This document shows positions 1 through 64,000 of a stretch of 64,000 nt of DNA, piece after piece; within the stretch, counting starts at the first letter, position 1; each line of letters opens with the position of its first letter. The translations under genes were made by a program, and so were the position numbers. The stretch is from Flavonifractor sp. An112. GTDB lineage: Bacteria; Bacillota; Clostridia; Oscillospirales; Oscillospiraceae. The notes beneath the pieces were generated by a model that saw only the letters and a program-made list of their open reading frames with translations, did no database searches and was not told the DNA's origin. The stretch spans positions 1 through 64,000 of the forward strand of contig NZ_NFLU01000002.1 in NCBI RefSeq assembly GCF_002161085.1, written 5' to 3'.

Positions 1-1422
1 GCCCAGGAGCCCCCCGACTTTACCGCGCCTCCCGCCGAGGAAGAGCCGCAGCCGAAAAAGGGCTTCTTCAGACGGCTGTTCCAGAAGATCGGCAACTTCT
101 TCCGGAAGCTGTTCCACCGCAAGCCCAAGGAAAACACCATGCCGCCTCTCATGAGCACCGCTCCGGGAGGCTTGGGTACCGAAGCCCCACCTTCCGACGA
201 TACCTCCGTGACAAAACAGCCAGAACCCACCTCTCCCCTTCCGGAGGAGCCGTTTGCTGAGCAACCTGTCGAGGCGGGAGCCGCTGTTCCTGATGCTGTC
301 ATCGAGGAGCGCTCCGACGAAGTGGTTTCCGACCAGGATGTTCCTGCCGCTGAACCGGAATCCACCTCTCCCCTCCCGGAGGAACCGCCTGCTGAGCAAC
401 CTGCCGAGGCGGAAGCCGCTGTTCCTGATGCTGGCGACAAGGTTTCCGATCAGGATGTTCCTGCCGAGGAAATTGCCGAAGATGCTGACCCGGCTCCCAT
501 CCAGGAGAATCCGGCTCCGATTGAGCAGGACACCCTCCACTTTGAGCCGGAACAGGTACAGGCCGGCGGCGGAAGCCCCATTTCCCGCAAGCCCTACCAC
601 CTGCGCTGCTACCTGCTCTACGGCGGTACCCAGGTGCCGGAACAGATCGACGTACAGGGTACCAGAGATTATCTGGAGGCCCTGGGCTTCGGCAACAGCG
701 AGCTCAAGCAGGCCCGGGCAGGCCGGGACACCGCCGAACGGATCGGCCAGGATATCCTGCGGGACGGCAGCCGCTGCTGCGACTTCTGCGGCGTAGAGCT
801 GACCGGAACCGAGTATGAGATCCTCTCGGACGGTCGGGACCGCTGTATTACCTGTAGCCGAACGGCAGTCAAAACCGAGGAAGAATTCCGGGCCATCTAC
901 CAAACCGTGGTGCAAAACCTGGAGATCTTCTACGGCGCTAAGATCTCGGCGTCGGTCCGGGTGGAGATGGTCAACGCGCAAAAGCTCCATCGGCGGCTGG
1001 GCAAGCGCTTTGTTCCCACCGGAAAGAGCGACGGCAGAGTGCTGGGCGTAGCCATCCGGGACAAAAAGGGCTATACCATACTGGTGGAAAACGGCGCGCC
1101 CCGGATGCAGTCCACCATGACCATCGCCCATGAGCTGATCCACATTTGGCAATACCTCAACTGGGACAGCAAAGCCATCCTGAAACTGTACGGCAAAGCC
1201 CAGGAAATCGAGATCTATGAGGGCATGGCAAAATGGGGCGAGATCCAATATGCCTACCTCATCGGCGAACGGGCTCTGGGCAAGCGTGAGGAGCTGCTCA
1301 CCCGTATGCGGGATGACGAGTATGGCCGCGGCTTCAACAAATATCTGGCCCGGTATCCGCTCTCCACCGACGTGCAGCTGCCCGGTCAAACTCCTTTCAC
1401 CGACAAGCAAAAGCCCCTTTAA
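1..1422 (+). CDS. DA1-like zinc metallopeptidase with acidic repeat linker (5' partial)
   Basis: The reading frame is open from base 1, so the true N-terminus lies outside the window. The visible part begins with a Phe- and Lys/Arg-rich amphipathic stretch (bases 61-130), then a long Pro/Glu-rich linker holding two near-identical repeats (about 226-300 and 364-430) around TSPLPEEP..AEQP. The C-terminal half has a Cys-rich pair (CCDFC near 775 and CITC near 843), likely a LIM-like zinc site. It is followed by HELIH at 1129-1143, an HExxH metallopeptidase motif in the context expected of DA1-like peptidases. The fold assignment is by motif and architecture only. The substrate is unknown; the basic helix could dock it to a membrane or an acidic partner. 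A strong terminator follows. Confidence 0.6.
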   Translation, partial: AQEPPDFTAPPAEEEPQPKKGFFRRLFQKIGNFFRKLFHRKPKENTMPPLMSTAPGGLGTEAPPSDDTSVTKQPEPTSPLPEEPFAEQPVEAGAAVPDAVIEERSDEVVSDQDVPAAEPESTSPLPEEPPAEQPAEAEAAVPDAGDKVSDQDVPAEEIAEDADPAPIQENPAPIEQDTLHFEPEQVQAGGGSPISRKPYHLRCYLLYGGTQVPEQIDVQGTRDYLEALGFGNSELKQARAGRDTAERIGQDILRDGSRCCDFCGVELTGTEYEILSDGRDRCITCSRTAVKTEEEFRAIYQTVVQNLEIFYGAKISASVRVEMVNAQKLHRRLGKRFVPTGKSDGRVLGVAIRDKKGYTILVENGAPRMQSTMTIAHELIHIWQYLNWDSKAILKLYGKAQEIEIYEGMAKWGEIQYAYLIGERALGKREELLTRMRDDEYGRGFNKYLARYPLSTDVQLPGQTPFTDKQKPL

Positions 1423-1430
1423 GGTAGTGA

Positions 1431-1480
1431 AAACACACCCCCTGTACGGCAATTTGCTGTACAGGGGGTGTGTTTCTTTA
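1431..1480 (+). terminator. Rho-independent terminator
   Basis: A 17-bp perfect stem (1431-1447 with 1459-1475) is followed by CTTTATC. It closes the metallopeptidase gene. Confidence 0.85.
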
Positions 1481-1483
1481 TCG

Positions 1484-1512
1484 TTGTAAAGCGCTGTTTT
1501 TCCTGCTATAAT
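1484..1512 (+). promoter_or_regulatory. Sigma-A promoter for the lipoprotein/transglutaminase pair
   Basis: TTGTAA at 1484-1489, a 17-bp spacer, then TATAAT at 1507-1512 preceded by TGC (extended -10). It lies 59 bp upstream of the lipoprotein start. Confidence 0.7.
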
Positions 1513-1570
1513 GGCTTTGCCCACATCAATCAGAATGATGCCGCCAGCTGGCAGATTTGGAGGATGCGCT

Positions 1571-2062
1571 ATGAAAAAAATGACCTGTGGCCTCTCCGCT
1601 CTTCTCCTTTGTCTGGGCCTTCTCTCCGGCTGTACCTCTCAGCCTGAGGCTTCCAAACAGGATACCATTCCCTTTGAGGACGGACAGTACTATGCCGTGG
1701 CCTACCTGGGATATCAGCAAATCGATGATCTGGACTACTATGTGGAGCATTATCTGGATCATGACAGCCTGCCTGTTCACTATCTCTCCGCCGGAGACTG
1801 CTATCTGGTGATCCCCAGATATACGGGTATGGAGCTGTCCCTGTACCGCAACGATCTGGAGACCTCCCAACCCATTCTGATCTACCAGGACCCGGATTGC
1901 CAGCCCTTTATCCTCCAGTGCAACGCCAGCGATATCTTCGCCGACGCAACCATCCGTCTGACCTACGAGGACGAGACGGCAGAGTTTTCCCCCTTCATCT
2001 CTTTGAAGGACGGCTCTGTAGACATTGGAACGCAGGGACTGGATATCACCAAAGATTCATAA
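1571..2062 (+). CDS. Small lipoprotein of unknown function
   Basis: 163 residues. The start is the ATG at 1571, seven bases after GGAGG (1559-1563), rather than an upstream in-frame ATG that has no ribosome site. The N-terminus MKKM, a hydrophobic core and LLSGC form a type II signal peptide, so the mature protein would be lipid-anchored at Cys about residue 21. The remainder is acidic and Tyr-rich with no domain I recognise. The transglutaminase-like gene follows within 20 bases, so the two are probably co-transcribed. Confidence 0.75.
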   Translation: MKKMTCGLSALLLCLGLLSGCTSQPEASKQDTIPFEDGQYYAVAYLGYQQIDDLDYYVEHYLDHDSLPVHYLSAGDCYLVIPRYTGMELSLYRNDLETSQPILIYQDPDCQPFILQCNASDIFADATIRLTYEDETAEFSPFISLKDGSVDIGTQGLDITKDS

Positions 2063-2077
2063 ATGGAGGCCTGCCAT

Positions 2078-3424
2078 ATGACCAAAAACGACTCTTTTCT
2101 GCACCTGAACGATCCGCTGCCGGCAGACATCGCCCGCCGGAAGGAGATGGGCGACCTGGCAGGCGCCATCCGGCTCATCGACCAGCGTTTGGCCAGCCAT
2201 ACCCAGCCTCTGCTGACTCCCCGCCTGGAGGCGGAGCGGCTGCGGCTGACCCGTCTGCCTGGCGACTACCCCTACTCCCGTGCTGAGGCCCTGGCTATGA
2301 TCCGCGCAGAGTGGCCCCAGTGCACGGAGGAACAGTTTGACACTCTGGTGGACCACGGGCGCATTGACTGGCGCATGATCGACGGAGAATTGCGGTGTCA
2401 GGAGCGGTTCCTGGAGTCCCTTCGTATATACCCCAAAGAAGCCCCCGGTCTCATACAGGAGCCCCAGGATCACTCCGCCCGGGACGCCGTGTTGGCCAGG
2501 ATGGAGGCTGAGGGTGCCCTTGCTGCCCGCATCACGCTGCGGGCCACCATCCGCTCCCTGGCGCCGGTAACCGGGCAAGAGGTTCAGGCCTGGCTGCCCA
2601 TCCCCGCCGCCTGTCCCCAGCAGAGCCAGATTCAGATTCTGGACCACACACCCGGCGGCATAGCCGCTCCGGAATGTGCCCCTCAGCGCACCATGTGGTG
2701 GCGGACACAGGGGGTGGATACATTCTCCGTAACTTACCGCTATCTCATTCGGGCCCAGTATACCGACCCCATGACACTGCCGCTGGACCCTGTTCAGCCC
2801 ACCTTCGATCTGGAGGAGCAAGCTCCCCACATCGTCTTTACTCCCTACCTGCGGGCACTTGCAAAAGACATCTGCCGGGGGTGCTCCACACCGGCAGAAA
2901 AAGCCCGGGCTATCTATGACTATGTGACCGGCCAAGTGGACTACCGCTACCAACCCGCCTACCTCCAACTGGACTGTATCGCCGACCAGTGCGCCAAGAC
3001 CCTGCGGGGAGACTGCGGCGTATTTGCCCTGCTCTTTATCACCCTGTGCCGTATCTCGGGCATCCCCGCCCGGTGGCAGAGCGGCCTGGCCGTCCGGCCC
3101 GACAGTGTTGGCCCCCACGACTGGGCCATGTTCTATCTGGCGCCCCATGGCTGGCTGTGGGCAGACTGCTCCTTTGGCTCCTCGGCCCGGCGCAATGGAG
3201 AGACCGAGCGCCGCCGGCACTACTTCGGCAGCCTGGACCCCTGGCGTATGGTGGCAAACAGCGCCTTCCAGGCGCCTCTGACACCGCCCATGCAGGATTG
3301 GCGGCAGGACCCCTATGACAATCAGGTAGGCGAAGTGATGGTGGGCGGCCGGGGACTGGATGCCTCGGAGCGGGAGACCAGCCAGGAGCTTCTGGAGTTT
3401 GAGCTGCTGCCCGGAGAAACCTGA
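2078..3424 (+). CDS. Transglutaminase-like cysteine protein
   Basis: 448 residues. The start at 2078 is chosen because GGAGG (2065-2069) sits eight bases upstream. The C-terminal third carries the transglutaminase-core triad: Cys in RGDCGVFALLF, His in GPHDWAMFYL and Asp in WADCSFGS. The order and spacing are as in the bacterial transglut_core family. The N-terminal 200 residues are helical and unassigned. No signal peptide is visible, so it is probably cytoplasmic. Members of this family act as proteases, amidases or crosslinkers; which applies here cannot be told from sequence. Confidence 0.8.
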   Translation: MTKNDSFLHLNDPLPADIARRKEMGDLAGAIRLIDQRLASHTQPLLTPRLEAERLRLTRLPGDYPYSRAEALAMIRAEWPQCTEEQFDTLVDHGRIDWRMIDGELRCQERFLESLRIYPKEAPGLIQEPQDHSARDAVLARMEAEGALAARITLRATIRSLAPVTGQEVQAWLPIPAACPQQSQIQILDHTPGGIAAPECAPQRTMWWRTQGVDTFSVTYRYLIRAQYTDPMTLPLDPVQPTFDLEEQAPHIVFTPYLRALAKDICRGCSTPAEKARAIYDYVTGQVDYRYQPAYLQLDCIADQCAKTLRGDCGVFALLFITLCRISGIPARWQSGLAVRPDSVGPHDWAMFYLAPHGWLWADCSFGSSARRNGETERRRHYFGSLDPWRMVANSAFQAPLTPPMQDWRQDPYDNQVGEVMVGGRGLDASERETSQELLEFELLPGET

Positions 3425-3547
3425 TAGGCATCCTACTGTCGGAGGACTCATCCGACCTTCCGGGCCATTGTAACCAGGGCCCCGCTCCTTGACAGGCTTC
3501 ACCTAAAACGATAAAATGATAAAAAAAGGAACTAAGGCGTGGGAAAG

Positions 3548-4138
3548 ATGAAGGTTACACCACAGGAAAAAACCATATTGGACGCGGCCCTGGAGGTCGT
3601 AGCAAGGGAAACCATCAGCCGAACCAGGATGCACCTGATCGCTGAAGAAGCAGGAATGTCCCAGTCTAATCTGCACTATCACTTTAAAACAAAAGATGCA
3701 CTGATGAAGGCACTCTTCTGCATGATTCAGGATACGTTTACAGAGCGCCGCAAGCAGGATGCTATGGATCCGGATACACCTGTTGAAAGTCAGATCGCGC
3801 ATTTCTTCCAGGAGCCCAGACGCCTGTTGGACGAAGACTGGCGCTATGAAACGGTACAGATCGATTTCTGGCTGTATGCTCATACAGAGCCGGAGATGCA
3901 GGAGTTGTTTGACGAGAGTTATGAGGGCTGGCGGGAACAGGCCATCCGCCTGATCGCGCAGGCTTATCCCGAAATTCCCGCCGAAACCCAGCGGGCACTG
4001 GGCTATATTATGGTATCCATGTTCGTAGGCGCCGTCATGCAGATTATGAACCGAGCCGACTTTGATTTGGATCGCTATTTTGAGGTATGTACAAAATTGA
4101 TCCTTCTGGAGCTAAACAAGCTGCATCAAGCAGGTTGA
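3548..4138 (+). CDS. TetR/AcrR family regulator (first of a convergent paralogous pair)
   Basis: 196 residues. The N-terminal TetR helix-turn-helix covers about residues 8-52 (IAEEAGMSQSNLHYHF), followed by a helical ligand domain. I start at ATG 3548 (MKVTPQEKTIL) because it aligns residue for residue with the start of the neighbouring TetR at 4794 (MEYNPMEETIL); a GTG at 3539 is also possible. The two proteins are paralogues throughout. Both lie next to ygeX and are candidates to bind the operator repeats at 4874, 6252 and 6303. The ligand is unknown. Confidence 0.88.
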   Translation: MKVTPQEKTILDAALEVVARETISRTRMHLIAEEAGMSQSNLHYHFKTKDALMKALFCMIQDTFTERRKQDAMDPDTPVESQIAHFFQEPRRLLDEDWRYETVQIDFWLYAHTEPEMQELFDESYEGWREQAIRLIAQAYPEIPAETQRALGYIMVSMFVGAVMQIMNRADFDLDRYFEVCTKLILLELNKLHQAG

Positions 4139-4155
4139 TTGGTTCCTATACAGAG

Positions 4156-4194
4156 AGCGCCCCCGGAAAGAGATTCTTTCCGGGGGCGCTTTTA
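4156..4194. terminator. Bidirectional terminator between convergent tetR genes
   Basis: A 15-bp perfect stem (4156-4170 with 4176-4190), loop AGATT, then TTTTAT. It separates the convergent regulators. Confidence 0.85.
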
Positions 4195-4794
4195 TCATGC
4201 CTGTACAGTTGATGGAGCGGTATGAAGGTATTCCATGAGCATATCACAACAGAGGGACGCATACAGGTCCAAATCTACCGTCAGCTTGGAATTCAGCACC
4301 TGAAGGGACTCTCCCATCATCATGGAAACCATGATATGAGCCAGAAGGGCGGCTGTTTCCGCTTCTACTGCAGGATCATACAGACGAATGGTTTCTGCAA
4401 TATGCTTTCTCCAAATCTCATAAGACTGATAGAACTCCTCATTGATCTCAGGATCCACCCGTCCCATGCACCAATAGTCAAACTGGGTTCTGTCATATTG
4501 AGGTTCTTCCTCAATAATCTGCTTTTTCTGCTCAAAGAAGCCAGCCAACTTGTCTGCCAGGGTATTAGAGTGTTGGTTGAGTACCGCCTCTCGCTTTTCT
4601 GAAAAGTTTTTCTGGATATAGCGCAGCAGGGCCAGCAGCAAGTCCCGTTTTGTCTTGAAATAGTAGTGGAGATTGGACTGCACCACTCCGGCCTCCTCTG
4701 CGATCAAACGCATACGGGTCCCGTTGAGTGTTTCCCTGTCTACCACCTCAAACGCCGCAGCCAGGATCGTTTCTTCCATAGGATTATATTCCAT
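4195..4794 (-). CDS. TetR/AcrR family regulator, divergent from ygeX
   Basis: 199 residues. The helix-turn-helix is at about residues 8-52 (IAEEAGVVQSNLHYYF) and the ligand domain follows. ATG at 4794 is preferred over one at 4818 because GAGGA precedes it at a good distance and it matches the start of its paralogue at 3548. It shares a 160-bp upstream region with ygeX that holds the dyad at 4874-4892. The likely role is local repressor of the ygeX-ygeW genes, possibly autoregulated. The inducer is not evident. Confidence 0.88.
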   Translation of the reverse strand: MEYNPMEETILAAAFEVVDRETLNGTRMRLIAEEAGVVQSNLHYYFKTKRDLLLALLRYIQKNFSEKREAVLNQHSNTLADKLAGFFEQKKQIIEEEPQYDRTQFDYWCMGRVDPEINEEFYQSYEIWRKHIAETIRLYDPAVEAETAALLAHIMVSMMMGESLQVLNSKLTVDLDLYASLCCDMLMEYLHTAPSTVQA

Positions 4795-4873
4795 GATCGG
4801 CATCCTCTTTTCTGCCATCCATTTCGTATCATCAGTATATCAAACCGGTCGTAAAAAATCAAACCCATTAAAC

Positions 4874-4892
4874 TGACTGACTAGTCGATTCA
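4874..4892. promoter_or_regulatory. Candidate TetR operator upstream of ygeX
   Basis: TGACTGACTAGTCGATTCA. The same TGACTGA(C/T)T core recurs upstream of ygeW at 6252-6270 and, inverted, at 6303-6321. Confidence 0.5.
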
Positions 4893-4955
4893 TTCTCTGG
4901 GATGTGATATATTTGCCATACACCGGCACAAAGCCGTCAGAAATGGAGGATCATT

Positions 4956-6167
4956 ATGGAAGTCATCAAGTGGAGCGCCAACAAAATGCCCAAAAGCGGG
5001 GACCAGCAGCTGAGCGTCATGGCTCTGGATGAGGTGCAGCGGGCCCGCAGATTTCACCAGAGTTTTCCCCAATACGCTGTTATCCCTCTTGCCAGGCTTT
5101 CCCGTATGGCCGGACATCTGGGGCTGAAGGATGTGTTTGTTAAGGATGAGTCCTACCGGTTTGGTCTGAATGCCTTTAAAGTCCTGGGCGGTTCTTTTGC
5201 CATGGCCCGGTACATCGCCAAAGAACTTGGTAAATCTGTAGACGAGATGAGCTATGATTACCTGACCAGCAACCAGCTCAAGCAAGAATTTGGACAGGCC
5301 ACCTTCTTTACCGCCACAGACGGCAACCATGGCCGCGGTGTGGCGTGGGCTGCCAACCGCCTGGGACAAAAGGCCGTTGTCCATATGCCCAAGGGCAGCA
5401 GCAAGTCCCGCTTTGACAACATTGCCCGGGAAGGTGGCAAGGTCACCATTGAGGAGGTCAACTATGATGAATGTGTACGTATTGCCGACGCCGAGGCTGC
5501 GGAAACCCAGCGCGGCGTCGTAGTGCAGGACACCGCCTGGGATGGCTACGAAGAAATCCCTGCCTGGATCATGCAGGGCTACGGAACCATGGCTATGGAG
5601 GCCGCCGAGCAGCTCAAGTCCCTTGGCGCCGCCCGTCCCACCCACATTTTTGCGCAGGCGGGGGTAGGCTCCCTGGCTGGTGCAGTGGTAGGCTTCTTCC
5701 ACAATCTCTTTCCCGAAAATTCCCCAAAAACCATCATCATGGAAGCCCAGGCCGCCGACTGCCTCTACCGGGGTGCCGTGGCAGGTGACGGACAGCTACG
5801 TACCGTGGACGGCGATCTGCAAACCATTATGGCGGGCCTGGCCTGCGGAGAACCCAATACAATTTCCTGGGACATTCTGCGCAATCACGCTTCCTTCTTT
5901 GTCTCCTGCCCGGACTGGGTGGCTGCCAAAGGTATGAGAATGCTGTCCGCCCCCTGCAAAGGCGATCCCCAGGTGGTTTCCGGAGAAAGCGGCGCAGTGG
6001 GAATGGGCCTGCTGGCCACTTTGATGGAGAACGCGGAGTACCGCGAGTTGCGGGAGGCGATCGGCCTTGATGAAACCTCCAGCGTACTTCTCTTTTCTAC
6101 CGAGGGCGACACTGATCCCCAGCGTTATCGCGATATCGTATGGAACGGGGCCGATATCTCCGTCTGA
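4956..6167 (+). CDS. ygeX: Diaminopropionate ammonia-lyase, YgeX/DpaL family
   Basis: 403 residues, about the size of E. coli YgeX. This is a fold-type II PLP enzyme. The Schiff-base lysine is in FGLNAFKVLGGS (about residue 77), the substrate loop is TATDGNHGRG, and a glycine-rich phosphate-binding stretch is in QAGVGSLAGAV. The family converts 2,3-diaminopropionate to pyruvate and two ammonia. In gut anaerobes ygeX is a conserved member of the anaerobic purine/urate catabolic cluster together with ygeW, and here ygeW follows directly. That pathway role is an inference from gene neighbourhood. Confidence 0.92.
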   Translation: MEVIKWSANKMPKSGDQQLSVMALDEVQRARRFHQSFPQYAVIPLARLSRMAGHLGLKDVFVKDESYRFGLNAFKVLGGSFAMARYIAKELGKSVDEMSYDYLTSNQLKQEFGQATFFTATDGNHGRGVAWAANRLGQKAVVHMPKGSSKSRFDNIAREGGKVTIEEVNYDECVRIADAEAAETQRGVVVQDTAWDGYEEIPAWIMQGYGTMAMEAAEQLKSLGAARPTHIFAQAGVGSLAGAVVGFFHNLFPENSPKTIIMEAQAADCLYRGAVAGDGQLRTVDGDLQTIMAGLACGEPNTISWDILRNHASFFVSCPDWVAAKGMRMLSAPCKGDPQVVSGESGAVGMGLLATLMENAEYRELREAIGLDETSSVLLFSTEGDTDPQRYRDIVWNGADISV

Positions 6168-6208
6168 ATGCCTAAATTTCTTTTGATTTTTTTGTCCAGA
6201 ATAGAAGA

Positions 6209-6237
6209 TTGACACAAAAAGAGCTTTGTCATATAAT
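6209..6237 (+). promoter_or_regulatory. Consensus sigma-A promoter of ygeW
   Basis: TTGACA (6209-6214), 17-bp spacer, TATAAT (6232-6237): both hexamers match consensus. Two operator-like dyads lie downstream in the leader, which suits repression by a bound TetR. Confidence 0.88.
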
Positions 6238-6251
6238 GAGCGCAGAAAATC

Positions 6252-6270
6252 TGACTGACTAATCAAACTA
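6252..6270. promoter_or_regulatory. Candidate TetR operator in ygeW leader
   Basis: TGACTGACTAATCAAACTA shares its first 11 bases with the site at 4874-4892. It starts about 8 bp after the predicted transcription start. Confidence 0.5.
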
Positions 6271-6273
6271 ATG

Positions 6274-6292
6274 CGAGCCACAGGCTCGTTTT
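6274..6292 (+). promoter_or_regulatory. Short hairpin with T-run in ygeW leader (possible attenuator)
   Basis: CGAGCC-ACA-GGCTCG followed by TTTT at 6289-6292, inside the transcribed leader. It may be a weak intrinsic terminator. Confidence 0.35.
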
Positions 6293-6302
6293 AAATGGCC
6301 TC

Positions 6303-6321
6303 AAATTTGATCAATCAGTCA
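6303..6321. promoter_or_regulatory. Candidate TetR operator (inverted copy) in ygeW leader
   Basis: On the minus strand it reads TGACTGATTGATCAAATTT, the same core as the two other sites in opposite orientation. It lies just upstream of the ribosome site. Confidence 0.5.
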
Positions 6322-6343
6322 GTCTAAAACGGAGGGAAATATT

Positions 6344-7378
6344 ATGGTAACTTCTATGGGCGGCAAGCACCTGATCACTCTGCAGGAATGGACCAACGAA
6401 GAAATCGATACCCGCCTGGACACAGCTTATGATCTGAAACTGAAATTCGCTCGGAAGATTCCCCACGCAAGCCTGCGGGACGAGACCGTATTTATGATGT
6501 TCTTTGACGAGCCCACCCGTACCCGTAACTCCACCGAGGCCGGCGCCACCCAGCTGGGCGCCCACGCCCACTTCCTGGATGCCAGCAAGATGCAGATCCA
6601 GCACGGCGATTCCGCCAAGGATACGGCGATGATCCTCTCCAGCTACGGTCACGCCATTGTCTGCCGTCACTGCGGCTGGGGCGTGGGCAACGCCTACATC
6701 CGTGAGATGGCCAAGTATTCCAGAGTGCCCGTTCTGAATCTCCAGTGCGACCTGTACCACCCCATGCAGGGTCTGGCCGACCTGATGACCATTCAGGAGC
6801 ATTTTGGCCGCACCAAAACCCAGGGCCTGAAGGTCTCCATCATCTGGTGCTACGCCACCACCCACAAAAAGCCCATCTCTGTGCCCGTCACCCAGGCGCT
6901 GCTCTTCCCCCGCTACGGGATGGAGGTCACCCTGGCCTATCCCGAAGGCTACGAGCTGCCCGACTGGGTGATCGCTCAGGCGGAGGAGAACGCCCGGAAG
7001 AACGGCGGCACCATCCGCATCACCCACAACATCCGTGAGGCCTTTGAGGGGGCCGATGTGGTGATCCCCAAGAACTGGGGCAGCTGGTACGCCGACAGCA
7101 AGAAGGTTCCCACCGATGAGAAGCGCGCGGGCAACACCACCCTGACCCAGGAGGAGCTGGAGCGTCTGGCAAAGAATAAGTCCTGGAAGTGCACCCAGGA
7201 GCTGATGGATCTCACTTCTGAGAACAGCATCTATATGCACGCGCTGCCCGCCGACCGGGTCAACGAGGTAGAGGACTCCGTCATTGATGGTCCTCACTCC
7301 ATCATCTATCAGGAGGCCGAAAACAGACTGCATACAGTCAAGGCTGTTATGGATCTGACCATGGGTGGCAGACGCTGA
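6344..7378 (+). CDS. ygeW: YgeW-family carbamoyltransferase-like protein
   Basis: 344 residues, somewhat shorter than E. coli YgeW. Aspartate/ornithine carbamoyltransferase fold: the carbamoyl-phosphate loop is FDEPTRTRNS, the second-substrate motif region includes LQCDLYHPMQGLADL, and a C-terminal YMHALPADR resembles the YMHCLPAD of YgeW. GGAGGG lies seven bases before the ATG. The substrate of the YgeW group is not firmly known; pairing with ygeX suggests a carbamoylated intermediate in purine or diaminopropionate breakdown. Expression should depend on the promoter at 6209 and the flanking operators. Confidence 0.85.
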   Translation: MVTSMGGKHLITLQEWTNEEIDTRLDTAYDLKLKFARKIPHASLRDETVFMMFFDEPTRTRNSTEAGATQLGAHAHFLDASKMQIQHGDSAKDTAMILSSYGHAIVCRHCGWGVGNAYIREMAKYSRVPVLNLQCDLYHPMQGLADLMTIQEHFGRTKTQGLKVSIIWCYATTHKKPISVPVTQALLFPRYGMEVTLAYPEGYELPDWVIAQAEENARKNGGTIRITHNIREAFEGADVVIPKNWGSWYADSKKVPTDEKRAGNTTLTQEELERLAKNKSWKCTQELMDLTSENSIYMHALPADRVNEVEDSVIDGPHSIIYQEAENRLHTVKAVMDLTMGGRR

Positions 7379-7395
7379 GTAAAGGAGGAGTTTTC

Positions 7396-8058
7396 ATGGA
7401 TATCTCCACGAATGCCGCCGGGCTGAAGCTCTCTTCTCCCCTGCTCCCCGGCTCGGGCCCATTGACTGGAGACGCCGAACGGATTCTCTATCTGGCCCGG
7501 CAGGGACTGGGCGCCATCGTAACAAAGACCATTGCCCCTGAAGCAGCGGAGGTGGGCCGCCCCTGTATCGCAGGCAACCGGACCATGATCTTCAATTCCG
7601 AAGCCTGGTCGGAGCATCCCGCATCCCAATGGATCGGGGAATACCTCCCCGAGGTACGCAATCAGTGTGACACGCCCATCATTGCCAGTGTGGGGTACGA
7701 CGACGAAGACCTGAAGCAGATGGTCCCTCAGCTGGAGCCGCTGGTGGCCGGATATGAGTACATTCCCCGGTATGTGGGCAAGGACTTCGACGAGGTCAAG
7801 CGGATCGTGGCAGTGCTGCGGGGCCTCACCAAAAAGCCCGTCTGGGTCAAAATGAACGCCAATATTTCTGATCCCGTAGGCTTTGCCGCCTCCTGCCGGG
7901 AGAGCGGCGCGGACGGAATCGTGGCCATTACCTCTCTGGGGCCCAATATGGTCATCGACATTGAGCACCGCCGTCCCCTAATCGGTACGGCCGACGGCTA
8001 CCGGTCCTCCAGCACCTCCCGGATCAGAAACCGAGGCCGTCCCTTGGTCTCCAGATAG
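7396..8058 (+). pseudogene. Dihydroorotate-dehydrogenase/PreA-like flavoprotein, 3'-truncated
   Basis: GGAGG precedes the ATG, and the first 200 residues are a normal DHODH-like TIM barrel: SPLLPGSGP at the start, WVKMNANISD (lysine contacting FMN or substrate), GADGIVAITS, and up to TADGYR. Past about base 8005 the family-like sequence stops. The frame then runs 50 bases through the antisense of the adjacent glycosyltransferase to a chance stop. The C-terminal third, with the second FMN phosphate loop, is missing. It is 17 bp downstream of ygeW and was probably the next gene of that operon. It is broken by rearrangement or by an assembly join. Confidence 0.75.
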
Positions 8059-8948
8059 GTTTTTCCGATGTACTCCCCGATCACACCCAGGGACAGGAGA
8101 ATCAGCCCGCCGATAGCCCATACAGAGCAGATCACGCTGACCCAGCCCAGAATGGTGTCCCCCATGGTCCAGCGAATCATGGAGTAAATCAACACAGCCA
8201 CACTGACCAGAAAAACCAGGAATCCCAGCCCGGTGATCATGTGGAGAGGCTTGACCGACAGAGAGGTAATTCCCTCCATGGCAAAGGAGAGCATCTTTTT
8301 CAGGGGATATTTGCTCTCACCGGCAAACCGCTGTCCCCGCTCGTATTCCACCGTGCCGGTACGGTAGCCGATCATAGGCACGATGCCCCGGAGGAACAGA
8401 TTGACTTCATGAAACTGGCTTAGGCCCTCCAGCGCCTGTCTGGACACGAGCCGGTAATCGGCGTGATTGAATACCGTCTCCGCACCCAAACGATTCATCA
8501 GCCGGTAAAACGCCTCAGCGGTAAATCGTTTGAAGAAGGTATCCTTCTGCCTGGAAGAGCGCACCCCGTACACAATGTCGCAGCCGTTCTCATACTGCTC
8601 CACCATGGCATCCACCGCGTCCACATCATCCTGGAGGTCGGCATCCATGGATATGGCCATATCGCAGCGGTCAGCCGCTGTCATCAGTCCCGCCAGCAGG
8701 GCATTCTGATGTCCCCGGTTGCGGCTTAGGTCCACGCCGCTGAACAGCGGATTCTCCCTGTGGAGCTGTTGGATGATGCGCCAGGTACTATCCCTGGAAC
8801 CATCGTTGACAAAGAGTACCCGGCTCTTCTCCGAGATCTTGTCCGCCGCCATCAGAGCCTCCAGTTTGTCCCTTAGTCGCCGGGCGGTCTCAGGCAGCAC
8901 GGCCTCTTCGTTGTAGCAGGGCACTACAATATAGAGAATATCAGCCAT
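7998..8948 (-). CDS. Polyprenyl-phosphate glycosyltransferase, GtrB/DPM1-like family 2
   Basis: 316 residues. The GT-A domain has VVPCYNEE near the N-terminus, FVNDGSRDST for the nucleotide site, SMDADLQDD as the DxD metal motif and RNRGHQNALLAG. Two C-terminal membrane helices (about 232-255 and 266-292) anchor it to the inner face of the membrane. Such enzymes load a sugar onto undecaprenyl phosphate for cell-wall or glycan decoration. Its stop codon TAG (7998-8000) lies exactly where the neighbouring flavoprotein loses homology, so a few C-terminal residues may also have been replaced. Confidence 0.88.
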   Translation of the reverse strand: MADILYIVVPCYNEEAVLPETARRLRDKLEALMAADKISEKSRVLFVNDGSRDSTWRIIQQLHRENPLFSGVDLSRNRGHQNALLAGLMTAADRCDMAISMDADLQDDVDAVDAMVEQYENGCDIVYGVRSSRQKDTFFKRFTAEAFYRLMNRLGAETVFNHADYRLVSRQALEGLSQFHEVNLFLRGIVPMIGYRTGTVEYERGQRFAGESKYPLKKMLSFAMEGITSLSVKPLHMITGLGFLVFLVSVAVLIYSMIRWTMGDTILGWVSVICSVWAIGGLILLSLGVIGEYIGKTYLETKGRPRFLIREVLEDR

Positions 8949-9047
8949 TTTAAGATTGTCTCCTTATCCAGCATAAATAGTTCTTTATGAAAGAAGACAA
9001 AATGCAGTCCAAAGTGCAACCGGCATCGTCGGTGAGAACAGAAAAAA

Positions 9048-9081
9048 CGGCCTGGACACAGGAAATCCAGACCGCTTTTTT
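9048..9081. terminator. Hairpin terminator upstream of the glycosyltransferase
   Basis: A 9-bp stem with one mismatch (9048-9056 with 9066-9074), T-run on the plus side and A-run (T on minus) on the other. It can stop transcripts in both directions. The rest of 8949-9150 shows no gene. Confidence 0.6.
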
Positions 9082-9149
9082 GCAAAGGCTAAGAAATGAT
9101 CGGCATCATCTAATCAACCAAAGCAGATAAGCAACAAGCGTTTTTTCCA

Positions 9150-9195
9150 AAAAATCAAAAAAAGAAATCCTGTAACCCTTGTGGTTACAGGATTT
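9150..9195 (-). terminator. Terminator downstream of tRNA-Arg
   Basis: A 13-bp perfect stem (9165-9177 with 9183-9195). On the minus strand it is followed by a T-rich tract (complement of 9150-9164). It ends the tRNA transcript. Confidence 0.85.
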
Positions 9196-9200
9196 CTTCG

Positions 9201-9277
9201 TGGTACGCCCGAAGGGACTCGAACCCCCAGCCTTCAGAACCGGAATCTGACGCTCTATCCAATTGCGCTACGGGCGC
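9201..9277 (-). tRNA. tRNA-Arg(CCG)
   Basis: 77 nt including an encoded CCA (complement of TGG at 9201-9203). The acceptor stem GCGCCCG pairs with CGGGCGT (one G-U). The anticodon stem TCAGA/TCTGA encloses TTCCGGT, giving anticodon CCG. The T-arm has GGTTCGAGTCC. It is not used as the prophage attachment site. Confidence 0.95.
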
Positions 9278-9382
9278 ATCTGACACGTTCTTTTAACGTG
9301 CCAGATTATTATAGCAATCATCCCCCTGTTTGTAAAGAGTTAATTTTGATTTTTCCTAAAAAAACTTCCAGTCAGCTCTTAT

Positions 9383-10229
9383 TTACACTGCCCCCAGCAT
9401 CCTTGAGGCAGTGGCTGTCAGTAAACAAAGGCAGATTCCCAGCGCTGTTGGGATGACCACAGCCAGCACCGTCCATCTTACACTGCGTGTTTCCCGCGCG
9501 ATGGTTAGGCAGGTGGTGGAGCATGGCCAGTGGAACAGAGAAAACAGCATGGTACACAGTGCTGTGGTCCAAGTCCAGCCGTTTACCACCAACAGTTCCC
9601 GAAGAGCCTCAAGGCTTCCCGTATCTTGTAAGGTTCCAGTGGACAGATAGGACATGAGAATGATGGGGATCACAATCTCATTGGCAGGGAAGCCTAATAT
9701 AAAGGCCATCAAAATAGTGCCGTCCATGCCCAACAACCGGCCGAAGGGGTCCAGAAAACCAGTGCACCAGCCCAAGATGCTGGTTCCTCCTACAGTAATG
9801 TTGGCACATAGCCAGATCACCAAACCAGCGGGCGCGGCAACGGCGACCGCCCGCCCCAATACGAACAGCGTACGGTCCAGCACCGAACGTACCAGAATCT
9901 GCCCCACTCTGGGGCGGCGGTAGGGCGGCAGCTCCAGGGCGTAGGCCGACGGAATCCCCTTCAGCAACGTATTGGATAAGAGATGAGATATGCCGAAGGT
10001 CATAACCACGCCCAGCAGGATGGCCCCGGTGAGCAGCAGTGAGGATGCCATTCCCTGCCACAACCCTCCCGCCGTACCCACAAAAAACATGGTGATCAGA
10101 GCAATCAGGGTTGGAAATCGCCCATTGCATGGAACAAAACTGTTGGTAAGGATGGCAATCAGCCGTTCTCGGGGAGAATCGATGATGCGGCATCCCACTA
10201 CACCGGCGGCGTTGCATCCGAAACCCATA
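9383..10229 (-). pseudogene. feoB: feoB, C-terminal fragment (split by prophage)
   Basis: 281 codons from an internal ATG at 10228. They encode the second half of the FeoB permease: the Gate motif GFGCNAAGV at the very start, then ILTNSFVPCNGRFPTL and four to five hydrophobic helices. The frame rejoins the 429-residue N-terminal fragment (48680-49969) if the DNA between the two att cores is removed. No Shine-Dalgarno precedes the internal ATG and its upstream sequence is phage DNA, so this fragment is probably not translated in the lysogen. Bases 9278-9382 hold only the 3' flank. Confidence 0.93.
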
Positions 10230-10245
10230 CATATAGTATATATAA
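10220..10245. other. Left prophage attachment site (host/phage junction)
   Basis: The crossover dinucleotide is CA at 10230-10231 (TG on the feoB strand). To the left is feoB. To the right is phage, with the attP half-arm TAGTATATATAA at 10234-10245. Confidence 0.85.
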
Positions 10246-10251
10246 CAATGT

Positions 10252-10296
10252 AAACTCAAACAGCCCTCCGGAAAGTCCGAAGGGCTGTTTGAGTTT
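10252..10296 (-). terminator. Terminator after the phage lysis genes
   Basis: A 16-bp perfect outer stem (10252-10267 with 10281-10296) and an inner CGGA/TCCG pairing just past the holin stop. It ends the leftward late transcript before the feoB fragment. Confidence 0.75.
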
Positions 10297-10297
10297 A

Positions 10298-10765
10298 TCA
10301 TTCTTTAGATGACATATTGTCCCCCGCCTGATCTACCTTGGACTCCAATGCTGCGATCATTTTGGTGAGCCAGGACGGGATGGGCGCACCCAGGGCGCCG
10401 GCGTTCTCGATGATGGAACCGGCCTCGGTGAGGATGTACCAGATCACTACCAGGGGGCAGAGCAGCACCGTGTAAGTAAAAGGCAGCTCCACCCCCGGCA
10501 CATGGGCCAGCAGGTGACCGATGACCGTGTCCAGGATGGCAGCCACGATGACGGCCACCACGCTGCCCAGCTTGTGCCAGATTCCGTCCCGGGCTGACTT
10601 GCTGGACCACTCCCCTGCCCGCAGGGCTGCGGCGGAGCCGGTAGCATAGTCGATGATCATGCACCCAACCCAGGCCACCACCACCCAGCCAAACCAGCCC
10701 CACAGGGCAGTGAGCGCGGCGCACACGGCGGCCACCGCCGCCTTAAAGGTATTGATGTGCTCCAT
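10298..10765 (-). CDS. Phage holin (TcdE/holin-4 type)
   Basis: 155 residues from ATG 10765, with GGGAGG upstream; the longer frame has no ribosome site. Membrane helices lie at about residues 9-32, 62-80 and 95-115, and between them is a family-typical WVGCMIIDYATG segment. The C-terminus is charged and soluble. Holins of this family form membrane lesions that release the amidase. Its ATG follows one base after the amidase stop, so the two are translationally coupled as a lysis cassette. Confidence 0.85.
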   Translation of the reverse strand: MEHINTFKAAVAAVCAALTALWGWFGWVVVAWVGCMIIDYATGSAAALRAGEWSSKSARDGIWHKLGSVVAVIVAAILDTVIGHLLAHVPGVELPFTYTVLLCPLVVIWYILTEAGSIIENAGALGAPIPSWLTKMIAALESKVDQAGDNMSSKE

Positions 10766-10766
10766 G

Positions 10767-11522
10767 TCAGCCACCTCCCTCCGGCAGCAAGCCCAGCCGA
10801 TCCAGTACCAGGGAGGCCTGTTCCCGGGACAACGGTGCCTGGGGTGCGGTGCCATCAAACACGCCGGCGGCCTCCGCCTTCTCCCAGGCCTCCTGGGACC
10901 AGCTGCTGCTCTCTTTGCTGCGCTGCTGGGTAAGGTAGACCTCCATCATGGCATTGAACTGCTCCTGCGTCACTTCTTCCCCCTCCTCCAATCGTTTGTT
11001 GACCTCTGCCGCGATGTCCCCCTCCAGGGCATACAGGTAATCCCCAGGGCAGGCCTTGGCAGCAAAGTCCCGGTGGCAGGTCATGTTGCACCCACCCCGG
11101 TGATTTACCCGGTCGCTCTTGTTGTTGGACCACACCAGGCGCTTGATGCCGTTCCGCTTGCAGATGTCCGTCAGCAGGTCAATGAGAGCCGCCAGGGCCT
11201 GCTCGGTGACCTTATAGGGACTCACCGATTCGCTGGACACCTCAATGGTGATGGCCCGGTGGTCATTCTCCCGGTTAGAACTGCACCAGGACCGGTTGGC
11301 CTCCTCCACGCACAGGCCGATGCTCCCATCCTTCCCCACGGCGTAGTTGCAGGAATAGCCGTTTACAGGGTCGTGCTCGGTAAAACTGGGGAGGCCCAGA
11401 ATACTCTGAGCCGTCCCCTGTCCTGCCGTACAGTGGATGGTGATGGTATCAATGGCGTGATTCCGGGGCTTGTTGCAGTTGGGGGACAGCCTGGTGTAAG
11501 TCACCAGCGGGCTGTTACTCAT
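10767..11522 (-). CDS. Endolysin, N-acetylmuramoyl-L-alanine amidase (Amidase_2)
   Basis: 251 residues. The N-terminal amidase_2 domain has zinc ligands His in ITIHCTAG (about residue 30) and His in MTCHRDFAAKACPGDYLY (about 150), with the catalytic-site glutamate region TIEVSSES. The C-terminal 60 residues (SQEAWEKAEAAGVFDG) form a small helical module common on clostridial phage lysins, likely for wall binding. There is no signal peptide, which fits release through the holin encoded next. It cleaves the amide between MurNAc and L-Ala. Confidence 0.92.
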   Translation of the reverse strand: MSNSPLVTYTRLSPNCNKPRNHAIDTITIHCTAGQGTAQSILGLPSFTEHDPVNGYSCNYAVGKDGSIGLCVEEANRSWCSSNRENDHRAITIEVSSESVSPYKVTEQALAALIDLLTDICKRNGIKRLVWSNNKSDRVNHRGGCNMTCHRDFAAKACPGDYLYALEGDIAAEVNKRLEEGEEVTQEQFNAMMEVYLTQQRSKESSSWSQEAWEKAEAAGVFDGTAPQAPLSREQASLVLDRLGLLPEGGG

Positions 11523-11883
11523 TTCTGTCCTCCACCAGGGGCATGGGGGTGTACTCGGTCATGAGCCGCACCATGTCGTCATAGTCACCGGCTTCCCACA
11601 GCCTGCACAGGTCGGTATACCGCGCCTGACGCCGGGCATTCATGGCCGTCCAGGCCTGGGCAAAGGCATCCTCGCCCATAGCCTTTTCCCGGGCCTGCAG
11701 GGCGGCAAAGTCGGGGATGTACTTGGCGGGAATGCCCTCCACCGGGTCCACGGCCCTGCCATGGCGGATGTTGTTGCGGATCTTGGAGGCCGCCACGCTC
11801 AGGTCGGACACGCCGGTCTCCCGCCGGTCCATGGCCGCCCGGGCATAGATGGCGACTACCAGTTCATTCAGGTTCGTGTTCAT
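11515..11883 (-). CDS. Phage protein of unknown function (tail/lysis junction)
   Basis: 122 residues from ATG 11883, seven bases after AAGGAG. Helical, soluble and charged, with no domain I recognise. It overlaps the endolysin start by 8 bp and so is co-translated with it. The position after the XkdX-like gene and before lysis suggests a tail accessory or lysis-timing role, but nothing in the sequence proves it. Confidence 0.7.
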   Translation of the reverse strand: MNTNLNELVVAIYARAAMDRRETGVSDLSVAASKIRNNIRHGRAVDPVEGIPAKYIPDFAALQAREKAMGEDAFAQAWTAMNARRQARYTDLCRLWEAGDYDDMVRLMTEYTPMPLVEDRNE

Positions 11884-11911
11884 ATTTGTTCTCCTTTCCA
11901 TATTGCCACGC

Positions 11912-12046
11912 CTATTCAGCGTTGGGCTCCTGGGTGATCTCCCTGGCCTGGTCCTCCGTCAGCTTGCCTGCCGCCGCCAGGGCCTCGATCCGGGTTCTGT
12001 CCCACAGCTTGGGATAATACTTCTGGGCCAGTTCATATACGTTCAC
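11912..12046 (-). CDS. XkdX-like small phage protein
   Basis: 44 residues, GTG start at 12046 overlapping the stop of the preceding gene (CTGTGA). The sequence runs from MNVYELAQKYYPKLWD to GKLTEDQAREITQE. The YY.K.WD pattern and the C-terminal GK(L/I)TE.(Q/E)..EIT are typical of the XkdX family encoded at the end of PBSX-like tail operons. The function of the family is unknown. Confidence 0.7.
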   Translation of the reverse strand: MNVYELAQKYYPKLWDRTRIEALAAAGKLTEDQAREITQEPNAE

Positions 12047-12339
12047 AGTTCCACCCCCGTCATAATGGCCAGATAGTCCACGTCCGCCCGCAGCCGCTCC
12101 ATCTCCGTGGGCGCCTGCTCCGGCTCCTCCGCCGGTTCCGGCTTCTGCCCGGGGGTCAGGTCTACCAGCACGCCGTCCTCGATCTTCAGGTCACAGTAGC
12201 CGCAGCAGTCCCAGGCTGCCTTCTCCAACTGGGGCGGCACTGCGATCCACCCCTCCAGCCAGCACTCGGTCCGGTGGCTCTGGCTCTGCAGGCCGTGGCC
12301 TCCGTCCTCTCTAGCCGCGATCTCAATAATGGTCAACAT
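12043..12339 (-). CDS. Phage tail-associated protein, XkdW-like position
   Basis: 98 residues from ATG 12339, with AGGAGG upstream. The N-terminus holds MLTIIEIAARED and WIAVPPQLEKAAWD, the kind of short sequence found in genes just before xkdX. The C-terminus has a Pro/Glu linker and then a short helix that ends in the next start codon. Probably a tail-fibre accessory; assignment is by position and composition only. Confidence 0.6.
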   Translation of the reverse strand: MLTIIEIAAREDGGHGLQSQSHRTECWLEGWIAVPPQLEKAAWDCCGYCDLKIEDGVLVDLTPGQKPEPAEEPEQAPTEMERLRADVDYLAIMTGVEL

Positions 12340-13414
12340 CCAAATCCCTCCTGATCCATGCAAATAAGTGATACAACAGCTTGCGGATCCAGCTTGCCCG
12401 CTCCCGTCGGCCTCCCCCCTGCCCCTCCAGCCAGGCCAGCAGCTTTCCGGAGCTCCAGCCCTCCGTCCGGATCTCAGGCGCTTCTGTTCCTGCACCCACC
12501 GTCCGCACCTGACCGCCCCGCACAAAGCGCAGAAGCCGGTCCTTCAGGTGGATGGGCGCAGGCTTGGGGGTGGATTTGCTCCGCTTTTGGTAGGTCCGCT
12601 TCTCCCGTGGTCCCTCCTCCGGGGGCAGGTCGTTGAAGTGGGCCATGAGCCGCTCCTCCAGGCTGTCCAACCCCCGCACCTCCACCTGCTCCCCCAGAGC
12701 CAGGCTCTCCAGCCGCTTCAGGCCACACCGGATGGAGCGCAGCACCGAAGCGTGATCCACACCCAGCAGGGTGCCAATCTCCCGCAGGGAGAGCCACTCA
12801 CCATAGTAGAGGTACAGATAGGTCTGCTGCCGCTGAGTAAGCCGGTCCAGCACCATCTTCAGCACTTTCGGATCCCCCAGGTCCACCACCAGGGGGCCAC
12901 CTTCCTGGCGGCCCAGCAGCTGATAGATGGCCCTGGCATCCGCCTCGATGTGGCGCTGCCCCCGCTGGAGGGTGCGGCACACGGTGGAGCGGTTCTTCCC
13001 CGCATCCCGGGCCACTTGGGCCTGCCTCCTGCCCCCGTCGGTACCGGCCAGATAGGCCTCCTGGGTGGGGCTGATACCCGTCCGGGCCGCCCGAACAGCC
13101 AGGCGCATCTTGTCCTGCTCGGTGGGGCCCTCCGGGTCCTCGGCACTCTCCAGCTCTGCCCAGGTCTGGTACTGGAGCTTATCCCACTGCCAGCCCTCCA
13201 GCCCGGACCAGGTCCTGCCCCGGCTGATCTTGTGCCGGGGCATCAGCTCCCGCAGCTGCCGGGAGCAGTCCACCAGGTCCTCCCCGATCCGGGCCAGCTC
13301 CAGACGGATGGCCCGGGCCTCCCGGCCCTGGGCTTTCTCCAGCTGAGTCTGAAGGGCCGCCTTTTGTTCCCGCAGGGACTTGGCCTGGGCTTTGATCTCT
13401 CTGGCCTGGCTCAT
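12323..13414 (-). CDS. Coiled-coil protein with two helix-turn-helix regions, sigma-70 region 4-like
   Basis: 363 residues. Residues 1-60 form a Gln/Arg-rich coiled coil. TWSGLEGWQWDKLQYQTW (about 68-86) is a Trp repeat also seen in tail proteins of this phage. About 110-160 is a first HTH (AQVARDAGKNRSTVCRTL). About 185-235 is LTQRQQTYLYLYYGEWLS then LREIGTLLGVDHASVLRSI, a typical sigma region 4 HTH. The C-terminus is basic. It looks like a DNA-binding regulator, yet it lies among tail and lysis genes rather than early genes. It could act on late transcription or on the host; this is not provable here. Confidence 0.65.
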   Translation of the reverse strand: MSQAREIKAQAKSLREQKAALQTQLEKAQGREARAIRLELARIGEDLVDCSRQLRELMPRHKISRGRTWSGLEGWQWDKLQYQTWAELESAEDPEGPTEQDKMRLAVRAARTGISPTQEAYLAGTDGGRRQAQVARDAGKNRSTVCRTLQRGQRHIEADARAIYQLLGRQEGGPLVVDLGDPKVLKMVLDRLTQRQQTYLYLYYGEWLSLREIGTLLGVDHASVLRSIRCGLKRLESLALGEQVEVRGLDSLEERLMAHFNDLPPEEGPREKRTYQKRSKSTPKPAPIHLKDRLLRFVRGGQVRTVGAGTEAPEIRTEGWSSGKLLAWLEGQGGGRRERASWIRKLLYHLFAWIRRDLDVDHY

Positions 13415-13665
13415 TTTTTACTCATGTCCATGCGGGGCGCCCGGAGATTGGAGGTGGTATACGTCCCGTCCCTGGGCCGGGTGTAATATCCCTGGGTGAG
13501 CTGCCGCAGGTCCCGCATCTCCGCCAGCATCTGCCGCAGGAGCGCCAGCTCCCGGGCAGCGACGGAGTTTCCCTGTGCCGCCTGTTCCTGCCGGTCCTCA
13601 ATGGCCAGCCGCAGCCGCACAGCGGCCTCCCGATATTCCTCTGCCAATTCTGTCAGCTTGGCCAT
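13411..13665 (-). CDS. Small phage coiled-coil protein
   Basis: 84 residues from ATG 13665 (GGGGTGAGACG upstream). Residues 1-60 are a charged helix (LAEEYREAAVRLRLAIEDRQ), then a Tyr/Arg tail. Its stop overlaps the next start (AAATGA). The helical part resembles adaptor proteins next to phage regulators, but no family is recognised. Co-transcribed with the double-HTH gene. Confidence 0.6.
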   Translation of the reverse strand: MAKLTELAEEYREAAVRLRLAIEDRQEQAAQGNSVAARELALLRQMLAEMRDLRQLTQGYYTRPRDGTYTTSNLRAPRMDMSKK

Positions 13666-13669
13666 CGTC

Positions 13670-14317
13670 TCACCCCGCGTCCGGCTTTCCGATATGCTCA
13701 ATCTCGTACCAGGTCTTTCCCTCCAGGCCGCCCCAGGTATATCCCAGGGCCTCCAGCACGTCCCAGGTCGCTCCATACTTAAACACCAGGGCGGTGGAGC
13801 CGGTGGCCGACAGGGTCAGGCCCTCCTCTCCCACAGCAATCACCCGGATGGTGGCGGTGACCGACGTCTCCCCGTCTCCGTGGATGCGGATGCCGTCCAG
13901 GGCATCCTGGCCGTCAAAGCGGGTCATGCCCCCGGCAGGCTGATAGACCGCAGTCACCCCGGTGCCTGTCTGTACCGTCCATCCGGGGGCCTCCACGGTC
14001 AGTGTGGCAGCCCCATCCCCTGTGATCTCCACACGCAGCGCCCGGATCCTGCACAGGGCTGTGATGCTGCACATGCCGGTAAACTCAGCCACCTCACCGG
14101 GGCCAAAAAAGCCATAGGAGACGTCAAACTCCGGTGTCAGAGCCGCCTGGAAGACCTGCAGGGAGGTGTCACCCTGGGCGATACGCAGCACTTTGGGTAT
14201 CAGCGTCTGGAGGGATTCATCGGCGGTGGCCGATACTCCCATCCGGGTCAGATTCTCGGCCAGGTCATCCCGGAGCCCGCACAGCAGCGAGATATACGGC
14301 GTCAGGTTCCCACTCAC
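13670..14317 (-). CDS. Phage tail/baseplate-associated protein with C-terminal TWxxLE repeats
   Basis: 215 residues. The N-terminus is helical (YISLLCGLRDDLAENL), then a long beta-rich region typical of tail-fibre or upper-baseplate proteins. It ends with three Trp units: ATWDVLE, YTWGGLE, KTWYEIE. The same units occur at the end of the baseplate protein at 16164 and inside the gene at 12323. The exact function is unknown; a structural tail role is inferred from position. Confidence 0.65.
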   Translation of the reverse strand: MSGNLTPYISLLCGLRDDLAENLTRMGVSATADESLQTLIPKVLRIAQGDTSLQVFQAALTPEFDVSYGFFGPGEVAEFTGMCSITALCRIRALRVEITGDGAATLTVEAPGWTVQTGTGVTAVYQPAGGMTRFDGQDALDGIRIHGDGETSVTATIRVIAVGEEGLTLSATGSTALVFKYGATWDVLEALGYTWGGLEGKTWYEIEHIGKPDAG

Positions 14318-14631
14318 GACGGCACCCCCACCACCTGCTCCAGCAGCTCAGCCAGGCCATCCAGGGCCTCGACGCAGCTGGCCGCATTGGCCACAGCCTC
14401 GTCCAGCTCAGCGCCTGTGCAGGCCAGCTCATATTCGGTTGCCATACTATCCCTCCTCACCGCCAGGCGTTTTCCATCCCGCAGCCGGGCAAAGGCGCCG
14501 CCCGGCAGGATCACCCTGGCGCTGTCCGTTGCCTGGACGCGCACCGCGATCCGCCCACCCACTTCCACCGGGTTGGGCAGAATGGAGACCGCCAGGATCA
14601 CCGGGGAAAACCGGTCCGCCATACCGCTCAC
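14314..14631 (-). CDS. Tail-fibre-like small protein with Ig-like half domain
   Basis: 105 residues. The N-terminal 40 (ILPNPVEVGGRIAVRVQATD) is a near copy of the last 25 residues of the Ig-repeat protein at 15264. The C-terminus (TGAELDEAVANAAS) matches the short helical motif found near the ends of many phage tail fibres. Start at 14631 or the ATG three codons later. Likely a receptor-binding or baseplate appendage subunit. Confidence 0.55.
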   Translation of the reverse strand: MSGMADRFSPVILAVSILPNPVEVGGRIAVRVQATDSARVILPGGAFARLRDGKRLAVRRDSMATEYELACTGAELDEAVANAASCVEALDGLAELLEQVVGVPS

Positions 14632-14632
14632 C

Positions 14633-14899
14633 TCACTTGCCCACCTGGATGGAGACCCGCTTTTTGATGACCTCGGTACCCACCGAGAAGGTCACCGTCA
14701 GTTGATACAGACCGGTGGTTTTGGGCTCCACCTCCACCCGGAGGTTGTGATCCACGATCTCAGCCACGCCCTCCTCCAAGGTGCCGCCGCCCTCCAGGCG
14801 CCAGGTGGCGTCCCGGATGGTAAAGGCGTCACTGTCCCGGATGGTAACCTGCAGCGTCAGCCGCCGGCGTTCCCCCAGCAGCATTCTGAACTCCTGCAC
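14633..14899 (-). CDS. Phage beta-sandwich structural protein
   Basis: 88 residues, all beta by appearance (LTLQVTIRDSDAFTIRDATW; YQLTVTFSVGTEVIKKRV), similar to a single Ig-like module. It sits tightly between two other small tail genes, so is probably part of the same fibre or baseplate-periphery assembly. No family is recognised. Confidence 0.6.
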   Translation of the reverse strand: MQEFRMLLGERRRLTLQVTIRDSDAFTIRDATWRLEGGGTLEEGVAEIVDHNLRVEVEPKTTGLYQLTVTFSVGTEVIKKRVSIQVGK

Positions 14900-14905
14900 C
14901 GAAAC

Positions 14906-15271
14906 TCACCTCCCACACAGCTGGCAGCGGATCAGCTCCACCGCGACCTCATGGAGATCCACCGTGATCCCCACCGGATCCGGCAGCAGCCGGGCAGAGA
15001 TCTCACGCCGGGACAGCACCGCCGCCACCTGATCCGTGGACCAGTCCGCGCCCACCTCCAGCAGCTGCACCCTGCAGCACAGCTGGGTGATGTCGTAAGT
15101 CATGAGGATGGAGCAAAAATAGCTGCGGTTGCCCGCGTCATCCTCTGCCCACAGGGCTACGGTATACTCCCCGGTGGGCCTGGAGGGGACTGTGGTTTCC
15201 CACAGCCCCTCCTGACCCTGCCGGAGCAGGATCTCCGCGCCGTCACAGCTGCCCCAGATCCGCTTAATCAT
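14906..15271 (-). CDS. Phage structural protein, Ig-like N-terminus
   Basis: 121 residues. The first 60 form an Ig-like unit (GEYTVALWAEDDAGNRSYF), the pattern seen in bacterial adhesion repeats. The second half is helical with three Cys, and its end CQLC is a possible metal pair. It overlaps the end of the Ig-repeat gene upstream by 8 bp. A tail appendage by context; function is not known. Confidence 0.6.
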   Translation of the reverse strand: MIKRIWGSCDGAEILLRQGQEGLWETTVPSRPTGEYTVALWAEDDAGNRSYFCSILMTYDITQLCCRVQLLEVGADWSTDQVAAVLSRREISARLLPDPVGITVDLHEVAVELIRCQLCGR

Positions 15272-16145
15272 CGGTAGCCTTGACCCGCAGGACGAAGGTG
15301 GCGCCGCAGTCCACGGGGTTGGGCGTCATGGATACGCTGATGAATACAGGGGCGTTGGTATCCAGATAGACGGTGCGGGTGATGACGGTCTGCTTGCCCG
15401 CCGCATCGGTGGCCTTGACGGTGATCCGGTTCTCACCCTCGGTCAGGGTGACCTGGGTGGAGAAGGTACCGCCCTCGTCCACCACCACCGGGGTATCGTT
15501 GACCGTCAGCGTGACGGGGCCGGAAGTCACATCGTTGGTCTCGCCGCTGACCACCAGCTTGCTGTTGTTGGTCTTGAAGCCCTCCACAGGCGCCGTGACA
15601 TTCAGGGTCGGCGGCACGGTATCCGTGGTGAAGGTGACGGAAGCCTGCTGGGCGGCGTTGCCGTCGTGGTCCGCAGCGTCCGCCGTAATGGTGTGGGGGC
15701 CGTCCTCCAGGCCGGACGCGGAAGCGGTGAACAGATACCCGCCGTCTGTGGCCTCGCCGGATGCCTCCAGCGGTGCGCCGTCCACCTTGATCACCACAGT
15801 GTCAGGATCCACCCCGGAATCGTTATCTGTGATCTTGACCGTGACCACGGGCGCAGCCGTGCCAAGATGAGCGTCCGCGGTGGGAGACGTAATGGTAATG
15901 ACCGGGGCCTCCCGCTCCTTGGCCTGCAGGCGCAGCTGCGTGCCAAACGTCGAATGGTCATCGTCAATGGTGGTGGAGTTGCCGCCTTCGTCGGTGGCGG
16001 TGAGCTCCACAGGGTAATAGTGCCCCTCCTGGTTATAGCTGGACAGCGCAGGGGCCTGGATCTGTACCACCCAGTCGCCGCTGCCCTCTTCCTGGGTCAG
16101 CTGATAGGTCTGGCCGTTGATCCTGGCCGTCATGGTTTTGATCAT
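15264..16145 (-). CDS. Ig-like repeat tail protein
   Basis: 293 residues from ATG 16145 (GGGAGGG six bases upstream). It has at least three Ig-like units: APVITITSPTADAHLG.., PPTLNVTAPVEGF.. and APVFISVSMTPNPVD.., with linkers rich in D/N/T. Repeats of this type occur on tail and head surfaces, where they bind glycans weakly. The last unit stops half-way (VKATDD), and a matching half unit opens the gene at 14631. Likely a baseplate or fibre surface protein. Confidence 0.75.
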   Translation of the reverse strand: MIKTMTARINGQTYQLTQEEGSGDWVVQIQAPALSSYNQEGHYYPVELTATDEGGNSTTIDDDHSTFGTQLRLQAKEREAPVITITSPTADAHLGTAAPVVTVKITDNDSGVDPDTVVIKVDGAPLEASGEATDGGYLFTASASGLEDGPHTITADAADHDGNAAQQASVTFTTDTVPPTLNVTAPVEGFKTNNSKLVVSGETNDVTSGPVTLTVNDTPVVVDEGGTFSTQVTLTEGENRITVKATDAAGKQTVITRTVYLDTNAPVFISVSMTPNPVDCGATFVLRVKATDD

Positions 16146-16163
16146 GTGTTTCCCTCCCAAATA

Positions 16164-16742
16164 TCAGGTTGTTTTCGGGTGACAATAAAAAAGCAGTTCA
16201 AAATGCCCCCAGGTAGGGAACTGCTCCTCCATCCCTGCCCAGGTGAGTGCCGCTTCCTCCAGGTCTCCCCAGGTGATGGGGCTGATGACAAATTCCAGAT
16301 GGGCCGGCTTCACCAGCTCCACCGAATCCCGGAGCAGTTTGGCATCAATGCGGATAAATCCCCTCTCATCCCCGTAAAAGGCCAGGGAAAAGGTGTATTC
16401 AGAGAAATGTTCTGTGACCTTTACGTCGTAGCCCGTCAAAGCCTTGGCCATGGACTCGATGAGGGCCGCGTTGGCGGTGCCGCCGGCGCACAGCTGGGCC
16501 ACCACCGCCTGCCGCCGCTCCTCCAGGGTGGCTCCCTGGGCGGGGGTGCGACCGGTGAGCCGTTCCCACTCCGTCAGCCCGGCCTCATTGGCCGTGTGGG
16601 CGTAGAACTCCAGATAGAGCTGCCTGGCCCCCTCCAGCAGTTCCTGGGACAGATCTGCCATGGGGTCGGACACTCCGGCGGTATAGGGGCTGTCCAGCAG
16701 CCGCCGGGGCAGCCGCTCCAGCACATCACGGGCACCCATCAC
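16164..16742 (-). CDS. Baseplate protein, XkdU/YmfQ family (DUF2313)
   Basis: 192 residues. The N-terminus carries the family-typical RDVLERLPRRLLDSPYTAG. The centre has ..LTEWERLTGR.., then HLEFVISPITWGDLE. It follows the baseplate J gene by a 4-bp overlap, as xkdT-xkdU do in PBSX. The family is an essential baseplate wedge component in Mu- and PBSX-like phages. The C-terminal Trp repeats (ITWGDLE, LTWAGME, PTWGHFE) are shared with two downstream proteins. Confidence 0.82.
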   Translation of the reverse strand: MMGARDVLERLPRRLLDSPYTAGVSDPMADLSQELLEGARQLYLEFYAHTANEAGLTEWERLTGRTPAQGATLEERRQAVVAQLCAGGTANAALIESMAKALTGYDVKVTEHFSEYTFSLAFYGDERGFIRIDAKLLRDSVELVKPAHLEFVISPITWGDLEEAALTWAGMEEQFPTWGHFELLFYCHPKTT

Positions 16743-17827
16743 GCACCTCCCGGGGTGATGGTCACCCCGGCCAGCACCGGCACCTGCTCCACCGTCTTGG
16801 ACAGGTTTGCACCCTGGCTGTTGAGCCGCAGGTCGGCATAGTCCACCACGCCGTCGCAGGAGAGCAGCCGCAGTGCCACCTGGTTCAGCCGGATGGTGGC
16901 ATCGGTACCAAACTCCATGGACTCAAACATGGACTGCAGCAGGCCGGACAGCTGCTTCTCCACGGCGTCCGCCTGGACGCCGCTGTCCAGCGTGCAGGTG
17001 GTGGTGACCGTGATCTCCAGGGCCTGGGCGGACACCGCCGTCACATCCGCCCCGATGACCCGCCCCTCGTCCAGGATCTGCTGGGCCTGGGTGACGATGA
17101 GCTCGTCCACCGGCTGCTTGTCCGGGCTGGCCAGCACCACCTTCACGGTGCCGGGGCCGTCCCACAGAGGGATGGTCTTGGCCTGGCCCACGCCGGGGGT
17201 CTGGCGGGCCAGCTGCTCGTAGTAATACACGTTGCCGCTGGCCACCGGTTTGGACAGCCGGGTGTAGATCCGCTCGTAAAAAGAGGCGTCGCTCTCGCCG
17301 TCGGCCCCTCCCTCGCCTGGGCCGGCATTGGTGACGCTCTCCACACCGGGAATGGTCACCAGGAAGCGGGTCACGCTGCCGGCGTCCACGTTGTACCCCT
17401 CACCGGCAGTCTCCGCCGTGGCGGGTGCTGTAGCGGTGCCGTCCGCTATGGTGACCTGCAAATCGGTGCGGAAGCGCAGGCCGGAGGGGGTGAGACACAC
17501 CGTCCCCGCCGGGATGACCGCCCCGTCCTGGCCGGTAAAGGTGAGGGTCACATGGGCGGTGGAGGCGGGAGTGCGCTCCATGCCGTACTGTCCGGCAAAG
17601 AGGTCCAGATAGGGCCCGGAATCCGGCCCAGGGACCGCGGCCGCCAGCAGCACCCGGAGCTGCTGCCACGCCTTGTAGATCTGATAGGCCGCCTCTGAAT
17701 AGATCAGGTCGGTATAGGAGCCCTCCCGGGTGTCGATGTCCAGCCCGGCAGCCGTCAGGCGGCTCACCAGCTCCGCCTTGATGCTCTCCGGCGTGACCTC
17801 GGTACTGATGGCACTAAAGTCCAACAT
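16739..17827 (-). CDS. Baseplate J / gp47-like protein (XkdT)
   Basis: 362 residues. It has the N-terminal TREGSYTDLIYSEAAYQIYK helix pair, FTGQDGAVIPAGTVCLT (family hallmark), GVESVTNAGPGEGGADGESD and LRLNSQGANLSKTVEQVPVL at the end. Baseplate J forms the inner wedge of contractile tails and is one of the best markers that the phage is a myovirus. It starts 14 bp before the end of the XkdS-like gene. Confidence 0.93.
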   Translation of the reverse strand: MLDFSAISTEVTPESIKAELVSRLTAAGLDIDTREGSYTDLIYSEAAYQIYKAWQQLRVLLAAAVPGPDSGPYLDLFAGQYGMERTPASTAHVTLTFTGQDGAVIPAGTVCLTPSGLRFRTDLQVTIADGTATAPATAETAGEGYNVDAGSVTRFLVTIPGVESVTNAGPGEGGADGESDASFYERIYTRLSKPVASGNVYYYEQLARQTPGVGQAKTIPLWDGPGTVKVVLASPDKQPVDELIVTQAQQILDEGRVIGADVTAVSAQALEITVTTTCTLDSGVQADAVEKQLSGLLQSMFESMEFGTDATIRLNQVALRLLSCDGVVDYADLRLNSQGANLSKTVEQVPVLAGVTITPGGA

Positions 17828-18242
17828 CCACGCTCACCTCCCCATAAATGGTGCTGACGGCACACCGCAGACTGAGGGTGGAGCCGGAGAAACTCACCTG
17901 GATCTGCTGCACGTCGTTGATGTAGGGATTGACCGTCAGGCACTCCCGTACATAGCGCACCGCCTCCGCCTCCTTGACCTCGGCGGTGTAGGGCCGTCCG
18001 GTCAGCTCCTGGAGCTCGCAGCCGTAGTCCCTGGTGAAGAGCACCAGGTGGCCCCGGACAGCGTGGAGGGCGTTCCACGCCCAGGTGGCCACCGCCTGGG
18101 CCCCGGTGACCCATACCGGGCTTCCGCCCTGCCAGAGGGGCCTGTCCGTCTCAAAATCCCAGGCGATCTCCCGGTACAGGGGCAGCACACCCGTCCCCTG
18201 CCCCGCCTGGTCGGGGGCGCTGATCAAAGGAAAGAGTGTCAC
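17814..18242 (-). CDS. Baseplate wedge protein, XkdS family (DUF2634)
   Basis: 142 residues from GTG 18242, overlapping the previous stop (CCGTGA). The longer frame upstream is the shadow of the XkdR-like gene. YREIAWDFETDRP then GHLVLFTRDYGCEL and VRECLTVNPYI are typical of gp25/XkdS-like wedge proteins that seed sheath polymerisation. Confidence 0.85.
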   Translation of the reverse strand: MTLFPLISAPDQAGQGTGVLPLYREIAWDFETDRPLWQGGSPVWVTGAQAVATWAWNALHAVRGHLVLFTRDYGCELQELTGRPYTAEVKEAEAVRYVRECLTVNPYINDVQQIQVSFSGSTLSLRCAVSTIYGEVSVDVGL

Positions 18243-18643
18243 GGGCTCACCACCTTGCAAAGTACATAGTAGATCTGGCCTTCGGCGTCGGGCAGCAGCA
18301 GCACCTGGTCCCCCACTGCCAGCCGGTGGCTGTTCAGGGTCACCGTTCCGGGCAGCTCCCACAGAGGAATGGAGGTAATGACGGCCATGCCGGTGTCGAT
18401 ACTGGTCCGGACGGATGCGCCGTCTATGTCCAGCGTGATCCGGAAGGGGCCCTCCTGCCTGGGCCACAGCCGGGCGTCCACCATCAGATCCTGCTCATCC
18501 AGCGTCATACCGCCGGCCTGGATCACCAGCCGCCCCTCTCCCACATCCAGAACAGTGCCCCGCAGCAGGCCGGGCGGCCACTGGCCTTGCGCTCGCTTGT
18601 CGATCTCCAGCAGTAAGCCGCTGTAGGGGTCTTCCGCATTCAT
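18239..18643 (-). CDS. Baseplate protein, XkdR family (DUF2577)
   Basis: 134 residues. LRGTVLDVGEGRLVIQAGG and LAVGDQVLLLPDAEGQIYY give an OB-like, beta-rich protein. The gene order xkdQ-xkdR-xkdS is kept. It probably belongs to the baseplate hub complex. It overlaps both neighbours by four bases. Confidence 0.8.
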   Translation of the reverse strand: MNAEDPYSGLLLEIDKRAQGQWPPGLLRGTVLDVGEGRLVIQAGGMTLDEQDLMVDARLWPRQEGPFRITLDIDGASVRTSIDTGMAVITSIPLWELPGTVTLNSHRLAVGDQVLLLPDAEGQIYYVLCKVVSP

Positions 18644-19626
18644 GTCACTTCACCTCCCGATTCTGTGGTATACATCACGTTGCGCAAATTGAGCGTCAGC
18701 TGCACGGTATAGCCGTTCTCATCCCAGATGTGCTTGTCGGCGTCGATCCACAGCACCCCGGACAGGCCGGTCACCGGCTGCCGCACGATCACGGTCCGGC
18801 CGGTGGTAAGCCGGATGTCCCCCAGACAGGTCACCGTCACCTTTTGGGCCAGGCCGTTGTCCTCCAGCAGCTGCTTGGCCTCGGCCTGGGCGTCCTCTCC
18901 CTCCCGCTGGGTGATGTGCTGCTCCAGCAGGCCGTACAGGTCCACCGCGGATTGATCCCGCACCGTGGTCAGCCGCACCCCGTCGGAGTTGTAGATGCCC
19001 ACGCTGTTGACCATGTCCTCAATGGACTCGGTGGTAGTGGAGGTCAGCAGGTTGGACTTGGGGCGGATCACCAGGCTCTCCCCCGTCTCGCTGCGCTCCC
19101 GGACGGTGAGCTTGTCCCACTCGAAGCGGGCCAGGTACTGCTTTCCCGTCTGCCGGGAGGCCAGGGTATACAGCGTGGTGACAATGCGCCACAGGTCGAT
19201 GCCGGCAAATTTGCGGCTTACCGCCACCCCGGTGGCCGCCAGTTCTCCCACCGGGATACTGTAGCTCTGGCACAGGCGGCGCACCGCGGACTCCGGCGTC
19301 TCTCCCCGCACCTGGAGGGTGCCCTGGTTGCCCGCCAGGTACATACCCCGGTCCATGGCGGTGACCGCCACGGTGGGCCTGGCGTCGCTGAGGGTGCGGG
19401 TCACCACCGGCCCCTGAAAGAGCTGGGCCCCGCTGTCGTCCCAGAAGCCCGCCATGGCCCCCACCGGACACTCCACCGCCGGCAGGTTGGGATCAGCCTG
19501 ACTTACTGCCAGGTCAAAGCTGAGGGTACGGGCGGCCCTCTGCTTGTCGCCGCTCCACTCCACATTGCTCACCAGGCCCCAGGCATTCTCCACCGTCCTG
19601 CCGCCGGAGGTAAACTTTAAAATCAC
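18640..19626 (-). CDS. Baseplate hub protein, XkdQ/YqbQ family
   Basis: 328 residues from GTG 19626, overlapping the stop of the LysM gene (GGGTGA); an apparent longer frame is antisense noise. Motifs: SNVEWSGDKQRAARTLSFDL at the N-terminus, TAMDRGMYLAGNQGT, VRRLCQSYSIPVGEL, and a C-terminus LSGVLWIDADKHIWDENGY typical of hub proteins related to gp27/gpD. It links the tail tube to the cell-puncturing apparatus. Confidence 0.88.
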   Translation of the reverse strand: MILKFTSGGRTVENAWGLVSNVEWSGDKQRAARTLSFDLAVSQADPNLPAVECPVGAMAGFWDDSGAQLFQGPVVTRTLSDARPTVAVTAMDRGMYLAGNQGTLQVRGETPESAVRRLCQSYSIPVGELAATGVAVSRKFAGIDLWRIVTTLYTLASRQTGKQYLARFEWDKLTVRERSETGESLVIRPKSNLLTSTTTESIEDMVNSVGIYNSDGVRLTTVRDQSAVDLYGLLEQHITQREGEDAQAEAKQLLEDNGLAQKVTVTCLGDIRLTTGRTVIVRQPVTGLSGVLWIDADKHIWDENGYTVQLTLNLRNVMYTTESGGEVT

Positions 19627-20267
19627 CCGCTCACCCCCAGCTGGCCCACAGGGGGCAGGGTGAGCACCTGGCCTGGGAAGATCAGGTGGGGGTTCTTGAT
19701 GCCGTTGTAGGTGGCCAGGGCATTGTAGTACTTGGCGGTACCGTTGCCGTAGAACCGGCGACAGATCACCGACAGGCAATCCCCGGCCACCACTGTGTAG
19801 GTCTGGGCCTGTCCGGTCTGCTCCGCCTCGCTGCGGCCGCCCGAGCTGCCCGACTCGGAGGTCACCGCCTCCAGGGACTGGACCTCCTTCAGGTAGAGCT
19901 TGGCGTACACGTCCCCGGTGCCGTCCCGCTCCTCGTAGGAGATCTCCTCAATGACCACCTGGGCATTGACCACGCCGGGCACTACATAGCGCACGATCTT
20001 CTTGCCCCGGGCCCAGGCGGAAAACTTGTTGACGTAGTAGTAGGGGTCGGCCACCGCACCAGGAGCACTGTAGGGCCGCTCCCCCGCCGGGAAGAGACAC
20101 TCCAGCGCCCCGCTGAAAGCGGAGGGATCGCCGGGCAGATAGACGGTGCCCGTGCCGTTGACGGTGAGCTCCCGCACGTTCTGTCCCGCCCCCCAACCGA
20201 AGGGCAGGGGCGGCACCGGCAGGCTCAGCTCCTGGCCGTCCGCCAGAAATGAAAAGGTCAGCGCCAT
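19623..20267 (-). CDS. Tail/baseplate LysM protein, XkdP family
   Basis: 214 residues from ATG 20267 (GGAGGG seven bases upstream). The N-terminal 120 residues form a gp53-like domain with NVRELTVNGTGTVYLPG. The C-terminal 50 are a LysM module (YTVVAGDCLSVICRRFYGNG .. IFPGQVLTLP) that binds peptidoglycan during penetration. It sits between the tape measure and hub genes, as xkdP does in PBSX. Confidence 0.9.
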   Translation of the reverse strand: MALTFSFLADGQELSLPVPPLPFGWGAGQNVRELTVNGTGTVYLPGDPSAFSGALECLFPAGERPYSAPGAVADPYYYVNKFSAWARGKKIVRYVVPGVVNAQVVIEEISYEERDGTGDVYAKLYLKEVQSLEAVTSESGSSGGRSEAEQTGQAQTYTVVAGDCLSVICRRFYGNGTAKYYNALATYNGIKNPHLIFPGQVLTLPPVGQLGVSG

Positions 20268-20277
20268 GGTCACCCTC

Positions 20278-22347
20278 CTATCCGTAGGCTCCGGCCAGAC
20301 TGGCCTGCTTCATCCTGGCCAGCAGACTGGCGGCGATGGCGTCAATGTCCGATTCCTGCCGCACAATAAAGGTATTTCCCGAGACGGTGACCCCACCGGC
20401 ACCGCCCACTTTGTTGTAGACCCGGGCCTCTGCCGCCGTCAGCACCCGCTCCCCCTCATGGAGGAATGCCGGATAGTCATTGTAGGGCACCCGGCCCAGG
20501 CCGGTGGCATATCGGTAGCGGTTATTGTTCCGCACCCGGGCGCCCGGTGATTCATCGTCATATCCGCTTACCAGCACCGACCCACGCCCCTTGCTGGATT
20601 CCTGTTGGAGGTCATAGTTGTTCCGCCAGCCGTTCAGGGCGGCCGTATTCTCTCGGATCGCACCGATCAGATCCAGCTCACTGTCATGGACAAGCTGATA
20701 TGCGCTGCTGCTCTCATATGCTGCAGTAGCCAAGGCCTCCGCCTCCATACGGAGGTTATCCATCTTGAGGCCAGCTTCCTGGCTGCCGTTTTCATAGTCG
20801 GCGGAGGCCTTAATGAAGTCTCCGCGCATTTCTTTCAACTCAGCCACCGTTTTATCATCAAAAAGGCCGGGCGTAGTCTCCTGGCCCAGCAGAACCGCAC
20901 TGAGCGCCTCCCTGGAGTACTGTTCGGACAGGTTATCCAAATATGCCTGGTTTTGCCCCGAGATGGTGTTGAGGTTGGATACCGCCTCCCCCAGAACGCC
21001 GCCATACGCATCGATCTCCTGCTGGAGGCCACCGGCCCGCATTGAGTTGTACCCTCGCCCCCTGGCGGCATCGATCTCGGTCATGGCGTCCTCCAGGGTA
21101 GAGGTGAGACCGCTGAAGGTCTGGGCCATGGTCTCCATGGCCCCGCCGTAGGACTCCGCCATACCGGCCTGGATGATGTCCACGGCGTCCTGGCCGCCGA
21201 TGGATCCCTTGGAAATCATGTCGTAGATCTCGCCCTGGGTCTTACCATAGGCATCCGCCAGCATTCCGATGACGTTGACCCCCCGCTCCTGGAGGATGTT
21301 GAGGTACTCCAGGCTGGCCTTGCCGGAGCTCTGCATCCGGCTCATGGCCTGGGCCATGTAGGTCATGTCCTCCGCCGTGACGCCCACGGCGCTGCCGGCG
21401 TCGCCGATGGCCGCCATCAGCTCCAGCATCCGCTCCGGGCTGTCCCCGAAGCCGATGGCCAGGGCCCGGCTCATGCTGGTCAGGTCGCTGTACTCCATGG
21501 GGGTGGCGGCGGCCATGACCCGCAGGTCGCTGAGGTACTGCCGGCTTGCCCCCTCCCCCAGCAGGCGGCTGAAGGCGATCTCGTCCAGCTCCCGCTGGGA
21601 GGCGGTGGCCGAGCCGCTGGTCAGGCTCTCCTCCGTCTTTGACTGGCCCTGCTCGTACAGCTGCTGATAATATTGCTTGAAGGCGTCGTCCTGCTGCTCA
21701 TAGATCTGGGCCCCTCCGCTGACCAGACCCACCAGGCCGCCCAGGGCGGCCCCGACGGCGGTGCCGATCCCCGGAGCGATCATGCTGCCGATAGCAGCCC
21801 CTGCTCCGGCGCTGCTGAGGGCGCTGGAGAACAGGGTACCCACATCACTGCCGCCGAAGGAGGTGACCAGAGTGCCTGCCCACTGGCTGGCCACATCTCC
21901 CAGCATGGACCAGGCTCCCGCCTGGCCCAGGGTGGAGAGGATCCCTCCGGACGTGCCGCCATTCTGCCGGGACAAGCGGCTGCCCTGGCCCTCCAGCTCC
22001 CGGAGGGCGGTTTGGGTGTTCTTGGAGGCCTGGACCGTCTCCTTCATGACGGTATTCAGCGCCTCATATTTCTCCTTGGCGCTGGACAGGGCGTCCGCGT
22101 CAGCGGCGGACCCCGTCTCCTTATAGGCCTTCTCAGCGTCCTTCAGGGTCTTCTTGGCATCCACCAGTTCCACCTGGAGCTGGCTCTGCTGCTTGATGAG
22201 TCCGTCCAGCCGGGTCTCATAGGCCTTGGCCTTCTGCTGCACCTCATCAAAACTTTTTCCGTAGCCGGAGTTTGCCTCCCGCATGGCCTTGACTCCCGGG
22301 GAGTATTGGTCCCGCAGGGTCACCAGAATGCTGGCCTCCTTGCCCAC
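20278..22347 (-). CDS. Tail tape measure protein
   Basis: 689 residues from GTG 22347, with AAGGAGG nine bases upstream. N-terminal coiled coil (residues 20-130), then a hydrophobic glycine/alanine-rich stretch of about 190-260 (GAAIGSMIAPGIGTAVGAAL), typical of the membrane-inserting part. Next comes the conserved tape-measure core (MEYSDLTSMSRALAIGFG; LEYLNILQERGVNVIGML). The length sets the tail length: 689 residues implies a fairly short tail if the usual 1.5 angstrom per residue holds. Confidence 0.92.
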   Translation of the reverse strand: MGKEASILVTLRDQYSPGVKAMREANSGYGKSFDEVQQKAKAYETRLDGLIKQQSQLQVELVDAKKTLKDAEKAYKETGSAADADALSSAKEKYEALNTVMKETVQASKNTQTALRELEGQGSRLSRQNGGTSGGILSTLGQAGAWSMLGDVASQWAGTLVTSFGGSDVGTLFSSALSSAGAGAAIGSMIAPGIGTAVGAALGGLVGLVSGGAQIYEQQDDAFKQYYQQLYEQGQSKTEESLTSGSATASQRELDEIAFSRLLGEGASRQYLSDLRVMAAATPMEYSDLTSMSRALAIGFGDSPERMLELMAAIGDAGSAVGVTAEDMTYMAQAMSRMQSSGKASLEYLNILQERGVNVIGMLADAYGKTQGEIYDMISKGSIGGQDAVDIIQAGMAESYGGAMETMAQTFSGLTSTLEDAMTEIDAARGRGYNSMRAGGLQQEIDAYGGVLGEAVSNLNTISGQNQAYLDNLSEQYSREALSAVLLGQETTPGLFDDKTVAELKEMRGDFIKASADYENGSQEAGLKMDNLRMEAEALATAAYESSSAYQLVHDSELDLIGAIRENTAALNGWRNNYDLQQESSKGRGSVLVSGYDDESPGARVRNNNRYRYATGLGRVPYNDYPAFLHEGERVLTAAEARVYNKVGGAGGVTVSGNTFIVRQESDIDAIAASLLARMKQASLAGAYG

Positions 22348-22364
22348 CGTCCTTCACCTCCTTG

Positions 22365-22544
22365 TCACCGCGGCGGAGATCGCCGCCTCATGGCCTCCTC
22401 TCGCTGCTCCAGTTCCCGCACCAGGAAGGCCCGTACCAGGGCCTTCTCTCCGGCGGGCAGGGACCAGTACTGGGCGGGGGCCCAGTTTTTCTCCCGGAAC
22501 AGCAGGTACATCAGCCTCAGCTCAGGATCTCCGCCCTCGGTCAG
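22365..22544 (-). CDS. Tail assembly chaperone, -1 frameshift extension
   Basis: 59 codons read only if ribosomes slip back one base at 22544-22550. The product runs from LTEGGDPELRLMYLLF through KNWAPAQYWSLPAGEKAL to an Arg-rich end. The frame has no start codon or ribosome site of its own. It ends just before the tape-measure ribosome site. It corresponds to the T part of lambda gpGT, which recruits tape measure and tube subunits. Confidence 0.82.
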   Translation of the reverse strand: MTEGGDPELRLMYLLFREKNWAPAQYWSLPAGEKALVRAFLVRELEQREEAMRRRSPPR

Positions 22545-22960
22545 TTTTTTGCCAGTTCCTCCGCTACGGCGTCCTCAGGGTCCGTGACCTCCTCCCGCCC
22601 CCAGGGCATCACCACCGGTTTACGGTAACCGCTGAGCAGCTCCACGGCCACAGCCACCGCCCGGATCTCACCGGGCAGCAGATAGGACTTGACTACCTCC
22701 GCCGGGGTGGGGCCGTGGGCCATCAGCAATTCCGTGGAGCGCCACACACCGTCCGCATCTCCTGCCAGCACCGTCTGGATCTCACAGTCCGTCATGTCCT
22801 TCAGTTCCAGGGCCTTGCCGTAGGGCAACCCCTTCAGTTCCAGCACGAAGGGCTCCCCGTACAGCTCACTCAGCCGGACCACTTCGTAGCTGGCCCGGGG
22901 CAGGTCTTTCTGCACATCCGGCGTCTCGGGCCGGAGCAGCAGGTCCAGAATCTTACTCAT
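22541..22960 (-). CDS. Tail assembly chaperone, XkdN family
   Basis: 139 residues. Opening MSKILDLLLRPETPDVQKDL; core ELYGEPFVLELKGLPYGKAL, the XkdN family pattern. The last sense codons are GCA AAA AAC followed directly by TGA, which places the slippery heptamer A-AAA-AAC in the correct frame for -1 slippage. Both a short form and a 198-residue fusion are predicted. Position between tube and tape measure is conserved in siphoviruses and myoviruses. Confidence 0.88.
   Translation of the reverse strand: MSKILDLLLRPETPDVQKDLPRASYEVVRLSELYGEPFVLELKGLPYGKALELKDMTDCEIQTVLAGDADGVWRSTELLMAHGPTPAEVVKSYLLPGEIRAVAVAVELLSGYRKPVVMPWGREEVTDPEDAVAEELAKN
22544..22550 (-). promoter_or_regulatory. Programmed -1 frameshift slippery site AAAAAAC
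   Basis: Canonical X-XXY-YYZ heptamer, in frame and immediately upstream of the zero-frame stop TGA (22541-22543). The -1 frame is then open for 59 codons. Confidence 0.82.
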
Positions 22961-22972
22961 CTCAGGTCCTCC

Positions 22973-23401
22973 TTATGCGGATTCCAGGTATTTGTGGCTG
23001 GTAAAGGTGAAGGGAACCTCGTCCTTCTGGACGGTCTTGCGCTCCCAGTTCACCAGGGGCACCTCGTCCAGGCTGACCCCGTAGATGGCCACCCGCTCGG
23101 CGCCGTAGGCGTCCGGGTCGTCCAGCTTGCTCACCATGGTCACCCGCACATCCTTGCCGTCCCGGATGGCGTCGGCCATCTCCCGGAAGCGGCTGTACAC
23201 CTTGTACAGGCCCATGGAGCCGGTACCCTTGGAGCCCATGACCTTGCTGTCCTCCACCATCTCCCTGGGCAGGTTGATGGCCTCCTTGGAGTGGGTGTAT
23301 TTGGCGGTGAACTTGTAGCACTCGGCCACCAGATCGCCATCCCACCAAACCTCGCCGAAGGTGCCCGACATCACCCGCTTGGCGCTGTCAAAGGTACTCA
23401 T
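22973..23401 (-). CDS. Tail tube protein, XkdM family (DUF2001)
   Basis: 142 residues. RVMSGTFGEVWWDGDLVAEC, then KFTAKYTHSKEAINLP, MGSKGTGSMGLYKVYSR and a C-terminal VPFTFTSHKYLESA are the family signature. It polymerises into the rigid tube inside the sheath. It overlaps the end of the sheath gene by 4 bp, as in PBSX xkdK-xkdM. Confidence 0.93.
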   Translation of the reverse strand: MSTFDSAKRVMSGTFGEVWWDGDLVAECYKFTAKYTHSKEAINLPREMVEDSKVMGSKGTGSMGLYKVYSRFREMADAIRDGKDVRVTMVSKLDDPDAYGAERVAIYGVSLDEVPLVNWERKTVQKDEVPFTFTSHKYLESA

Positions 23402-24480
23402 AGAGCCTCACCTCCCATGTAGTAATCCAGATCGAAGTCCTCCATGGCGTCCAGCACCACGCCGCCCATTTTGATGAAGACCCAGGAGCCGGTGTCAGCC
23501 TTCAGGAGCTCCTGGTCGGTCATGCCGGAGACATCCACGCCGTTTTCCTTCAGCCACTGCTTCTGTTTGTCCAGGTTGAGCTCCGCGTAGCTGGAGCCGG
23601 CCTGGATGACCCCCTCCCCCTCCAGGGTCTGGAGGAAGTCATGGATCTCACTGACCAGCAGCAGCTTGTTGTCGTAGCTGTTGGCCATACGGATGTATTT
23701 GTCCTCAATGACCGTGCGGCACCGGCTGCGGATCAGGTCCAGGGCCTCCACGATCTTGATCTTCTTCAGGCTCTCGCTCATGTCTCCCGACACCGTGGTC
23801 AGGGAGTTCACCGCCCGGCCCAGTTTCACCTTCCGGCCGTCGTGGATGAGGATGAGCTGGCCGCTGTCGGCGGCGGTGTCCGGATCGGCGATCTCATCCA
23901 CGCCGCTGACCTCCTCCAGGGGGGTGGAGGTAGCGGAGGACTCAATGGGGGTGCCAGCCAGCACCCCGGCGATGCGGCTGCAATAGTCCCCGGCGGTGTA
24001 GGTCTGACCGCCGGCCACAATGCCGGTGGCCACGAAGTCCACCACCGCCATGTTGTCCGCCTTGTGACCCGGCAGCACCAGCTTGCCGATGCAGTACTTC
24101 TTCCGGACCCCCTCCAGCCAGGTGACGGCAGCCGTCATCTGCTCGGCCTCCACATCCGCCGGACAGGCCAGATAGTCGAAGTCACTGGAGGCCAGGGCGG
24201 CACATCCCACCTCCACCAGGTCGTCCTCAGCGCCGATCACCGACAGCAGCACCTTCTGGGGCTTGCCGTCGCCCCCCAGAAAGGCACGGGTGATGTAGGC
24301 CTGGACCTCCGCCCCCAGGCCGCTGGGCATATCCTCCGGGTCGGCCAGGGTATACAGTCCGGCCTCAGCCCCCGTGTCCCGCACGATGACGGCCACGATG
24401 CCGTTTTTCAGCCGGTTTACCACCTCTTCCGCCGCCTTGTGGAAGGCGATGGTCAGGTTAGGCTGTCCCATTCCAGCCAT
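23398..24480 (-). CDS. Tail sheath protein, XkdK family
   Basis: 360 residues. An N-terminal VVNRLKNGIVAVIVRDTG, a central VTWLEGVRKKYCIGKLVLPG, and a C-terminal domain ending SWVFIKMGGVVLDAMEDFDL match the contractile sheath family. It proves a contractile tail. It is probably translated from ATG 24480, directly adjacent to the terminator-protein stop. Confidence 0.93.
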   Translation of the reverse strand: MAGMGQPNLTIAFHKAAEEVVNRLKNGIVAVIVRDTGAEAGLYTLADPEDMPSGLGAEVQAYITRAFLGGDGKPQKVLLSVIGAEDDLVEVGCAALASSDFDYLACPADVEAEQMTAAVTWLEGVRKKYCIGKLVLPGHKADNMAVVDFVATGIVAGGQTYTAGDYCSRIAGVLAGTPIESSATSTPLEEVSGVDEIADPDTAADSGQLILIHDGRKVKLGRAVNSLTTVSGDMSESLKKIKIVEALDLIRSRCRTVIEDKYIRMANSYDNKLLLVSEIHDFLQTLEGEGVIQAGSSYAELNLDKQKQWLKENGVDVSGMTDQELLKADTGSWVFIKMGGVVLDAMEDFDLDYYMGGEAL

Positions 24481-24939
24481 TTACGTCTCCTCCTTTACGG
24501 TAAAATCCATGTCGAACTGCTCCATGGGGGATGCCTGTACCTCCTCCAGAACCCGGTCGTCCTGCCAGGACAGGGTAAAGGTCAGCTCGGCGTAGTCGTT
24601 GAACACCTCACCGGCGGTATCGGACAGGTCCAGGTACCGGTCCCCCACCTGGATGGCTCCGCCGGTGTACAGCGCCAAGGCCGCCGTCAGCCGGTCACTG
24701 AGCACCTCGATCTGGCTGTCGTGGTAGTCGTCCACCGTCTCGAAAAAGGTGAGCTTCACCTGGGCGGTGCGCTCTACGGTGTGACAGGTGGCGTCCTCCA
24801 TGGTCTGCCTGCCCACCTCCACCAGGAAGGAGGGCCGCTCAAAGTTCTTGTGTACCAGGTTGCGGTAGCCCTTCAGCCGGGGGAAGGTCTTCCCTGTCAG
24901 ATCCTCCACCCCGTCCAGAATGTCGTTGATCCTCAGCAT
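24481..24939 (-). CDS. Phage tail terminator family protein (DUF6838-like)
   Basis: 152 residues. LRINDILDGVEDLTGKTFP and CHTVERTAQVKLTFFETVDD are typical of tail-completion proteins encoded just before the sheath in clostridial myophages. It should cap the tail and join it to the head. The alpha/beta pattern fits the gpU/tail-terminator fold; assignment is by position and motif. Confidence 0.7.
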   Translation of the reverse strand: MLRINDILDGVEDLTGKTFPRLKGYRNLVHKNFERPSFLVEVGRQTMEDATCHTVERTAQVKLTFFETVDDYHDSQIEVLSDRLTAALALYTGGAIQVGDRYLDLSDTAGEVFNDYAELTFTLSWQDDRVLEEVQASPMEQFDMDFTVKEET

Positions 24940-24942
24940 GGC

Positions 24943-25389
24943 TTATCCCTCCAGATTCTGCGCCAGCCGGAGGGCCAGATTGGCCGCCGCCTGGTCCACT
25001 ACTGTCTCCGGATCCACTCCGGCATACATCTGCCTGGCCGGTACCTGGGCCTTGCGGATGCGGGGTGTGTACCGCTTGGCCTTACCGCCGGGCGGCCTGA
25101 TTTTGTGGCCTGACTCGATGGCGTTGGTCACTGCGCCAACGGCCAATCCGTAATCATCCACCGTGTTTTCCGCCGGGTGGACGGCCACGTAGCCGCCCCC
25201 AGATCCCAGGTGGACGTGCTGCCACCGCTGCACCTTGCCGGTACCACCGATCCTTGAGCGCACCTGCGCCAGCATCTGCTGCCCCAGCTCCGCCAGAGCA
25301 TCCCGCTTGATCTCTGGCGTCTGGGCCATGGCCTGGGCCAGATCCTGGTCCAGCCGCTCCAGGTCTCTCATGTCCATCTGCACTGGCAT
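24943..25389 (-). CDS. HK97 gp10-like neck/tail protein (XkdI-like)
   Basis: 148 residues. LAELGQQMLAQVRSRIGGTG, then HPAENTVDDYGLAVGAVTNA with IESGH, and a basic RPPGGKAKRYTPRIRK segment are characteristic of HK97_gp10 family members that sit at the head-tail joint. Gene order connector-adaptor-gp10-terminator is conserved. Confidence 0.85.
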   Translation of the reverse strand: MPVQMDMRDLERLDQDLAQAMAQTPEIKRDALAELGQQMLAQVRSRIGGTGKVQRWQHVHLGSGGGYVAVHPAENTVDDYGLAVGAVTNAIESGHKIRPPGGKAKRYTPRIRKAQVPARQMYAGVDPETVVDQAAANLALRLAQNLEG

Positions 25390-25953
25390 TTACAGATCCT
25401 CCGTGCGCACGATCTCATATTCGTTCTTGTACGGGTCCAGGGTGTGGGCCACCTGCACCTCGTAATTGGTCCCTGCTACCGCCACCAGGCCGCCCCGCTG
25501 GAGCACGATCCCCTTGGGGGTCACCAGCACATAGGTCAGCTGGTTCACGGAGTAGGGCTCCGGCTGGTCCCATTTGGCGTACTTCTCTGTGAGTACGCCG
25601 GGGAACCTGGTCCCATCCCCTCTCTCGTCAGCATCCGCCCGGCACTCCACCAGCTCCACCAGGGCCGCCGCCACATCCAGGTGGTTGCGGTCCCGGTAGG
25701 TGACGGAGGTCAAAAACAGGTGCTGCCCCTTCCAGCGCAGTGCGTTGTGGAGGGTGAGGGGCTGGGTGCGCAGCACGATGGCGGCGTCCCTGGCCCCCAC
25801 GCCCACCTTGCTGAAAAGGTTGGTCTTGGCGGTCTGCTCCACCTGGCCCCAGGCTCGGCGGACGGCCACCCACTCCCACAGCCCGGCGGAGGTCTCCCGC
25901 AGCTCCAGCACCTCCAGGTGCTGGTCCAGCTTGCCCGCTCCGATGTATGACAT
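25390..25953 (-). CDS. Head-tail adaptor / head closure protein (gp16-like)
   Basis: 187 residues. The beginning GAGKLDQHLEVLELRETSAG and the RRAWGQVEQTAKTNLFSKVG stretch match SPP1 gp16-type head-closure proteins. The C-terminal 60 residues (YVLVTPKGIVLQRGGLVAVA) look like an added beta domain, making it longer than the usual 110 residues. It adjoins the gp6-like connector. Confidence 0.75.
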   Translation of the reverse strand: MSYIGAGKLDQHLEVLELRETSAGLWEWVAVRRAWGQVEQTAKTNLFSKVGVGARDAAIVLRTQPLTLHNALRWKGQHLFLTSVTYRDRNHLDVAAALVELVECRADADERGDGTRFPGVLTEKYAKWDQPEPYSVNQLTYVLVTPKGIVLQRGGLVAVAGTNYEVQVAHTLDPYKNEYEIVRTEDL

Positions 25954-25956
25954 GGG

Positions 25957-26265
25957 TCAGGCCCCCTCTCTCGGCTCGGTCAGCTTGAGCTGGGTAATGA
26001 GCCGCCGGAAGGCGGGGTTATCCTGGATGGCCCCCGCCACCTCGGCGTCCCGCAGGTCGAAGTCCCGCAGCACCATGAAGTTCACCGCCAGGTCGTACTG
26101 GGCCCGCCGGGGCGTGCCCTCCGGGGGCAGGGAGACCCCCGCCCCCTCCAGATAGCCCACCGCCGCATCGTACAGAGTCTCCAGGGTGAGCAGCTCCTCC
26201 GCCGTCGGCTCCTCAATGCGGCAATAGGCCAGCAGCCCGGCCTGCCGCTCATCGGTCAGCGCCAT
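25957..26265 (-). CDS. Head-tail connector, HK97 gp6-like
   Basis: 102 residues from MALTDERQAG (ATG 26265); an in-frame ATG lies three codons earlier. All-helical, with LLTLETLYDAAVGYLEGAGV and YDLAVNFMVLRDFD, the pattern of gp6-like connectors that form a ring below the portal. Its start overlaps the stop of the SH3-like gene. Confidence 0.85.
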   Translation of the reverse strand: MALTDERQAGLLAYCRIEEPTAEELLTLETLYDAAVGYLEGAGVSLPPEGTPRRAQYDLAVNFMVLRDFDLRDAEVAGAIQDNPAFRRLITQLKLTEPREGA

Positions 26266-26267
26266 GA

Positions 26268-26585
26268 TCAGCAACCAATCTGTACCAGGTACTGACCATT
26301 GACAAAGCCGTTTACCCCATCAATAGTGACGGGGAACCACACACCAGTGCCATCAGCTACCCACTCCAAAGGATCAATCAGGAGCGCCGTTCCTGCCGGG
26401 AGAACCTGCAGAACCGGCGAATGCATACCAGGCGCCTTCCGCAGGTTCAATCCGCTGCAAAATGCCACCCGGCACATCTGACCGGCAGAAAGAGAACCCT
26501 CCTCCACAGGCAGGTTAAACTGTACGGCTTCCTCCGCATCCTGATTGCAGGTTGCCGCTACTTCGTCTTTCTTCTTGTCGCTCAT
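26268..26585 (-). CDS. SH3b-domain protein in capsid module
   Basis: 105 residues. A low-complexity acidic N-terminus (1-40), then a bacterial SH3 domain: LNLRKAPGMHSPVLQVLPAG, PLEWVADGTGVWFPVTI, GVNGFVNGQYLV. It has no signal peptide or catalytic domain. It lies between major capsid and connector, where phages often keep head-decoration genes. A head-fibre or decoration role is inferred; the SH3b could bind wall polymers. Confidence 0.75.
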   Translation of the reverse strand: MSDKKKDEVAATCNQDAEEAVQFNLPVEEGSLSAGQMCRVAFCSGLNLRKAPGMHSPVLQVLPAGTALLIDPLEWVADGTGVWFPVTIDGVNGFVNGQYLVQIGC

Positions 26586-26597
26586 TGCAATTCCTCC

Positions 26598-27779
26598 TTA
26601 GCCTGCCGCGGCGGCGGTGTCGATATACCCGTTCACCCAGGCCTCAGTGTCCCAGGAGGTACAGTCGTCCCGCAGGCTGCCCCGCCAGATGGTCAGATCC
26701 TGCTCAAAGGCGTTGAGCTCGCCCACGGAAGCCACGTCGCTGACCTTGATGGTGAACTGGCGGCGGTCCCAGTAGGCGATGCCTTCCATCAGGTCACCCA
26801 GGATCATGGGGATCTTGGTGCCGGTGCTGGGCATGGTATCGTTGTCGTAGGTCTTCACCGGCAGAATGTAGGGACCCACACACAGCTGGAGCTGCTTGGG
26901 CTCAGCGGGGTTGGGGGTCAGCAGCTGCCGGCCGTTGGCGTCCTTCAGGGTGCCCAGCCAGAGCAGGCCGTCGTCGTTGGTGAGCAGCTTGCTGGTGGCC
27001 CGGAAGGTGGAGCCCAGGCCCACCCAGGCCTTCAGGATGCCGTCCAGATCGGTCAGATCAGTGGAATCGTTGGTGGCCACGATGGTCATGATCTCCTTGT
27101 TGGCGGTGACCCGGGCCTCATCGCCCAGCCATTCCTCGGCCACGGCGGCGATGTTGCTGTCACTGTCCTCCATCAGCTCGTTGGTGACGGGCAGATAGCC
27201 GCCCCGCTTCTCGATGTCATAGCTGACAGTGGTGAACTGGGGAGTGGCCGCCTTGCCGTACTTGGCGGCCTCGGCCACGGTGGAAAAACCGGTGTGCTGG
27301 CCTCGCTTCTTGAGGGTGCGGCGGCCGGACTTGGTGGTTACGGGGATCACACGCACCTCGCTGAGCAGGCTCTCCTTGCTGTCACGCAGGCTGATGATCC
27401 GGGTCACGATATCCTGGGGCACGGCGTAACCGCCGTCGGCATCCACACCCTCCTGCATCATGTCACCGGCAGCCTTGGCCACCCGGAAGCCGCTGCGGGC
27501 GGCGTCGGCAAAGCTCTTCACCGCCTTGGCGTAGCCGTCCTCCTGCCCCTGCTGCTCCAGACCAGGGCCGCCGGAGGTACCGGGCTCCTGTCCGGCAAAG
27601 CGCTCCTGCTCCCGGAGCAGCTTCTCCACACTCTCGATCTGGGCGTTATAGCCCTTGACCTCGGCCAGCTTGGCCTCATACTCCTCCATGTTCCCGGCAT
27701 CCAGGGCGGCGTCCGCCGCCTCCAGCACCTGGTTGCGGGCATCCTTCAGGGTGTACAGCTTCTGCTTGTCAATTTTCAT
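26598..27779 (-). CDS. Major capsid protein, HK97 fold
   Basis: 393 residues from ATG 27779 (GGAGGG upstream). Residues 1-100 are a coiled-coil delta domain that the protease should remove (LKDARNQVLEAADAALDAGN). The mature shell domain follows: DADGGYAVPQDIVTRIISLR, VTTKSGRRTLKKRG, KRGGYLPVTNELMEDSDSNI, GDLMEGIAYWDRRQFTIKVS. This layout is standard for HK97-type capsids with a fused scaffold. Confidence 0.95.
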   Translation of the reverse strand: MKIDKQKLYTLKDARNQVLEAADAALDAGNMEEYEAKLAEVKGYNAQIESVEKLLREQERFAGQEPGTSGGPGLEQQGQEDGYAKAVKSFADAARSGFRVAKAAGDMMQEGVDADGGYAVPQDIVTRIISLRDSKESLLSEVRVIPVTTKSGRRTLKKRGQHTGFSTVAEAAKYGKAATPQFTTVSYDIEKRGGYLPVTNELMEDSDSNIAAVAEEWLGDEARVTANKEIMTIVATNDSTDLTDLDGILKAWVGLGSTFRATSKLLTNDDGLLWLGTLKDANGRQLLTPNPAEPKQLQLCVGPYILPVKTYDNDTMPSTGTKIPMILGDLMEGIAYWDRRQFTIKVSDVASVGELNAFEQDLTIWRGSLRDDCTSWDTEAWVNGYIDTAAAAG

Positions 27780-27798
27780 GTAGATTCCCTCCATATCC

Positions 27799-28461
27799 TC
27801 AAAATCTTGCTTTCTCCAATTCCAGCCGGGCCCTGGCCTGCTGGATCAATTGGGCTTTATCTGATTCCTGGGGCTGGCGCAGAGCCTTGACCACGCCGGC
27901 CTTCCGCTGGGCAGGTACCGCCACAAAGGACCACTCATAGGCGTCGGCAGGCTCCTCCAGGTTGAAGAAGCACAGCTGCCCGTCATAGACCTGTCCCCGC
28001 CGGTGGCCGCAGCTGCCCGCCACGCTCCCGCAGATGGAGCAGGTGGAGCGATTCACGGCGCAGCCCACGCTGATCTCCTTCTTGATGCCGCCCTCGATCT
28101 CAGCGATCAGGTCCCGATTGGCCTCGGTGCGCACCATGTAGGCATAGCCCTTCAGCCAGCAGGCGGAGTCCCCCGCCTCTGTGGTCTGGCCCGGTTCCTC
28201 CACCACCTCGGTTTTATAGAGCCGTGCGGTCTGCCCCTGGGCCGACCACTGATGGTCAAAGATGCCGCTTTTGCCCACGAAGAGCTTAGCCAACTCCACC
28301 AGGCTGGCCCGGGGGAACCGCTCATAGTCCCGGTCCACCTCGTTGTCGCACAGCCGCACCGCAAAGGTGTAGATCTGATCCTCCGTCAGCTGGGCCTTGG
28401 CCAAAGCGTTGATGGCATCCAGATCCGACGGGGTCAGGGGCGTTTTCACAATGGTTTCCAT
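27799..28461 (-). CDS. Prohead maturation protease with Cys-rich insert
   Basis: 220 residues. HK97 protease fold: DNEVDRDYERFP, the catalytic His in GIFDHQWSAQG, and Ser in IKKEISVGCAV. Directly after it is STCSICGSVAGSCGHRRGQV, a four-ligand Cys/His cluster that probably binds zinc. It ends with the family-typical AYEWSFVAVPAQRKAGVVKA. It processes the capsid delta domain. Adjacent to portal and capsid as expected. Confidence 0.9.
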   Translation of the reverse strand: METIVKTPLTPSDLDAINALAKAQLTEDQIYTFAVRLCDNEVDRDYERFPRASLVELAKLFVGKSGIFDHQWSAQGQTARLYKTEVVEEPGQTTEAGDSACWLKGYAYMVRTEANRDLIAEIEGGIKKEISVGCAVNRSTCSICGSVAGSCGHRRGQVYDGQLCFFNLEEPADAYEWSFVAVPAQRKAGVVKALRQPQESDKAQLIQQARARLELEKARF

Positions 28462-28462
28462 C

Positions 28463-29758
28463 TCATTCTCCTTCCGGGGCCTGTCCGCCCAAGGCCCGAA
28501 TGATACTCAGTGCATCCCAGTTTGCCAGGGGGCCATAGTTCCAACTGGCATACCGGCTGTCCCCACCGGGCACGTCCGGCAGATCTTCCAGGGCACGGAT
28601 GTCATTGACGCTGTATACGCCTGCCTCCCGCATCCCCTTGTACAGCGCGGTCTGGGCAGCCGTGTCGCCCCGCAGCAAACCCTTCAGCTCCCGCCGGATG
28701 CGCAGCCCGTCGGTCCGCTCCCGGGGAAGGAGCAGCTTGTAGCTGTCCTCCTGCTCCCGCTGGATGACCAGGGGCTGGAGAGTGAACCGGGTGAACTCAA
28801 TGGCGTTCTGTTCGTTGGAGGAATAGGCCTGCTTGCCGGCGTACACCATGTGCAGGGGCGTACCGAAGAACCTGCACACATCGGCCACCCGGATGTCCTC
28901 GCTCTCCACGAACTGGGCGTCGGAGTTGCTGACGGAAAGGGCCTGATACTTGAGCCCGTTGTCCATAACGGCTACCCGGAACCCATTGCCCGGACCGTTG
29001 TGGATCTTCTCCCACTCCCGGCGGATGAGTTCCTTTTTTCCGATTTTCTCGGTGGAGCCGTCGCTCCTTGTGACCGTCACTTCTCCGCCGATATCGGTAT
29101 CAGTGGTCAGCACGCCGGAGGGCCGCCCTCCGTTCTGGTACATGGCCCTCTGATACTCCTGAGCCGCCAGGCCCGTCTGGATAGTCAGGGCCGCCCTGTG
29201 CAGGATGGAGATGCCCTCGATGCCGTCCAGGGAGTAGGCCTTGTAGTGGAGCACATCGGCGGGCGAAAGGCGGAACATCTGCCCGGTCCTGGGGTTGGTG
29301 TAGATGTACCAGAGGGAGCTATCCAGAGCCACGTATGGGGTCACATGGTCTGGCTGCAGGGGAATCAGCTCCACCGGGTACCCCGTCCTGGGGTCCCGGT
29401 TGATCCAGGCATAGGCGTTGCCCCGCAGGTCCAGATTGACCTGCATGAGCCGCTCATAGTCAAACCGGGTCATGGCCTCATTGGGCCGTCCCCACAGCAC
29501 CCCGGCCAGCCGGTGGTCCCGCAGGCGCTCCTTGGTGGACTCCCGCATGAGATAGACCGGCAGGGCCGCAATGGTGCAGCTGCGCACCTCCACGCACCGG
29601 TTCACCGTGGACAGCTTCATGGCCCGGTCCCGGCTCAGGCTGATGTTCTCCACGTCCAGGAAGCCGTCCGGCCCGTAGACTGCGGAGGATGTCAGCACGC
29701 CGCCCAGAGCGGCGCCGGGGCCGCTTGCCGCCTTACGAATACCGCGCAGGATGCTCAC
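28463..29758 (-). CDS. Portal protein, HK97 type
   Basis: 431 residues. Motifs: STVNRCVEVRSCTIAALPVY, LAGVLWGRPNEAMTRFDYER, LRGNAYAWINRD, DVLHYKAYSLDGIEGISILH, VADVCRFFGTPLHMVYAGKQ. These are diagnostic of the phage_portal family that forms the dodecameric DNA gate. It overlaps the preceding small membrane gene by 4 bp. Confidence 0.95.
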   Translation of the reverse strand: MSILRGIRKAASGPGAALGGVLTSSAVYGPDGFLDVENISLSRDRAMKLSTVNRCVEVRSCTIAALPVYLMRESTKERLRDHRLAGVLWGRPNEAMTRFDYERLMQVNLDLRGNAYAWINRDPRTGYPVELIPLQPDHVTPYVALDSSLWYIYTNPRTGQMFRLSPADVLHYKAYSLDGIEGISILHRAALTIQTGLAAQEYQRAMYQNGGRPSGVLTTDTDIGGEVTVTRSDGSTEKIGKKELIRREWEKIHNGPGNGFRVAVMDNGLKYQALSVSNSDAQFVESEDIRVADVCRFFGTPLHMVYAGKQAYSSNEQNAIEFTRFTLQPLVIQREQEDSYKLLLPRERTDGLRIRRELKGLLRGDTAAQTALYKGMREAGVYSVNDIRALEDLPDVPGGDSRYASWNYGPLANWDALSIIRALGGQAPEGE

Positions 29759-29976
29759 TTGCCCTCACCTCCTCCGATGGTCGCCAGGATGCCGCCGAGG
29801 ATGGCCAGGACGCCCCCCGTGATCCATCCGGCGGGGGGATAGATGAGGGCCGCCCCCACGGTGAGGGCAACCGCCCCGCCGCACAGCAGCGCCCCGGCCC
29901 CCCATTTTTCCCAGGCCCCGGCTGCCAGCGCCAGGATACCGGGACGGTCTCTCTGCTTGATCTCGTTTGGTTCCAT
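29755..29976 (-). CDS. Small two-helix membrane protein
   Basis: 73 residues. Two hydrophobic segments: about 27-45 (WGAGALLCGGAVALTVGAAL) and about 50-68 (ITGGVLAILGGILATIGG), with short charged ends. It sits between terminase and portal. It resembles small inner-membrane proteins of phage head operons; function unknown. A second holin is possible but unsupported. Confidence 0.65.
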   Translation of the reverse strand: MEPNEIKQRDRPGILALAAGAWEKWGAGALLCGGAVALTVGAALIYPPAGWITGGVLAILGGILATIGGGEGK

Positions 29977-29985
29977 AGCTCCTCC

Positions 29986-31803
29986 TCAGAACGTGAAATT
30001 GCCCCGATCCAGGGCGGTGTTCAGATCCGTTACGTTCCGTTTCACCAGCACCCGGGCCAGCGCGTTCATGGCGGCGGCCACCGGGTCGATGCGCTCGGTG
30101 TCGTCCTTGTGGCGCTTGGACAGCTTCAGGTCTCCGTAGTTGTTCTGGATCTCAATGGCGTTCTGCAGGCACCACAGCACCAGCGGGCTCTCCTCCAGCA
30201 CCACCCGGTCCTGGAGCAGCAGCTCCCGGAAGGTCTTCACCGCCAGGTTCTGCCCTGCGCAGGTCTGGGCCACCTCCACGCAGAAGTCCTCCCGGTTCCG
30301 GTCCTCATTCATGCGGATGGCCAGGTCGGTGGCGTTGTGGCCATCGTAGTCCACCTCGTCCACCTTCCAGCCGTGGTCCCGCTCGCCCTGGCAGATCCAG
30401 TTGTACACATAGCTGTTGTCGGTCACATCGCCGGGGGTCAGGGTGCAGCAGCCGCCCTGGGCCCAGAACTTATAGGGCACCCGGTCGGTCTTCTCATGGC
30501 GGTCCGCCCCATTTTCCGGCATGAAGCCGTGCATTTTAATGCCGATGCGCCCATCCGGCAGGTCGAACACCGCCGCCGCGCCGGACAGGTCGATCCGCTT
30601 GCCCAAGTCAAACCCGCAGTGACAGCGGAGACCGTCGGTGAGGGCGGCAAACTCCGCCCGTGGCACCATGGCCCGCCTGGCCTTGGCCATACAGTTCTCA
30701 TCCAGGTAGTGGTTGACGCTGCCCACCTGCCACAGGCACATCCGGCGGGTGAGAAACTTGCGGATCTTGTTGGGATCGTTGGACGCATAGGCCGCATTGT
30801 GCTCGTCCCGGATCTGCTTGAGCAGGATCTCACTGTACGGGCTGGGATACCGCAGACAGGGGTTGGGCTTGGCCCAGACCGCCTCATTGTGGGGGTTGTC
30901 CCCCTCGTCCAGCTCCCGGATCATGACAAAGTAGCTCTCGTCGATGACCGTTGGGTCCTCCAGCACCCGCTTGGCGTACAGTTCCTCCTCATAGCAAGGC
31001 TTGCTACCGGCATCGTCGCCGGCGGTGGTAATCACGTCCAGCAGGGACTGGGCCCGCTTGCCGAAGGAGTTGGTGCCCAGATCGTAGATCTCCGAATTGG
31101 GGTGGGCATGGTACTCATCCACCACGAAGTAGGTGGGAGCGCCGCTGTCCTTGTTTTTGGTGTCCTTGGACAGGGCCCGCATAAAGCCGCCCCTGGTGCG
31201 GTGGACAATGGGATTGGACCGGGGAATGAGCAGACGCTTGGCAATGTTGGGGCTGGCAAGGGCGATCTTCTTGGCGTCGCCCAGCACCCGCATGGCCTGA
31301 CCCCGGTCCACGGCGGCACACTCCACTTCCGGCTCCTGCTCGAACTTGGCCAACTCAGGATGATAAGGCGGATAGATGGCATCGCCGCACATATGGTATA
31401 GACCCTGACAGGACTTCTCGCTGGACTTGTAGTTGCCCCGGGCCCGCTTGTTGTAGGTGTGGGTAAACCGCCGGGCGCCGGTGTCCTTATGGACCCAGCC
31501 GTAGGTGCAGCCCAGGTCGAACACCTGCCAGGGCTCCAGCCGGATGGGCTTGCCCGCGTCCACGCCTCGGACCTGGACGCACTGGCCAAACCACCGGATG
31601 ATCCGGTCGGCCCGGGTGGCATCGAACACATAGGGGAAGTTCTCCGTCCCCTGGCGTTTCAGGTCGTCCAGATGCCGCTGGCAAGCCAGGATCTCATACT
31701 TGCAGCACTGATCCCGGAGTCGGCCCTGAGTCACCTGCTTGGCATAGACCGAGACGGCGTGATGCAGACCTGACTGCCATCTAGTCCCCAAAGAGATCAC
31801 CAT
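29986..31803 (-). CDS. Terminase large subunit (HK97-like TerL)
   Basis: 605 residues. N-terminal ATPase: IIRWFGQCVQVRGVDAGKPI, then LEPWQVFDLGCTYGW (adenine/Q region), a degenerate Walker A RARGNYKSSEKS, Walker B TYFVVDEYHAH, and coupling motif VITTAGDDAG. C-terminal nuclease: CGFDLGKRIDLSGAAAVFD with the metal-binding Asp, and later VDEVDYDGHNAT and PVAAAMNALAR. It packages DNA through the portal. It overlaps the small subunit by 23 bp. Confidence 0.95.
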   Translation of the reverse strand: MVISLGTRWQSGLHHAVSVYAKQVTQGRLRDQCCKYEILACQRHLDDLKRQGTENFPYVFDATRADRIIRWFGQCVQVRGVDAGKPIRLEPWQVFDLGCTYGWVHKDTGARRFTHTYNKRARGNYKSSEKSCQGLYHMCGDAIYPPYHPELAKFEQEPEVECAAVDRGQAMRVLGDAKKIALASPNIAKRLLIPRSNPIVHRTRGGFMRALSKDTKNKDSGAPTYFVVDEYHAHPNSEIYDLGTNSFGKRAQSLLDVITTAGDDAGSKPCYEEELYAKRVLEDPTVIDESYFVMIRELDEGDNPHNEAVWAKPNPCLRYPSPYSEILLKQIRDEHNAAYASNDPNKIRKFLTRRMCLWQVGSVNHYLDENCMAKARRAMVPRAEFAALTDGLRCHCGFDLGKRIDLSGAAAVFDLPDGRIGIKMHGFMPENGADRHEKTDRVPYKFWAQGGCCTLTPGDVTDNSYVYNWICQGERDHGWKVDEVDYDGHNATDLAIRMNEDRNREDFCVEVAQTCAGQNLAVKTFRELLLQDRVVLEESPLVLWCLQNAIEIQNNYGDLKLSKRHKDDTERIDPVAAAMNALARVLVKRNVTDLNTALDRGNFTF

Positions 31804-32296
31804 CCGGATCAGCCCGGGCCTCTGCGGCAGCTTGAGCCCGTTTCTGGGCCAACCGCACCCGGCCGGATGGTGTGAGCCCCAGCTTCTCAGCGTACTGAAG
31901 GATATTCCGCTCCAGGGACTGCATCTTGCCGCTCACCGCGTCCAGCTTGGCCACGGCATCCGCCACCGCCTCTGGATCATCTTTGGCGTCCTTCAGCTGT
32001 TTGGTCGTCTGGGCCAACACCTTGCACTGGCTCTCATACCGGGCCAGCATGACGCAGTACACACCCAGGGCATCGCTGTCCAGATCGTCCAGGATCACCA
32101 GGCCGTCCATTCTCTCCAGCACCTTCCGCCAGTAGCGGGCGGCGATGGCGTTTTTGGTCATGATGGCCGGCTTTTCCATCCGGCTCTCCCGGCCCCGGTC
32201 AGGGATCACCCCCTCCTCAGCCTGTTCCCGGAGCTGCCGCTCCTCCACGGTCAAATTTTTGCTCATGTTGTCCAGCGCTTTGGGCGCCGTCGGCAT
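31781..32296 (-). CDS. Terminase small subunit, P27 family
   Basis: 171 residues from ATG 32296 (AGGAGG seven bases before). The central helical region NAIAARYWRKVLERMDGLVI, then LDSDALGVYCVMLARYESQC and GLTPSGRVRLAQ match the P27-like family that recognises the packaging site. The C-terminus is Ala-rich and acidic. It lies directly before terL. Confidence 0.88.
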   Translation of the reverse strand: MPTAPKALDNMSKNLTVEERQLREQAEEGVIPDRGRESRMEKPAIMTKNAIAARYWRKVLERMDGLVILDDLDSDALGVYCVMLARYESQCKVLAQTTKQLKDAKDDPEAVADAVAKLDAVSGKMQSLERNILQYAEKLGLTPSGRVRLAQKRAQAAAEARADPDGDLFGD

Positions 32297-32466
32297 GGTT
32301 TTCACCTCCTGTCCCCTGCCCACTGGGGCCAAAACCCTGATGGGGGAGATTTTCTCGCATTCGAGAGGCCGCGCGGTCTTGCAACGCGGTTGACATAACA
32401 TTTTCCGGGTGGGGCTGGGGTCGGCAAGCCAAGGGCTTGCCCCTGGGTGCGCACGGGCGGATACAC

Positions 32467-32490
32467 ACGCCCGCGCTCGGGTGCGGGCGT
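32467..32490. repeat. Hairpin in the terS-HNH gap, possible part of a cos region
   Basis: A perfect ACGCCCGC/GCGGGCGT stem (32467-32474 with 32483-32490) in the 222-bp non-coding stretch 32297-32518. In many HNH-encoding HK97-type phages the cos site is in this gap. No T-run follows, so it is probably not a terminator. Confidence 0.3.
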
Positions 32491-32518
32491 AGCTTCCCGA
32501 CGGACCTTGCCTTCAGAT

Positions 32519-32884
32519 TCAGCGGCTTTTCCGCCGCTCTGCTGCCTGCTCTCTGGCCGTCTTGCGATCGTGGCAGGACTTGCACAGGGATTGCAGGTTG
32601 GTCTTGTCGGTGAACTTGGCCCAGTCCCCCCGGTGGGGCTCCACATGGTCCACCACCGTGGCCCGGGTGCGGATGCCTCGCTTGGCACACTCCCGGCACC
32701 AGGGCTCCTGCAGGAGCTGGGTGGGCCGCAGGTCATCGGTCCAAATGGGCAGGCTGTACCAGGCGTGGTACTCTGCCGACTCCCTCCTGGCCGCCGGTCT
32801 GGGCTTGTGTTTGGGGCAGTAGCCCTCCCGGGTGAGGGCAGAGCACCCTGGGCGCCTGCATGGTCGGAGCGGCTTCATGGCCAC
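32519..32884 (-). CDS. HNH endonuclease (packaging-associated)
   Basis: 121 residues, GTG start nine bases after GGAGG. N-terminal CRRPGCSALTREGYCPKH zinc site, then the HNH motif: VVDHVEPHRGDWAKF, NLQSLCKSCHDRKT. HNH proteins next to the terminase in HK97-type phages work with TerL for cos cleavage. A typical component, so not a homing enzyme. Confidence 0.92.
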   Translation of the reverse strand: MAMKPLRPCRRPGCSALTREGYCPKHKPRPAARRESAEYHAWYSLPIWTDDLRPTQLLQEPWCRECAKRGIRTRATVVDHVEPHRGDWAKFTDKTNLQSLCKSCHDRKTAREQAAERRKSR

Positions 32885-32942
32885 GGGCTATCACCTCCGG
32901 GCAAAACAAAAAGCCAGAGCCCGACCACATCCCACGCTGGGA

Positions 32943-33149
32943 TCATGTCGGGCTCTGGCTCTCAAAGCACTGGCCTCTGTCGATGTCTACCGTCACGGTG
33001 CGCTTGCAGTTGCGACAGTAGACGATTAAGTTTTGCGCTGCCGTGTCCATCTCCACCCGGAGCAGACGCTTGCGGCAGCCGGGACAGATTAGCCATCCGT
33101 CCTTTACGATAAGTTTACCACATTCGCGAGTTGTTTTCAACTTTTTCAC
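32943..33149 (-). CDS. Small zinc-ribbon protein (Com-like)
   Basis: 68 residues. Two CxxC knuckles (ICPGCRKRLLRV and VYCRNCKRTV) 20 residues apart form a zinc ribbon like Mu Com or cysteine-rich KTR proteins, which bind RNA or DNA. Function in this phage is unknown. It precedes the HNH gene with its own start ATG at 33149. Confidence 0.75.
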   Translation of the reverse strand: MKKLKTTRECGKLIVKDGWLICPGCRKRLLRVEMDTAAQNLIVYCRNCKRTVTVDIDRGQCFESQSPT

Positions 33150-33212
33150 TCACTTTCTATGGGCTTTTTTACTTGTCGCACCCTGTTTCCAGATCGAATA
33201 AAGATGTAAAGG

Positions 33213-33974
33213 CTATTCTCTTCTCCGTCTGGACGGTGGCCTGGTTCCTTTTCTCTCCTTTCTTGGTTTCGGTTTAATGTATTTAATGGTAGTAAATTCG
33301 CCATACTGGTTGCGGACGGGCGGCGGCGCACTGAGGATAATGGCACCCGGTGGTGCTGCCAGGGTCAGATTATCCTTGACCATCTCGCTCTCCGCCACTG
33401 GCTTTTTCAGCCCCACCGAAGAGACCCAGCACTTTTTTCCTGGTTCCGGTCGCCCCACCTCCCGAGCCTCTTTAGTCAGATACTTGGCCAGAGCCTCATA
33501 CCCCTGCCAATCGTCCAACTGTTCCAACTTCACATTGCCATACGGCCAGAGAGAGCGTAACACCTCCAGATCCGCTCCGGTTCCGTTGATGACAAGATGG
33601 TGATGCAATCGGCCACCCTCGGCACTGAGTTGCTCAGTAACGTACACATAACGCAGCTCCTGGTCCCTGGCTTTTCGGTGGGCCCGCAACCAGGACAAAA
33701 ACTTGCGGATCAGTTTAACTGCCTCCGTCTTGAAGGGCGGCAGATGTGCGTCGTCGTAAGTAAGCTCGACAACCAGATCCCGGCGGCCAAAATTGGCGGC
33801 CAGCAGCAGCTCCAACTTCTGCCAGGCCCGGCGGTTGTTTAACGCCATCTGAGCGGCACTGGAGATCTCCCGTAGAGCACTCCTCTCTTCCGGCGTACTA
33901 CGTGGCGTTGGCATAGAGTATAGCACCGCAATCACCAGCCGCCCGGCGGTGATGGTCTTAATCCGCTTGGCCAT
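33213..33974 (-). CDS. HUH/rolling-circle Rep-like protein
   Basis: 253 residues from ATG 33974 (GGAGG six bases upstream). The centre has LRYVYVTEQLSAEGG followed by RLHHHLVINGTG, a His-rich metal motif of the HUH endonuclease type. After it WPYGNVKLEQL and then YEALAKYLTKEAREVG supply a candidate catalytic tyrosine. This pattern is known from rolling-circle replication-associated proteins in Firmicute prophages. The C-terminus is basic and Pro-rich. Whether it initiates phage replication or has another nicking role cannot be seen. Confidence 0.72.
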   Translation of the reverse strand: MAKRIKTITAGRLVIAVLYSMPTPRSTPEERSALREISSAAQMALNNRRAWQKLELLLAANFGRRDLVVELTYDDAHLPPFKTEAVKLIRKFLSWLRAHRKARDQELRYVYVTEQLSAEGGRLHHHLVINGTGADLEVLRSLWPYGNVKLEQLDDWQGYEALAKYLTKEAREVGRPEPGKKCWVSSVGLKKPVAESEMVKDNLTLAAPPGAIILSAPPPVRNQYGEFTTIKYIKPKPRKERKGTRPPSRRRRE

Positions 33975-34221
33975 TCTGCGCCTCCATGTCCACCAGCGTC
34001 CTGGCCCCGTCATAGAGCTGGCTCATGCCGTGGATCGTCAGCACATCGATCCCGGTATGGAGCTCAATAGAGTTGATCCTGGCCCGCGCCGTCCCATCTT
34101 TGATCCCCAGCGCTTTCGCTGCGCCAGAGATGCAGAGGTCAGCATCATGGAGCGCCACGATCAGCCGGACCTGATCCATGGTCAGAATCCTGTCATTTTG
34201 CACACTGGATCGTCCCATCAC
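33958..34221 (-). CDS. Helix-turn-helix protein
   Basis: 87 residues. MDQVRLIVALHDADLCISGA and AKALGIKDGTARARINSIEL form a LysR/PucR-like HTH; the tail is short. It overlaps the start of the Rep-like gene by 17 bp and is coupled to it, so it is probably its regulator or accessory DNA-binding partner. Confidence 0.7.
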   Translation of the reverse strand: MMGRSSVQNDRILTMDQVRLIVALHDADLCISGAAKALGIKDGTARARINSIELHTGIDVLTIHGMSQLYDGARTLVDMEAQNGQAD

Positions 34222-34421
34222 TCACACCTCCCAAAGCGGCTGAGGCAGTGGGCCTGCCACAGGGATTCCGGCTGACGGAGGGAGATCATCTTCTCCCGCA
34301 CCAGCTTGTCCATCACCCGGCCGATGCTGGGCTGCCCGTCCATCTGGGCCAGCTTCTCCAGGTTGGCGGCAGTCTGGGCCGTGACCAACACAGAGATTCG
34401 TCGCAAATTTTTGTTTTTCAT
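34218..34421 (-). CDS. Small ribbon-helix-helix-like protein
   Basis: 67 residues from ATG 34421 (GGAGGG six bases before). RRISVLVTAQTAANLEKLAQ reads as a beta strand followed by a helix, then a second helix IGRVMDKLVREKM, as in MetJ/Arc-type repressors. It starts the leftward Rep gene group and is divergent from the plus-strand genes at 34486, so it may be an autoregulator there. Confidence 0.6.
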   Translation of the reverse strand: MKNKNLRRISVLVTAQTAANLEKLAQMDGQPSIGRVMDKLVREKMISLRQPESLWQAHCLSRFGRCE

Positions 34422-34485
34422 CCAATCCCTCCGTTTGAAATGAAGTGCGCTGTCCGTGGGCAAGCTATCACCGGAGGTGAATCGC

Positions 34486-34659
34486 ATGGAGCCCACGTAC
34501 AGCGATCGGTATGCCAATCTGATGGAAGACCCGGCCATGGAGGCCTATTTTGTCCAGCTGCCCGGCTATATTCAGGCCAAGATCCGCTCCCGCAAGCAGC
34601 AGCCCGCCACCCTGGAAGACCTGAAACGCATGGCCGAAGAGGTCAAGCAGCTCTTTTAA
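34486..34659 (+). CDS. Small phage protein on the plus strand
   Basis: 57 residues, ATG 34486 eight bases after GGAGG. Helical, starting MEPTYSDRYANLMEDPAMEA. No family is recognised with certainty. It is one of few plus-strand genes in the prophage, divergent from the RHH gene, and followed by a second small gene at 34678. Confidence 0.65.
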   Translation: MEPTYSDRYANLMEDPAMEAYFVQLPGYIQAKIRSRKQQPATLEDLKRMAEEVKQLF

Positions 34660-34677
34660 CACAAAAATTGAGGTGAT

Positions 34678-34872
34678 ATGATGGCCAAGCAAGGCATGGC
34701 ACGTCCTGATGTGACCCACACCCAGCCCCGCAACACGGAGCCTCCCGTACCCGAGATCCAAGGCAAAGCCAAGCACGGGAAGGAACATGCAAAACCCATC
34801 ATTCCCGGCACCTCCGGCCCCAACCTGAAGGTGTACCACCAGAAACCCTCCGCAAACCAGGAAGATCTGTAA
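34678..34872 (+). CDS. Small basic, Pro-rich phage protein
   Basis: 64 residues, with GAGGTGAT before tandem ATG codons at 34678 and 34681. Rich in Pro, Lys and His, without hydrophobic core, so probably disordered. It follows the 34486 gene by 18 bp and ends at a strong hairpin, so both form a two-gene plus-strand transcript. Function unknown. Confidence 0.6.
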   Translation: MMAKQGMARPDVTHTQPRNTEPPVPEIQGKAKHGKEHAKPIIPGTSGPNLKVYHQKPSANQEDL

Positions 34873-34883
34873 TCCTGTGCGTC

Positions 34884-34913
34884 AAAGTACCGCCCCGTTG
34901 TGGGCGGTACTTT
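34884..34913 (+). terminator. Hairpin ending the plus-strand pair
   Basis: A 12-bp perfect stem (34884-34895 with 34902-34913). The following sequence GCTGTTC is only moderately T-rich. Confidence 0.55.
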
Positions 34914-34919
34914 GCTGTT

Positions 34920-35054
34920 CCGGCTCTCTGCCGGGCGCCCCGCTTCTCCTACCAATACCCCGCGCAGGAACGCAGGCCTTCAGATCAGCAGGGCCCCGGC
35001 CAGAGAGAAAAGAGAGGTCCGGGTGAGGAGCGCTCCCACCCGGCAGAGAGCCGG
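34920..35054. repeat. 16-bp perfect inverted repeat spanning 135 bp (structured non-coding region)
   Basis: CCGGCTCTCTGCCGGG at 34920-34935 is exactly complementary to 35039-35054, enclosing 103 GC-rich, purine-biased bases with no ORF. A perfect 10-bp hairpin follows at 35067-35090. The stretch 34873-35079 contains no gene. It could be a structured RNA, a replication-related element or a barrier between convergent transcripts. Confidence 0.6.
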
Positions 35055-35066
35055 AGCATCACAGAC

Positions 35067-35090
35067 CATTTTCGTGGGGTCACGAAAATG
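35067..35090. terminator. Hairpin overlapping the stop codon of the 35080 gene
   Basis: CATTTTCGTG at 35067-35076 pairs perfectly with 35081-35090, loop GGGT. It contains the TGA of the leftward gene. No clear T-run follows, so terminator function is uncertain. Confidence 0.4.
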
Positions 35091-35490
35091 ATGTCATCTG
35101 CTGAGTTTCCCGCATCTCCTTCAGCATACCCAGCTGGTCCTCCAGGTAATGGACCTCCATACCGGTTACCTTGGACGCCTTCTGACGGAGTTTCTCAAAA
35201 GCATACTCCTCATCCACCTCGGTCCGCATCCGTTCCAGTTCGTCGGTGTTCTCCTGAAGGGCTGCAAAAAACTTCTGCATTCCCTTCGGTCCGTATCCAT
35301 AGGCATCTGAGATGGAGCACACCATCAGCCACATGGCTCGCTGGGTGTGGGCATCGGCCTCTGCCTGCACAGTGGCGTCCCGGGCGGCCTTTTCAAGCCC
35401 GGCCCGGATGGCCGCCTGCCGGGCCAGCACCTGAGCGTAGTTCACGCCATGGGGCTTGCCTCCCCTGCCCAGTTTTCTGTTTTTACCCAT
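35080..35490 (-). CDS. Phage protein of unknown function
   Basis: 136 residues; GGAGG precedes ATG 35490. Basic N-terminus (KNRKLGRGGKPHG), long helices, and a central MWLMVCSISDAYGYGPKGMQ. The C-terminus is a charged coiled coil ending in the 35067 hairpin. Homologues of this shape occur near PcfJ-like genes in clostridial prophages, but I cannot assign a role. Confidence 0.65.
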   Translation of the reverse strand: MGKNRKLGRGGKPHGVNYAQVLARQAAIRAGLEKAARDATVQAEADAHTQRAMWLMVCSISDAYGYGPKGMQKFFAALQENTDELERMRTEVDEEYAFEKLRQKASKVTGMEVHYLEDQLGMLKEMRETQQMTSFS

Positions 35491-35845
35491 GGGTAGTTTC
35501 CTCCATCATTTGATCATATTTGCCCAGGCACTTATCGGCAGCCTTCCAATACCGCCTTTGCTCCTCTGACGCCTGCAGCATAATACTCTCCAGATTTGCC
35601 CCCTTTTTGCAAACATCTCTCGGGATTGAGGAGATAGGAAGTCCCTTATATGGAGACAAAATCGAAGAATACTCCGCAAATGCCTTGGAATATCGCTCCC
35701 CTGCTGAATGTGCCTTGTCATTAAATTGCTGATAGCGGCGGAACATAACATCAGGTCCAAAGTGCCTTAGTTCATATTTCAGCTCAAAGGCGTACTTTTT
35801 AATCCACCAGATAAGCTCCTCCTTGGTGGCATCTTCCAACTTCAT
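35483..35845 (-). CDS. Phage protein of unknown function
   Basis: 120 residues from ATG 35845 (GGTTGGAG upstream). Helical, LEDATKEELIWWIKKYAFEL at the start. It overlaps the PcfJ-like gene by 4 bp and the next gene by 8 bp, so is translated with them. Codon use is AT-richer than its neighbours in the second half, a hint of separate origin. Confidence 0.6.
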   Translation of the reverse strand: MKLEDATKEELIWWIKKYAFELKYELRHFGPDVMFRRYQQFNDKAHSAGERYSKAFAEYSSILSPYKGLPISSIPRDVCKKGANLESIMLQASEEQRRYWKAADKCLGKYDQMMEETTHG

Positions 35846-37551
35846 GCGGCTCCAACCCCCTGCTTTTTTCTCACTGCCCTCTGGGGTAGCTTTGGCGTGC
35901 CGTCCTCGTTCCGTTTGCTCCCCGCCCGCAGCCACCGCAGCCAGGTGTCCAGGAACTCCTTGTGGACCTCCCGGGGCTTGGGGCTCCCAGGCATGGTGTC
36001 ATTGTGGTAGCCGTGAATCTGCTTGATCTGATTCCCGTTCATCTCAATGGTAACGTAGGGAACCCCAGCTGCTTCGGAGCGCCGCAGGAACAGAATGGTG
36101 AGCACCCCTCTGATATGCCGCTCGGCATGTCCGCCCACGCAGTGATCCAGCGCCTTACCCTCCCGCTTGATGGCCTGGGCCGTCAACGGGAAGATAATCC
36201 GCAGGCCGTCCAGTTCGAACTCATACTTCTCTTTCCGGCTCTTTCCGTCTGCTGCCACCCTCTTACCTTGGGGCTCCGTGTATCGGGCCGCCAGCTCCGC
36301 AGTAAGTTTATCGTGAGCAGTGTACAACTGCTCTGGCCACAGCACCTTGCTGTGCTCCATGCAGTAGCCCAACTGATAGGCCGCGTCGATATAGTCCCGG
36401 TACACCTCAAATAGGGTGGCATAATATTCCTCGTTCTGGATAAACACACCATCTATGTACCGCAGGAATCGGTCTGGGTCCAGATGGTAGCGGTTCAGGA
36501 ATCGGAGCACCTCCATGGGCGTCTGATGGGCACCCCACAGGTTATAAAAATCGTAGCAGAAGGCCATATCCCAGCGTTTGCCCCAGTGGCGATGCACATA
36601 GTTCCGCACCGCCAGCACATCCAGAGGCGGCTGGACGCCCATAAACCAGGACAGCTCCCGCTTATTTAGTCCGAAGCTCTTCCTTGGGTCTGGCTCCTCC
36701 CAGCACATGGCCGCCGCGTTTTTCTTCCGGTCAAAGATCAGGTCGGCTATGGGCCGGTACATCCCGCTCTTGACCAGCATCTCCACCTGCCTGGGGTAGA
36801 TGGCATAGGCGGTCAGGTAGGAAATGAAATCAGAAAAGCGGAACGCATATCCCCTGGCCCCGCCCGGACGGTACTGCCAGTGGTGGAAGAAACCGCAGTA
36901 CCGGAAGAACGGGTGGACTTCTAGGGCATCACGGTTTGCGATGGAGTAAGACTCGTGCTGGTAGTAGGAGATACACCCCAGCTTGAATGGCTCCTGCACC
37001 AACTTCCGCCGCCCCAGCTTATCCCGCTCGTAGGTGATGTAAGGATTTTGGTAATCCCACTGGTGATCCACCTGCATCACCTCGCCCCGGGTGAACCGGT
37101 AGCCGCTGGAGCACCAGGCGGTTGGCCGGGCGGTAAGGGATGCGTCATCCTCGTAGTCCTTCCGCAGCGCCAGGGCATCGGCATAGAGGGCATCTCCTCT
37201 GGTGTGGAGGAGTACAGTCAGCTCCCGCTGGGCCAATGACTTGCGCTTGCCTGCCTTGCTCAGGTTGATGACCGTCACCTTGCGGCCGCACCAGGGGCAG
37301 GTCCATACCTCTTTGTGCCTGAGATGGTCCAGCAGATCCCGGTGCTCCGGAGTCTCGGTGCGGGGCAGGACTGGCCGGGTCTCCCGGTGCCCGCAGCAGG
37401 AGGCGCGCAGGTCGATAGTCATCAGGCCCAATGTGTTCACCCGCCGGAAAAACAGGTAGTGCTGGAACATATCGTTCATCCGCACCAGGTCCTCCTCAGT
37501 CACGGTGGGCCAGCTGTTGAGGATCTCCCGCTCTTGTTCGGTGTATTTCAT
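35842..37551 (-). CDS. PcfJ-like protein
   Basis: 569 residues from ATG 37551. N-terminal zinc site: CCGHRETRP and TCPWCGRKVTVIN. C-terminal PcfJ-family domain: GLRIIFPLTAQAIKREGKAL, DHCVGGHAERHIRG, PYVTIEMNGNQIKQIHGYHN. PcfJ proteins occur on conjugative plasmids and phages; their biochemical role is unknown, though the conserved Cys/His region suggests an enzyme. It is preceded by a PcfK-like gene, as on enterococcal plasmids. Confidence 0.85.
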   Translation of the reverse strand: MKYTEQEREILNSWPTVTEEDLVRMNDMFQHYLFFRRVNTLGLMTIDLRASCCGHRETRPVLPRTETPEHRDLLDHLRHKEVWTCPWCGRKVTVINLSKAGKRKSLAQRELTVLLHTRGDALYADALALRKDYEDDASLTARPTAWCSSGYRFTRGEVMQVDHQWDYQNPYITYERDKLGRRKLVQEPFKLGCISYYQHESYSIANRDALEVHPFFRYCGFFHHWQYRPGGARGYAFRFSDFISYLTAYAIYPRQVEMLVKSGMYRPIADLIFDRKKNAAAMCWEEPDPRKSFGLNKRELSWFMGVQPPLDVLAVRNYVHRHWGKRWDMAFCYDFYNLWGAHQTPMEVLRFLNRYHLDPDRFLRYIDGVFIQNEEYYATLFEVYRDYIDAAYQLGYCMEHSKVLWPEQLYTAHDKLTAELAARYTEPQGKRVAADGKSRKEKYEFELDGLRIIFPLTAQAIKREGKALDHCVGGHAERHIRGVLTILFLRRSEAAGVPYVTIEMNGNQIKQIHGYHNDTMPGSPKPREVHKEFLDTWLRWLRAGSKRNEDGTPKLPQRAVRKKQGVGAA

Positions 37552-37564
37552 CCCGTCCGCCCCC

Positions 37565-37918
37565 TCAGAAGAAGTCGGACAGATCCAGCAGGATGCCATT
37601 CCGGTCCGGCTCTGTCTGTGCCGGCTCCAGCTGGATAGTCATGGAGAAGCTGACCTTTGCCCCGTCGAAATAGAAGGACACCGCCCGACGATAGGCCTCA
37701 AGATCGGAAATGGAGCCACCCACCCCTTTGGCTACCGAGGCCATGCAGTCCTTGAAGGTGCCGCCCTGAGCCACCGCCTGGGCAAATTCCTCATTCTGCC
37801 GGCAGAACTCCAGCAGGGCGTCCCGCACGGCGCTTTTCATGGCGGACTCCTTGTGTCCGGTGACGGCCTTGTACTCCTCCCTCAGCCGGTGTTCCGCCTG
37901 CTCATACCAGGCACTCAT
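37565..37918 (-). CDS. PcfK-like / AcrIIA9-family protein (possible Cas9 inhibitor)
   Basis: 117 residues from ATG 37918, eight bases after GGGAGG. Family pattern: ALLEFCRQNEEFAQAVAQGG, TFKDCMASVAKGVGGSISDL, EAYRRAVSFYFDGAKVSF. Members of the PcfK family were shown to include AcrIIA9, a type II-A Cas9 inhibitor. It is acidic overall, as many DNA mimics are. Anti-CRISPR activity of this copy is inferred from family only. Confidence 0.8.
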   Translation of the reverse strand: MSAWYEQAEHRLREEYKAVTGHKESAMKSAVRDALLEFCRQNEEFAQAVAQGGTFKDCMASVAKGVGGSISDLEAYRRAVSFYFDGAKVSFSMTIQLEPAQTEPDRNGILLDLSDFF

Positions 37919-38889
37919 TCCGCGCACCTCCCGATGGCCTCAGCCAGAGCCTTCAGGGCCTTTTCCATGCCCTTGGCGGCGGTCTGATCATCCCGGCCCC
38001 TGGCCTTTAGCAACAGTCCGTGGAGCTTGTTGGCCAGTTCCTGCCCCTGGTTGAAAAGCACCTCGAACTGAGCCAGCTCCTTGTCACCGGCAATAGCGGC
38101 TTTCTTTTCCGACTTGTCCCGCTCCTCCAGAGACCGCTTCAGAACTTCCACAGAGGCTTCGGCCTGCTTCTGTTTCTCCCTGGCCTTGGCCGCCGCCTCC
38201 TTTGCCTTATCCAGTTTCTCCTGCATCTCGGCGATGGCGTCGGCCCGGGCCTTGTCAATGGCGGCCTGGTCCACCACGGTCTCCACCGCAACGTCCACCG
38301 GCTTGGCCTTCAGGTCAGCAAGTTCAGCCTCCAGGCGAGCCACATCCTGCATGGCCTGCTCCCGATCCTCTTTGGCTCCAGCCAAACGGACATTGAGAAA
38401 CTTCATGTCCTCCGCCATCTTATCCCGGGCCTGCTCAGCCGTGCGCTGGTCTGCCGCCGCCCGTTCAGCGGCCGCTCTGGCCTCGTCCCGCTCCTTGATG
38501 GCCTGCTCCAGCTGGCGGGCGCTCATGTCGATGACCTTGTGGTCCTCCATAAACTGCTCCCGCTCTTCCGGCGGCAATGCCAGGAGCGCCAAGGCTTTGG
38601 AGGCTCCCAAATCCGACAACGTTGTCGGATTTGACCACTCCCGGGCCAGTCTCATGAATCGCTGGGCGGATCGTTCTGAGAACTCTACTTGCTCCTCCAG
38701 CCAGGACCGCCACTCCCCGTGGGACAGCATATCTTTTGCCTCGATGAGGCACCGGCCAATGGTGAGGATAGCCTCTCCCCCAGCCCGCTTGGCATCCAGG
38801 ATCTCCCCGGTAATGACCTCGATGGTCCTGTCCTCCGCCGTCGGGGCCATAGTCTGGGCGATGAGCCGCCCCAGATCAGGCTTGCCCAT
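37915..38889 (-). CDS. DUF3102 protein with long coiled coil (ParB-like position)
   Basis: 324 residues. Residues 25-90 carry the DUF3102 signature: GEAILTIGRCLIEAKDMLSH, GEWRSWLEEQVEFSERSAQR, FMRLAREWSN, an HTH-like DNA-binding fold. About 130-270 is a continuous Ala/Glu/Lys coiled coil. It starts 14 bp inside the end of parA, the place a centromere-binding partner would occupy, so it may be the ParB-like partner. That role is inferred. Confidence 0.75.
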   Translation of the reverse strand: MGKPDLGRLIAQTMAPTAEDRTIEVITGEILDAKRAGGEAILTIGRCLIEAKDMLSHGEWRSWLEEQVEFSERSAQRFMRLAREWSNPTTLSDLGASKALALLALPPEEREQFMEDHKVIDMSARQLEQAIKERDEARAAAERAAADQRTAEQARDKMAEDMKFLNVRLAGAKEDREQAMQDVARLEAELADLKAKPVDVAVETVVDQAAIDKARADAIAEMQEKLDKAKEAAAKAREKQKQAEASVEVLKRSLEERDKSEKKAAIAGDKELAQFEVLFNQGQELANKLHGLLLKARGRDDQTAAKGMEKALKALAEAIGRCAE

Positions 38890-39661
38890 ACTGGATCCCC
38901 TCCTTTGCCGCCAGTTCCGCCACCCAGGCCCGGTAATCCCGGGCCGCCGAACAGAAAGGGCTCCAGGCCTGGACCGCCATCCGGGCCCAGCTGGACTCAG
39001 GCACCTTGTCGGTGCGGCGGATCACGGTGTCGTAGACCGGCACCAGCCCCTCCTCCCGGAGGTAGGCCACCGAGTCCTCCACTACCGGGGAGCGGTGCCA
39101 CTGGTTCACCAGAACACCGGACACCCGCAGCGCCGGGTGAAGGGAGCGCAGGCTGGCAATCTGGTCCACCAAGTCCCCCACGCCGGTGGCCGAACAGGCG
39201 TCGGACAGAACAGGAATGATGATGGAGTCGCTGGCCAGAATGGCAGACACACAGGCGGCGGACAGGTTGGGCGGGCAGTCGATGACCATCACGTCATAGG
39301 CCCCGTCCTCCTCCAAAGCCTCCCGCATATCTCGCAGCGCCCTATAGCTCCGGCCCCGATCACCACCGGCGGCCTCCAGATCCATGGCCCAAAGATCCTC
39401 TGCCGCAGGCAGCACATCCAGGCCGGGCACATCTGTCTGCACCACCAACTCGTCGTAGCAGATACTCAGCCCCCGCAGCAGGGCGCCCAGCCCGGCATAC
39501 TCCCCGGGCGGCAGCAGGATCTGGGTGGCGTTTGCCTGCCCATCGGCATCCACCAACAGCACCCGCAGCCGGCAGCTGGTTGCCAGCACATAGGCCAGAT
39601 TGACGGCGGTGGTGGTCTTGCCCACCCCGCCCTTTCGATTGACAATGGCGAAGGTTTTCAT
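38876..39661 (-). CDS. ParA-family partition ATPase
   Basis: 261 residues from ATG 39661 (AGGAG at 39672-39676). Deviant Walker A NRKGGVGKTTTAVNLAYVLA, switch I-type DADGQANATQILL, Walker B VMVIDCPPNLSAA. It should position or stabilise the phage genome, or act with the DUF3102 protein encoded next. The translation start region 39653-39670 is perfectly complementary to the predicted small RNA at 42194-42264. Confidence 0.92.
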   Translation of the reverse strand: MKTFAIVNRKGGVGKTTTAVNLAYVLATSCRLRVLLVDADGQANATQILLPPGEYAGLGALLRGLSICYDELVVQTDVPGLDVLPAAEDLWAMDLEAAGGDRGRSYRALRDMREALEEDGAYDVMVIDCPPNLSAACVSAILASDSIIIPVLSDACSATGVGDLVDQIASLRSLHPALRVSGVLVNQWHRSPVVEDSVAYLREEGLVPVYDTVIRRTDKVPESSWARMAVQAWSPFCSAARDYRAWVAELAAKEGIQYGQA

Positions 39662-39674
39662 GCACGAAACACTC

Positions 39675-39875
39675 CTATCTTTCGTTGATCGGGAAACACT
39701 CCCGGATAATTTCACTTCCTACGGAAGCCTCGGCCATATAGTACCGCCGGGCCGGATGGATATAGACGATCCGGCCGGTTACCGACCGCAGCTTGCGCAT
39801 TTTGTTGGCCCGCTCGCCGCTGAGTTCATGCTCAAAGGCCGACGGGGTCCAGGTGATCTTCTCGCCTATCCTCAT
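39675..39875 (-). CDS. Small phage protein, unknown
   Basis: 66 residues. MRIGEKITWTPSAFEHELSG followed by KMRKLRSVTGRIVYIHPARR and YYMAEA. It looks like a small beta-barrel protein common in Firmicute phages upstream of parA-like genes. Function unknown. It overlaps the previous gene and ends 14 bp before parA. Confidence 0.65.
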   Translation of the reverse strand: MRIGEKITWTPSAFEHELSGERANKMRKLRSVTGRIVYIHPARRYYMAEASVGSEIIRECFPINER

Positions 39876-40020
39876 GCGTTTCCTCCTCCAGAGCCTGGAC
39901 CGCCAGAGTCAGCACCTGGGCCACCTGCAGGTGATCCACTGGGAAGCTGCTGGCCCGTGCCAGGGCCTCCCGGCGCAGGATCTCCAACCGCAGAAGCTGG
40001 GCCGCTCTGGTATTGTCCAT
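39832..40020 (-). CDS. Small helical phage protein
   Basis: 62 residues from ATG 40020, with GGAGA upstream. Helix AAQLLRLEILRREALARA, then a second VAQVLTLAVQALEEE. It is encoded within the 3' end of the helicase frame in another register. Its clean ribosome site supports it. Unknown function. Confidence 0.6.
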   Translation of the reverse strand: MDNTRAAQLLRLEILRREALARASSFPVDHLQVAQVLTLAVQALEEETHEDRREDHLDPVGL

Positions 40021-41344
40021 GCTGGTCTCCTTTCTCACGGAACGGATCGACCTCTGTCTCCGGCAGTTCCAGGAACTGCTGGGGCATACTCAAAGCCCAC
40101 CCATATGCCTTGTTGGGGTTTCCCGTTCCGGACTTATAGAAGCGCTTACTGCTGGCCTCAAAATTCAATCCGATGCTGCGGCCCCGCTCACCAAAAAAGC
40201 GATTCTTCAGGATGGTCAGCACACAATCCTGCTGCCGGTCCGGCCTGGATTCCTTCTCCAGCGCATACACGTTGTCGGCTAGGTTGGTCACATCTCCGAT
40301 GCCGGACACATCGTCCGAGTCGTCGATCCTGTCAGTCTTGCGGGGATGCGCCACCAGATGGACGTGGACGCCATTGTCATGGGCAAAGGCGGCCAGCTCC
40401 GCCACAAACTCCGACTGCGCCCGGTAGAAGTCCCGGTCATTGCCCCGGAACCGTGCGGTCATCAGGTTGTCCACCAGATAGACCTTAGCACCGTAGCGCC
40501 GGTGTGCATACCGGAACACCCGCAGAATGTTGGCCGCATCGTGGTAGGTACTGGTCCCGATGTCGTACAGGAGGAAGCGCCCCCGCCACCAGTCGTCAAT
40601 CAGCCCCTGGACGAAGGGCGTTGGGGATGCGATCTCCCGCCCGCTCATCCGGTCCGTGGTCTTGGATATGTACTGGGGCCCCGCCGCCTGGAGGGAGGCC
40701 CAATACTTGAACTTCCAGGCCGGCAGCTCCCCGGAGTAGGCGCATACCGGCTGACCCTGGTCGATGGCCTCCAGCAGAAATTGGTCCAGCAGCGTGCTCT
40801 TTCCCTCGCCCCGCTTGCCGGTCCACACGGACAGCTCGCCCATGATGGCCCCGCCGGTGGCCCTGTCCAGATTTGGGATGCCGTAGAGCACCTTGTCCAG
40901 CCTTGTCACGTCCGGCTGTTTCACGTCGGCCAGATCCAGCAGGCCATAGGCGGGGACCTCCACGGTGTCCAGCAGCATCTGGTCCACGGCCTTCAGCCCG
41001 TAGGTATCCCGCAGCGCACGCACCGACGGGCAGCGCCGAAAACCCTTGTCCTCCACTGCCAGCAGGATCACGTTGGGCAGCCGGTGGCGCAGTTCCCGCA
41101 CCATGTTCTCCCGCTTCTGGGGATCGGCACACACCACCAGAATGTAGCAGAATTGCAGGAAGAAACCCTCGTACCGGCCGATCTGCTCCCAGCTGCCTAA
41201 TGTGCGCAGGCACCCGGCGTTAATCTGGACAGCCAGCACGTCCTCGGCATCGGCGCAGAACCAGAACCCGGTGGGAAGGCTGGGGTCGAGAAAGGCGGGG
41301 TCGTAGAGTAGCACCTCCCCCACATCGTTCTCCTCACTCCACAT
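39872..41344 (-). CDS. DnaB/Twinkle-like replicative helicase
   Basis: 490 residues. The RecA core has Walker A ELSVWTGKRGEGKSTLLDQF, a sensor/arginine region, Walker B KVYLVDNLMTARFRG, VHVHLVAHPRKTDR (H4-like) and DVSGIGDVTNLADNVYAL, typical of DnaB-like and phage primase-helicases. The N-terminal 130 residues are a TOPRIM-less extension. The last 55 residues are Gly/Pro-rich and overlap the small gene at 39832, so they may be non-essential. Confidence 0.88.
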   Translation of the reverse strand: MWSEENDVGEVLLYDPAFLDPSLPTGFWFCADAEDVLAVQINAGCLRTLGSWEQIGRYEGFFLQFCYILVVCADPQKRENMVRELRHRLPNVILLAVEDKGFRRCPSVRALRDTYGLKAVDQMLLDTVEVPAYGLLDLADVKQPDVTRLDKVLYGIPNLDRATGGAIMGELSVWTGKRGEGKSTLLDQFLLEAIDQGQPVCAYSGELPAWKFKYWASLQAAGPQYISKTTDRMSGREIASPTPFVQGLIDDWWRGRFLLYDIGTSTYHDAANILRVFRYAHRRYGAKVYLVDNLMTARFRGNDRDFYRAQSEFVAELAAFAHDNGVHVHLVAHPRKTDRIDDSDDVSGIGDVTNLADNVYALEKESRPDRQQDCVLTILKNRFFGERGRSIGLNFEASSKRFYKSGTGNPNKAYGWALSMPQQFLELPETEVDPFREKGDQHGQYQSGPASAVGDPAPGGPGTGQQLPSGSPAGGPGADSGGPGSGGGNA

Positions 41345-42146
41345 GGCGCTCCACCTCCCTCCTGGCTGCTGGGGCTTGTCCGCCTCTCAAGGGGAACACA
41401 CCCTTCCAGCTGTTGGTCACGGACTCCCGGACGATCTGGAGCTTCAGCTCCCGGGAGCCGTCCGCCAGCTTGTCCAGTTTGTTGAGCAGGGTGGAGATAG
41501 CTCTGGGGGAGTCCACCGCCTTCTTGGCAGAGCGCACCTCCATCAGGTCATCCAGGGCCTGGGCCAGTTCCTGATCCTCTCCGGTATACGCGTGGAGCAT
41601 GGCCTGGACCGTCTGCTTGTCCCCTTTCAGGGCCCTCCGTTCCCCCTTGGGGGGTAAGGGGGGATAATATAACTGGTCAGTAACTGTTTCCTTATTACAT
41701 TTCCCCGTCTGGTGAAATGGTTGTCCCTGTTTGGTGAAATCCATTTCACCATCTGGTGAAATGGGATGCGGGGGCTCTTTATCGTCAGAATCGCCCATAT
41801 CACCGTCCGGTGAAGTGAGACAAACAAGGAGCCCATAGGCCTCCAGCACCGGGTCTGTCAGGGCGTACCACACCGTGCGATCCGTCTTATCCTGGCTGAA
41901 GTTCCCGGTGAGCAGCGCCCCGTCCTCCTTCAGCTTGGCCACGATCCTTTCTACCTGCCGCCGGGTCCAGAAGGGAAACAACTTGGTCAGGGCGTCCAGG
42001 GTATTGTAGGTCCAGGTACGGCCCTCATGGAAGTGCCGCCCATTGGCCTGGTTCTTGGCTACCCAGAATGCCATGGCATGGAGGAAGATGGCCCCGTTGA
42101 CGCCGTGGCGCTGGGCCAGTTCGGCATTGAAATGGTACTCAGTCAA
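41334..42146 (-). CDS. Replication initiator (DnaD/phage replisome organiser-like) containing origin-like repeats
   Basis: 270 residues. No ATG is suitable; TTG at 42146 follows AAGGGGG at nine bases, while a TTG at 42155 is the alternative. The N-terminal winged helix is YHFNAELAQRHGVNGAIFLH through TYNTLDALTKLFPFWTRRQV, then ERIVAKLKEDGALLTGNF. The C-terminal half is helical. The middle is a low-complexity linker whose DNA carries 22-bp-spaced repeats (41698-41817). It should load the adjacent DnaB-like helicase. Confidence 0.82.
   Translation of the reverse strand: MTEYHFNAELAQRHGVNGAIFLHAMAFWVAKNQANGRHFHEGRTWTYNTLDALTKLFPFWTRRQVERIVAKLKEDGALLTGNFSQDKTDRTVWYALTDPVLEAYGLLVCLTSPDGDMGDSDDKEPPHPISPDGEMDFTKQGQPFHQTGKCNKETVTDQLYYPPLPPKGERRALKGDKQTVQAMLHAYTGEDQELAQALDDLMEVRSAKKAVDSPRAISTLLNKLDKLADGSRELKLQIVRESVTNSWKGVFPLRGGQAPAARREVERHVE
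41698..41817. repeat. Iteron-like repeats inside the initiator gene, candidate phage origin
   Basis: (G/A)T(C/T)TGGTGAAAT occurs at 41707, 41729 and 41751, a spacing of exactly 22 bp, which is not a codon multiple. A related copy GTCCGGTGAAGTG starts at 41804. Inverted halves make CCATTTCACCA-TC-TGGTGAAATGG at 41741-41764 a perfect palindrome. Initiator genes of lambdoid and Firmicute phages often carry the origin in this way. Confidence 0.65.
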
Positions 42147-42160
42147 ACTTCCCAACCCCC

Positions 42161-42189
42161 TTGTAAAATCCGGCCATTTGTGGTATAAT
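42161..42189 (+). promoter_or_regulatory. Promoter of the predicted small RNA
   Basis: TTGTAA (42161-42166), 17-bp spacer, TATAAT (42184-42189). It points opposite to the replication genes. The start site is predicted at about 42194-42197. Confidence 0.65.
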
Positions 42190-42193
42190 AATT

Positions 42194-42264
42194 ATGGTTT
42201 TCATGCACGAAACCATCGTTTGGCCTCTCTGTCTGCGCCCACAGACAGGGGGGCCTTTCTTTTT
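42194..42264 (+). ncRNA. Predicted antisense-type small RNA targeting the parA start
   Basis: About 70 nt bounded by the promoter at 42161 and a terminator: a 14-bp stem with two G-U pairs (42222-42235 with 42242-42255), then TTTCTTTTT. The 5' part forms a 7-bp stem (42194-42200 with 42210-42216) with loop TCATGCACG. Bases 42196-42213 are identical to 39653-39670 on the plus strand, that is, perfectly complementary to 18 nt of parA mRNA covering its start codon. There is no ORF or ribosome site. An operator shared by both places is the alternative reading. Confidence 0.6.
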
Positions 42265-42266
42265 GC

Positions 42267-42449
42267 CTAATCATGAGACGCACCCCGCTCTCTCTGTTCC
42301 CGGATGGCGCGTCCATCCCGGATAAATCCCAGGATCATCCGCAGCACATCATCCGGCAGAGTATGGGTCTCAAGGTATGTACTCAGATCCTCACAGATAG
42401 AGCCATCCGCCATGATATTGGTTACCTTGACCTTGCTCATATCGACCAT
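42267..42449 (-). CDS. Small conserved-type phage protein
   Basis: 60 residues from ATG 42449, with AGGAGG upstream. KVTNIMADGSICEDLSTYLE and THTLPDDVLRMILGFIRDGR form a short beta-then-helix protein seen widely in clostridial prophages. Function unknown. It overlaps no other gene and is followed by the sRNA locus on the opposite strand. Confidence 0.7.
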   Translation of the reverse strand: MVDMSKVKVTNIMADGSICEDLSTYLETHTLPDDVLRMILGFIRDGRAIREQRERGASHD

Positions 42450-42493
42450 TGCGCGCCACCTCCTTTTTCCATTTATGCTGCCGCCGGGTTGTC

Positions 42494-42943
42494 CTATGAG
42501 GACTCCCGGGCACACCGCAGCTCCAGCGCGGCCTCCACGATCTCCTGTAGGTCCTCCAGGATGGCATCGAACTCGGGCCGCTCCCCGTCATCGATGACGT
42601 TGTCCTCCGCGATCCGCAGCAGCCGCCGGTCGGCATGGGACTCTGCAAAAGCAAAGATCCGGTTGGTCAGCTTGGCGCTGGCCTCCAGTACGGATCTGGG
42701 CCGGATCTCCGGCACTACGCTCTTGTACAGGTCATCAGTCTCTTGTAGATGCTGCAAGGCCAAATACACGGCATTGTAAAGGATCGCCATCAGCCGCACC
42801 ACTTGATTGGGCGGAATCCGCTGGCCGGTCTCATAGGCCCGCAGGCTCTCCACGCTGATGCCCAGCCGCTCCGCTGCCGCTTCCTGGGTCAACCCGGCAG
42901 ACTTGCGGCAAATTTTATAGATATTCCGGCAATCGTCCAGCAT
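42494..42943 (-). CDS. XRE-type helix-turn-helix regulator
   Basis: 149 residues. The N-terminal XRE domain RKSAGLTQEAAAERLGISVE with SLRAYETGQRIPP is followed by a helical C-terminal domain (NAVYLALQHLQETDDLY ..). It lies at the start of the leftward replication operon and may control it. Larger than a Cro protein; perhaps an activator or second repressor. Confidence 0.82.
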   Translation of the reverse strand: MLDDCRNIYKICRKSAGLTQEAAAERLGISVESLRAYETGQRIPPNQVVRLMAILYNAVYLALQHLQETDDLYKSVVPEIRPRSVLEASAKLTNRIFAFAESHADRRLLRIAEDNVIDDGERPEFDAILEDLQEIVEAALELRCARESS

Positions 42944-42982
42944 GGTTATCTCCTCCTCTTCAGGATAAAATGGATCTGGGGA

Positions 42983-43192
42983 TCAGCTGGCGTCCCGCTC
43001 CTCCAGACCGTCCCGGCCATAGAGGGCGTCGATGGAGCAGTTCAGCAGGTCAGCCAGAGCGGGTAGCTTGTCCGCGCTGGGGTTGGCCTGCCCGTTTGCC
43101 CACTTGGAAACTGCATTGCTGGATACATTCAGTGCCGCCGCCACCTGAATTCCCTGGAGCCCCCTCGACTCCATGAGTTCTCTGATTTTCAA
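42983..43192 (-). CDS. Cro-like XRE repressor
   Basis: About 69 residues if translation starts at TTG 43192, close behind GGGGGGAGG; a TTG at 43225 would add 11 residues but lacks a ribosome site. HTH: LQGIQVAAALNVSSNAVSKW followed by ANGQANPSADKL. It is divergent from the plus-strand gene at 43275 and shares its control region. Likely a Cro/CI-type switch protein. Confidence 0.78.
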   Translation of the reverse strand: MKIRELMESRGLQGIQVAAALNVSSNAVSKWANGQANPSADKLPALADLLNCSIDALYGRDGLEERDAS

Positions 43193-43216
43193 CTTCCTCC
43201 CCCCTTCACTTTGGCC

Positions 43217-43245
43217 TTGTTCCAAACTGTTCGATATGGTATGAT
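43217..43245 (+). promoter_or_regulatory. Rightward promoter between cro-like gene and 43275 gene
   Basis: TTGTTC (43217-43222), 17-bp spacer, TATGAT (43240-43245), 30 bp before the GTG start at 43275. Confidence 0.55.
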
Positions 43246-43274
43246 TTAGCTATAGGTTTATTGAGGTGATGGGT

Positions 43275-43627
43275 GTGGGAAACATCTCAAGCGTTGATGA
43301 CATCGAGCTGTCCTCTTCAGAGCTCAAAGTGCTCCGAACCATCTTAAGGCAGGGAGCTACATCAGATGAACCTCTGCTACACGACATAGAACCCTATCCT
43401 TACCTGTATCGGACCGGACTAATAGAGCGGTTCTGCTCAGATGAATTTTCCTATGAGACCGTGCCGAACTGTCTATCCCCTTGAACGCAATTCGTGTGAG
43501 TGACTTAGGTCGTATGTACCTGGCACGTACTTCTCGGATCAATGGTGAGAATCGCCTGTCACTGTCACTGTCCGCTGTTGCGGTCCTCATTTCCCTTGCT
43601 GCTTTCATACGTTCCTTCTTCCCGTGA
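43275..43627 (+). pseudogene. Winged-helix-like membrane-tail protein, frameshifted
   Basis: GTG 43275 follows GAGGTGAT at five bases. The first frame (ELSSSELKVLRTILRQG .. YLYRTGLIERFCSDEF) ends at TGA after CLSP, at a CCCC run (43477-43480). In the -1 frame the protein continues NAIRVSDLGRMYLARTS to a C-terminal membrane helix (LSLSLSAVAVLISLAAFI) and stops at 43627. One added C would restore about 117 codons. Mutation, sequencing error or slippage cannot be told apart here. Confidence 0.55.
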
Positions 43628-43774
43628 ATCTGACGCCGTTGACTCAGGTATACGGAATACGCCTGTGCACATCGGGAGCAGGATACATTCCTCTCCCGTG
43701 TACCGTTCAAGTTCCTTCTTTAAATTCTCTTTTACTTCTCCAAACAGGTCACACGAGAATGAAAATAAAAGCAT
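43565..43774 (-). CDS. First gene of the leftward lytic transcript, small unknown protein
   Basis: 69 residues, ATG 43774 nine bases after AAGGGGGG. MLLFSFSCDLFGEVKENLKK then ELERYTGEECILLPMCTG. It begins about 48 bases after the predicted start of the strong leftward promoter at 43829. It overlaps the end of the frameshifted plus-strand gene by 63 bp. No family recognised. Confidence 0.6.
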   Translation of the reverse strand: MLLFSFSCDLFGEVKENLKKELERYTGEECILLPMCTGVFRIPESTASDSREEGTYESSKGNEDRNSGQ

Positions 43775-43828
43775 TTTAGTTTTCCCCCCTTCCTGATTTC
43801 CGGTAAACCTGTGGTTTGCTACGGGTTA

Positions 43829-43857
43829 ATCATAGTTCTGATTTTTGTAATTGTCAA
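43829..43857 (-). promoter_or_regulatory. Strong leftward (lytic) promoter
   Basis: On the minus strand: TTGACA (complement of 43852-43857), 17-bp spacer, TATGAT (complement of 43829-43834). The -35 lies within the 19-bp operator at 43845-43863. Confidence 0.82.
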
Positions 43858-43863
43858 TTACAA
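43845..43863. promoter_or_regulatory. Repressor operator (19-bp perfect dyad)
   Basis: TTGTAATTGTCAATTACAA: 9-bp arms around one base, covering the -35 of the leftward promoter. Binding would block lytic transcription. Confidence 0.75.
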
Positions 43864-43917
43864 AATATATATTTCGCAATTATCGTTTATCTGCACAATG
43901 CCTTACCATTATAAAAG

Positions 43918-43931
43918 AAATTGTGCAATTT
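43918..43931. promoter_or_regulatory. Second operator-like dyad before the repressor gene
   Basis: AAATTGTGCAATTT, with the same CAATT/AATTG half-site as the first operator, 18 bp before the repressor ATG. This suits autoregulation. Confidence 0.5.
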
Positions 43932-43948
43932 GTTAGGAGGATACGCCA

Positions 43949-44278
43949 ATGGATATTGTGGACAGAATCTTTCTATTGGTCGATAAGATATATCCTGAAC
44001 AACGTCAATTTGCAGAGGATTTGGGTATTCCTGCTCCTAGAATCAGCGAATGGAGAAGAAGAAAATCCACGTCTTACAATAAACGGCTTTCCCAAATTGC
44101 TGCTGTTTTGAATACTTCTGTGGAATACCTCCTGACTGGTAACGAAAGAACGCCCGTCGGCCTATCGGCCAACGGGCGTGAAGAGAAATTCGTCCAGTTG
44201 TTCAGCCAGCTCACGCCGGATCAGCAGGAGCTTGTTCTTGCTCAGCTAAAAGGGATCGTAGACGCGAAAGATAAATAA
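43949..44278 (+). CDS. CI-like XRE repressor
   Basis: 109 residues; AGGAGG eight bases before the ATG. HTH: RQFAEDLGIPAPRISEWRRR and TSVEYLLTG, a typical XRE domain, then a short C-terminal tail LFSQLTPDQQELVLAQLKGI, probably for oligomerisation. There is no LexA-like autocleavage domain. It is divergent from the lytic promoter and has dyads on both sides, so it is the best candidate for the lysogeny repressor. Its AT-rich DNA differs from the neighbours. Confidence 0.85.
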   Translation: MDIVDRIFLLVDKIYPEQRQFAEDLGIPAPRISEWRRRKSTSYNKRLSQIAAVLNTSVEYLLTGNERTPVGLSANGREEKFVQLFSQLTPDQQELVLAQLKGIVDAKDK

Positions 44279-44345
44279 GCTGCTGCTCCTCGGAGAGCTG
44301 TCGGAACAGTTCCAGCGCCTCAGTCATGATGTCATTCTGTACCAT
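44211..44345 (-). CDS. Mini-protein antisense to the repressor 3' end
   Basis: 44 residues, ATG 44345 about seven bases after GAAGGGGG. The core LFRQLSEEQQLIYLSRLRSL mirrors the repressor tail LFSQLTPDQQELVLAQLKGI in pattern, although it is encoded on the other strand; the two genes overlap tail to tail by 68 bp. It might heterodimerise with the repressor. Short and unproven, but the ribosome site is good. Confidence 0.45.
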   Translation of the reverse strand: MVQNDIMTEALELFRQLSEEQQLIYLSRLRSLLAEQEQAPADPA

Positions 44346-44485
44346 GAACAGACCCCCTTCCAAAAAGTATCGTTCACCTATAGGTAGAACAGGCCTGTTT
44401 GTTGTACGTTTTGGTACACCGAAGGAAGAAATTTGTCGAAAAAAATTTGATCCTAGGCCAGACACATAAAAGGAGTGCAATTATT

Positions 44486-45361
44486 ATGAAAAAAATAGTT
44501 CCCCCTTTGCTGACTCTTTCAATGCTCATAGCTTTATCTGCCTGCTCATCCGGGAACAATTCGACAGTAAATCCCAGCACTGCTTTACCATCCGAAAGTC
44601 TTGTCCCTGAGAAAAGCGCAAATAGTTCCGAAATAAGCAACCTGAGTATAGATGCTTACTCTTGGAACTATGATACAAATGAAGATTATCTTGTAACCTG
44701 TGAGGGATCATATTCCGGCGAAGTAGTTGATGGTGTACCAAACGGTTATGGTAGATTCGACTCTCAAAACGACTCCGGAGACACCTGGTACTATGAGGGA
44801 TACTTCAAAAATGGCCGATTCGATGGACAGGGCGGCGTTTATTGGTCTGATGGTTATTCTGAAGTAGGTACCTATATTGATGGTGCCTTTCGTCCAACAT
44901 ATCCGGAAATCCTTGAGTATTACTCAAAGTATGACGCCATCACATTTAACATGAATTCTTCCAGCAAGTCATTTGTTGAAGAACATCCGGATCTCTTTCC
45001 CGCCACAACAGAACAGGCCTCTACTGAAGTTGATGCACTGATTGATCCCTCTATCGGATACCCCCAGATTGAAAAGAGCCTGACCAGCGTCCAGGGCAAA
45101 CTATGTCTAAGAGAAAATGCATACGTAATTCAGGTTGGGGAGATTAACGAACGAGGAAGCGTGATCACTACCCTACTTGTTGGAGATGAAAATGGAGATT
45201 ATTTTTATATCATCTACAATGGTTCCCTTCCTGATGTCTATTCAGATATGTACATAGATTTCGTGGGATTACCCATTGCTATCACTTCTTTTGATAACAT
45301 TGGCGGAGGAGTAACCAACACCGCAGTCATTGCTGGAAGTTCTGTCCTTTTTGTTGAATAA
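44486..45361 (+). CDS. Lipoprotein with MORN-like repeats (lysogenic conversion candidate)
   Basis: 291 residues from ATG 44486 (AAGGAG ten bases before). Lipobox ALSACSSG, then a Ser/Asn linker. GSYSGEVVDGVPNGYGRF, WYYEGYFKNGRFDGQG and SEVGTYIDGAF are MORN-type repeats. The C-terminal 110 residues are a beta domain with no family. Expressed from the repressor side, so probably active in the lysogen and displayed on the cell surface. Upstream 44346-44485 holds two short palindromes (44376-44385, 44388-44399) but no clear promoter. Confidence 0.8.
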   Translation: MKKIVPPLLTLSMLIALSACSSGNNSTVNPSTALPSESLVPEKSANSSEISNLSIDAYSWNYDTNEDYLVTCEGSYSGEVVDGVPNGYGRFDSQNDSGDTWYYEGYFKNGRFDGQGGVYWSDGYSEVGTYIDGAFRPTYPEILEYYSKYDAITFNMNSSSKSFVEEHPDLFPATTEQASTEVDALIDPSIGYPQIEKSLTSVQGKLCLRENAYVIQVGEINERGSVITTLLVGDENGDYFYIIYNGSLPDVYSDMYIDFVGLPIAITSFDNIGGGVTNTAVIAGSSVLFVE

Positions 45362-45464
45362 TTTCACTAAGCGAAAAGTGAAAGGACATCTTTCCTGACT
45401 GGATACCAAGTGATAGGAAACATGGATATCCAGACTAATCATGAGGAATGAGAAGTAAGTCATT

Positions 45465-46094
45465 ATGAAAAAGTTATTGACAATTTTTCTCTGCTGCCTG
45501 ATGCTGACACCCCTGGCGGCCTGCGGAGGCAATGACACCTCCGCTACCCCGTCTCCCAGTCCAACAGTAGCGATACAAACTTTACCTCTGAGCGGAGAGC
45601 CTGTTGCTGGAATCTCCGTAGACACCACAGTCAATGAGTCTTCGTCCTGTGTAGACGTCACTATCTCCAATACAACAGAAGCAGATACATTATTCTCCGG
45701 CAACATTTCCGTACGCATGATGGACCGTTCCGGAAATATGGTCGGCAGCAAAACCTTCTTTGTAGAGGACATGGCTGCTGGAGCTGTGATTACAGGCAGC
45801 ATTCCCGTCAGCTCCACCGACGATCTCGGGGCAGAGTTTGGGGTCACAAATGACGTATTTGCCGCTCCCACGCCTACACCTACTCCTGAGCCTACGCCCA
45901 CGCCTGTGGCCACCCCAGCTCCAGTACAGTCAGTAGGCCAATTTGTAGGCAGCACAGAGTCGGATAAGTACCACTACCCGACCTGTCGCCATGCCAAGAA
46001 GATCTCCGGCGCCAACGAGATCTGGTTCACCAGCGCGGCAGATGCCCAATCCCACGGCTATACGGCCTGTAAAGTCTGCGACCCGCCGTCCTGA
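45465..46094 (+). CDS. Lipoprotein with C-terminal Ada-like metal-binding domain
   Basis: 209 residues. Lipobox PLAACGGN; an Ig-like middle (VDTTVNESSSCVDVTISNTT); a Thr-Pro linker with TPTPTPEPTPTP; and a C-terminus GSTESDKYHYPTCRHAKKIS .. ADAQSHGYTACKVC, the four-Cys/His Ada-type fold also found on secreted nucleases. Surface-anchored and probably expressed in the lysogen. A terminator follows. Function unknown. Confidence 0.8.
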   Translation: MKKLLTIFLCCLMLTPLAACGGNDTSATPSPSPTVAIQTLPLSGEPVAGISVDTTVNESSSCVDVTISNTTEADTLFSGNISVRMMDRSGNMVGSKTFFVEDMAAGAVITGSIPVSSTDDLGAEFGVTNDVFAAPTPTPTPEPTPTPVATPAPVQSVGQFVGSTESDKYHYPTCRHAKKISGANEIWFTSAADAQSHGYTACKVCDPPS

Positions 46095-46107
46095 TAACAA
46101 CACAAAA

Positions 46108-46135
46108 GCCGGGGCTCACGCCCCGGCCTCTTAAA
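46108..46135 (+). terminator. Terminator after the second lipoprotein gene
   Basis: GCCGGGGC-TCAC-GCCCCGGC (46108-46127), followed by CTCTT. The rest of 46136-46209 shows no gene. Confidence 0.65.
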
Positions 46136-46209
46136 ACGCCAAGAATCGAACATTTGTATTGTTCCGGTTCCTTAGTTGCAAAAAAGCCCCAACTTATCAG
46201 CTGAGGATT

Positions 46210-46824
46210 TTAATGTAAGTACTTCAACAGCTGGATCAGGTGTGTACCGCTCATTTCCGTACGCTCATCCTTATCCAGCTTTCGCTTTCCAAATTCCACA
46301 TACCCATTGTCACTATAGAATGACCTCAGACGATCAACGTCTTCACACTCCAGGTATACCACCTTGCCTCCGATGATTCGCTGAGCAAGCCGAATCTGAT
46401 CTTCAGCCATTTTCAACAGCTCGTCACCAGTAATCAGTTTATTATAGTCGTTGGTGTAATTCTTACCGAGTTGAGCAACCAGCGGAGCCATAATTACCAA
46501 ATCATTTTTAGCCGCACTTGGCATTGCAAATTTTCTTAAGCGTCTACCAAGTGTGCCGGAAACAGAGTGCTTATTCACTACAATATACTTGTTGGCAATC
46601 GTAAAATATCCGCAAATGACATTTTCCTTCCGGTAAGACGCATATACCAAAAAGGTCTGAGAAATCCCCTGCTTCGCGAAATCGATTGCAGATCTCTTTG
46701 TCAGAAACCGCTCAACATCCCCGTTCTTTGGACACGAAAAGGAGGAGAGGATCTCCCGACAGAAATCCTCTCCCTTTTCTTCTATGATGTCGCTGAGGGA
46801 CAGTATCGAATAACCTGCCATCAT
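46210..46824 (-). CDS. GNAT-like acetyltransferase, toxin candidate
   Basis: 204 residues. GNAT-like core: TFLVYASYRKENVICGYFTI, NDLVIMAPLVAQLGKNYTND, DQIRLAQRIIGGKVVYLECE and VDRLRSFYSDNGYVEFGKRK. Its ATG overlaps the stop of the 57-residue gene upstream (ATGA), the arrangement of an antitoxin-toxin pair. GNAT toxins acetylate aminoacyl-tRNA; this activity is inferred. Other options are protein acetylation or defence. Confidence 0.75.
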   Translation of the reverse strand: MMAGYSILSLSDIIEEKGEDFCREILSSFSCPKNGDVERFLTKRSAIDFAKQGISQTFLVYASYRKENVICGYFTIANKYIVVNKHSVSGTLGRRLRKFAMPSAAKNDLVIMAPLVAQLGKNYTNDYNKLITGDELLKMAEDQIRLAQRIIGGKVVYLECEDVDRLRSFYSDNGYVEFGKRKLDKDERTEMSGTHLIQLLKYLH

Positions 46825-46994
46825 TTATCTCCAAAAAAATCTTTGATTTTATCCTTCTGGATAGTCTGGCACGTTCTGGATATTCGGACCTCTTTGCTCT
46901 TTTTTCCCTTTGCGTGCTCAAGTGCTGTAGCAAAACCGCGGCATAGCGACTTGTCCCGGAAGCGGACATCTTTCAGGATGCTCTTTGTAGCCAT
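46821..46994 (-). CDS. Small antitoxin-like partner of the GNAT protein
   Basis: 57 residues from ATG 46994, with AAGGAGG seven bases upstream. Sequence MATKSILKDVRFRDKSLCRG, then ALEHAKGKKSKEVRIS and a C-terminus KDKIKDFFGDK. Basic with alternating helix and strand, like small DNA-binding antitoxins. Coupled to the GNAT gene by a 4-bp overlap. Confidence 0.7.
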   Translation of the reverse strand: MATKSILKDVRFRDKSLCRGFATALEHAKGKKSKEVRISRTCQTIQKDKIKDFFGDK

Positions 46995-47025
46995 AACCGC
47001 ACCTCCTTTACTATGCTACGCTTAT

Positions 47026-47031
47026 ATTATA
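47026..47031 (-). promoter_or_regulatory. Extended -10 of the GNAT/antitoxin operon
   Basis: On the minus strand TGC-TATAAT (TATAAT is the complement of 47026-47031), about 32 bp upstream of the ATG at 46994. No good -35, as expected with an extended -10. Between here and 47249 is non-coding; the integrase promoter is not clear. Confidence 0.5.
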
Positions 47032-47249
47032 GCAGCAGAATAGCCAAAAAAACACTGGGAAATTCTACGAAGTTCTTGTTAGCTTATTGTTGACTTTTTT
47101 AATCACACTATTTCAATGATGGCATTTGACGCTGTCCCTCACTTATGGTGTAACATTACTAAAAGTTGCACATTGAGATACACCCAAGTTCAAAATCTTT
47201 TAAAGACGCCAAATATAGACCATTGATATTAAGATAAGGAGGACGCCTC

Positions 47250-48650
47250 ATGTCCAAGGACAAAATGATGGTATTCGGCTACGCCAGAGTCTCCACCGAG
47301 AACCAGCTGGAGAACTACTCCATCGAGGAGCAGACCGCTCGGCTGGAGTCCTATTGTGCCGCCAAGGGATGGGTGCTGCTGCACACCTATATAGACGGAG
47401 GATACTCCGGTGGGAACACAGACCGGCCTGCCCTTCAGACCATGCTGGCGCAGATCCGGGAGACCCATGTAGACGCTGTAGTGGTTTACAAGCTGGACCG
47501 GCTCAGCCGCTCCCAGAAGGATACCCTCACCCTCATCGAGGACGAGCTGCTGGCCCATGGCACTGATTTTGTCTCCATCAATGAGAACTTCGACACCTCT
47601 ACACCCTTCGGCCGGGCCATGATCGGAATACTGTCCGTCTTTGCCCAGTTGGAGAAGGATCAAATCACCGAGCGCTTTACCATGGGCCGGATCGGCCGGG
47701 GCAAGGCCGGATACTTCCACGGCGGCGGCAACGCACCCACCGGCTATACCTATGCGGACGGGCTTCTTACCGTCAATGAGTACGAGGCTATACAGGTCCG
47801 GGAGGCCTTTGACCTCTTCCTGGCCGGGAAGTCCATCAACGCAATCTGGCATATTTTATCCACAAAGTACACCACAAAGTGGACAGCTGCAAAGGTCCGC
47901 AACGTGCTGAAGAACAGTCTCTATATCGGGAAGGTCCATTTCATGGGGCAAGAGTATGATGGAATACATCAGCCCATTGTGGAGAAGCGTGTCTTTACCG
48001 CCGCCAATCAGCTGCTCAACAGCCTGTCCCGTGAGGCGGCAAAAACAACATCCCAGCGCAACCCTTTCCGGGCGGGTTACCTGCTCTCAGGTCTGCTGTA
48101 CTGCGGCCGCTGCGGAGCCCGGTACTCAGCCAACCATGGATATTACAAATGCTATTCCAGAGCCAAAAGCAGCCCTAAATTCGTCCGTGACCCGGACTGC
48201 AAAAATGACAACTGGGAGATCAGCACATTGGATCACTTGGTATGTCAGCAGGTGGATGCGATGGTCTCTAGCTCCGCTGCCGTAGATCACGCGATTATGG
48301 CTGCCGACGCCGCCAAGACGGTGCATATTGACAAGGATAAACTGCGCCGTACCTGTGCGGAGCTGGAGCGGCAGATCGAGCGTCTGATCGAGCTGTATCA
48401 GGTCGGCTCCATTCCCATGGCATCTATCACCCAGCGGGTCAACGATCTGTCGGCACAAAAGGCTGCGCTGGAATCGCAGCTTAACGCTCCGGATGAGGTG
48501 CCCGCCAAAGATCTGTTTCTTGCTGCCGTAGAGGACTACCGGCAGGGCTTTGCCGATGGGGACACAGACCGCAAGCGTGCGCTGCTGTCCGGCCTTTTGG
48601 ATCGGATAACCATTGACGGCCAGTCGATCCAGCTCCACTGGAGGCTGTAA
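47250..48650 (+). CDS. Large serine integrase
   Basis: 466 residues; AAGGAGG seven bases before the ATG. Catalytic domain 8-150: nucleophile Ser in FGYARVSTENQ, VVYKLDRLSRSQKD, STPFGRAMIGILSVFAQLEK. Recombinase domain to about 270, then the zinc ribbon CGRCGARYSANHGYYKC, then a coiled coil (LERQIERLIELYQVG) that controls directionality. It lies 16 bp from the right attachment half-arm. It should recombine the attB in feoB with the attP reconstructed here; excision needs a directionality factor not identified in this window. Confidence 0.97.
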   Translation: MSKDKMMVFGYARVSTENQLENYSIEEQTARLESYCAAKGWVLLHTYIDGGYSGGNTDRPALQTMLAQIRETHVDAVVVYKLDRLSRSQKDTLTLIEDELLAHGTDFVSINENFDTSTPFGRAMIGILSVFAQLEKDQITERFTMGRIGRGKAGYFHGGGNAPTGYTYADGLLTVNEYEAIQVREAFDLFLAGKSINAIWHILSTKYTTKWTAAKVRNVLKNSLYIGKVHFMGQEYDGIHQPIVEKRVFTAANQLLNSLSREAAKTTSQRNPFRAGYLLSGLLYCGRCGARYSANHGYYKCYSRAKSSPKFVRDPDCKNDNWEISTLDHLVCQQVDAMVSSSAAVDHAIMAADAAKTVHIDKDKLRRTCAELERQIERLIELYQVGSIPMASITQRVNDLSAQKAALESQLNAPDEVPAKDLFLAAVEDYRQGFADGDTDRKRALLSGLLDRITIDGQSIQLHWRL

Positions 48651-48666
48651 GCAGTAATTTGCAAAA

Positions 48667-48690
48667 TTATATATACTACTCACATGGTCA
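48667..48690. other. Right prophage attachment site (phage/host junction)
   Basis: The phage half-arm TTATATATACTA (48667-48678), then CT, then the crossover CA at 48681-48682, then feoB sequence CATGGTCAGG. Joined with the left site, the arms give a perfect 12-bp inverted repeat centred on CA. Confidence 0.88.
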
Positions 48691-49969
48691 GGGCCTGCTT
48701 GCCGCAGGCTTTGGCTTTTTGAAACGCATGATCCAGCAGAAAAGCCACCCGAGGAAGATATCCAAAATCCTCCAGCAATGTAAAAAGGGGAAAGAAGATG
48801 GCCATAGGGGGCAGCATGACGCTGATCACCCAGGCCAGCACCCGGTATACTCCCAGGACCAGCGCCCCGTGGAGCCACTCCGGAGCATTGAGCCAGACAA
48901 ACAAGTCGGTAAGCCGATCCTGAATCCAGAACAACCCATCGGAAAGCAGCTGAGAGGGATAGTTAGCTCCCTCTATGGTGAGCCACAGCACAGCCGCCAG
49001 CAGAAGCAGCATAGCGGGAATACCGGTGGCCCTGGCGGTAAGCAATCGATCCAGCCGTTCCCCCCCTGCAGCAGCCACACCCTGGGGCAGGGCCTCTTGG
49101 GCAGCCTGGTGGGCTGCATGGACCAGGCTGGCCGCCAGCTGATCGCTCAGGTCCGTTATCCCGCTGTGGGTCAGCTGCTCTCTGGCCCTGGTCAACGCGG
49201 CTTGAAGTTCCTGGTCCTTCTCCGGGTCCCAGCCTGTCTGCCGTGCCAGGCTGGAAGGAAGCGTGGGATCTCCCTCCAGCAGCCGCAGCGCCGCCCAGCG
49301 TACAGGGAGTTTACCCTGGAGCCTGGACTCCAAAAGGGGTTTGAGGGAGGCAGCAGCAAATTCCACCTGGGGCGGATAACAAACTGGCCGGGGCTTGGGC
49401 GGCTCCTTTCCATCCAACAGATGGTCCAGTGCTTCCATCAGCTCCTCCAGCCCCTCCTCCCGCCCAGCGGAACTTCCAACCACTGGAACGCCCAAATAGG
49501 CAGACAAAGCCTCCAAATCCACCGTAATATGCTTGCGGGCAGCCTCGTCCAGCAGGTTGACACACACCACGGTTCTGGGTTCCAGCTCCAGGGTCTGGAA
49601 CACCAGATTCAGATTGCGCTCCAGACAGGTGGCGTCGCACACCACCACCGCACCCTGAGCACCACCGAAGCAGAGAAAATCCCGTGCCACTTCCTCCTCA
49701 GCGGAGTGGGCTAACAGAGAATAGGTACCCGGCAGATCCACCAGTGTATAGGACCTTCCATTCCACTGGCATCGCCCTTGAGCCACCGCTACGGTCTTGC
49801 CCGGCCAGTTCCCGGTGTGCTGGCGCAGACCGGTCAGTGCATTAAACAGGGTAGACTTACCCACATTGGGATTGCCCGCCAGTGCCACCACCCGTTCCGC
49901 TCCGTCGATCCCTACCGGCTGGAGCACTGCCGCCGCGCCCGCTCCTGTGGCAGCACGCGTCAGTCCCAT
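48680..49969 (-). pseudogene. feoB: feoB, N-terminal fragment (split by prophage)
   Basis: 429 residues. G protein motifs: G1 GNPNVGKSTLFN (residues 32-43), G2/G3 DLPGTYSLL, G4 NLLD; then the helical GDI domain and the first membrane helices from about 310 (PAMLLLLAAVLWLTIEGANY), ending KQALTM. The stop TGA is made of the crossover TG plus the first phage base. The G domain and part of the pore remain, but the Gate and later helices are in the other fragment, so transport should be lost in the lysogen. Confidence 0.95.
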
Positions 49970-50202
49970 GGCGCGCCTGCCAGTCTGACGCCCCTGGCAT
50001 CCCGCCGCCGCAGAGCAATGACCGCCCCACGGATCAGATAGGCTGCCGGGTCACCCGCTGGGCTGACTGCCGTGCAGCTCACTGCAGTCCCCGGTACCAG
50101 TCCCAGGTCCAGCAAACGCCGGCGCATGGCCGGTTCGGTCAGCACCTCGGCTACCTGGCCCCACTGGCCCACCCGAAGGGCATCCAAGGTAATGGTACTC
50201 AT
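49960..50202 (-). CDS. feoA: FeoA, SH3-like iron-transport accessory protein
   Basis: 80 residues from ATG 50202, nine bases after GAGGAG; a longer upstream frame has no ribosome site. MSTITLDALRVGQWGQVAEV, MRRRLLDLGLVPGTAVSCTA and YLIRGAVIALRRRDARGV give the standard FeoA fold. Its end overlaps the feoB start, so both are translated together. It supports FeoB function, which is interrupted here. Confidence 0.92.
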   Translation of the reverse strand: MSTITLDALRVGQWGQVAEVLTEPAMRRRLLDLGLVPGTAVSCTAVSPAGDPAAYLIRGAVIALRRRDARGVRLAGAPWD

Positions 50203-50336
50203 ATCATAACGCTCCTCGCTGTCACTTGAAATGGGTGGAGGCTCACCGTCAGCCGGTGCAGGCCCCCACAACCTATCATATTGCGGAGCAGAAGGGGTGG
50301 TGCCTCTGAAAAACTGGTTCGTATACTGAAAATCTA

Positions 50337-50365
50337 TTGACTAACCATATACAATCGATTAGAAT
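50337..50365 (+). promoter_or_regulatory. Promoter of the MATE transporter gene
   Basis: TTGACT (50337-50342), 17-bp spacer, TAGAAT (50360-50365). The 230-bp divergent region 50203-50433 must also hold the feo promoter, which I cannot place with confidence. Confidence 0.65.
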
Positions 50366-50433
50366 AACAACGAAATGGATTCTTTTTTGCCGCAGCGGTC
50401 CGCTGCGGCTCTCTTTTCGGTTGGGAGGTTTTT

Positions 50434-51801
50434 ATGTCAGAACTGCAAGAAAACAAAATGGGCGTTATGCCCATCAAACGTCTGGTCCTCTCCATGTCCC
50501 TGCCCATGATGATCTCCATGCTGGTGCAGGCTCTGTACAATGTGGTGGACAGCTACTTCGTGGCCAAAGTCAGCGAAAACGCACTGGCTGCCGTGGGAAT
50601 GGCCTTCCCCTATCAGAACCTGATGATCGCCGTCAGCGTAGGTACCGGCGTGGGCGTCAACGCCCTGCTCTCCCGCAGCCTGGGCGCCAAGGACTTTGAT
50701 ACGGCCAACCGCACCGCAGAGAACGGCGTTTTCCTGGCCTTCCTCAGTATGCTGGTCTTTTCCATTGCAGGTGTTGTGTTTGCCGAGCCCTTCTTCCTGG
50801 CACAGAACAACGACCCAGATATCGTCAACCAGGGCGTGGCTTATCTGCGAATCTGCGCCGGGCTCTCCATTGGTCTCTTTATGGAGATCATGTTTGAGCG
50901 GCTGCTCCAGTCCACTGGACGCACCTTCTATACCATGATCACCCAGGGCGTGGGCGCAGTCATCAACATCGTTATGGACCCCATCCTCATCTTTGGCATT
51001 GGCCCCTTCCCGGAGATGGGCGTGGCCGGCGCTGCTGCCGCCACCGTGCTGGGCCAGATCGTTGCCGCCATTTTGGCTCTGATCTTCAATATTACCCACA
51101 ACCATGAGATCCAGCCCAAACTGAAGGGGTTCCGCCCCCGCGGACATATCATTGGACGCATTTATAGCGTTGGTATCCCCACCATCGTACTCAACTCCAT
51201 CAGCTCGGTGATGACCTTTGGTATGAACCTGATCCTGGGCGCCATCTCCACTTCCACCGCCGTGGCTGTATTCAACGTCTACTTCAAGCTCCAGAGCTTT
51301 GTATTCATGCCGGTATTTGGCCTGAATAACGGCATGGTACCCATCGTCTCCTACAACTTTGGTGCCCGGAAGCGTAAGCGTCTTACGGAAACTGTGCGCT
51401 TCAGCGCTATTCTGGCCGTTGGCATCATGCTGGTGGGCCTGGTGATCATTCAATTTTTCGCCGCCCCCATTCTGGGTCTGTTTGAGGCCTCGGCGGAAAT
51501 GCTGCGGATCGGCGTGCCCGCCCTGCGGATCATCAGCCTGTGCTTTGTATTTGCCGGCTTCAACATCATCTGCTCCTCCACGTTCCAGGCCCTGGGCAAC
51601 GGCGTGCTGAGCATGATCATGTCCATTGTCCGTCAGCTGGTGGTACTCCTCCCCGCCGCTTACTTCCTCTCCTTTACCGGAAGTGTAACCGCCGTGTGGT
51701 GGGCCTTTCCCATCGCCGAGATAGCCTCCCTGATTTTGAGTCTTCTCTTCCTGCGGCTGGTCTTCCGCAATGTGATTGCTCCCCTGGGAGACAGTGAGTA
51801 A
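50434..51801 (+). CDS. MATE family multidrug/sodium antiporter
   Basis: 455 residues, GGGAGG five bases before the ATG. Twelve membrane helices in two similar halves; family motifs MSLPMMISMLVQALYNVVDS, then SYFVAKVSENALAAVGMAFP in the first half and FGLNNGMVPIVSYNFGARKR in the second. Exports cationic compounds in exchange for Na+ or H+. The substrate is not evident. A single-gene unit with its own terminator. Confidence 0.93.
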   Translation: MSELQENKMGVMPIKRLVLSMSLPMMISMLVQALYNVVDSYFVAKVSENALAAVGMAFPYQNLMIAVSVGTGVGVNALLSRSLGAKDFDTANRTAENGVFLAFLSMLVFSIAGVVFAEPFFLAQNNDPDIVNQGVAYLRICAGLSIGLFMEIMFERLLQSTGRTFYTMITQGVGAVINIVMDPILIFGIGPFPEMGVAGAAAATVLGQIVAAILALIFNITHNHEIQPKLKGFRPRGHIIGRIYSVGIPTIVLNSISSVMTFGMNLILGAISTSTAVAVFNVYFKLQSFVFMPVFGLNNGMVPIVSYNFGARKRKRLTETVRFSAILAVGIMLVGLVIIQFFAAPILGLFEASAEMLRIGVPALRIISLCFVFAGFNIICSSTFQALGNGVLSMIMSIVRQLVVLLPAAYFLSFTGSVTAVWWAFPIAEIASLILSLLFLRLVFRNVIAPLGDSE

Positions 51802-51833
51802 GCCTTTAAAGTAAAATAATGAGATCTAAAAAT

Positions 51834-51882
51834 AAGCAGCCCCCCGTGCCCGGTTTGACCAGGCGCGGGGGGCTGCTTTTCT
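51834..51882. terminator. Bidirectional terminator between MATE and RidA genes
   Basis: A GC-rich stem AGCAGCCCCCCG.. with ..GCGGGGGGCTGCT (about 51835-51878), then TTTTCTCTTT. On the minus side it ends the ridA transcript. Confidence 0.85.
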
Positions 51883-51900
51883 CTTTGCAATGATCTATGC

Positions 51901-52293
51901 TCAGCACTTGACGGCAATGACTGCGATCTCGATCTTGCAGTTGTCCGCCAGGCCTACGTTGCCGTAGCACAGCCGGGCAGGCATCCGCTTGGGGTCAAAG
52001 TGGCGCACATACTCCGCGTTCATCTCGTCCCGCTCGGCAAAATCCCGCAGCAGCACGTCGATCCGCACCACATGGTCCATGTCGGAGCCGTAACGCTTGA
52101 GCAACTGCTCCAGGTTGTTCAGCACCTGGCGGGTCTCAAAGGTGATGTCGCCGCAGGCCAGCTCCTGGGTCTCCAGATCCTCGGATACCAGGCCGGAGAG
52201 GTAGAGGTACTTTCCGTCCACCACAACCAGATCGGAATAGGGGGCCTCCAGATCGTCTGTAAAGCGAATGTAGGTATTGTCCATAAAATCCAC
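51901..52293 (-). CDS. ridA: RidA-family enamine/imine deaminase
   Basis: 130 residues, GTG start at 52293 behind AAAGGA (ATG at 52284 is the alternative). LVVVDGKYLYLSGLVSEDLE, QVLNNLEQLLKRYGSDMDHV, VRIDVLLRDFAERDEMNAEY and MPARLCYGNVGLADNCKIEI are the RidA/YjgF core. The position of the conserved catalytic-pocket Arg is taken by Arg in MPARLC. It would remove reactive enamines from PLP-enzyme reactions such as those of YgeX-type lyases. Confidence 0.85.
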   Translation of the reverse strand: MDFMDNTYIRFTDDLEAPYSDLVVVDGKYLYLSGLVSEDLETQELACGDITFETRQVLNNLEQLLKRYGSDMDHVVRIDVLLRDFAERDEMNAEYVRHFDPKRMPARLCYGNVGLADNCKIEIAVIAVKC

Positions 52294-52384
52294 TTCATCC
52301 TTTCCATCATCGGGCCTGCATCTGAAGGACAGGCCTGTTCATGCCATTATCCCACAGATCCCGTCCAAACGCAACGGGTGCGCT

Positions 52385-52723
52385 TTACTTCACCTTGCTG
52401 ATGGCGGTAATCACAGGAGTAGCACCGTCCACCCCCAGCTCACCGGTATAAGTAATCTCCACCGAGTCACCCTCGGCAAATCCGTCGACACTGACGCCCT
52501 TGCCGTAATCCATGCCCTGGTACTCACCATCGCCGGTAAGCAGCACCAGATAGTCCCCCATCTGGTTGATGATCCCGCTCACCTTTTTTTCCTCTACCTT
52601 CTCCGTGGACTGGGGCTGGCTGGAACCATCGTCCGTCTTTTTACCGCTGTCAGCCTTTCCGCAGGCGCTCAGTGCAAACACCACAAGCACCAGAGTAAGA
52701 ACCAGGCAAATCTTCCGCTTCAT
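52385..52723 (-). CDS. Small lipoprotein of unknown function
   Basis: 112 residues from ATG 52723, eight bases after AAGGA. Lipobox FALSACGKAD, a Ser/Lys linker, and a 65-residue beta domain (VSGIINQMGDYLVLLTGDGE; VEITYTGELGVDG) resembling small OB-like folds. Function unknown. It lies between ridA and ldh, separated from each by about 90-140 bp. Confidence 0.78.
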   Translation of the reverse strand: MKRKICLVLTLVLVVFALSACGKADSGKKTDDGSSQPQSTEKVEEKKVSGIINQMGDYLVLLTGDGEYQGMDYGKGVSVDGFAEGDSVEITYTGELGVDGATPVITAISKVK

Positions 52724-52867
52724 AGTCATGTTCCTTTCTTTGTCCCTGTCTGGGATTGATGCATTCACCGGGCAGACCTTGCCGCCCGTGTTACGATGCT
52801 TAGACTCCCGTCGAGGTCGGAAAGTTGTGCCAGCCGCAAAAAGAAAGGAATTCTTTATAATTTCCGA

Positions 52868-53824
52868 TTACAGTTCCAGAGTGGCAGCCACCTGCTTCAG
52901 GGTCTCCGCCGAGCGGCGCAGCTGCTCCTGCTCCTCCTGATCCAGCACGATAGGCACATGGGTCTCCACCCCGTCCAAGCCTACAATGGCAGGCATACTC
53001 AGGGCGATACCCTCGATGCCGTACTCACCGTGCATCATGGTGGACACCGGCAGGATGGACCGCTCATTGCGGACGATCACCTCGCAGATCCGCTTTACCG
53101 ACATGGCAATGCCATAGTAGGTAGCCTGCTTCTTGGCAATGATCTCATAGGCGCTGGTCTTGACCTTCTCGGCAATCTCCTTCATGGCAGAGGCGTGATC
53201 GAAATGGCCCCGCATCTCGCAGAAGTCGTTGAGGGGGATACCGGAGACGTTGGAGCTGCTCCAGGCGGCGATCTCGCTGTCGCCGTGTTCACCGATGATG
53301 AAGGCGTGGACACTGCGGCTGTCCACATGGAGGTGCTGCCCCAGCTGGTACTTGAGCCGGGCGGTATCCAGCACGGTACCAGAGCCAATCACACGGTGCT
53401 CCGGCAACCCGCTGAGCTTGAGGGCTGCATAGGTCAGGATATCAACCGGATTGGAGACAATGAGCAGGATCCCCTGAAAATCCCGCTTTGCGATCTCAGG
53501 GATGATGCTCTTGAAGATCGCTACATTCTTGTGGACCAGATCCAGCCGGGTCTCGTTGGGCTTCTGATTGGCCCCCGCCGTCACAATGACCACGGCGGCG
53601 TCCGCCACATCGTCATAGGTACCGGCATAGATTTTCATAGCCCCCGCAAAGGGGATGCCGTGAGCAATGTCCTTGGCCTCACCATCGGCCTTGTCGAAAT
53701 TCACGTCCAGCAGCACCAGTTCCGAAAACAGATGGCTCTGCATCAGGGCAAAGGCCGTGGCGGAGCCTACAAAACCGCAGCCGACGATGGCAGCTTTGCG
53801 GGGATTGACGATGGTCTTTCTCAT
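52868..53824 (-). CDS. ldh: L-lactate dehydrogenase
   Basis: 318 residues from ATG 53824 (GAGAGG eight bases upstream; ATG 53827 is also possible). NAD-binding AAIVGCGFVGSATAFAL with LDVNFDKADGEA; active-site loop GANQKPNETRLDLVHKN carrying the catalytic Arg; SNPVDILTYAAL; catalytic His in IIGEHGDSEIAAW. It reduces pyruvate to L-lactate to recycle NADH in fermentation. Length and motifs are normal. Malate dehydrogenase is excluded by the Gln in the specificity loop. Confidence 0.93.
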   Translation of the reverse strand: MRKTIVNPRKAAIVGCGFVGSATAFALMQSHLFSELVLLDVNFDKADGEAKDIAHGIPFAGAMKIYAGTYDDVADAAVVIVTAGANQKPNETRLDLVHKNVAIFKSIIPEIAKRDFQGILLIVSNPVDILTYAALKLSGLPEHRVIGSGTVLDTARLKYQLGQHLHVDSRSVHAFIIGEHGDSEIAAWSSSNVSGIPLNDFCEMRGHFDHASAMKEIAEKVKTSAYEIIAKKQATYYGIAMSVKRICEVIVRNERSILPVSTMMHGEYGIEGIALSMPAIVGLDGVETHVPIVLDQEEQEQLRRSAETLKQVAATLEL

Positions 53825-54088
53825 CATATACACCTCTCTATGTTCCGTGGATCACTCCACGGCCTGTGCTTTTGCAGGTTTCCTTGCGTTGTCTAAATCA
53901 TATATGATTTTAGGTATTTTGTCTGTTGCTATTGCAACAGAACAGCAATTTTCTTTGGGTGCTGGGCTCTATTGGTTCCTCGCGTCTTAAGATTCGTAAA
54001 GGCTCCGCTTTTTTCGCGGGCCGGACTTTCCCAATCCGCCTTCCTCTGTTACAATGGGAGCACAATACAGCACGAGGAGGCGCTGTCC

Positions 54089-54763
54089 ATGACACCTATG
54101 ATTCTCATTGCCGAGGACGACGCGGATATCCGGGGCCTGCTGCGTCTCTATCTGGAAGGCGAAGGCTTTCGGGTTCTGGAGGCGGATGACGGCAGCAAGG
54201 CGCTGGAACTGGCCCGAACCCACAGCCCTGACATGGCCATTCTGGATATCATGATGCCCGGCCTCAACGGGTTTGAGCTGACCCGCGCCCTGCGACAGTA
54301 CAGCCAGCTGCCCATTTTGATCCTGTCCGCCAAAAACCAGGACAATGACAAGATTCTGGGTCTGAATCTGGGGGCGGACGACTACATTGCCAAGCCCTTT
54401 AACCCGGTGGAGATCGTGGCCCGAGTGAAGGCCCAGCTGCGCCGAGCGGGCCGGACAGGTCAGGATGTGCTCACGGTCCGGGATCTGGCGCTGGATACCG
54501 TCACCTGCCAGCTGTCCAAACGGGGCGTCCCCGTAGCTCTTACCCCCATGGAATATAAGATCCTGGCCCTGCTCATGCGCTCCCCCGGCCGGATCTTCAC
54601 CAAGATCCAGCTGTACGAGGGGGCGGTGGGCCCCTACTTTGAGGGGGACGACAACACCATGATGGTCCACATCTCCAAGCTGCGGGACAAGCTGGAGGAC
54701 GACCCGAAGGACCCCCGCTATATCATCACCGTGAGAGGATTGGGGTATAAGCTTGAAAAATAA
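54089..54763 (+). CDS. OmpR/PhoB-type response regulator
   Basis: 224 residues from ATG 54089 (GAGGAGG eight bases upstream). Receiver domain: acidic pair EDDAD, phospho-Asp in MAILDIMMPGLNG, switch Lys in DDYIAKPFNPVE. C-terminal winged helix: LTPMEYKILALLMRSPGRIF and MMVHISKLRDKLEDDPKDPR with YIITVRGLGYKL. It overlaps the kinase gene by 11 bp. It likely controls the ABC/repeat-protein genes downstream. Confidence 0.93.
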   Translation: MTPMILIAEDDADIRGLLRLYLEGEGFRVLEADDGSKALELARTHSPDMAILDIMMPGLNGFELTRALRQYSQLPILILSAKNQDNDKILGLNLGADDYIAKPFNPVEIVARVKAQLRRAGRTGQDVLTVRDLALDTVTCQLSKRGVPVALTPMEYKILALLMRSPGRIFTKIQLYEGAVGPYFEGDDNTMMVHISKLRDKLEDDPKDPRYIITVRGLGYKLEK

Positions 54764-56342
54764 ACCGGTTCCCGGCAGCCTGTTCGGCCTGCTGGTACGC
54801 AATTACCTGCTGTTTACCCTCACCCTGCTGGTCATTGTGGGCGGGATCTTTTCTCTGTGGGATCAGTGGCTGACCCGGCTCTATCAACCGGCGGACTGGG
54901 CCGGTCTGATGGCCGACAGCGCCTTGTTATCCGGCAATTACCAGAGCCTGACCTGCTATACCGGCGACACAGGCAGCGCCTTTGCCGTCTATGACGGGGA
55001 TGGTCTACTGGTCTACTCCTCCGATCTCGGGTTTGACCCGCTCTGCACCCCCAGTGAACTGGACTGCGTCCAGCTCTGGGATGCAGATGCCGCCGTTACC
55101 ACCTTTGCGTTGTCCAACGCGAACAAAGAATCCCGCTATCTGGTGATCCGTCAGTCCATGAGCGACGGATCGGTGGACACCATGGTGCTGAATGGCTCCT
55201 ATGAGGTCATATTTGGCGGCCTGAAGGAGGGCAAGACCGTCTATACGCCCCAGGAATTTCTCTACCTGTCCGGCAAGCGGTTTTCCGACGCCTTTCTTAC
55301 CCGTGGTGTCTTTGTCAATCAGGACAACGAGCCCATGACCGTTCTGCTGCGTGAGGCGGTGATCAGCGACGCCGATTACATGAAACGCTATCAGGATTCC
55401 TGGAAGGTTTGGCTCCTCTTTATCCCCCTGTTCCTGCTCAGCGCAGGGCTCTTCATCTGGTGGCTCAGCCGCCGGATCGGCCGGCCTCTGCGCAGGCTCA
55501 ACGACGCGGTGGTCTCCCAGTCCGAGGGCCGGATGGTCCGGGTGGGGGACTGCGGCGGAACCCGGGAGATCCGGCGTATTGGGGAGAGCTTTGACCGTTT
55601 TTCCGACCGGCTGGCCGAGAGTGAAGCGGAGCGCCAGCGGCTGGATCAGGGCAGGCAGAAGCTGATTGCCGACATCTCCCACGACCTCAAAACTCCCATC
55701 ACCGTCATTGCCGGCTACATTGACGCCATCTGCGACGGCAAGGTGCCCCCCGAGGAGCAGGAGCGCTATCTGCGGGCCATTCAGGGGAAGGCGGCCGCCC
55801 TCACTGAGCTGGTGGACGCCTTCCATGAATACAGCAAGGTGGAGCATCCGGAGTTCGTACTCCACACCGAGCCCACCGATCTGTGCGAATTTCTGCGGGC
55901 CTATCTGGCGGACAAATATGATGAGATCGATCTGGCGGGCTTCGGGCTGGACATTGATCTGCCCGACCGGGCCCTGCGCTGCCAGCTGGATCCCCTGCAA
56001 TTCCGCCGTGTGCTGGATAATCTGCTTTCCAACGCCCTGCGCCACAACCGGCTGGGCACCATGCTCTTCTTCCGACTGACCGAGACCGAGGGCAAGGCTT
56101 TGCTCACTGTGGCGGACAACGGTGCGGGCATCCCCCCGCAGCGGATCCAGTCTATTTTTGAGCCTTTCGTTGTGGGCAGCGACGCCCGCTCCGGCCAGGG
56201 CAGCGGCCTGGGCCTGTCCATCACCCGCCGTATCATGGAGCTGCACGGCGGCTCTATTTCCCTCTCCACTCGCCCCGCTGCAGGGAAAGGCACGGAATTT
56301 CTCCTCACCCTTCCCCTGTGGCAGCCGCCTGCCTCCACCTGA
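54753..56342 (+). CDS. Membrane sensor histidine kinase
   Basis: 529 residues, TTG start overlapping the regulator stop. Helices at about 12-34 and 214-236 flank a 180-residue extracellular sensor. Then a HAMP domain (RRIGRPLRRLNDAVVSQSEG), H box SHDLKTPITVIAGY, N box NLLSNALRHN, G boxes ADNGAGIPPQ and GQGSGLGLSI. Signal unknown; the adjacent transporter with a huge surface protein suggests envelope stress or antimicrobial peptides. Confidence 0.93.
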   Translation: MKNKPVPGSLFGLLVRNYLLFTLTLLVIVGGIFSLWDQWLTRLYQPADWAGLMADSALLSGNYQSLTCYTGDTGSAFAVYDGDGLLVYSSDLGFDPLCTPSELDCVQLWDADAAVTTFALSNANKESRYLVIRQSMSDGSVDTMVLNGSYEVIFGGLKEGKTVYTPQEFLYLSGKRFSDAFLTRGVFVNQDNEPMTVLLREAVISDADYMKRYQDSWKVWLLFIPLFLLSAGLFIWWLSRRIGRPLRRLNDAVVSQSEGRMVRVGDCGGTREIRRIGESFDRFSDRLAESEAERQRLDQGRQKLIADISHDLKTPITVIAGYIDAICDGKVPPEEQERYLRAIQGKAAALTELVDAFHEYSKVEHPEFVLHTEPTDLCEFLRAYLADKYDEIDLAGFGLDIDLPDRALRCQLDPLQFRRVLDNLLSNALRHNRLGTMLFFRLTETEGKALLTVADNGAGIPPQRIQSIFEPFVVGSDARSGQGSGLGLSITRRIMELHGGSISLSTRPAAGKGTEFLLTLPLWQPPAST

Positions 56343-56345
56343 TTT

Positions 56346-56383
56346 GACGCTCCGGACTGTTTTCAGTCCGGAGCGTCTTTTTT
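56346..56383 (+). terminator. Terminator after the two-component genes
   Basis: A 14-bp perfect stem (56346-56359 with 56364-56377), loop TTTT, then TTTTTT. Confidence 0.92.
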
Positions 56384-56473
56384 CTTTCTCCTACCTTTAC
56401 AAATCTTAAACAAACCCACACGAGGGATAAAGAGTGGTCGGGTATACTCCCATTCAGAAAGGGGGCAACACCT

Positions 56474-57208
56474 ATGAATGGGCCTGATTTGCGCAGCCGC
56501 CCCATTATTGAAGTGAAAAATGTCCGCAAAGAGTACCCCATCGGCGACGAGACGGTGGTGGCACTCAAGCGCATCAATCTAAGCGTGTCCCGTGGGGAGA
56601 TCTGCTGCATCTTCGGCACCTCCGGCTCGGGCAAAAGCACCCTGCTCAACCAGCTGGCCGGTATGGAGAAGCCCACCCGTGGGGAGGTCCTCATCGGCGG
56701 AGTGCCCATCTCCCGGCTGAATGAGAATCAGCTGGCCGCCTTCCGGCAGCAGCACTTGGGCTTTGTGTTTCAGTCCTACAACCTGCTGCCCAACCTGACC
56801 GCCACCGAAAACGTGGCTCTCCCCCTGATGTTTCGGGGGGTGCCCAAAGCCCAGCGGGAGGCCGCCGCCCGCAAGCTGCTCACCCGGGTGGGGCTGGCCC
56901 ACCGGCTGGACCACTTTCCCCGCCAAATGTCGGGCGGTCAGCAGCAGCGTGCGGGCATCGCCCGGGCCTTTATTGCCCGGCCCGACGTGGTCTTTGCCGA
57001 CGAGCCCACCGGCAACCTGGACTCCAAAACCACGGTAGAGATCATGAACATGATCTGCACCTTTGCCCGTGACTACCACCAGACCATCATTCTGGTCACC
57101 CACGATCCGGAAATGGCTGCCTATGCCAATCGGATCGTCACCCTCATCGACGGCGAGATCGTCAGCAACAAAGTCAATCCAAAGGAGAGATCTTCCCATG
57201 AAACATAA
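56474..57208 (+). CDS. ABC transporter ATPase, MacB/LolD type
   Basis: 244 residues. Walker A GTSGSGKSTLLNQL, Q loop VFQSYNLLPNLTATENV, signature MSGGQQQRAGIARAF, Walker B VVFADEPTGNLD, H loop LVTHDPEM. Group typical of mechanotransmission transporters that do not move substrate through the membrane. The stop overlaps the start of the repeat-protein gene, and the permease is third. Confidence 0.93.
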   Translation: MNGPDLRSRPIIEVKNVRKEYPIGDETVVALKRINLSVSRGEICCIFGTSGSGKSTLLNQLAGMEKPTRGEVLIGGVPISRLNENQLAAFRQQHLGFVFQSYNLLPNLTATENVALPLMFRGVPKAQREAAARKLLTRVGLAHRLDHFPRQMSGGQQQRAGIARAFIARPDVVFADEPTGNLDSKTTVEIMNMICTFARDYHQTIILVTHDPEMAAYANRIVTLIDGEIVSNKVNPKERSSHET

Positions 57209-59672
57209 CCTATTCCGCACCGGCGTTTCTCTGCTTCTGCTGCTGGCCATGCTGGCAGCGGCGCTGCCCGCAGTCTTTGCCGCCGAGGGCAGCAATCTGT
57301 ACATCACCGGCTACCAGGTCACCGATTCCTCCGGCCGCTCGGTGGGCAGCATCAAAAAAGGCAATACGGTCAACATCACCGTGTCCGTCAAGGATACCGG
57401 CGACGGCACCGGGGCCGGCGATCCCAAAACCCTGGACATTACCAAGCTGGACGACAGCTTTACCGGCGGCTCCCTCTCGGTGGAAAAGACCTCCTCTGAG
57501 TCCGCCCCGCTGGTCTACGCCGTCCGGCTCACTGGCCTGACCTATAAGGGCGTGGGCCAGAGCCTGAAGCTCCAGGTGGGCACCGCCGGCGATGCCAGTT
57601 CCTATCAGACCCTGGAGGTTACCATTACCGAAGCGGTGGTATATGAAGCGCCCACCAATGTTCCAGAGCCTCCCTCCGCGCCAGATCCCGCCCCCGCCCC
57701 CATGGTGCTGGTCTCCCGCAGCGAGCTGGAGAAGCCCATTGAATCCGGGCAGGAGGTCAAGCTGAAGGTCACCTTCCAAAACCTGAGCAGCACTAAGCTG
57801 AAATCCCCTGTAGTCACCTTTACCCCCTCCGATGGTCTTCTGCTGGAGAGCGGCACTTCTTCTTTCCCCCTGGCGGACATTGCCGGAAAAAAGAGTGTCA
57901 GCTTGGAGATCACGATCAAGGGCGCCAGCGCCATCCCCTCCCCCGCCCAATCTTTAGGCGTGGATCTGAAGTTCAACTACTACAACAACGTCTCCACCGT
58001 TCAGGGTAATGTTACCGACAAGATTTCCATTCCCGCCATTGGCCGGGAGAGCGTGCCTCAGCCGGTGGTGCTGGTCACCCGTTCCACCCTGCCCCATCCT
58101 CTGGCCGTGGATGAGACCGCAACCATCACCCTCCGTTTCCAGAACACCAGCTCCACCCCGCTGGTCAAGCCGGTGGTAGCTGTCACTCCCTCCGAGTCCC
58201 TGATGATCCTCAACGACGCCGCTACCTTCCTGCTGCCTGACATCCAGCCCGGTAAAACCGCTACCCTGGACGTACAGATCCAGGTGGCCCGGGGCAACAG
58301 CAGTACCAGCCAGACTCTGAGCACCGAGCTGAAATACGGCTATGACAACGGCGGTATGATGACCCAGGCCTCGGTGTCCGACAAAGTGGTGGTACCCACC
58401 CAAGCCAAAGAGACTGTGCCCCAGCCGGTGGTGCTGGTTACCCGCTCGGCCACAGGCAAGCCTATCTCCGCCGGTGAGACTCTGCCGGTCACCCTCACCT
58501 TCCAGAACGCCGGCACCACGTCCCTGGTCAAACCGGTGGTGTCTGTCACCACCTCCGAGTCCCTGATTCTGATGGACCCCACTTCCACCTTCCTGCTGCC
58601 TGATCTGGCCCCGGGAAAAAGCACCTCTATCTCCGTCAAGGTACAGGCTACCAAGGATCTCTCCTCCACCAACCAGTCCCTGAACACCGAACTGAAGTAC
58701 CTCTATGACAACGGCGAAACCATGACCCAGGCCACTTCCTCCGACAAAGTGAACATCGCTGCCAACGCCTCCTCCAAGTCGGATGCCTCCGTGCCCAACG
58801 TGGTGGTACGCAGCTATTCCTACGGCGAGAGTTCCGTACCCTCCGGCAGCGCCTTCCCTCTGAACTTTACCTTTGAGAACACCGGCGCCGTGCCCATCTC
58901 CAACGTGGTAGTCACCATGGACGGCGGAGAGACCTTCACCATGGACGCCAGCACCAACACCTATTTCTACAAGGCTCTTGCCGCCGGGGCCAGCCAGAGT
59001 CAGGAGATCCCCATGCGGGCCGTACCCACCGGCAAAAGCGGTGCGCAGGGCCTGACCCTCTCCTTCAAATATGAATATGTGGACGGTGAGAAGCGCACCC
59101 AGGCCAGCTCCGACGTAAAGCTGTCCATCCCCGTCTACCAGCCCGACCGCTTCCAGATCAACGCCCCCTCCGTGCCGGAAACGGTATCCATGGGGGAGGA
59201 GACCGAGCTGCTGCTGACTTATGTCAACAAAGGCAAGGATGATCTGGCCAATCTGGAGGCCACGGTGGAGGGTGAAGGGGTGGATACCCCCGCCCGCACC
59301 CAGTACCTGGGCAACGTCACCGCAGGCGCTAACGGCAACATTGGCTTTGCTCTTACCCCTAACACCGAGGGAGACGTGAAGGTGGTGCTGAAGATCACCT
59401 ACGAAAACGCCGACCAGCAGGTCCAGACCCGGGAATTCCCTGTCACCCTCCATGTGACCGCTCCCCCGCCGCCAGAGGATTTCCCCGACGACTTTGATCC
59501 CGACATGGACGAAGGCGGGTTCCCCTGGATGACTGTGGGACTGGCCGCCGGAGCGGTGGTGCTGGTCGGCGGCGGAGGACTGCTGATCTGGAAAAAGAAA
59601 AAGGGCGGCAAAACCGAAGAAAGCAGCTGGGACGACTGGGACGACACCCCGCCTTCCAACGAGGGGGAATAA
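57198..59672 (+). CDS. Large membrane-anchored repeat protein of the ABC system
   Basis: 824 residues from ATG 57198 (AAAGGAGAG upstream). Signal peptide (MKHNLFRTGVSLLLLLAMLA), a unique 150-residue domain, then four to five CARDB/alpha-mannosidase-like beta repeats of about 120 residues. Two are near copies (PQPVVLVTRSTLPHP.. and PQPVVLVTRSATGKP..). It ends with helix WMTVGLAAGAVVLVGGGGLL, a Lys-rich stop and an acidic tail (WDDWDDTPP). It replaces the periplasmic adaptor expected beside MacB-type permeases and would face outward from the membrane. Confidence 0.85.
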   Translation: MKHNLFRTGVSLLLLLAMLAAALPAVFAAEGSNLYITGYQVTDSSGRSVGSIKKGNTVNITVSVKDTGDGTGAGDPKTLDITKLDDSFTGGSLSVEKTSSESAPLVYAVRLTGLTYKGVGQSLKLQVGTAGDASSYQTLEVTITEAVVYEAPTNVPEPPSAPDPAPAPMVLVSRSELEKPIESGQEVKLKVTFQNLSSTKLKSPVVTFTPSDGLLLESGTSSFPLADIAGKKSVSLEITIKGASAIPSPAQSLGVDLKFNYYNNVSTVQGNVTDKISIPAIGRESVPQPVVLVTRSTLPHPLAVDETATITLRFQNTSSTPLVKPVVAVTPSESLMILNDAATFLLPDIQPGKTATLDVQIQVARGNSSTSQTLSTELKYGYDNGGMMTQASVSDKVVVPTQAKETVPQPVVLVTRSATGKPISAGETLPVTLTFQNAGTTSLVKPVVSVTTSESLILMDPTSTFLLPDLAPGKSTSISVKVQATKDLSSTNQSLNTELKYLYDNGETMTQATSSDKVNIAANASSKSDASVPNVVVRSYSYGESSVPSGSAFPLNFTFENTGAVPISNVVVTMDGGETFTMDASTNTYFYKALAAGASQSQEIPMRAVPTGKSGAQGLTLSFKYEYVDGEKRTQASSDVKLSIPVYQPDRFQINAPSVPETVSMGEETELLLTYVNKGKDDLANLEATVEGEGVDTPARTQYLGNVTAGANGNIGFALTPNTEGDVKVVLKITYENADQQVQTREFPVTLHVTAPPPPEDFPDDFDPDMDEGGFPWMTVGLAAGAVVLVGGGGLLIWKKKKGGKTEESSWDDWDDTPPSNEGE

Positions 59673-59675
59673 GCC

Positions 59676-61013
59676 ATGAAGCAAAAAGATATGCTGCGCA
59701 TCTGCCTGCAAAACCTGATGCGCCGCAAATCCCGTACCTTCCTCACCGTGCTGGGCGTCCTCATCGGCTGCTGTTCCATCGTGATCATGGTCTCTCTGGG
59801 CATCGGCATGAAGGAGGCCCAGGACAAGACCCTGGCGGAGATGGGTGATCTGACCATCATCACGGTCAACGCCCCCCAGGGCGGCCGGGGCAAGGTCAAG
59901 CTGGACGACCCGCTGCTGCGGCGGCTGAAGGCCCTGCCCGGCGTGGAGGCCCTCACCCCCAAGCTGTCCCTGGAGGCGGAATCCATCCGCCTCATCACCG
60001 GAACAGGAAAACGCTATATCGCCGATTGGACCACGGTAGTGGGCGTGGATACCGCCGCAATGGAGCAGATGGGCTATCATCTCACTGCCGGCGTCCTGCC
60101 CAAGCGGGAAGGCGAGATCCTGACCGGCCAATACCTGGCCTACAGCTTCAAGGACACCCTGCGCCCGGAGGGCCGCAACATGATCGACCGCTGGACCGGC
60201 GAATTTGACGACACCGGCAAGCCCGTGGACCCTCCGCCCCCCTATCTGGACCCGCTGAAGCAGCCCATAACCATGGAAATTGAGACGCAGAACGGAAAAA
60301 TAACCCTGCCCTTTAACCCGGTAGGCGCGGTAAAGGAAGACTACTCCAAGGGTAGCGAGACCTCCGAAGGCATTCTGCTCAATATGCCCGATCTGCTGAA
60401 GCTGATGGAAAAGACTCAGGGCCGCAAGGGCAAAAAGCCTGCCTATGACTCCATCATGGTCAAGGTCAAAAGCATCGATCAGGTGGAACCGGTGGAGCGG
60501 GAGATCAAGTCCATGGGCTATCCCACCGAGTCCATGGAGAGCATCCGCAAGCCCATGGAAAAGGAGGCCCGGCAGAAGCAGATGATGCTGGGCGGTCTGG
60601 GCGCCATCTCCCTGTTTGTTGCCGCTCTGGGCATCACCAATACCATGATCATGTCCATCTCGGAGCGCACCCGGGAGATCGGCATTATGAAGTCCCTGGG
60701 CTGCTACGTCACCGACATCCGGATCATGTTCCTCTCAGAGGCCGGGGCCATTGGCCTCATCGGCGGACTGATCGGCTGTGTCATCAGTTTTATCGCCTCG
60801 GTGGCCATCAATCTGGTCTCACTGGGGCCATCCATGGAAAATCTCCTGCCCGCCATCGTGGGCGGCGAGACCGTGACCCGGGTCTCGGTGATCCCGCCCT
60901 GGCTGCTGCTCTTCGCTATCCTGTTCTCCATTCTCATTGGCCTGGGCTCCGGCTATTATCCCGCCAACAAGGCGGTACGCATACCCGCCCTGGAAGCCAT
61001 CAAGAGTGAATAA
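59676..61013 (+). CDS. ABC transporter permease, MacB/FtsX family
   Basis: 445 residues. N-terminal helix LTVLGVLIGCCSIVIMVSLG after NLMRRKSRTF, a MacB-type extracellular domain (residues about 50-300), then three helices of the FtsX domain with ISERTREIGIMKSLGCYVTD (coupling motif) and YYPANKAVRIPALEAIKSE. It starts 4 bp after the repeat-protein stop. Works with the ATPase at 56474 in mechanical signal or export coupling. Confidence 0.92.
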   Translation: MKQKDMLRICLQNLMRRKSRTFLTVLGVLIGCCSIVIMVSLGIGMKEAQDKTLAEMGDLTIITVNAPQGGRGKVKLDDPLLRRLKALPGVEALTPKLSLEAESIRLITGTGKRYIADWTTVVGVDTAAMEQMGYHLTAGVLPKREGEILTGQYLAYSFKDTLRPEGRNMIDRWTGEFDDTGKPVDPPPPYLDPLKQPITMEIETQNGKITLPFNPVGAVKEDYSKGSETSEGILLNMPDLLKLMEKTQGRKGKKPAYDSIMVKVKSIDQVEPVEREIKSMGYPTESMESIRKPMEKEARQKQMMLGGLGAISLFVAALGITNTMIMSISERTREIGIMKSLGCYVTDIRIMFLSEAGAIGLIGGLIGCVISFIASVAINLVSLGPSMENLLPAIVGGETVTRVSVIPPWLLLFAILFSILIGLGSGYYPANKAVRIPALEAIKSE

Positions 61014-61056
61014 TAAATAACAGCCTCCCGGCAATGCCGGGAGGCTGTTATTTATT
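61012..61056. terminator. Bidirectional terminator between permease and tetR
   Basis: A 21-bp perfect stem (61012-61032 with 61036-61056), loop AAT, with AT-rich ends on both sides. Confidence 0.9.
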
Positions 61057-61058
61057 AT

Positions 61059-61844
61059 TTATTTTAAAATTCCGTTGAGGAAGATCCCCGTCAGGGTGTC
61101 CACGATCTGTTCATCGGTGTACTGGGGCTGGATGCCCACCACAATCTTGTACTGGATGGCAAAGCCGAACAGAGACCCTACATATGTCTTAGCCGTCAAA
61201 TAGAGGTCCAGCCCATCCCGCAGCCGGGTCTGATCGGCATACTGCTTGAGCACCGTCTCCAGGCACCGGGCCACATAACCGATGCCGTTTTTATGGTACA
61301 TATTGCTGATCTCCGGGTGGCGGTTGGAGTCCCGGATAATAGCCCGGGTAAAAGCCGTCCGCTCCGGCGTGTTGAAGATGGACAGATAGTCCAAGCCGAT
61401 GCGCTTGACGGCGGCCTCCAGGTCAAAGTCTCCCATCTCCGGCTGGATGCTCAGGAAATTGAAATGGAAGGGAGTCTCCTGCATGACTGCGGAATAGAGG
61501 GACTCCTTGTCTTTGAAATACTGATACAGCGAAGCCTTGGAATAGCCCGACTCCCGGGCAATCATATCCATAGACACACCGTCGTAGCCATGCTCCCCGA
61601 ACAGGATCAGCGCCGTCTGGAGGATGGAGGCGCGATTTGCGTTATAAACGTCCTGAAGGGCCTCGTCCTCTGAAATATTCAACTGCTGAAACAGGTCCTT
61701 CTTCCCCTGAAAATAGAGGTAAATGGTGGATGGCGATATGCCCGCCCGTTTGGCAATGCTGTTAATGGTGGTCCCTTTATAGCCTTCCTGCTGAAAAATT
61801 TCTTTCGCTGTCCGCAGGATCTTTTCTCTGACCTCATGCTCCAT
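61059..61844 (-). CDS. TetR-type regulator with two tandem DNA-binding domains
   Basis: 261 residues from ATG 61844 (GGGAG upstream), against about 190-200 for a usual TetR. The first HTH is at about residues 4-50 (TINSIAKRAGISPSTIYLYF), and a second complete one at about 71-118 (SMDMIARESGYSKASLYQYF). Only one ligand domain follows. It is divergent from the amidohydrolase gene and probably represses it, through dyads in the intergenic region such as 62142-62155. The ligand may be that enzyme's substrate. Confidence 0.88.
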   Translation of the reverse strand: MEHEVREKILRTAKEIFQQEGYKGTTINSIAKRAGISPSTIYLYFQGKKDLFQQLNISEDEALQDVYNANRASILQTALILFGEHGYDGVSMDMIARESGYSKASLYQYFKDKESLYSAVMQETPFHFNFLSIQPEMGDFDLEAAVKRIGLDYLSIFNTPERTAFTRAIIRDSNRHPEISNMYHKNGIGYVARCLETVLKQYADQTRLRDGLDLYLTAKTYVGSLFGFAIQYKIVVGIQPQYTDEQIVDTLTGIFLNGILK

Positions 61845-61954
61845 GTGCACTTCTCCCTTCCGTCCGGCAGTACACGCCGCCGGACCCGGAATCGCAGAGG
61901 CGCTTGCGTGCAGATCACGCTGCCCCGCAGACAGCGTCCAAACCAGATAGTCTT

Positions 61955-61983
61955 AGTTTATCCCGTTATTCAAATGATGTCAA
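61955..61983 (-). promoter_or_regulatory. Promoter of the double-HTH tetR
   Basis: On the minus strand TTGACA (complement of 61978-61983), 17-bp spacer, TAAACT (complement of 61955-61960). Confidence 0.6.
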
Positions 61984-62141
61984 GCCAATCTGAACCCCTC
62001 CCCGCTTCCCTGGGCGTTCCAGTATTCCGCACAAGGTTTTCCTCCCATTTTTGTCTAAAACACATATTCTTCCTTTTTTCGCGCGATAATAACAGAATAA
62101 CACTTGACAGTATGGTGTTGTTATGATACTCTCTATCTACA

Positions 62142-62155
62142 GTAATAATTATTAC
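62142..62155. promoter_or_regulatory. Operator-like palindrome before the amidohydrolase gene
   Basis: GTAATAATTATTAC, a perfect 14-bp palindrome. A TTGACA at 62104-62109 lies upstream, with a weak TACTCT -10 at 17 bp. The intergenic stretch 61845-62197 holds no gene. Confidence 0.45.
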
Positions 62156-62197
62156 CGAATGATTCATTTAGATTATTACAATGAGAGGATATGTGGT

Positions 62198-63196
62198 ATG
62201 AGACGCATCGACCTGGAAAACCATTTTTATGACCAAAGCCTGATAGACGCGTTGGCCAGCCGGACCATGCCCCCCCGCTATGACGCCAAAACCGACATCA
62301 TCCACTGGACGGACAACATCACCATGCCTCAGGGCGTCCTGCTGCAGAAGCTGCTGGATGTGTGCGAGAAGCGGCTGGAACTGATGGACCGCCAGGGCAT
62401 CTCCCAGGCTGTCCTCAGCTGTTCTCCCGGCGCGGAGGAACTGCCCATTGCAGACAGCATCGCCGTCTGCCGGGCCACCAACGACGCCCTGTATCAGCTG
62501 ACCCGCCGCCATCCTGACCGTTTCCTCGGCAGTGCCATCCTGCCAGTGGGGGATGTGGACGCCGCGCAGAAAGAGCTGGAGCGTTGCGTGAAGGAATATG
62601 GCTTTGTCAGCTGGCATACCCACTCCAACTACGGTGATACTTCCGCTGACCATCCACGCTATCGTCCCCTGTTCCACAAGGCAGCAGAGCTGGGCGTCTA
62701 CGTCTACCTCCACCCCCAGCTGCCCAAGGGCCAGCGATACGAGGGCTTCGGCTTCACCTTTGCCGGTCCCGGCCTTGGCTTTACCGTGGATACGGTGACT
62801 ACCCTGCTGCGGATGGTGGTATCCGGCCTGTTTGATGAGGTACCTCAGCTCAAGCTGGTGCTTGGCCATCTGGGTGAGGGCCTGCCCTTCCTGATGGAGC
62901 GAATCGAGAACCGGATCAAATTTTTGCCCAATCCCGCTCTTCAATGCAAGCAGGATCTGGGGTATTATTTCCGTAATAACATCTGGGTCACCACCAGCGG
63001 CAATATGTCCAAGGAGGCCTTCCAGTGCACCAAGGACGTGCTGGGGATGGATCACATCCTCTTCGCCAGCGACTATCCCTACGAGTCCCTGGAAGATATG
63101 ATGGCTTTCCTGGGTCAGCTTCCCCTAAGCCAGGAAGAGACGGAACAGCTCTATTTCCGCAACGCCCAGCAGGCGTTGGGTATCCCTCAGATTTGA
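62198..63196 (+). CDS. Amidohydrolase-2 family protein (ACMSD/decarboxylase-like)
   Basis: 332 residues from ATG 62198. TIM-barrel metal site: RIDLENHFYD (E-x-H in place of H-x-H, as in gamma-resorcylate decarboxylase-type members), VSWHTHSNYG, LHPQLPKG, KLVLGHLGEGLPF, and FASDYPYESLEDMMAFL with the metal Asp. Family reactions are non-oxidative decarboxylation or hydrolysis of carboxylated compounds. Followed 16 bp later by an MFS transporter, so it probably acts on the imported compound. Confidence 0.85.
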   Translation: MRRIDLENHFYDQSLIDALASRTMPPRYDAKTDIIHWTDNITMPQGVLLQKLLDVCEKRLELMDRQGISQAVLSCSPGAEELPIADSIAVCRATNDALYQLTRRHPDRFLGSAILPVGDVDAAQKELERCVKEYGFVSWHTHSNYGDTSADHPRYRPLFHKAAELGVYVYLHPQLPKGQRYEGFGFTFAGPGLGFTVDTVTTLLRMVVSGLFDEVPQLKLVLGHLGEGLPFLMERIENRIKFLPNPALQCKQDLGYYFRNNIWVTTSGNMSKEAFQCTKDVLGMDHILFASDYPYESLEDMMAFLGQLPLSQEETEQLYFRNAQQALGIPQI

Positions 63197-63212
63197 TCAG
63201 GAGGTAATTGTG

Positions 63213-64000
63213 ATGAAAAGTCATAAGAACGACGGCAATAAATCCTCTGTAGTCAACTTTGGCCTTCACGGCTGGGTCACCATTTTTTACTGTCTGCTCA
63301 TGTTCTGGCTGTATGCCGGCATGGTCAACAGCGGCGCAAATGTCACTGCTCCCGCCATTGCGGAAAAATTCGGCATCCTCAGCGGCACCGTACTCACCAT
63401 GAACACCGTGGCTGGTGTAGTCGGCGTCATCTTCTTTATCATCGTTGGCCAGGTCAACCGAGCCATCGGCGCCCGCATCACCTCCGGTGTGTGTATGATC
63501 CTGGCCGGTATCGCCTACTGGGGCGTGGGCAACGCCGTCAATCTGGCCATGTACACCATCTGTATGTGTGTGGTGGTGGGCGGCGTCATGTCCGCGGGCT
63601 ACATCTCCGGCGGCGACCTGGTGACCCAGTGGTTTCCCAAGAAAAAGGGCATCGTCATGGGTTACACCACCATGGGCCATAACCTGGCCTCCGTGGCTTT
63701 CGTTCCCCTGATTACCTATCTGGTGGGCACCATGGGCATCGGCAACGGCGTGCTGCCCATCTCCGTCTGTTGCATCGTACTGGGCGTGCTGGGTCTGCTC
63801 ATCGTGCGCAACACGCCTCAGGAGCGGGGCCTCAATCCCGACAACGTGTCCGACGAGGTCTATCAGAACGAGTATTATCACGGTCCCCAGGACAACGTCG
63901 GCGGCTGGACCACCAAGAAGCTGCTATGCTGCAAGGAGACCTGGCTGGTGGCCATCACCACCGGTATGTTCCAGATCTGCTCCCTGGGCGTGGTGTCCCA
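63213..64000 (+). CDS. MFS transporter, OFA-like (3' partial)
   Basis: 263 codons visible, ATG 63213 with AGGAGG upstream; it continues past the window. Opening GLHGWVTIFYCLLMFWLYAG, then several helices and GDLVTQWFPKKKGIVMGYTT, the inter-helix motif of organic-anion MFS proteins such as oxalate/formate antiporters. Likely imports the amidohydrolase's substrate or exports its product. Together with the tetR they form a small catabolic cassette. Confidence 0.88.
   Translation, partial: MKSHKNDGNKSSVVNFGLHGWVTIFYCLLMFWLYAGMVNSGANVTAPAIAEKFGILSGTVLTMNTVAGVVGVIFFIIVGQVNRAIGARITSGVCMILAGIAYWGVGNAVNLAMYTICMCVVVGGVMSAGYISGGDLVTQWFPKKKGIVMGYTTMGHNLASVAFVPLITYLVGTMGIGNGVLPISVCCIVLGVLGLLIVRNTPQERGLNPDNVSDEVYQNEYYHGPQDNVGGWTTKKLLCCKETWLVAITTGMFQICSLGVVS

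Follow-up and report, generated by a model that had tools for sequence, protein, structure and literature searches.

The models of active lysogeny are comK with phage A118 and sigK with the skin element, and in the former case the Listeria phage A118 splits comK and can restore it. The sigK case also appears in the abstract of PMC5025042. At the level of the enzymes, the main text of Durrant et al. (2022; PMC10083194) describes one conserved coding site, in a prolyl isomerase gene, that a variety of large serine recombinases use, and names a Mg-chelatase gene as a frequent integrase target. The site-specific integrase clusters of that study are of the same general kind, with many recombinases at one coding site, as the clade described here, which uses a ferrous-iron transporter gene, feoB. 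The words feoB, ferrous and iron are absent from that main text, and its supplementary target lists may name feoB. The sharing of one coding site by diverse large serine recombinases is therefore known, and feoB as the integration site of this clade was not found in the literature searched on feoB, integrase targets, active lysogeny and Flavonifractor prophages.

The locus comes from a 297-kb contig of Flavonifractor sp. An112, whose opening 64,000 nucleotides are referred to as the window, and both junctions of the locus are on that single contig. Here, a minus-strand feoB gene is split in two by a prophage of ~38.4 kb (10232-48680). The N-terminal piece (48680-49969, minus strand, 429 residues) comprises FeoB_N and FeoB_Cyto, that is, the G domain and the cytosolic helices, plus the start of the first Gate domain; the C-terminal piece (9383-10228, minus strand, 281 residues) contains Gate stretches and FeoB_C. 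By Pfam, the cut is inside the first Gate domain, and the domain content agrees with the first-pass annotation of this DNA, which had read the two pieces as feoB halves with a prophage between them. A gene for a FeoA-domain protein (feoA, 49960-50271, minus strand; Pfam) is directly upstream of feoB.

Each junction contains the dinucleotide CA, or TG on the feoB strand, at 48681-48682 on the integrase side and at 10230-10231 on the far side, and joining the pieces at this shared CA creates an open frame of 711 residues plus a stop codon. The first-pass annotation held that the pieces rejoin only if the crossover is at CA, a statement that was too strong because many alternative joins also stay open; since frame alone does not fix the exact join, it is the relatives that settle the crossover position. 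All 11 unbroken congeners that were compared read TM-C-MG(F/L)GC at the joint, so the predicted Met-Cys-Met is present in prophage-free genes, the anticipated joint sequence (TM-C-MGFGC) was correct, and the 711-residue join and the congeners agree on the crossover at CA. The stop codon of the N-terminal piece is a TGA formed, as had been proposed, by the core TG and one phage A, and the same is found in a second genome of the genus (G002). The proposal that lysogeny removes FeoB holds for one paralogue only: the host has two more feoB genes, whose open frames encode 825 and 804 residues. These two are other sequence types, and the Met-Cys-Met target is absent from both. A search of the host's own genome for a second copy of the target gave one 12-bp copy on contig C1; a control pattern also gave one, so this candidate is at chance level.

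The element that occupies feoB is a temperate contractile-tailed phage as predicted from its genes, with PHROGs matches in 19 of the 20 prophage ORFs given. Its gene set fits such a phage, and includes a terminase large subunit (29986-31803), portal protein (28463-29758), major head protein (26598-27794), tail sheath (23398-24480), tail tape measure-like protein (20278-22347), baseplate wedge protein (16739-17827), endolysin (10767-11522) and holin (10298-10858), all on the minus strand and assigned by PHROGs. Pfam also identifies a CI-type repressor-like helix-turn-helix protein (43949-44278, plus strand) and an HTH_3 regulator (42494-42943, minus strand). At the edge of the prophage is a gene for a 466-residue integrase (47250-48650, plus strand), in which Resolvase, Recombinase and zinc ribbon (Zn_ribbon_recom) domains all score above the Pfam cut-offs.

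By its domains and matches, this protein is predicted to be a large serine integrase of the A118/TP901-1 type. Its best matches among solved structures are the catalytic domain of TP901-1 and the C-terminal part of A118, and Ser15, which we take to be the catalytic serine, is invariant across 17 aligned integrases. In addition, the two-base crossover is at the centre of symmetric sites, as in enzymes of this type. The domain order is the same as in the A118 and TP901-1 integrases, but the target of the window integrase is feoB. Relatives of this integrase were found in 112 of 50,697 phage records, mostly from Streptococcus, Lactococcus and Listeria; all of these are <60% identical to it, with identities of at most 41.6% among the 15 matches listed. 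The nearest named relatives, among the best 80 of 125 loci, are in Flavonifractor assemblies.

The attP site can be predicted by joining the phage half beside the integrase gene (P arm, 48657-48680, plus strand) to the other phage half (P' arm, 10232-10255, plus strand), which gives a site with two perfect 12-bp arms and, exactly midway between them, CA. When 14 positions on each side of CA are compared, 12 are complementary, a level found in 3 of 400,000 random prophage segment pairs, 52 of 400,000 AT-rich segment pairs and 136 of 200,000 shuffles of both arms; these three controls reject the idea that the arms arose by chance. Furthermore, 11 contigs, seven viral and four from genomes (L078, L081-L084, L088, L094, L101, L104, L109 and L124), carry an attP of the same design as a single piece, immediately behind a related integrase gene. 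The centre of these one-piece sites is CA in eight cases and TG in three. Eight of the 11 pass a cut-off of 14 complementary positions out of 18, and the other three (L078, L084 and L109, with 12-13 of 18) were accepted by eye. In L124, the C-terminal piece of feoB is ~950 bp beyond the one-piece attP, a tandem arrangement. A pattern scan of IMG/VR for a free copy of this phage's own arm pattern gave two matches, neither of which has an integrase match in the stretch covered. The symmetric attP with its central crossover, as first read, was thus borne out, and unbroken relatives plus one-piece attPs support the predicted integration site, crossover, attB and attP.

A survey of the genus illustrates that this event is not confined to one genome. 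The gene is present in 19 of 20 genomes sampled, where it is broken at this site in four (the window's own genome, G002, G015 and G010), broken 38-40 codons downstream in another four (G001, G005, G011 and G014), and unbroken at both sites in 11, one of which (G008) reaches a contig end after ~60 codons of the C-terminal part. At the first joint, three of the four downstream-broken genes read as predicted and that of G001 has Ser for Cys. The integrases of G015 and G010 are 90% and 81% identical to that of the window and are inserted in the opposite orientation, with core TG. A genome from another genus (G222) has a 74% identical integrase at the same site. The prophage that carries it resembles that of the window in its portal, sheath, tape measure, tail and baseplate proteins (38-47% identity over 86-99% of their length), and its terminase and head protein match in part only. 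Across a sample of 300 genomes of the family, a 121-residue probe spanning the site found the gene in at least 146 genomes, unbroken at this site in at least 137 and broken in at least nine, and an integrase scan of 300 genomes, with at most five candidates scored per genome, gave at least 15.

A wider scan of a genome collection, made with the alignment of 17 integrases, found 125 relatives, the best 80 of which were analyzed. For 54 of these 80, identity to the window integrase is 47% or more, and 44 of the 54 adjoin a feoB gene broken at the same site, 28 beside the C-terminal piece and 16 beside the N-terminal piece, so both orientations are used. In 43 of these 44, the junction TG abuts the second Met codon or follows the first, L121 being the exception. 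The remaining 10 comprise four with a one-piece attP, one on a contig that ends at the integrase, and five that are elsewhere or unresolved (L108, L115, L123, L140 and L143). None of the 26 more distant integrases among the best 80 is at this feoB site, two of them being on contigs that end at the integrase. In a tree of 95 integrase rows, made by a quick method, all 48 rows assigned to this site fall within one group of 69 (SH-aLRT 99), inside which the orientation changes many times. Ten loci (near-copies and one cut short) were left out of this tree by choice, and a length rule dropped L094 (shifted integrase frame) and L220 (in-frame stop). In the sorting of loci by site, L155, whose feoB is unbroken across this one, was moved by hand to the third site described below. 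Contig data and identities show that L098, L099 and L100 are the same cases as G002, G015 and G010. From these genome data, the related integrases are seen as a clade that keeps to this feoB codon in many Clostridia. The recurrence of feoB as a target is a point on which the first-pass annotation was silent, the window being one case of many.

The codons at the crossover offer a plausible reason for the fidelity of this clade. Met-Cys-Met can be encoded by two DNA forms (ATG TGY ATG), each a near-palindrome about TG, so synonymous drift would hardly harm the target. Among the 30 best-scoring unbroken genes of the family, 24 contain ATGTGYATG, and in five the Cys codon is replaced by one for Ala. 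Within the probe region, conservation of 12-nucleotide stretches is highest ~10 bp upstream of the second site (0.922), followed by the first site itself (0.917); two stretches that are not known targets, at probe residues 7 and 43, are nearly as conserved (0.911 and 0.908). It is therefore plausible that a codon lock, that is, little synonymous freedom, explains why the clade stays at this site, on the basis of a correlation within 121 codons.

Elements of other kinds also use this gene. Of the nine broken genes identified in the family sample, those of the window's own genome and G222 hold integrases of the window clade. In the remaining seven, the site is flanked by a recombinase of another type, which shares ~22-28% identity with the window integrase. 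A DUF4368 domain is found in six of these seven (in G121 the recombinase is split into two ORFs), and a domain search did not find it in the seventh (G260); for G235, the C-side junction alone was seen. These DUF4368-bearing, TndX-like recombinases share the same feoB codons with the window integrase, but the centre of their site apparently lies on the TG of ATG, 2 bp further upstream, as judged by eye from arm symmetry in L208 and L214. The second feoB site, ~38 codons downstream and near PCNGRFP, is the one broken in four congeners, and the elements examined in three of them (G001, G005 and G014) are each ~7 kb, with a serine recombinase and a large protein in which a BlaR1-type M56 domain is accompanied by weak BNR-like repeats. 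Two more distant integrases (L153 and L155), for which one side was seen, apparently use a third site, close to residue 375 of the N-terminal piece. The feoB gene of G222 is occupied twice: the first site holds a prophage, and the second an ICE-like element of ~35 kb that has its own recombinase and conjugation genes (coupling protein, TraG, RepA_N and ParB).

Taken as a whole, the locus is very probably the product of a temperate contractile-tailed phage that its own large serine integrase placed, site-specifically, at an attB in one of three feoB paralogues. This predicted attB is centred on the TG of the Cys codon in Met-Cys-Met, immediately ahead of the conserved GFGCN motif, and the codon lock may be what holds the clade to the site. 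Residence of the prophage would cost the host one of its three FeoB proteins, and excision, together with a directionality factor, would be expected to restore feoB exactly. An assembly artefact or chance resemblance at the junctions has a negligible probability, as the two junctions share one contig and the same architecture recurs in other assemblies. The mechanism is an ordinary one; its reach is broader than the first-pass annotation said.

What residence in feoB means for the host can be read in two ways. The reading we consider probable is simple insertional loss, in which a redundant feoB paralogue is a tolerated and widely shared parking place, excision serves the escape of the phage only, and any effect on iron uptake is incidental. 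The two open paralogues of the host, the presence of the gene in at least 146 of 300 family genomes, and the use of three sites in feoB by different elements all fit this reading; the lack of decay in the feoB halves of the cases examined counts against it, even if recent insertion alone could explain the state of the window's halves. The other reading, which seems unlikely, is a lysogeny-linked switch, or active lysogeny, in which the element would excise from feoB under some condition, with the cell surviving, and this FeoB would be made only then. As in the comK and sigK systems, the host gene is split such that excision would restore it in frame; the junctions and the unbroken relatives together predict that this restoration would be exact. 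Both halves are open, with dN/dS values of 0.064 (N-terminal) and 0.037 (C-terminal) against the unbroken gene of G006, a constraint that recent insertion also explains, and the two further open feoB genes of the host also weigh against a switch.

The evidence that speaks most for a switch comes from smaller residents of the same gene. In four related genomes (L151, L152, L159 and L160), feoB holds elements of 2.7-3.6 kb that encode an integrase and a GH25 muramidase. Silent-site divergence of the integrase and muramidase genes is about that of the feoB halves, a comparison in which silent sites are saturated, and the halves have dN/dS values of 0.06-0.19 and no stop codons. In the genus of L152, the gene was found in eight of 24 genomes at the search threshold and is broken here in five of the eight, four of which hold the small elements; in the fifth (G325), however, the integrase gene has an in-frame stop. 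In the feoB tree, three of the small-element carriers group together with moderate support (86/90), but the four are not united, and several forks are open; since the carriers do not form a single clade, separate late insertions would also account for the pattern. Moreover, in each of the six small-element genomes searched, two or more additional FeoB matches (29-39% identity) are uninterrupted. Small elements in feoB with halves under purifying selection are thus the best support for a switch, and suggest one indirectly. A more far-reaching proposal, and a still more doubtful one, is that Met-Cys-Met FeoB is a programmed-interruption gene of the Clostridia, kept split in most cells by a dedicated integrase clade, in part through small elements of integrase and muramidase, and made whole again through excision in cells that call for a third, special Fe(II) route.

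Because related gut anaerobes include lysogens, unbroken relatives and carriers of small resident elements side by side, the question of a switch is directly testable in these bacteria. Natural examples of this family of integrases with their attB and attP sites now number in the dozens, and the near lack of synonymous freedom in certain codons provides a testable reason why a protein motif can become a lasting DNA target. A single gene can act as a dock for prophages, an ICE-like element and small transposon-like elements, and for mobile DNA in gut bacteria feoB appears to be a common docking site.

Within the prophage that splits feoB in the window, the gene at 33213-34013 encodes a replication-initiation protein that weakly matches a family of rolling-circle initiators, and the same prophage additionally contains DnaD-like, helicase and ParA-like genes. 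A relative of this prophage is found in G222, a genome of another genus, where a single feoB (L061-L063, L221 and L222) is occupied at two sites by two elements, the related prophage and an ICE-like element.

The second feoB site, near the PCNGRFP motif, holds inserted elements of ~7 kb in three congeners, G001, G005 and G014 (loci L065, L066 and L067), each of which contains a serine recombinase gene and a gene for a protein of 1067-1255 amino acids in which weak BNR-like repeats accompany an M56 domain of the BlaR1 type. Among the small feoB elements, those at four loci (L151, L152, L159 and L160) contain a GH25 muramidase and the integrase, and these are possibly reduced prophages that are maintained by selection. 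The cargo of further small elements (L107, L128 and L208, the last with a second recombinase type) consists of single genes of other kinds, which across these loci include an HDOD/EAL protein, a sodium:solute symporter and a glutamate-type dehydrogenase.

At the integrase-bearing locus L124 (about 5371-6320), the integrase is followed by an attP with both arms contiguous, and the attP end sequence is repeated ~950 bp further on, ahead of the feoB C piece; this arrangement is a tandem or satellite insertion. At L127 (5387-7539), the feoB C piece precedes, on the same strand, an N piece of the Met-Cys-Met type.

The core Cys codon itself varies, being replaced by Ala in 5 of the 30 best-scoring unbroken feoB genes of the family sample (L178-L207) and by Ser in the feoB of G001. 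Both alleles are without the TG core, and they might be resistant to integration.
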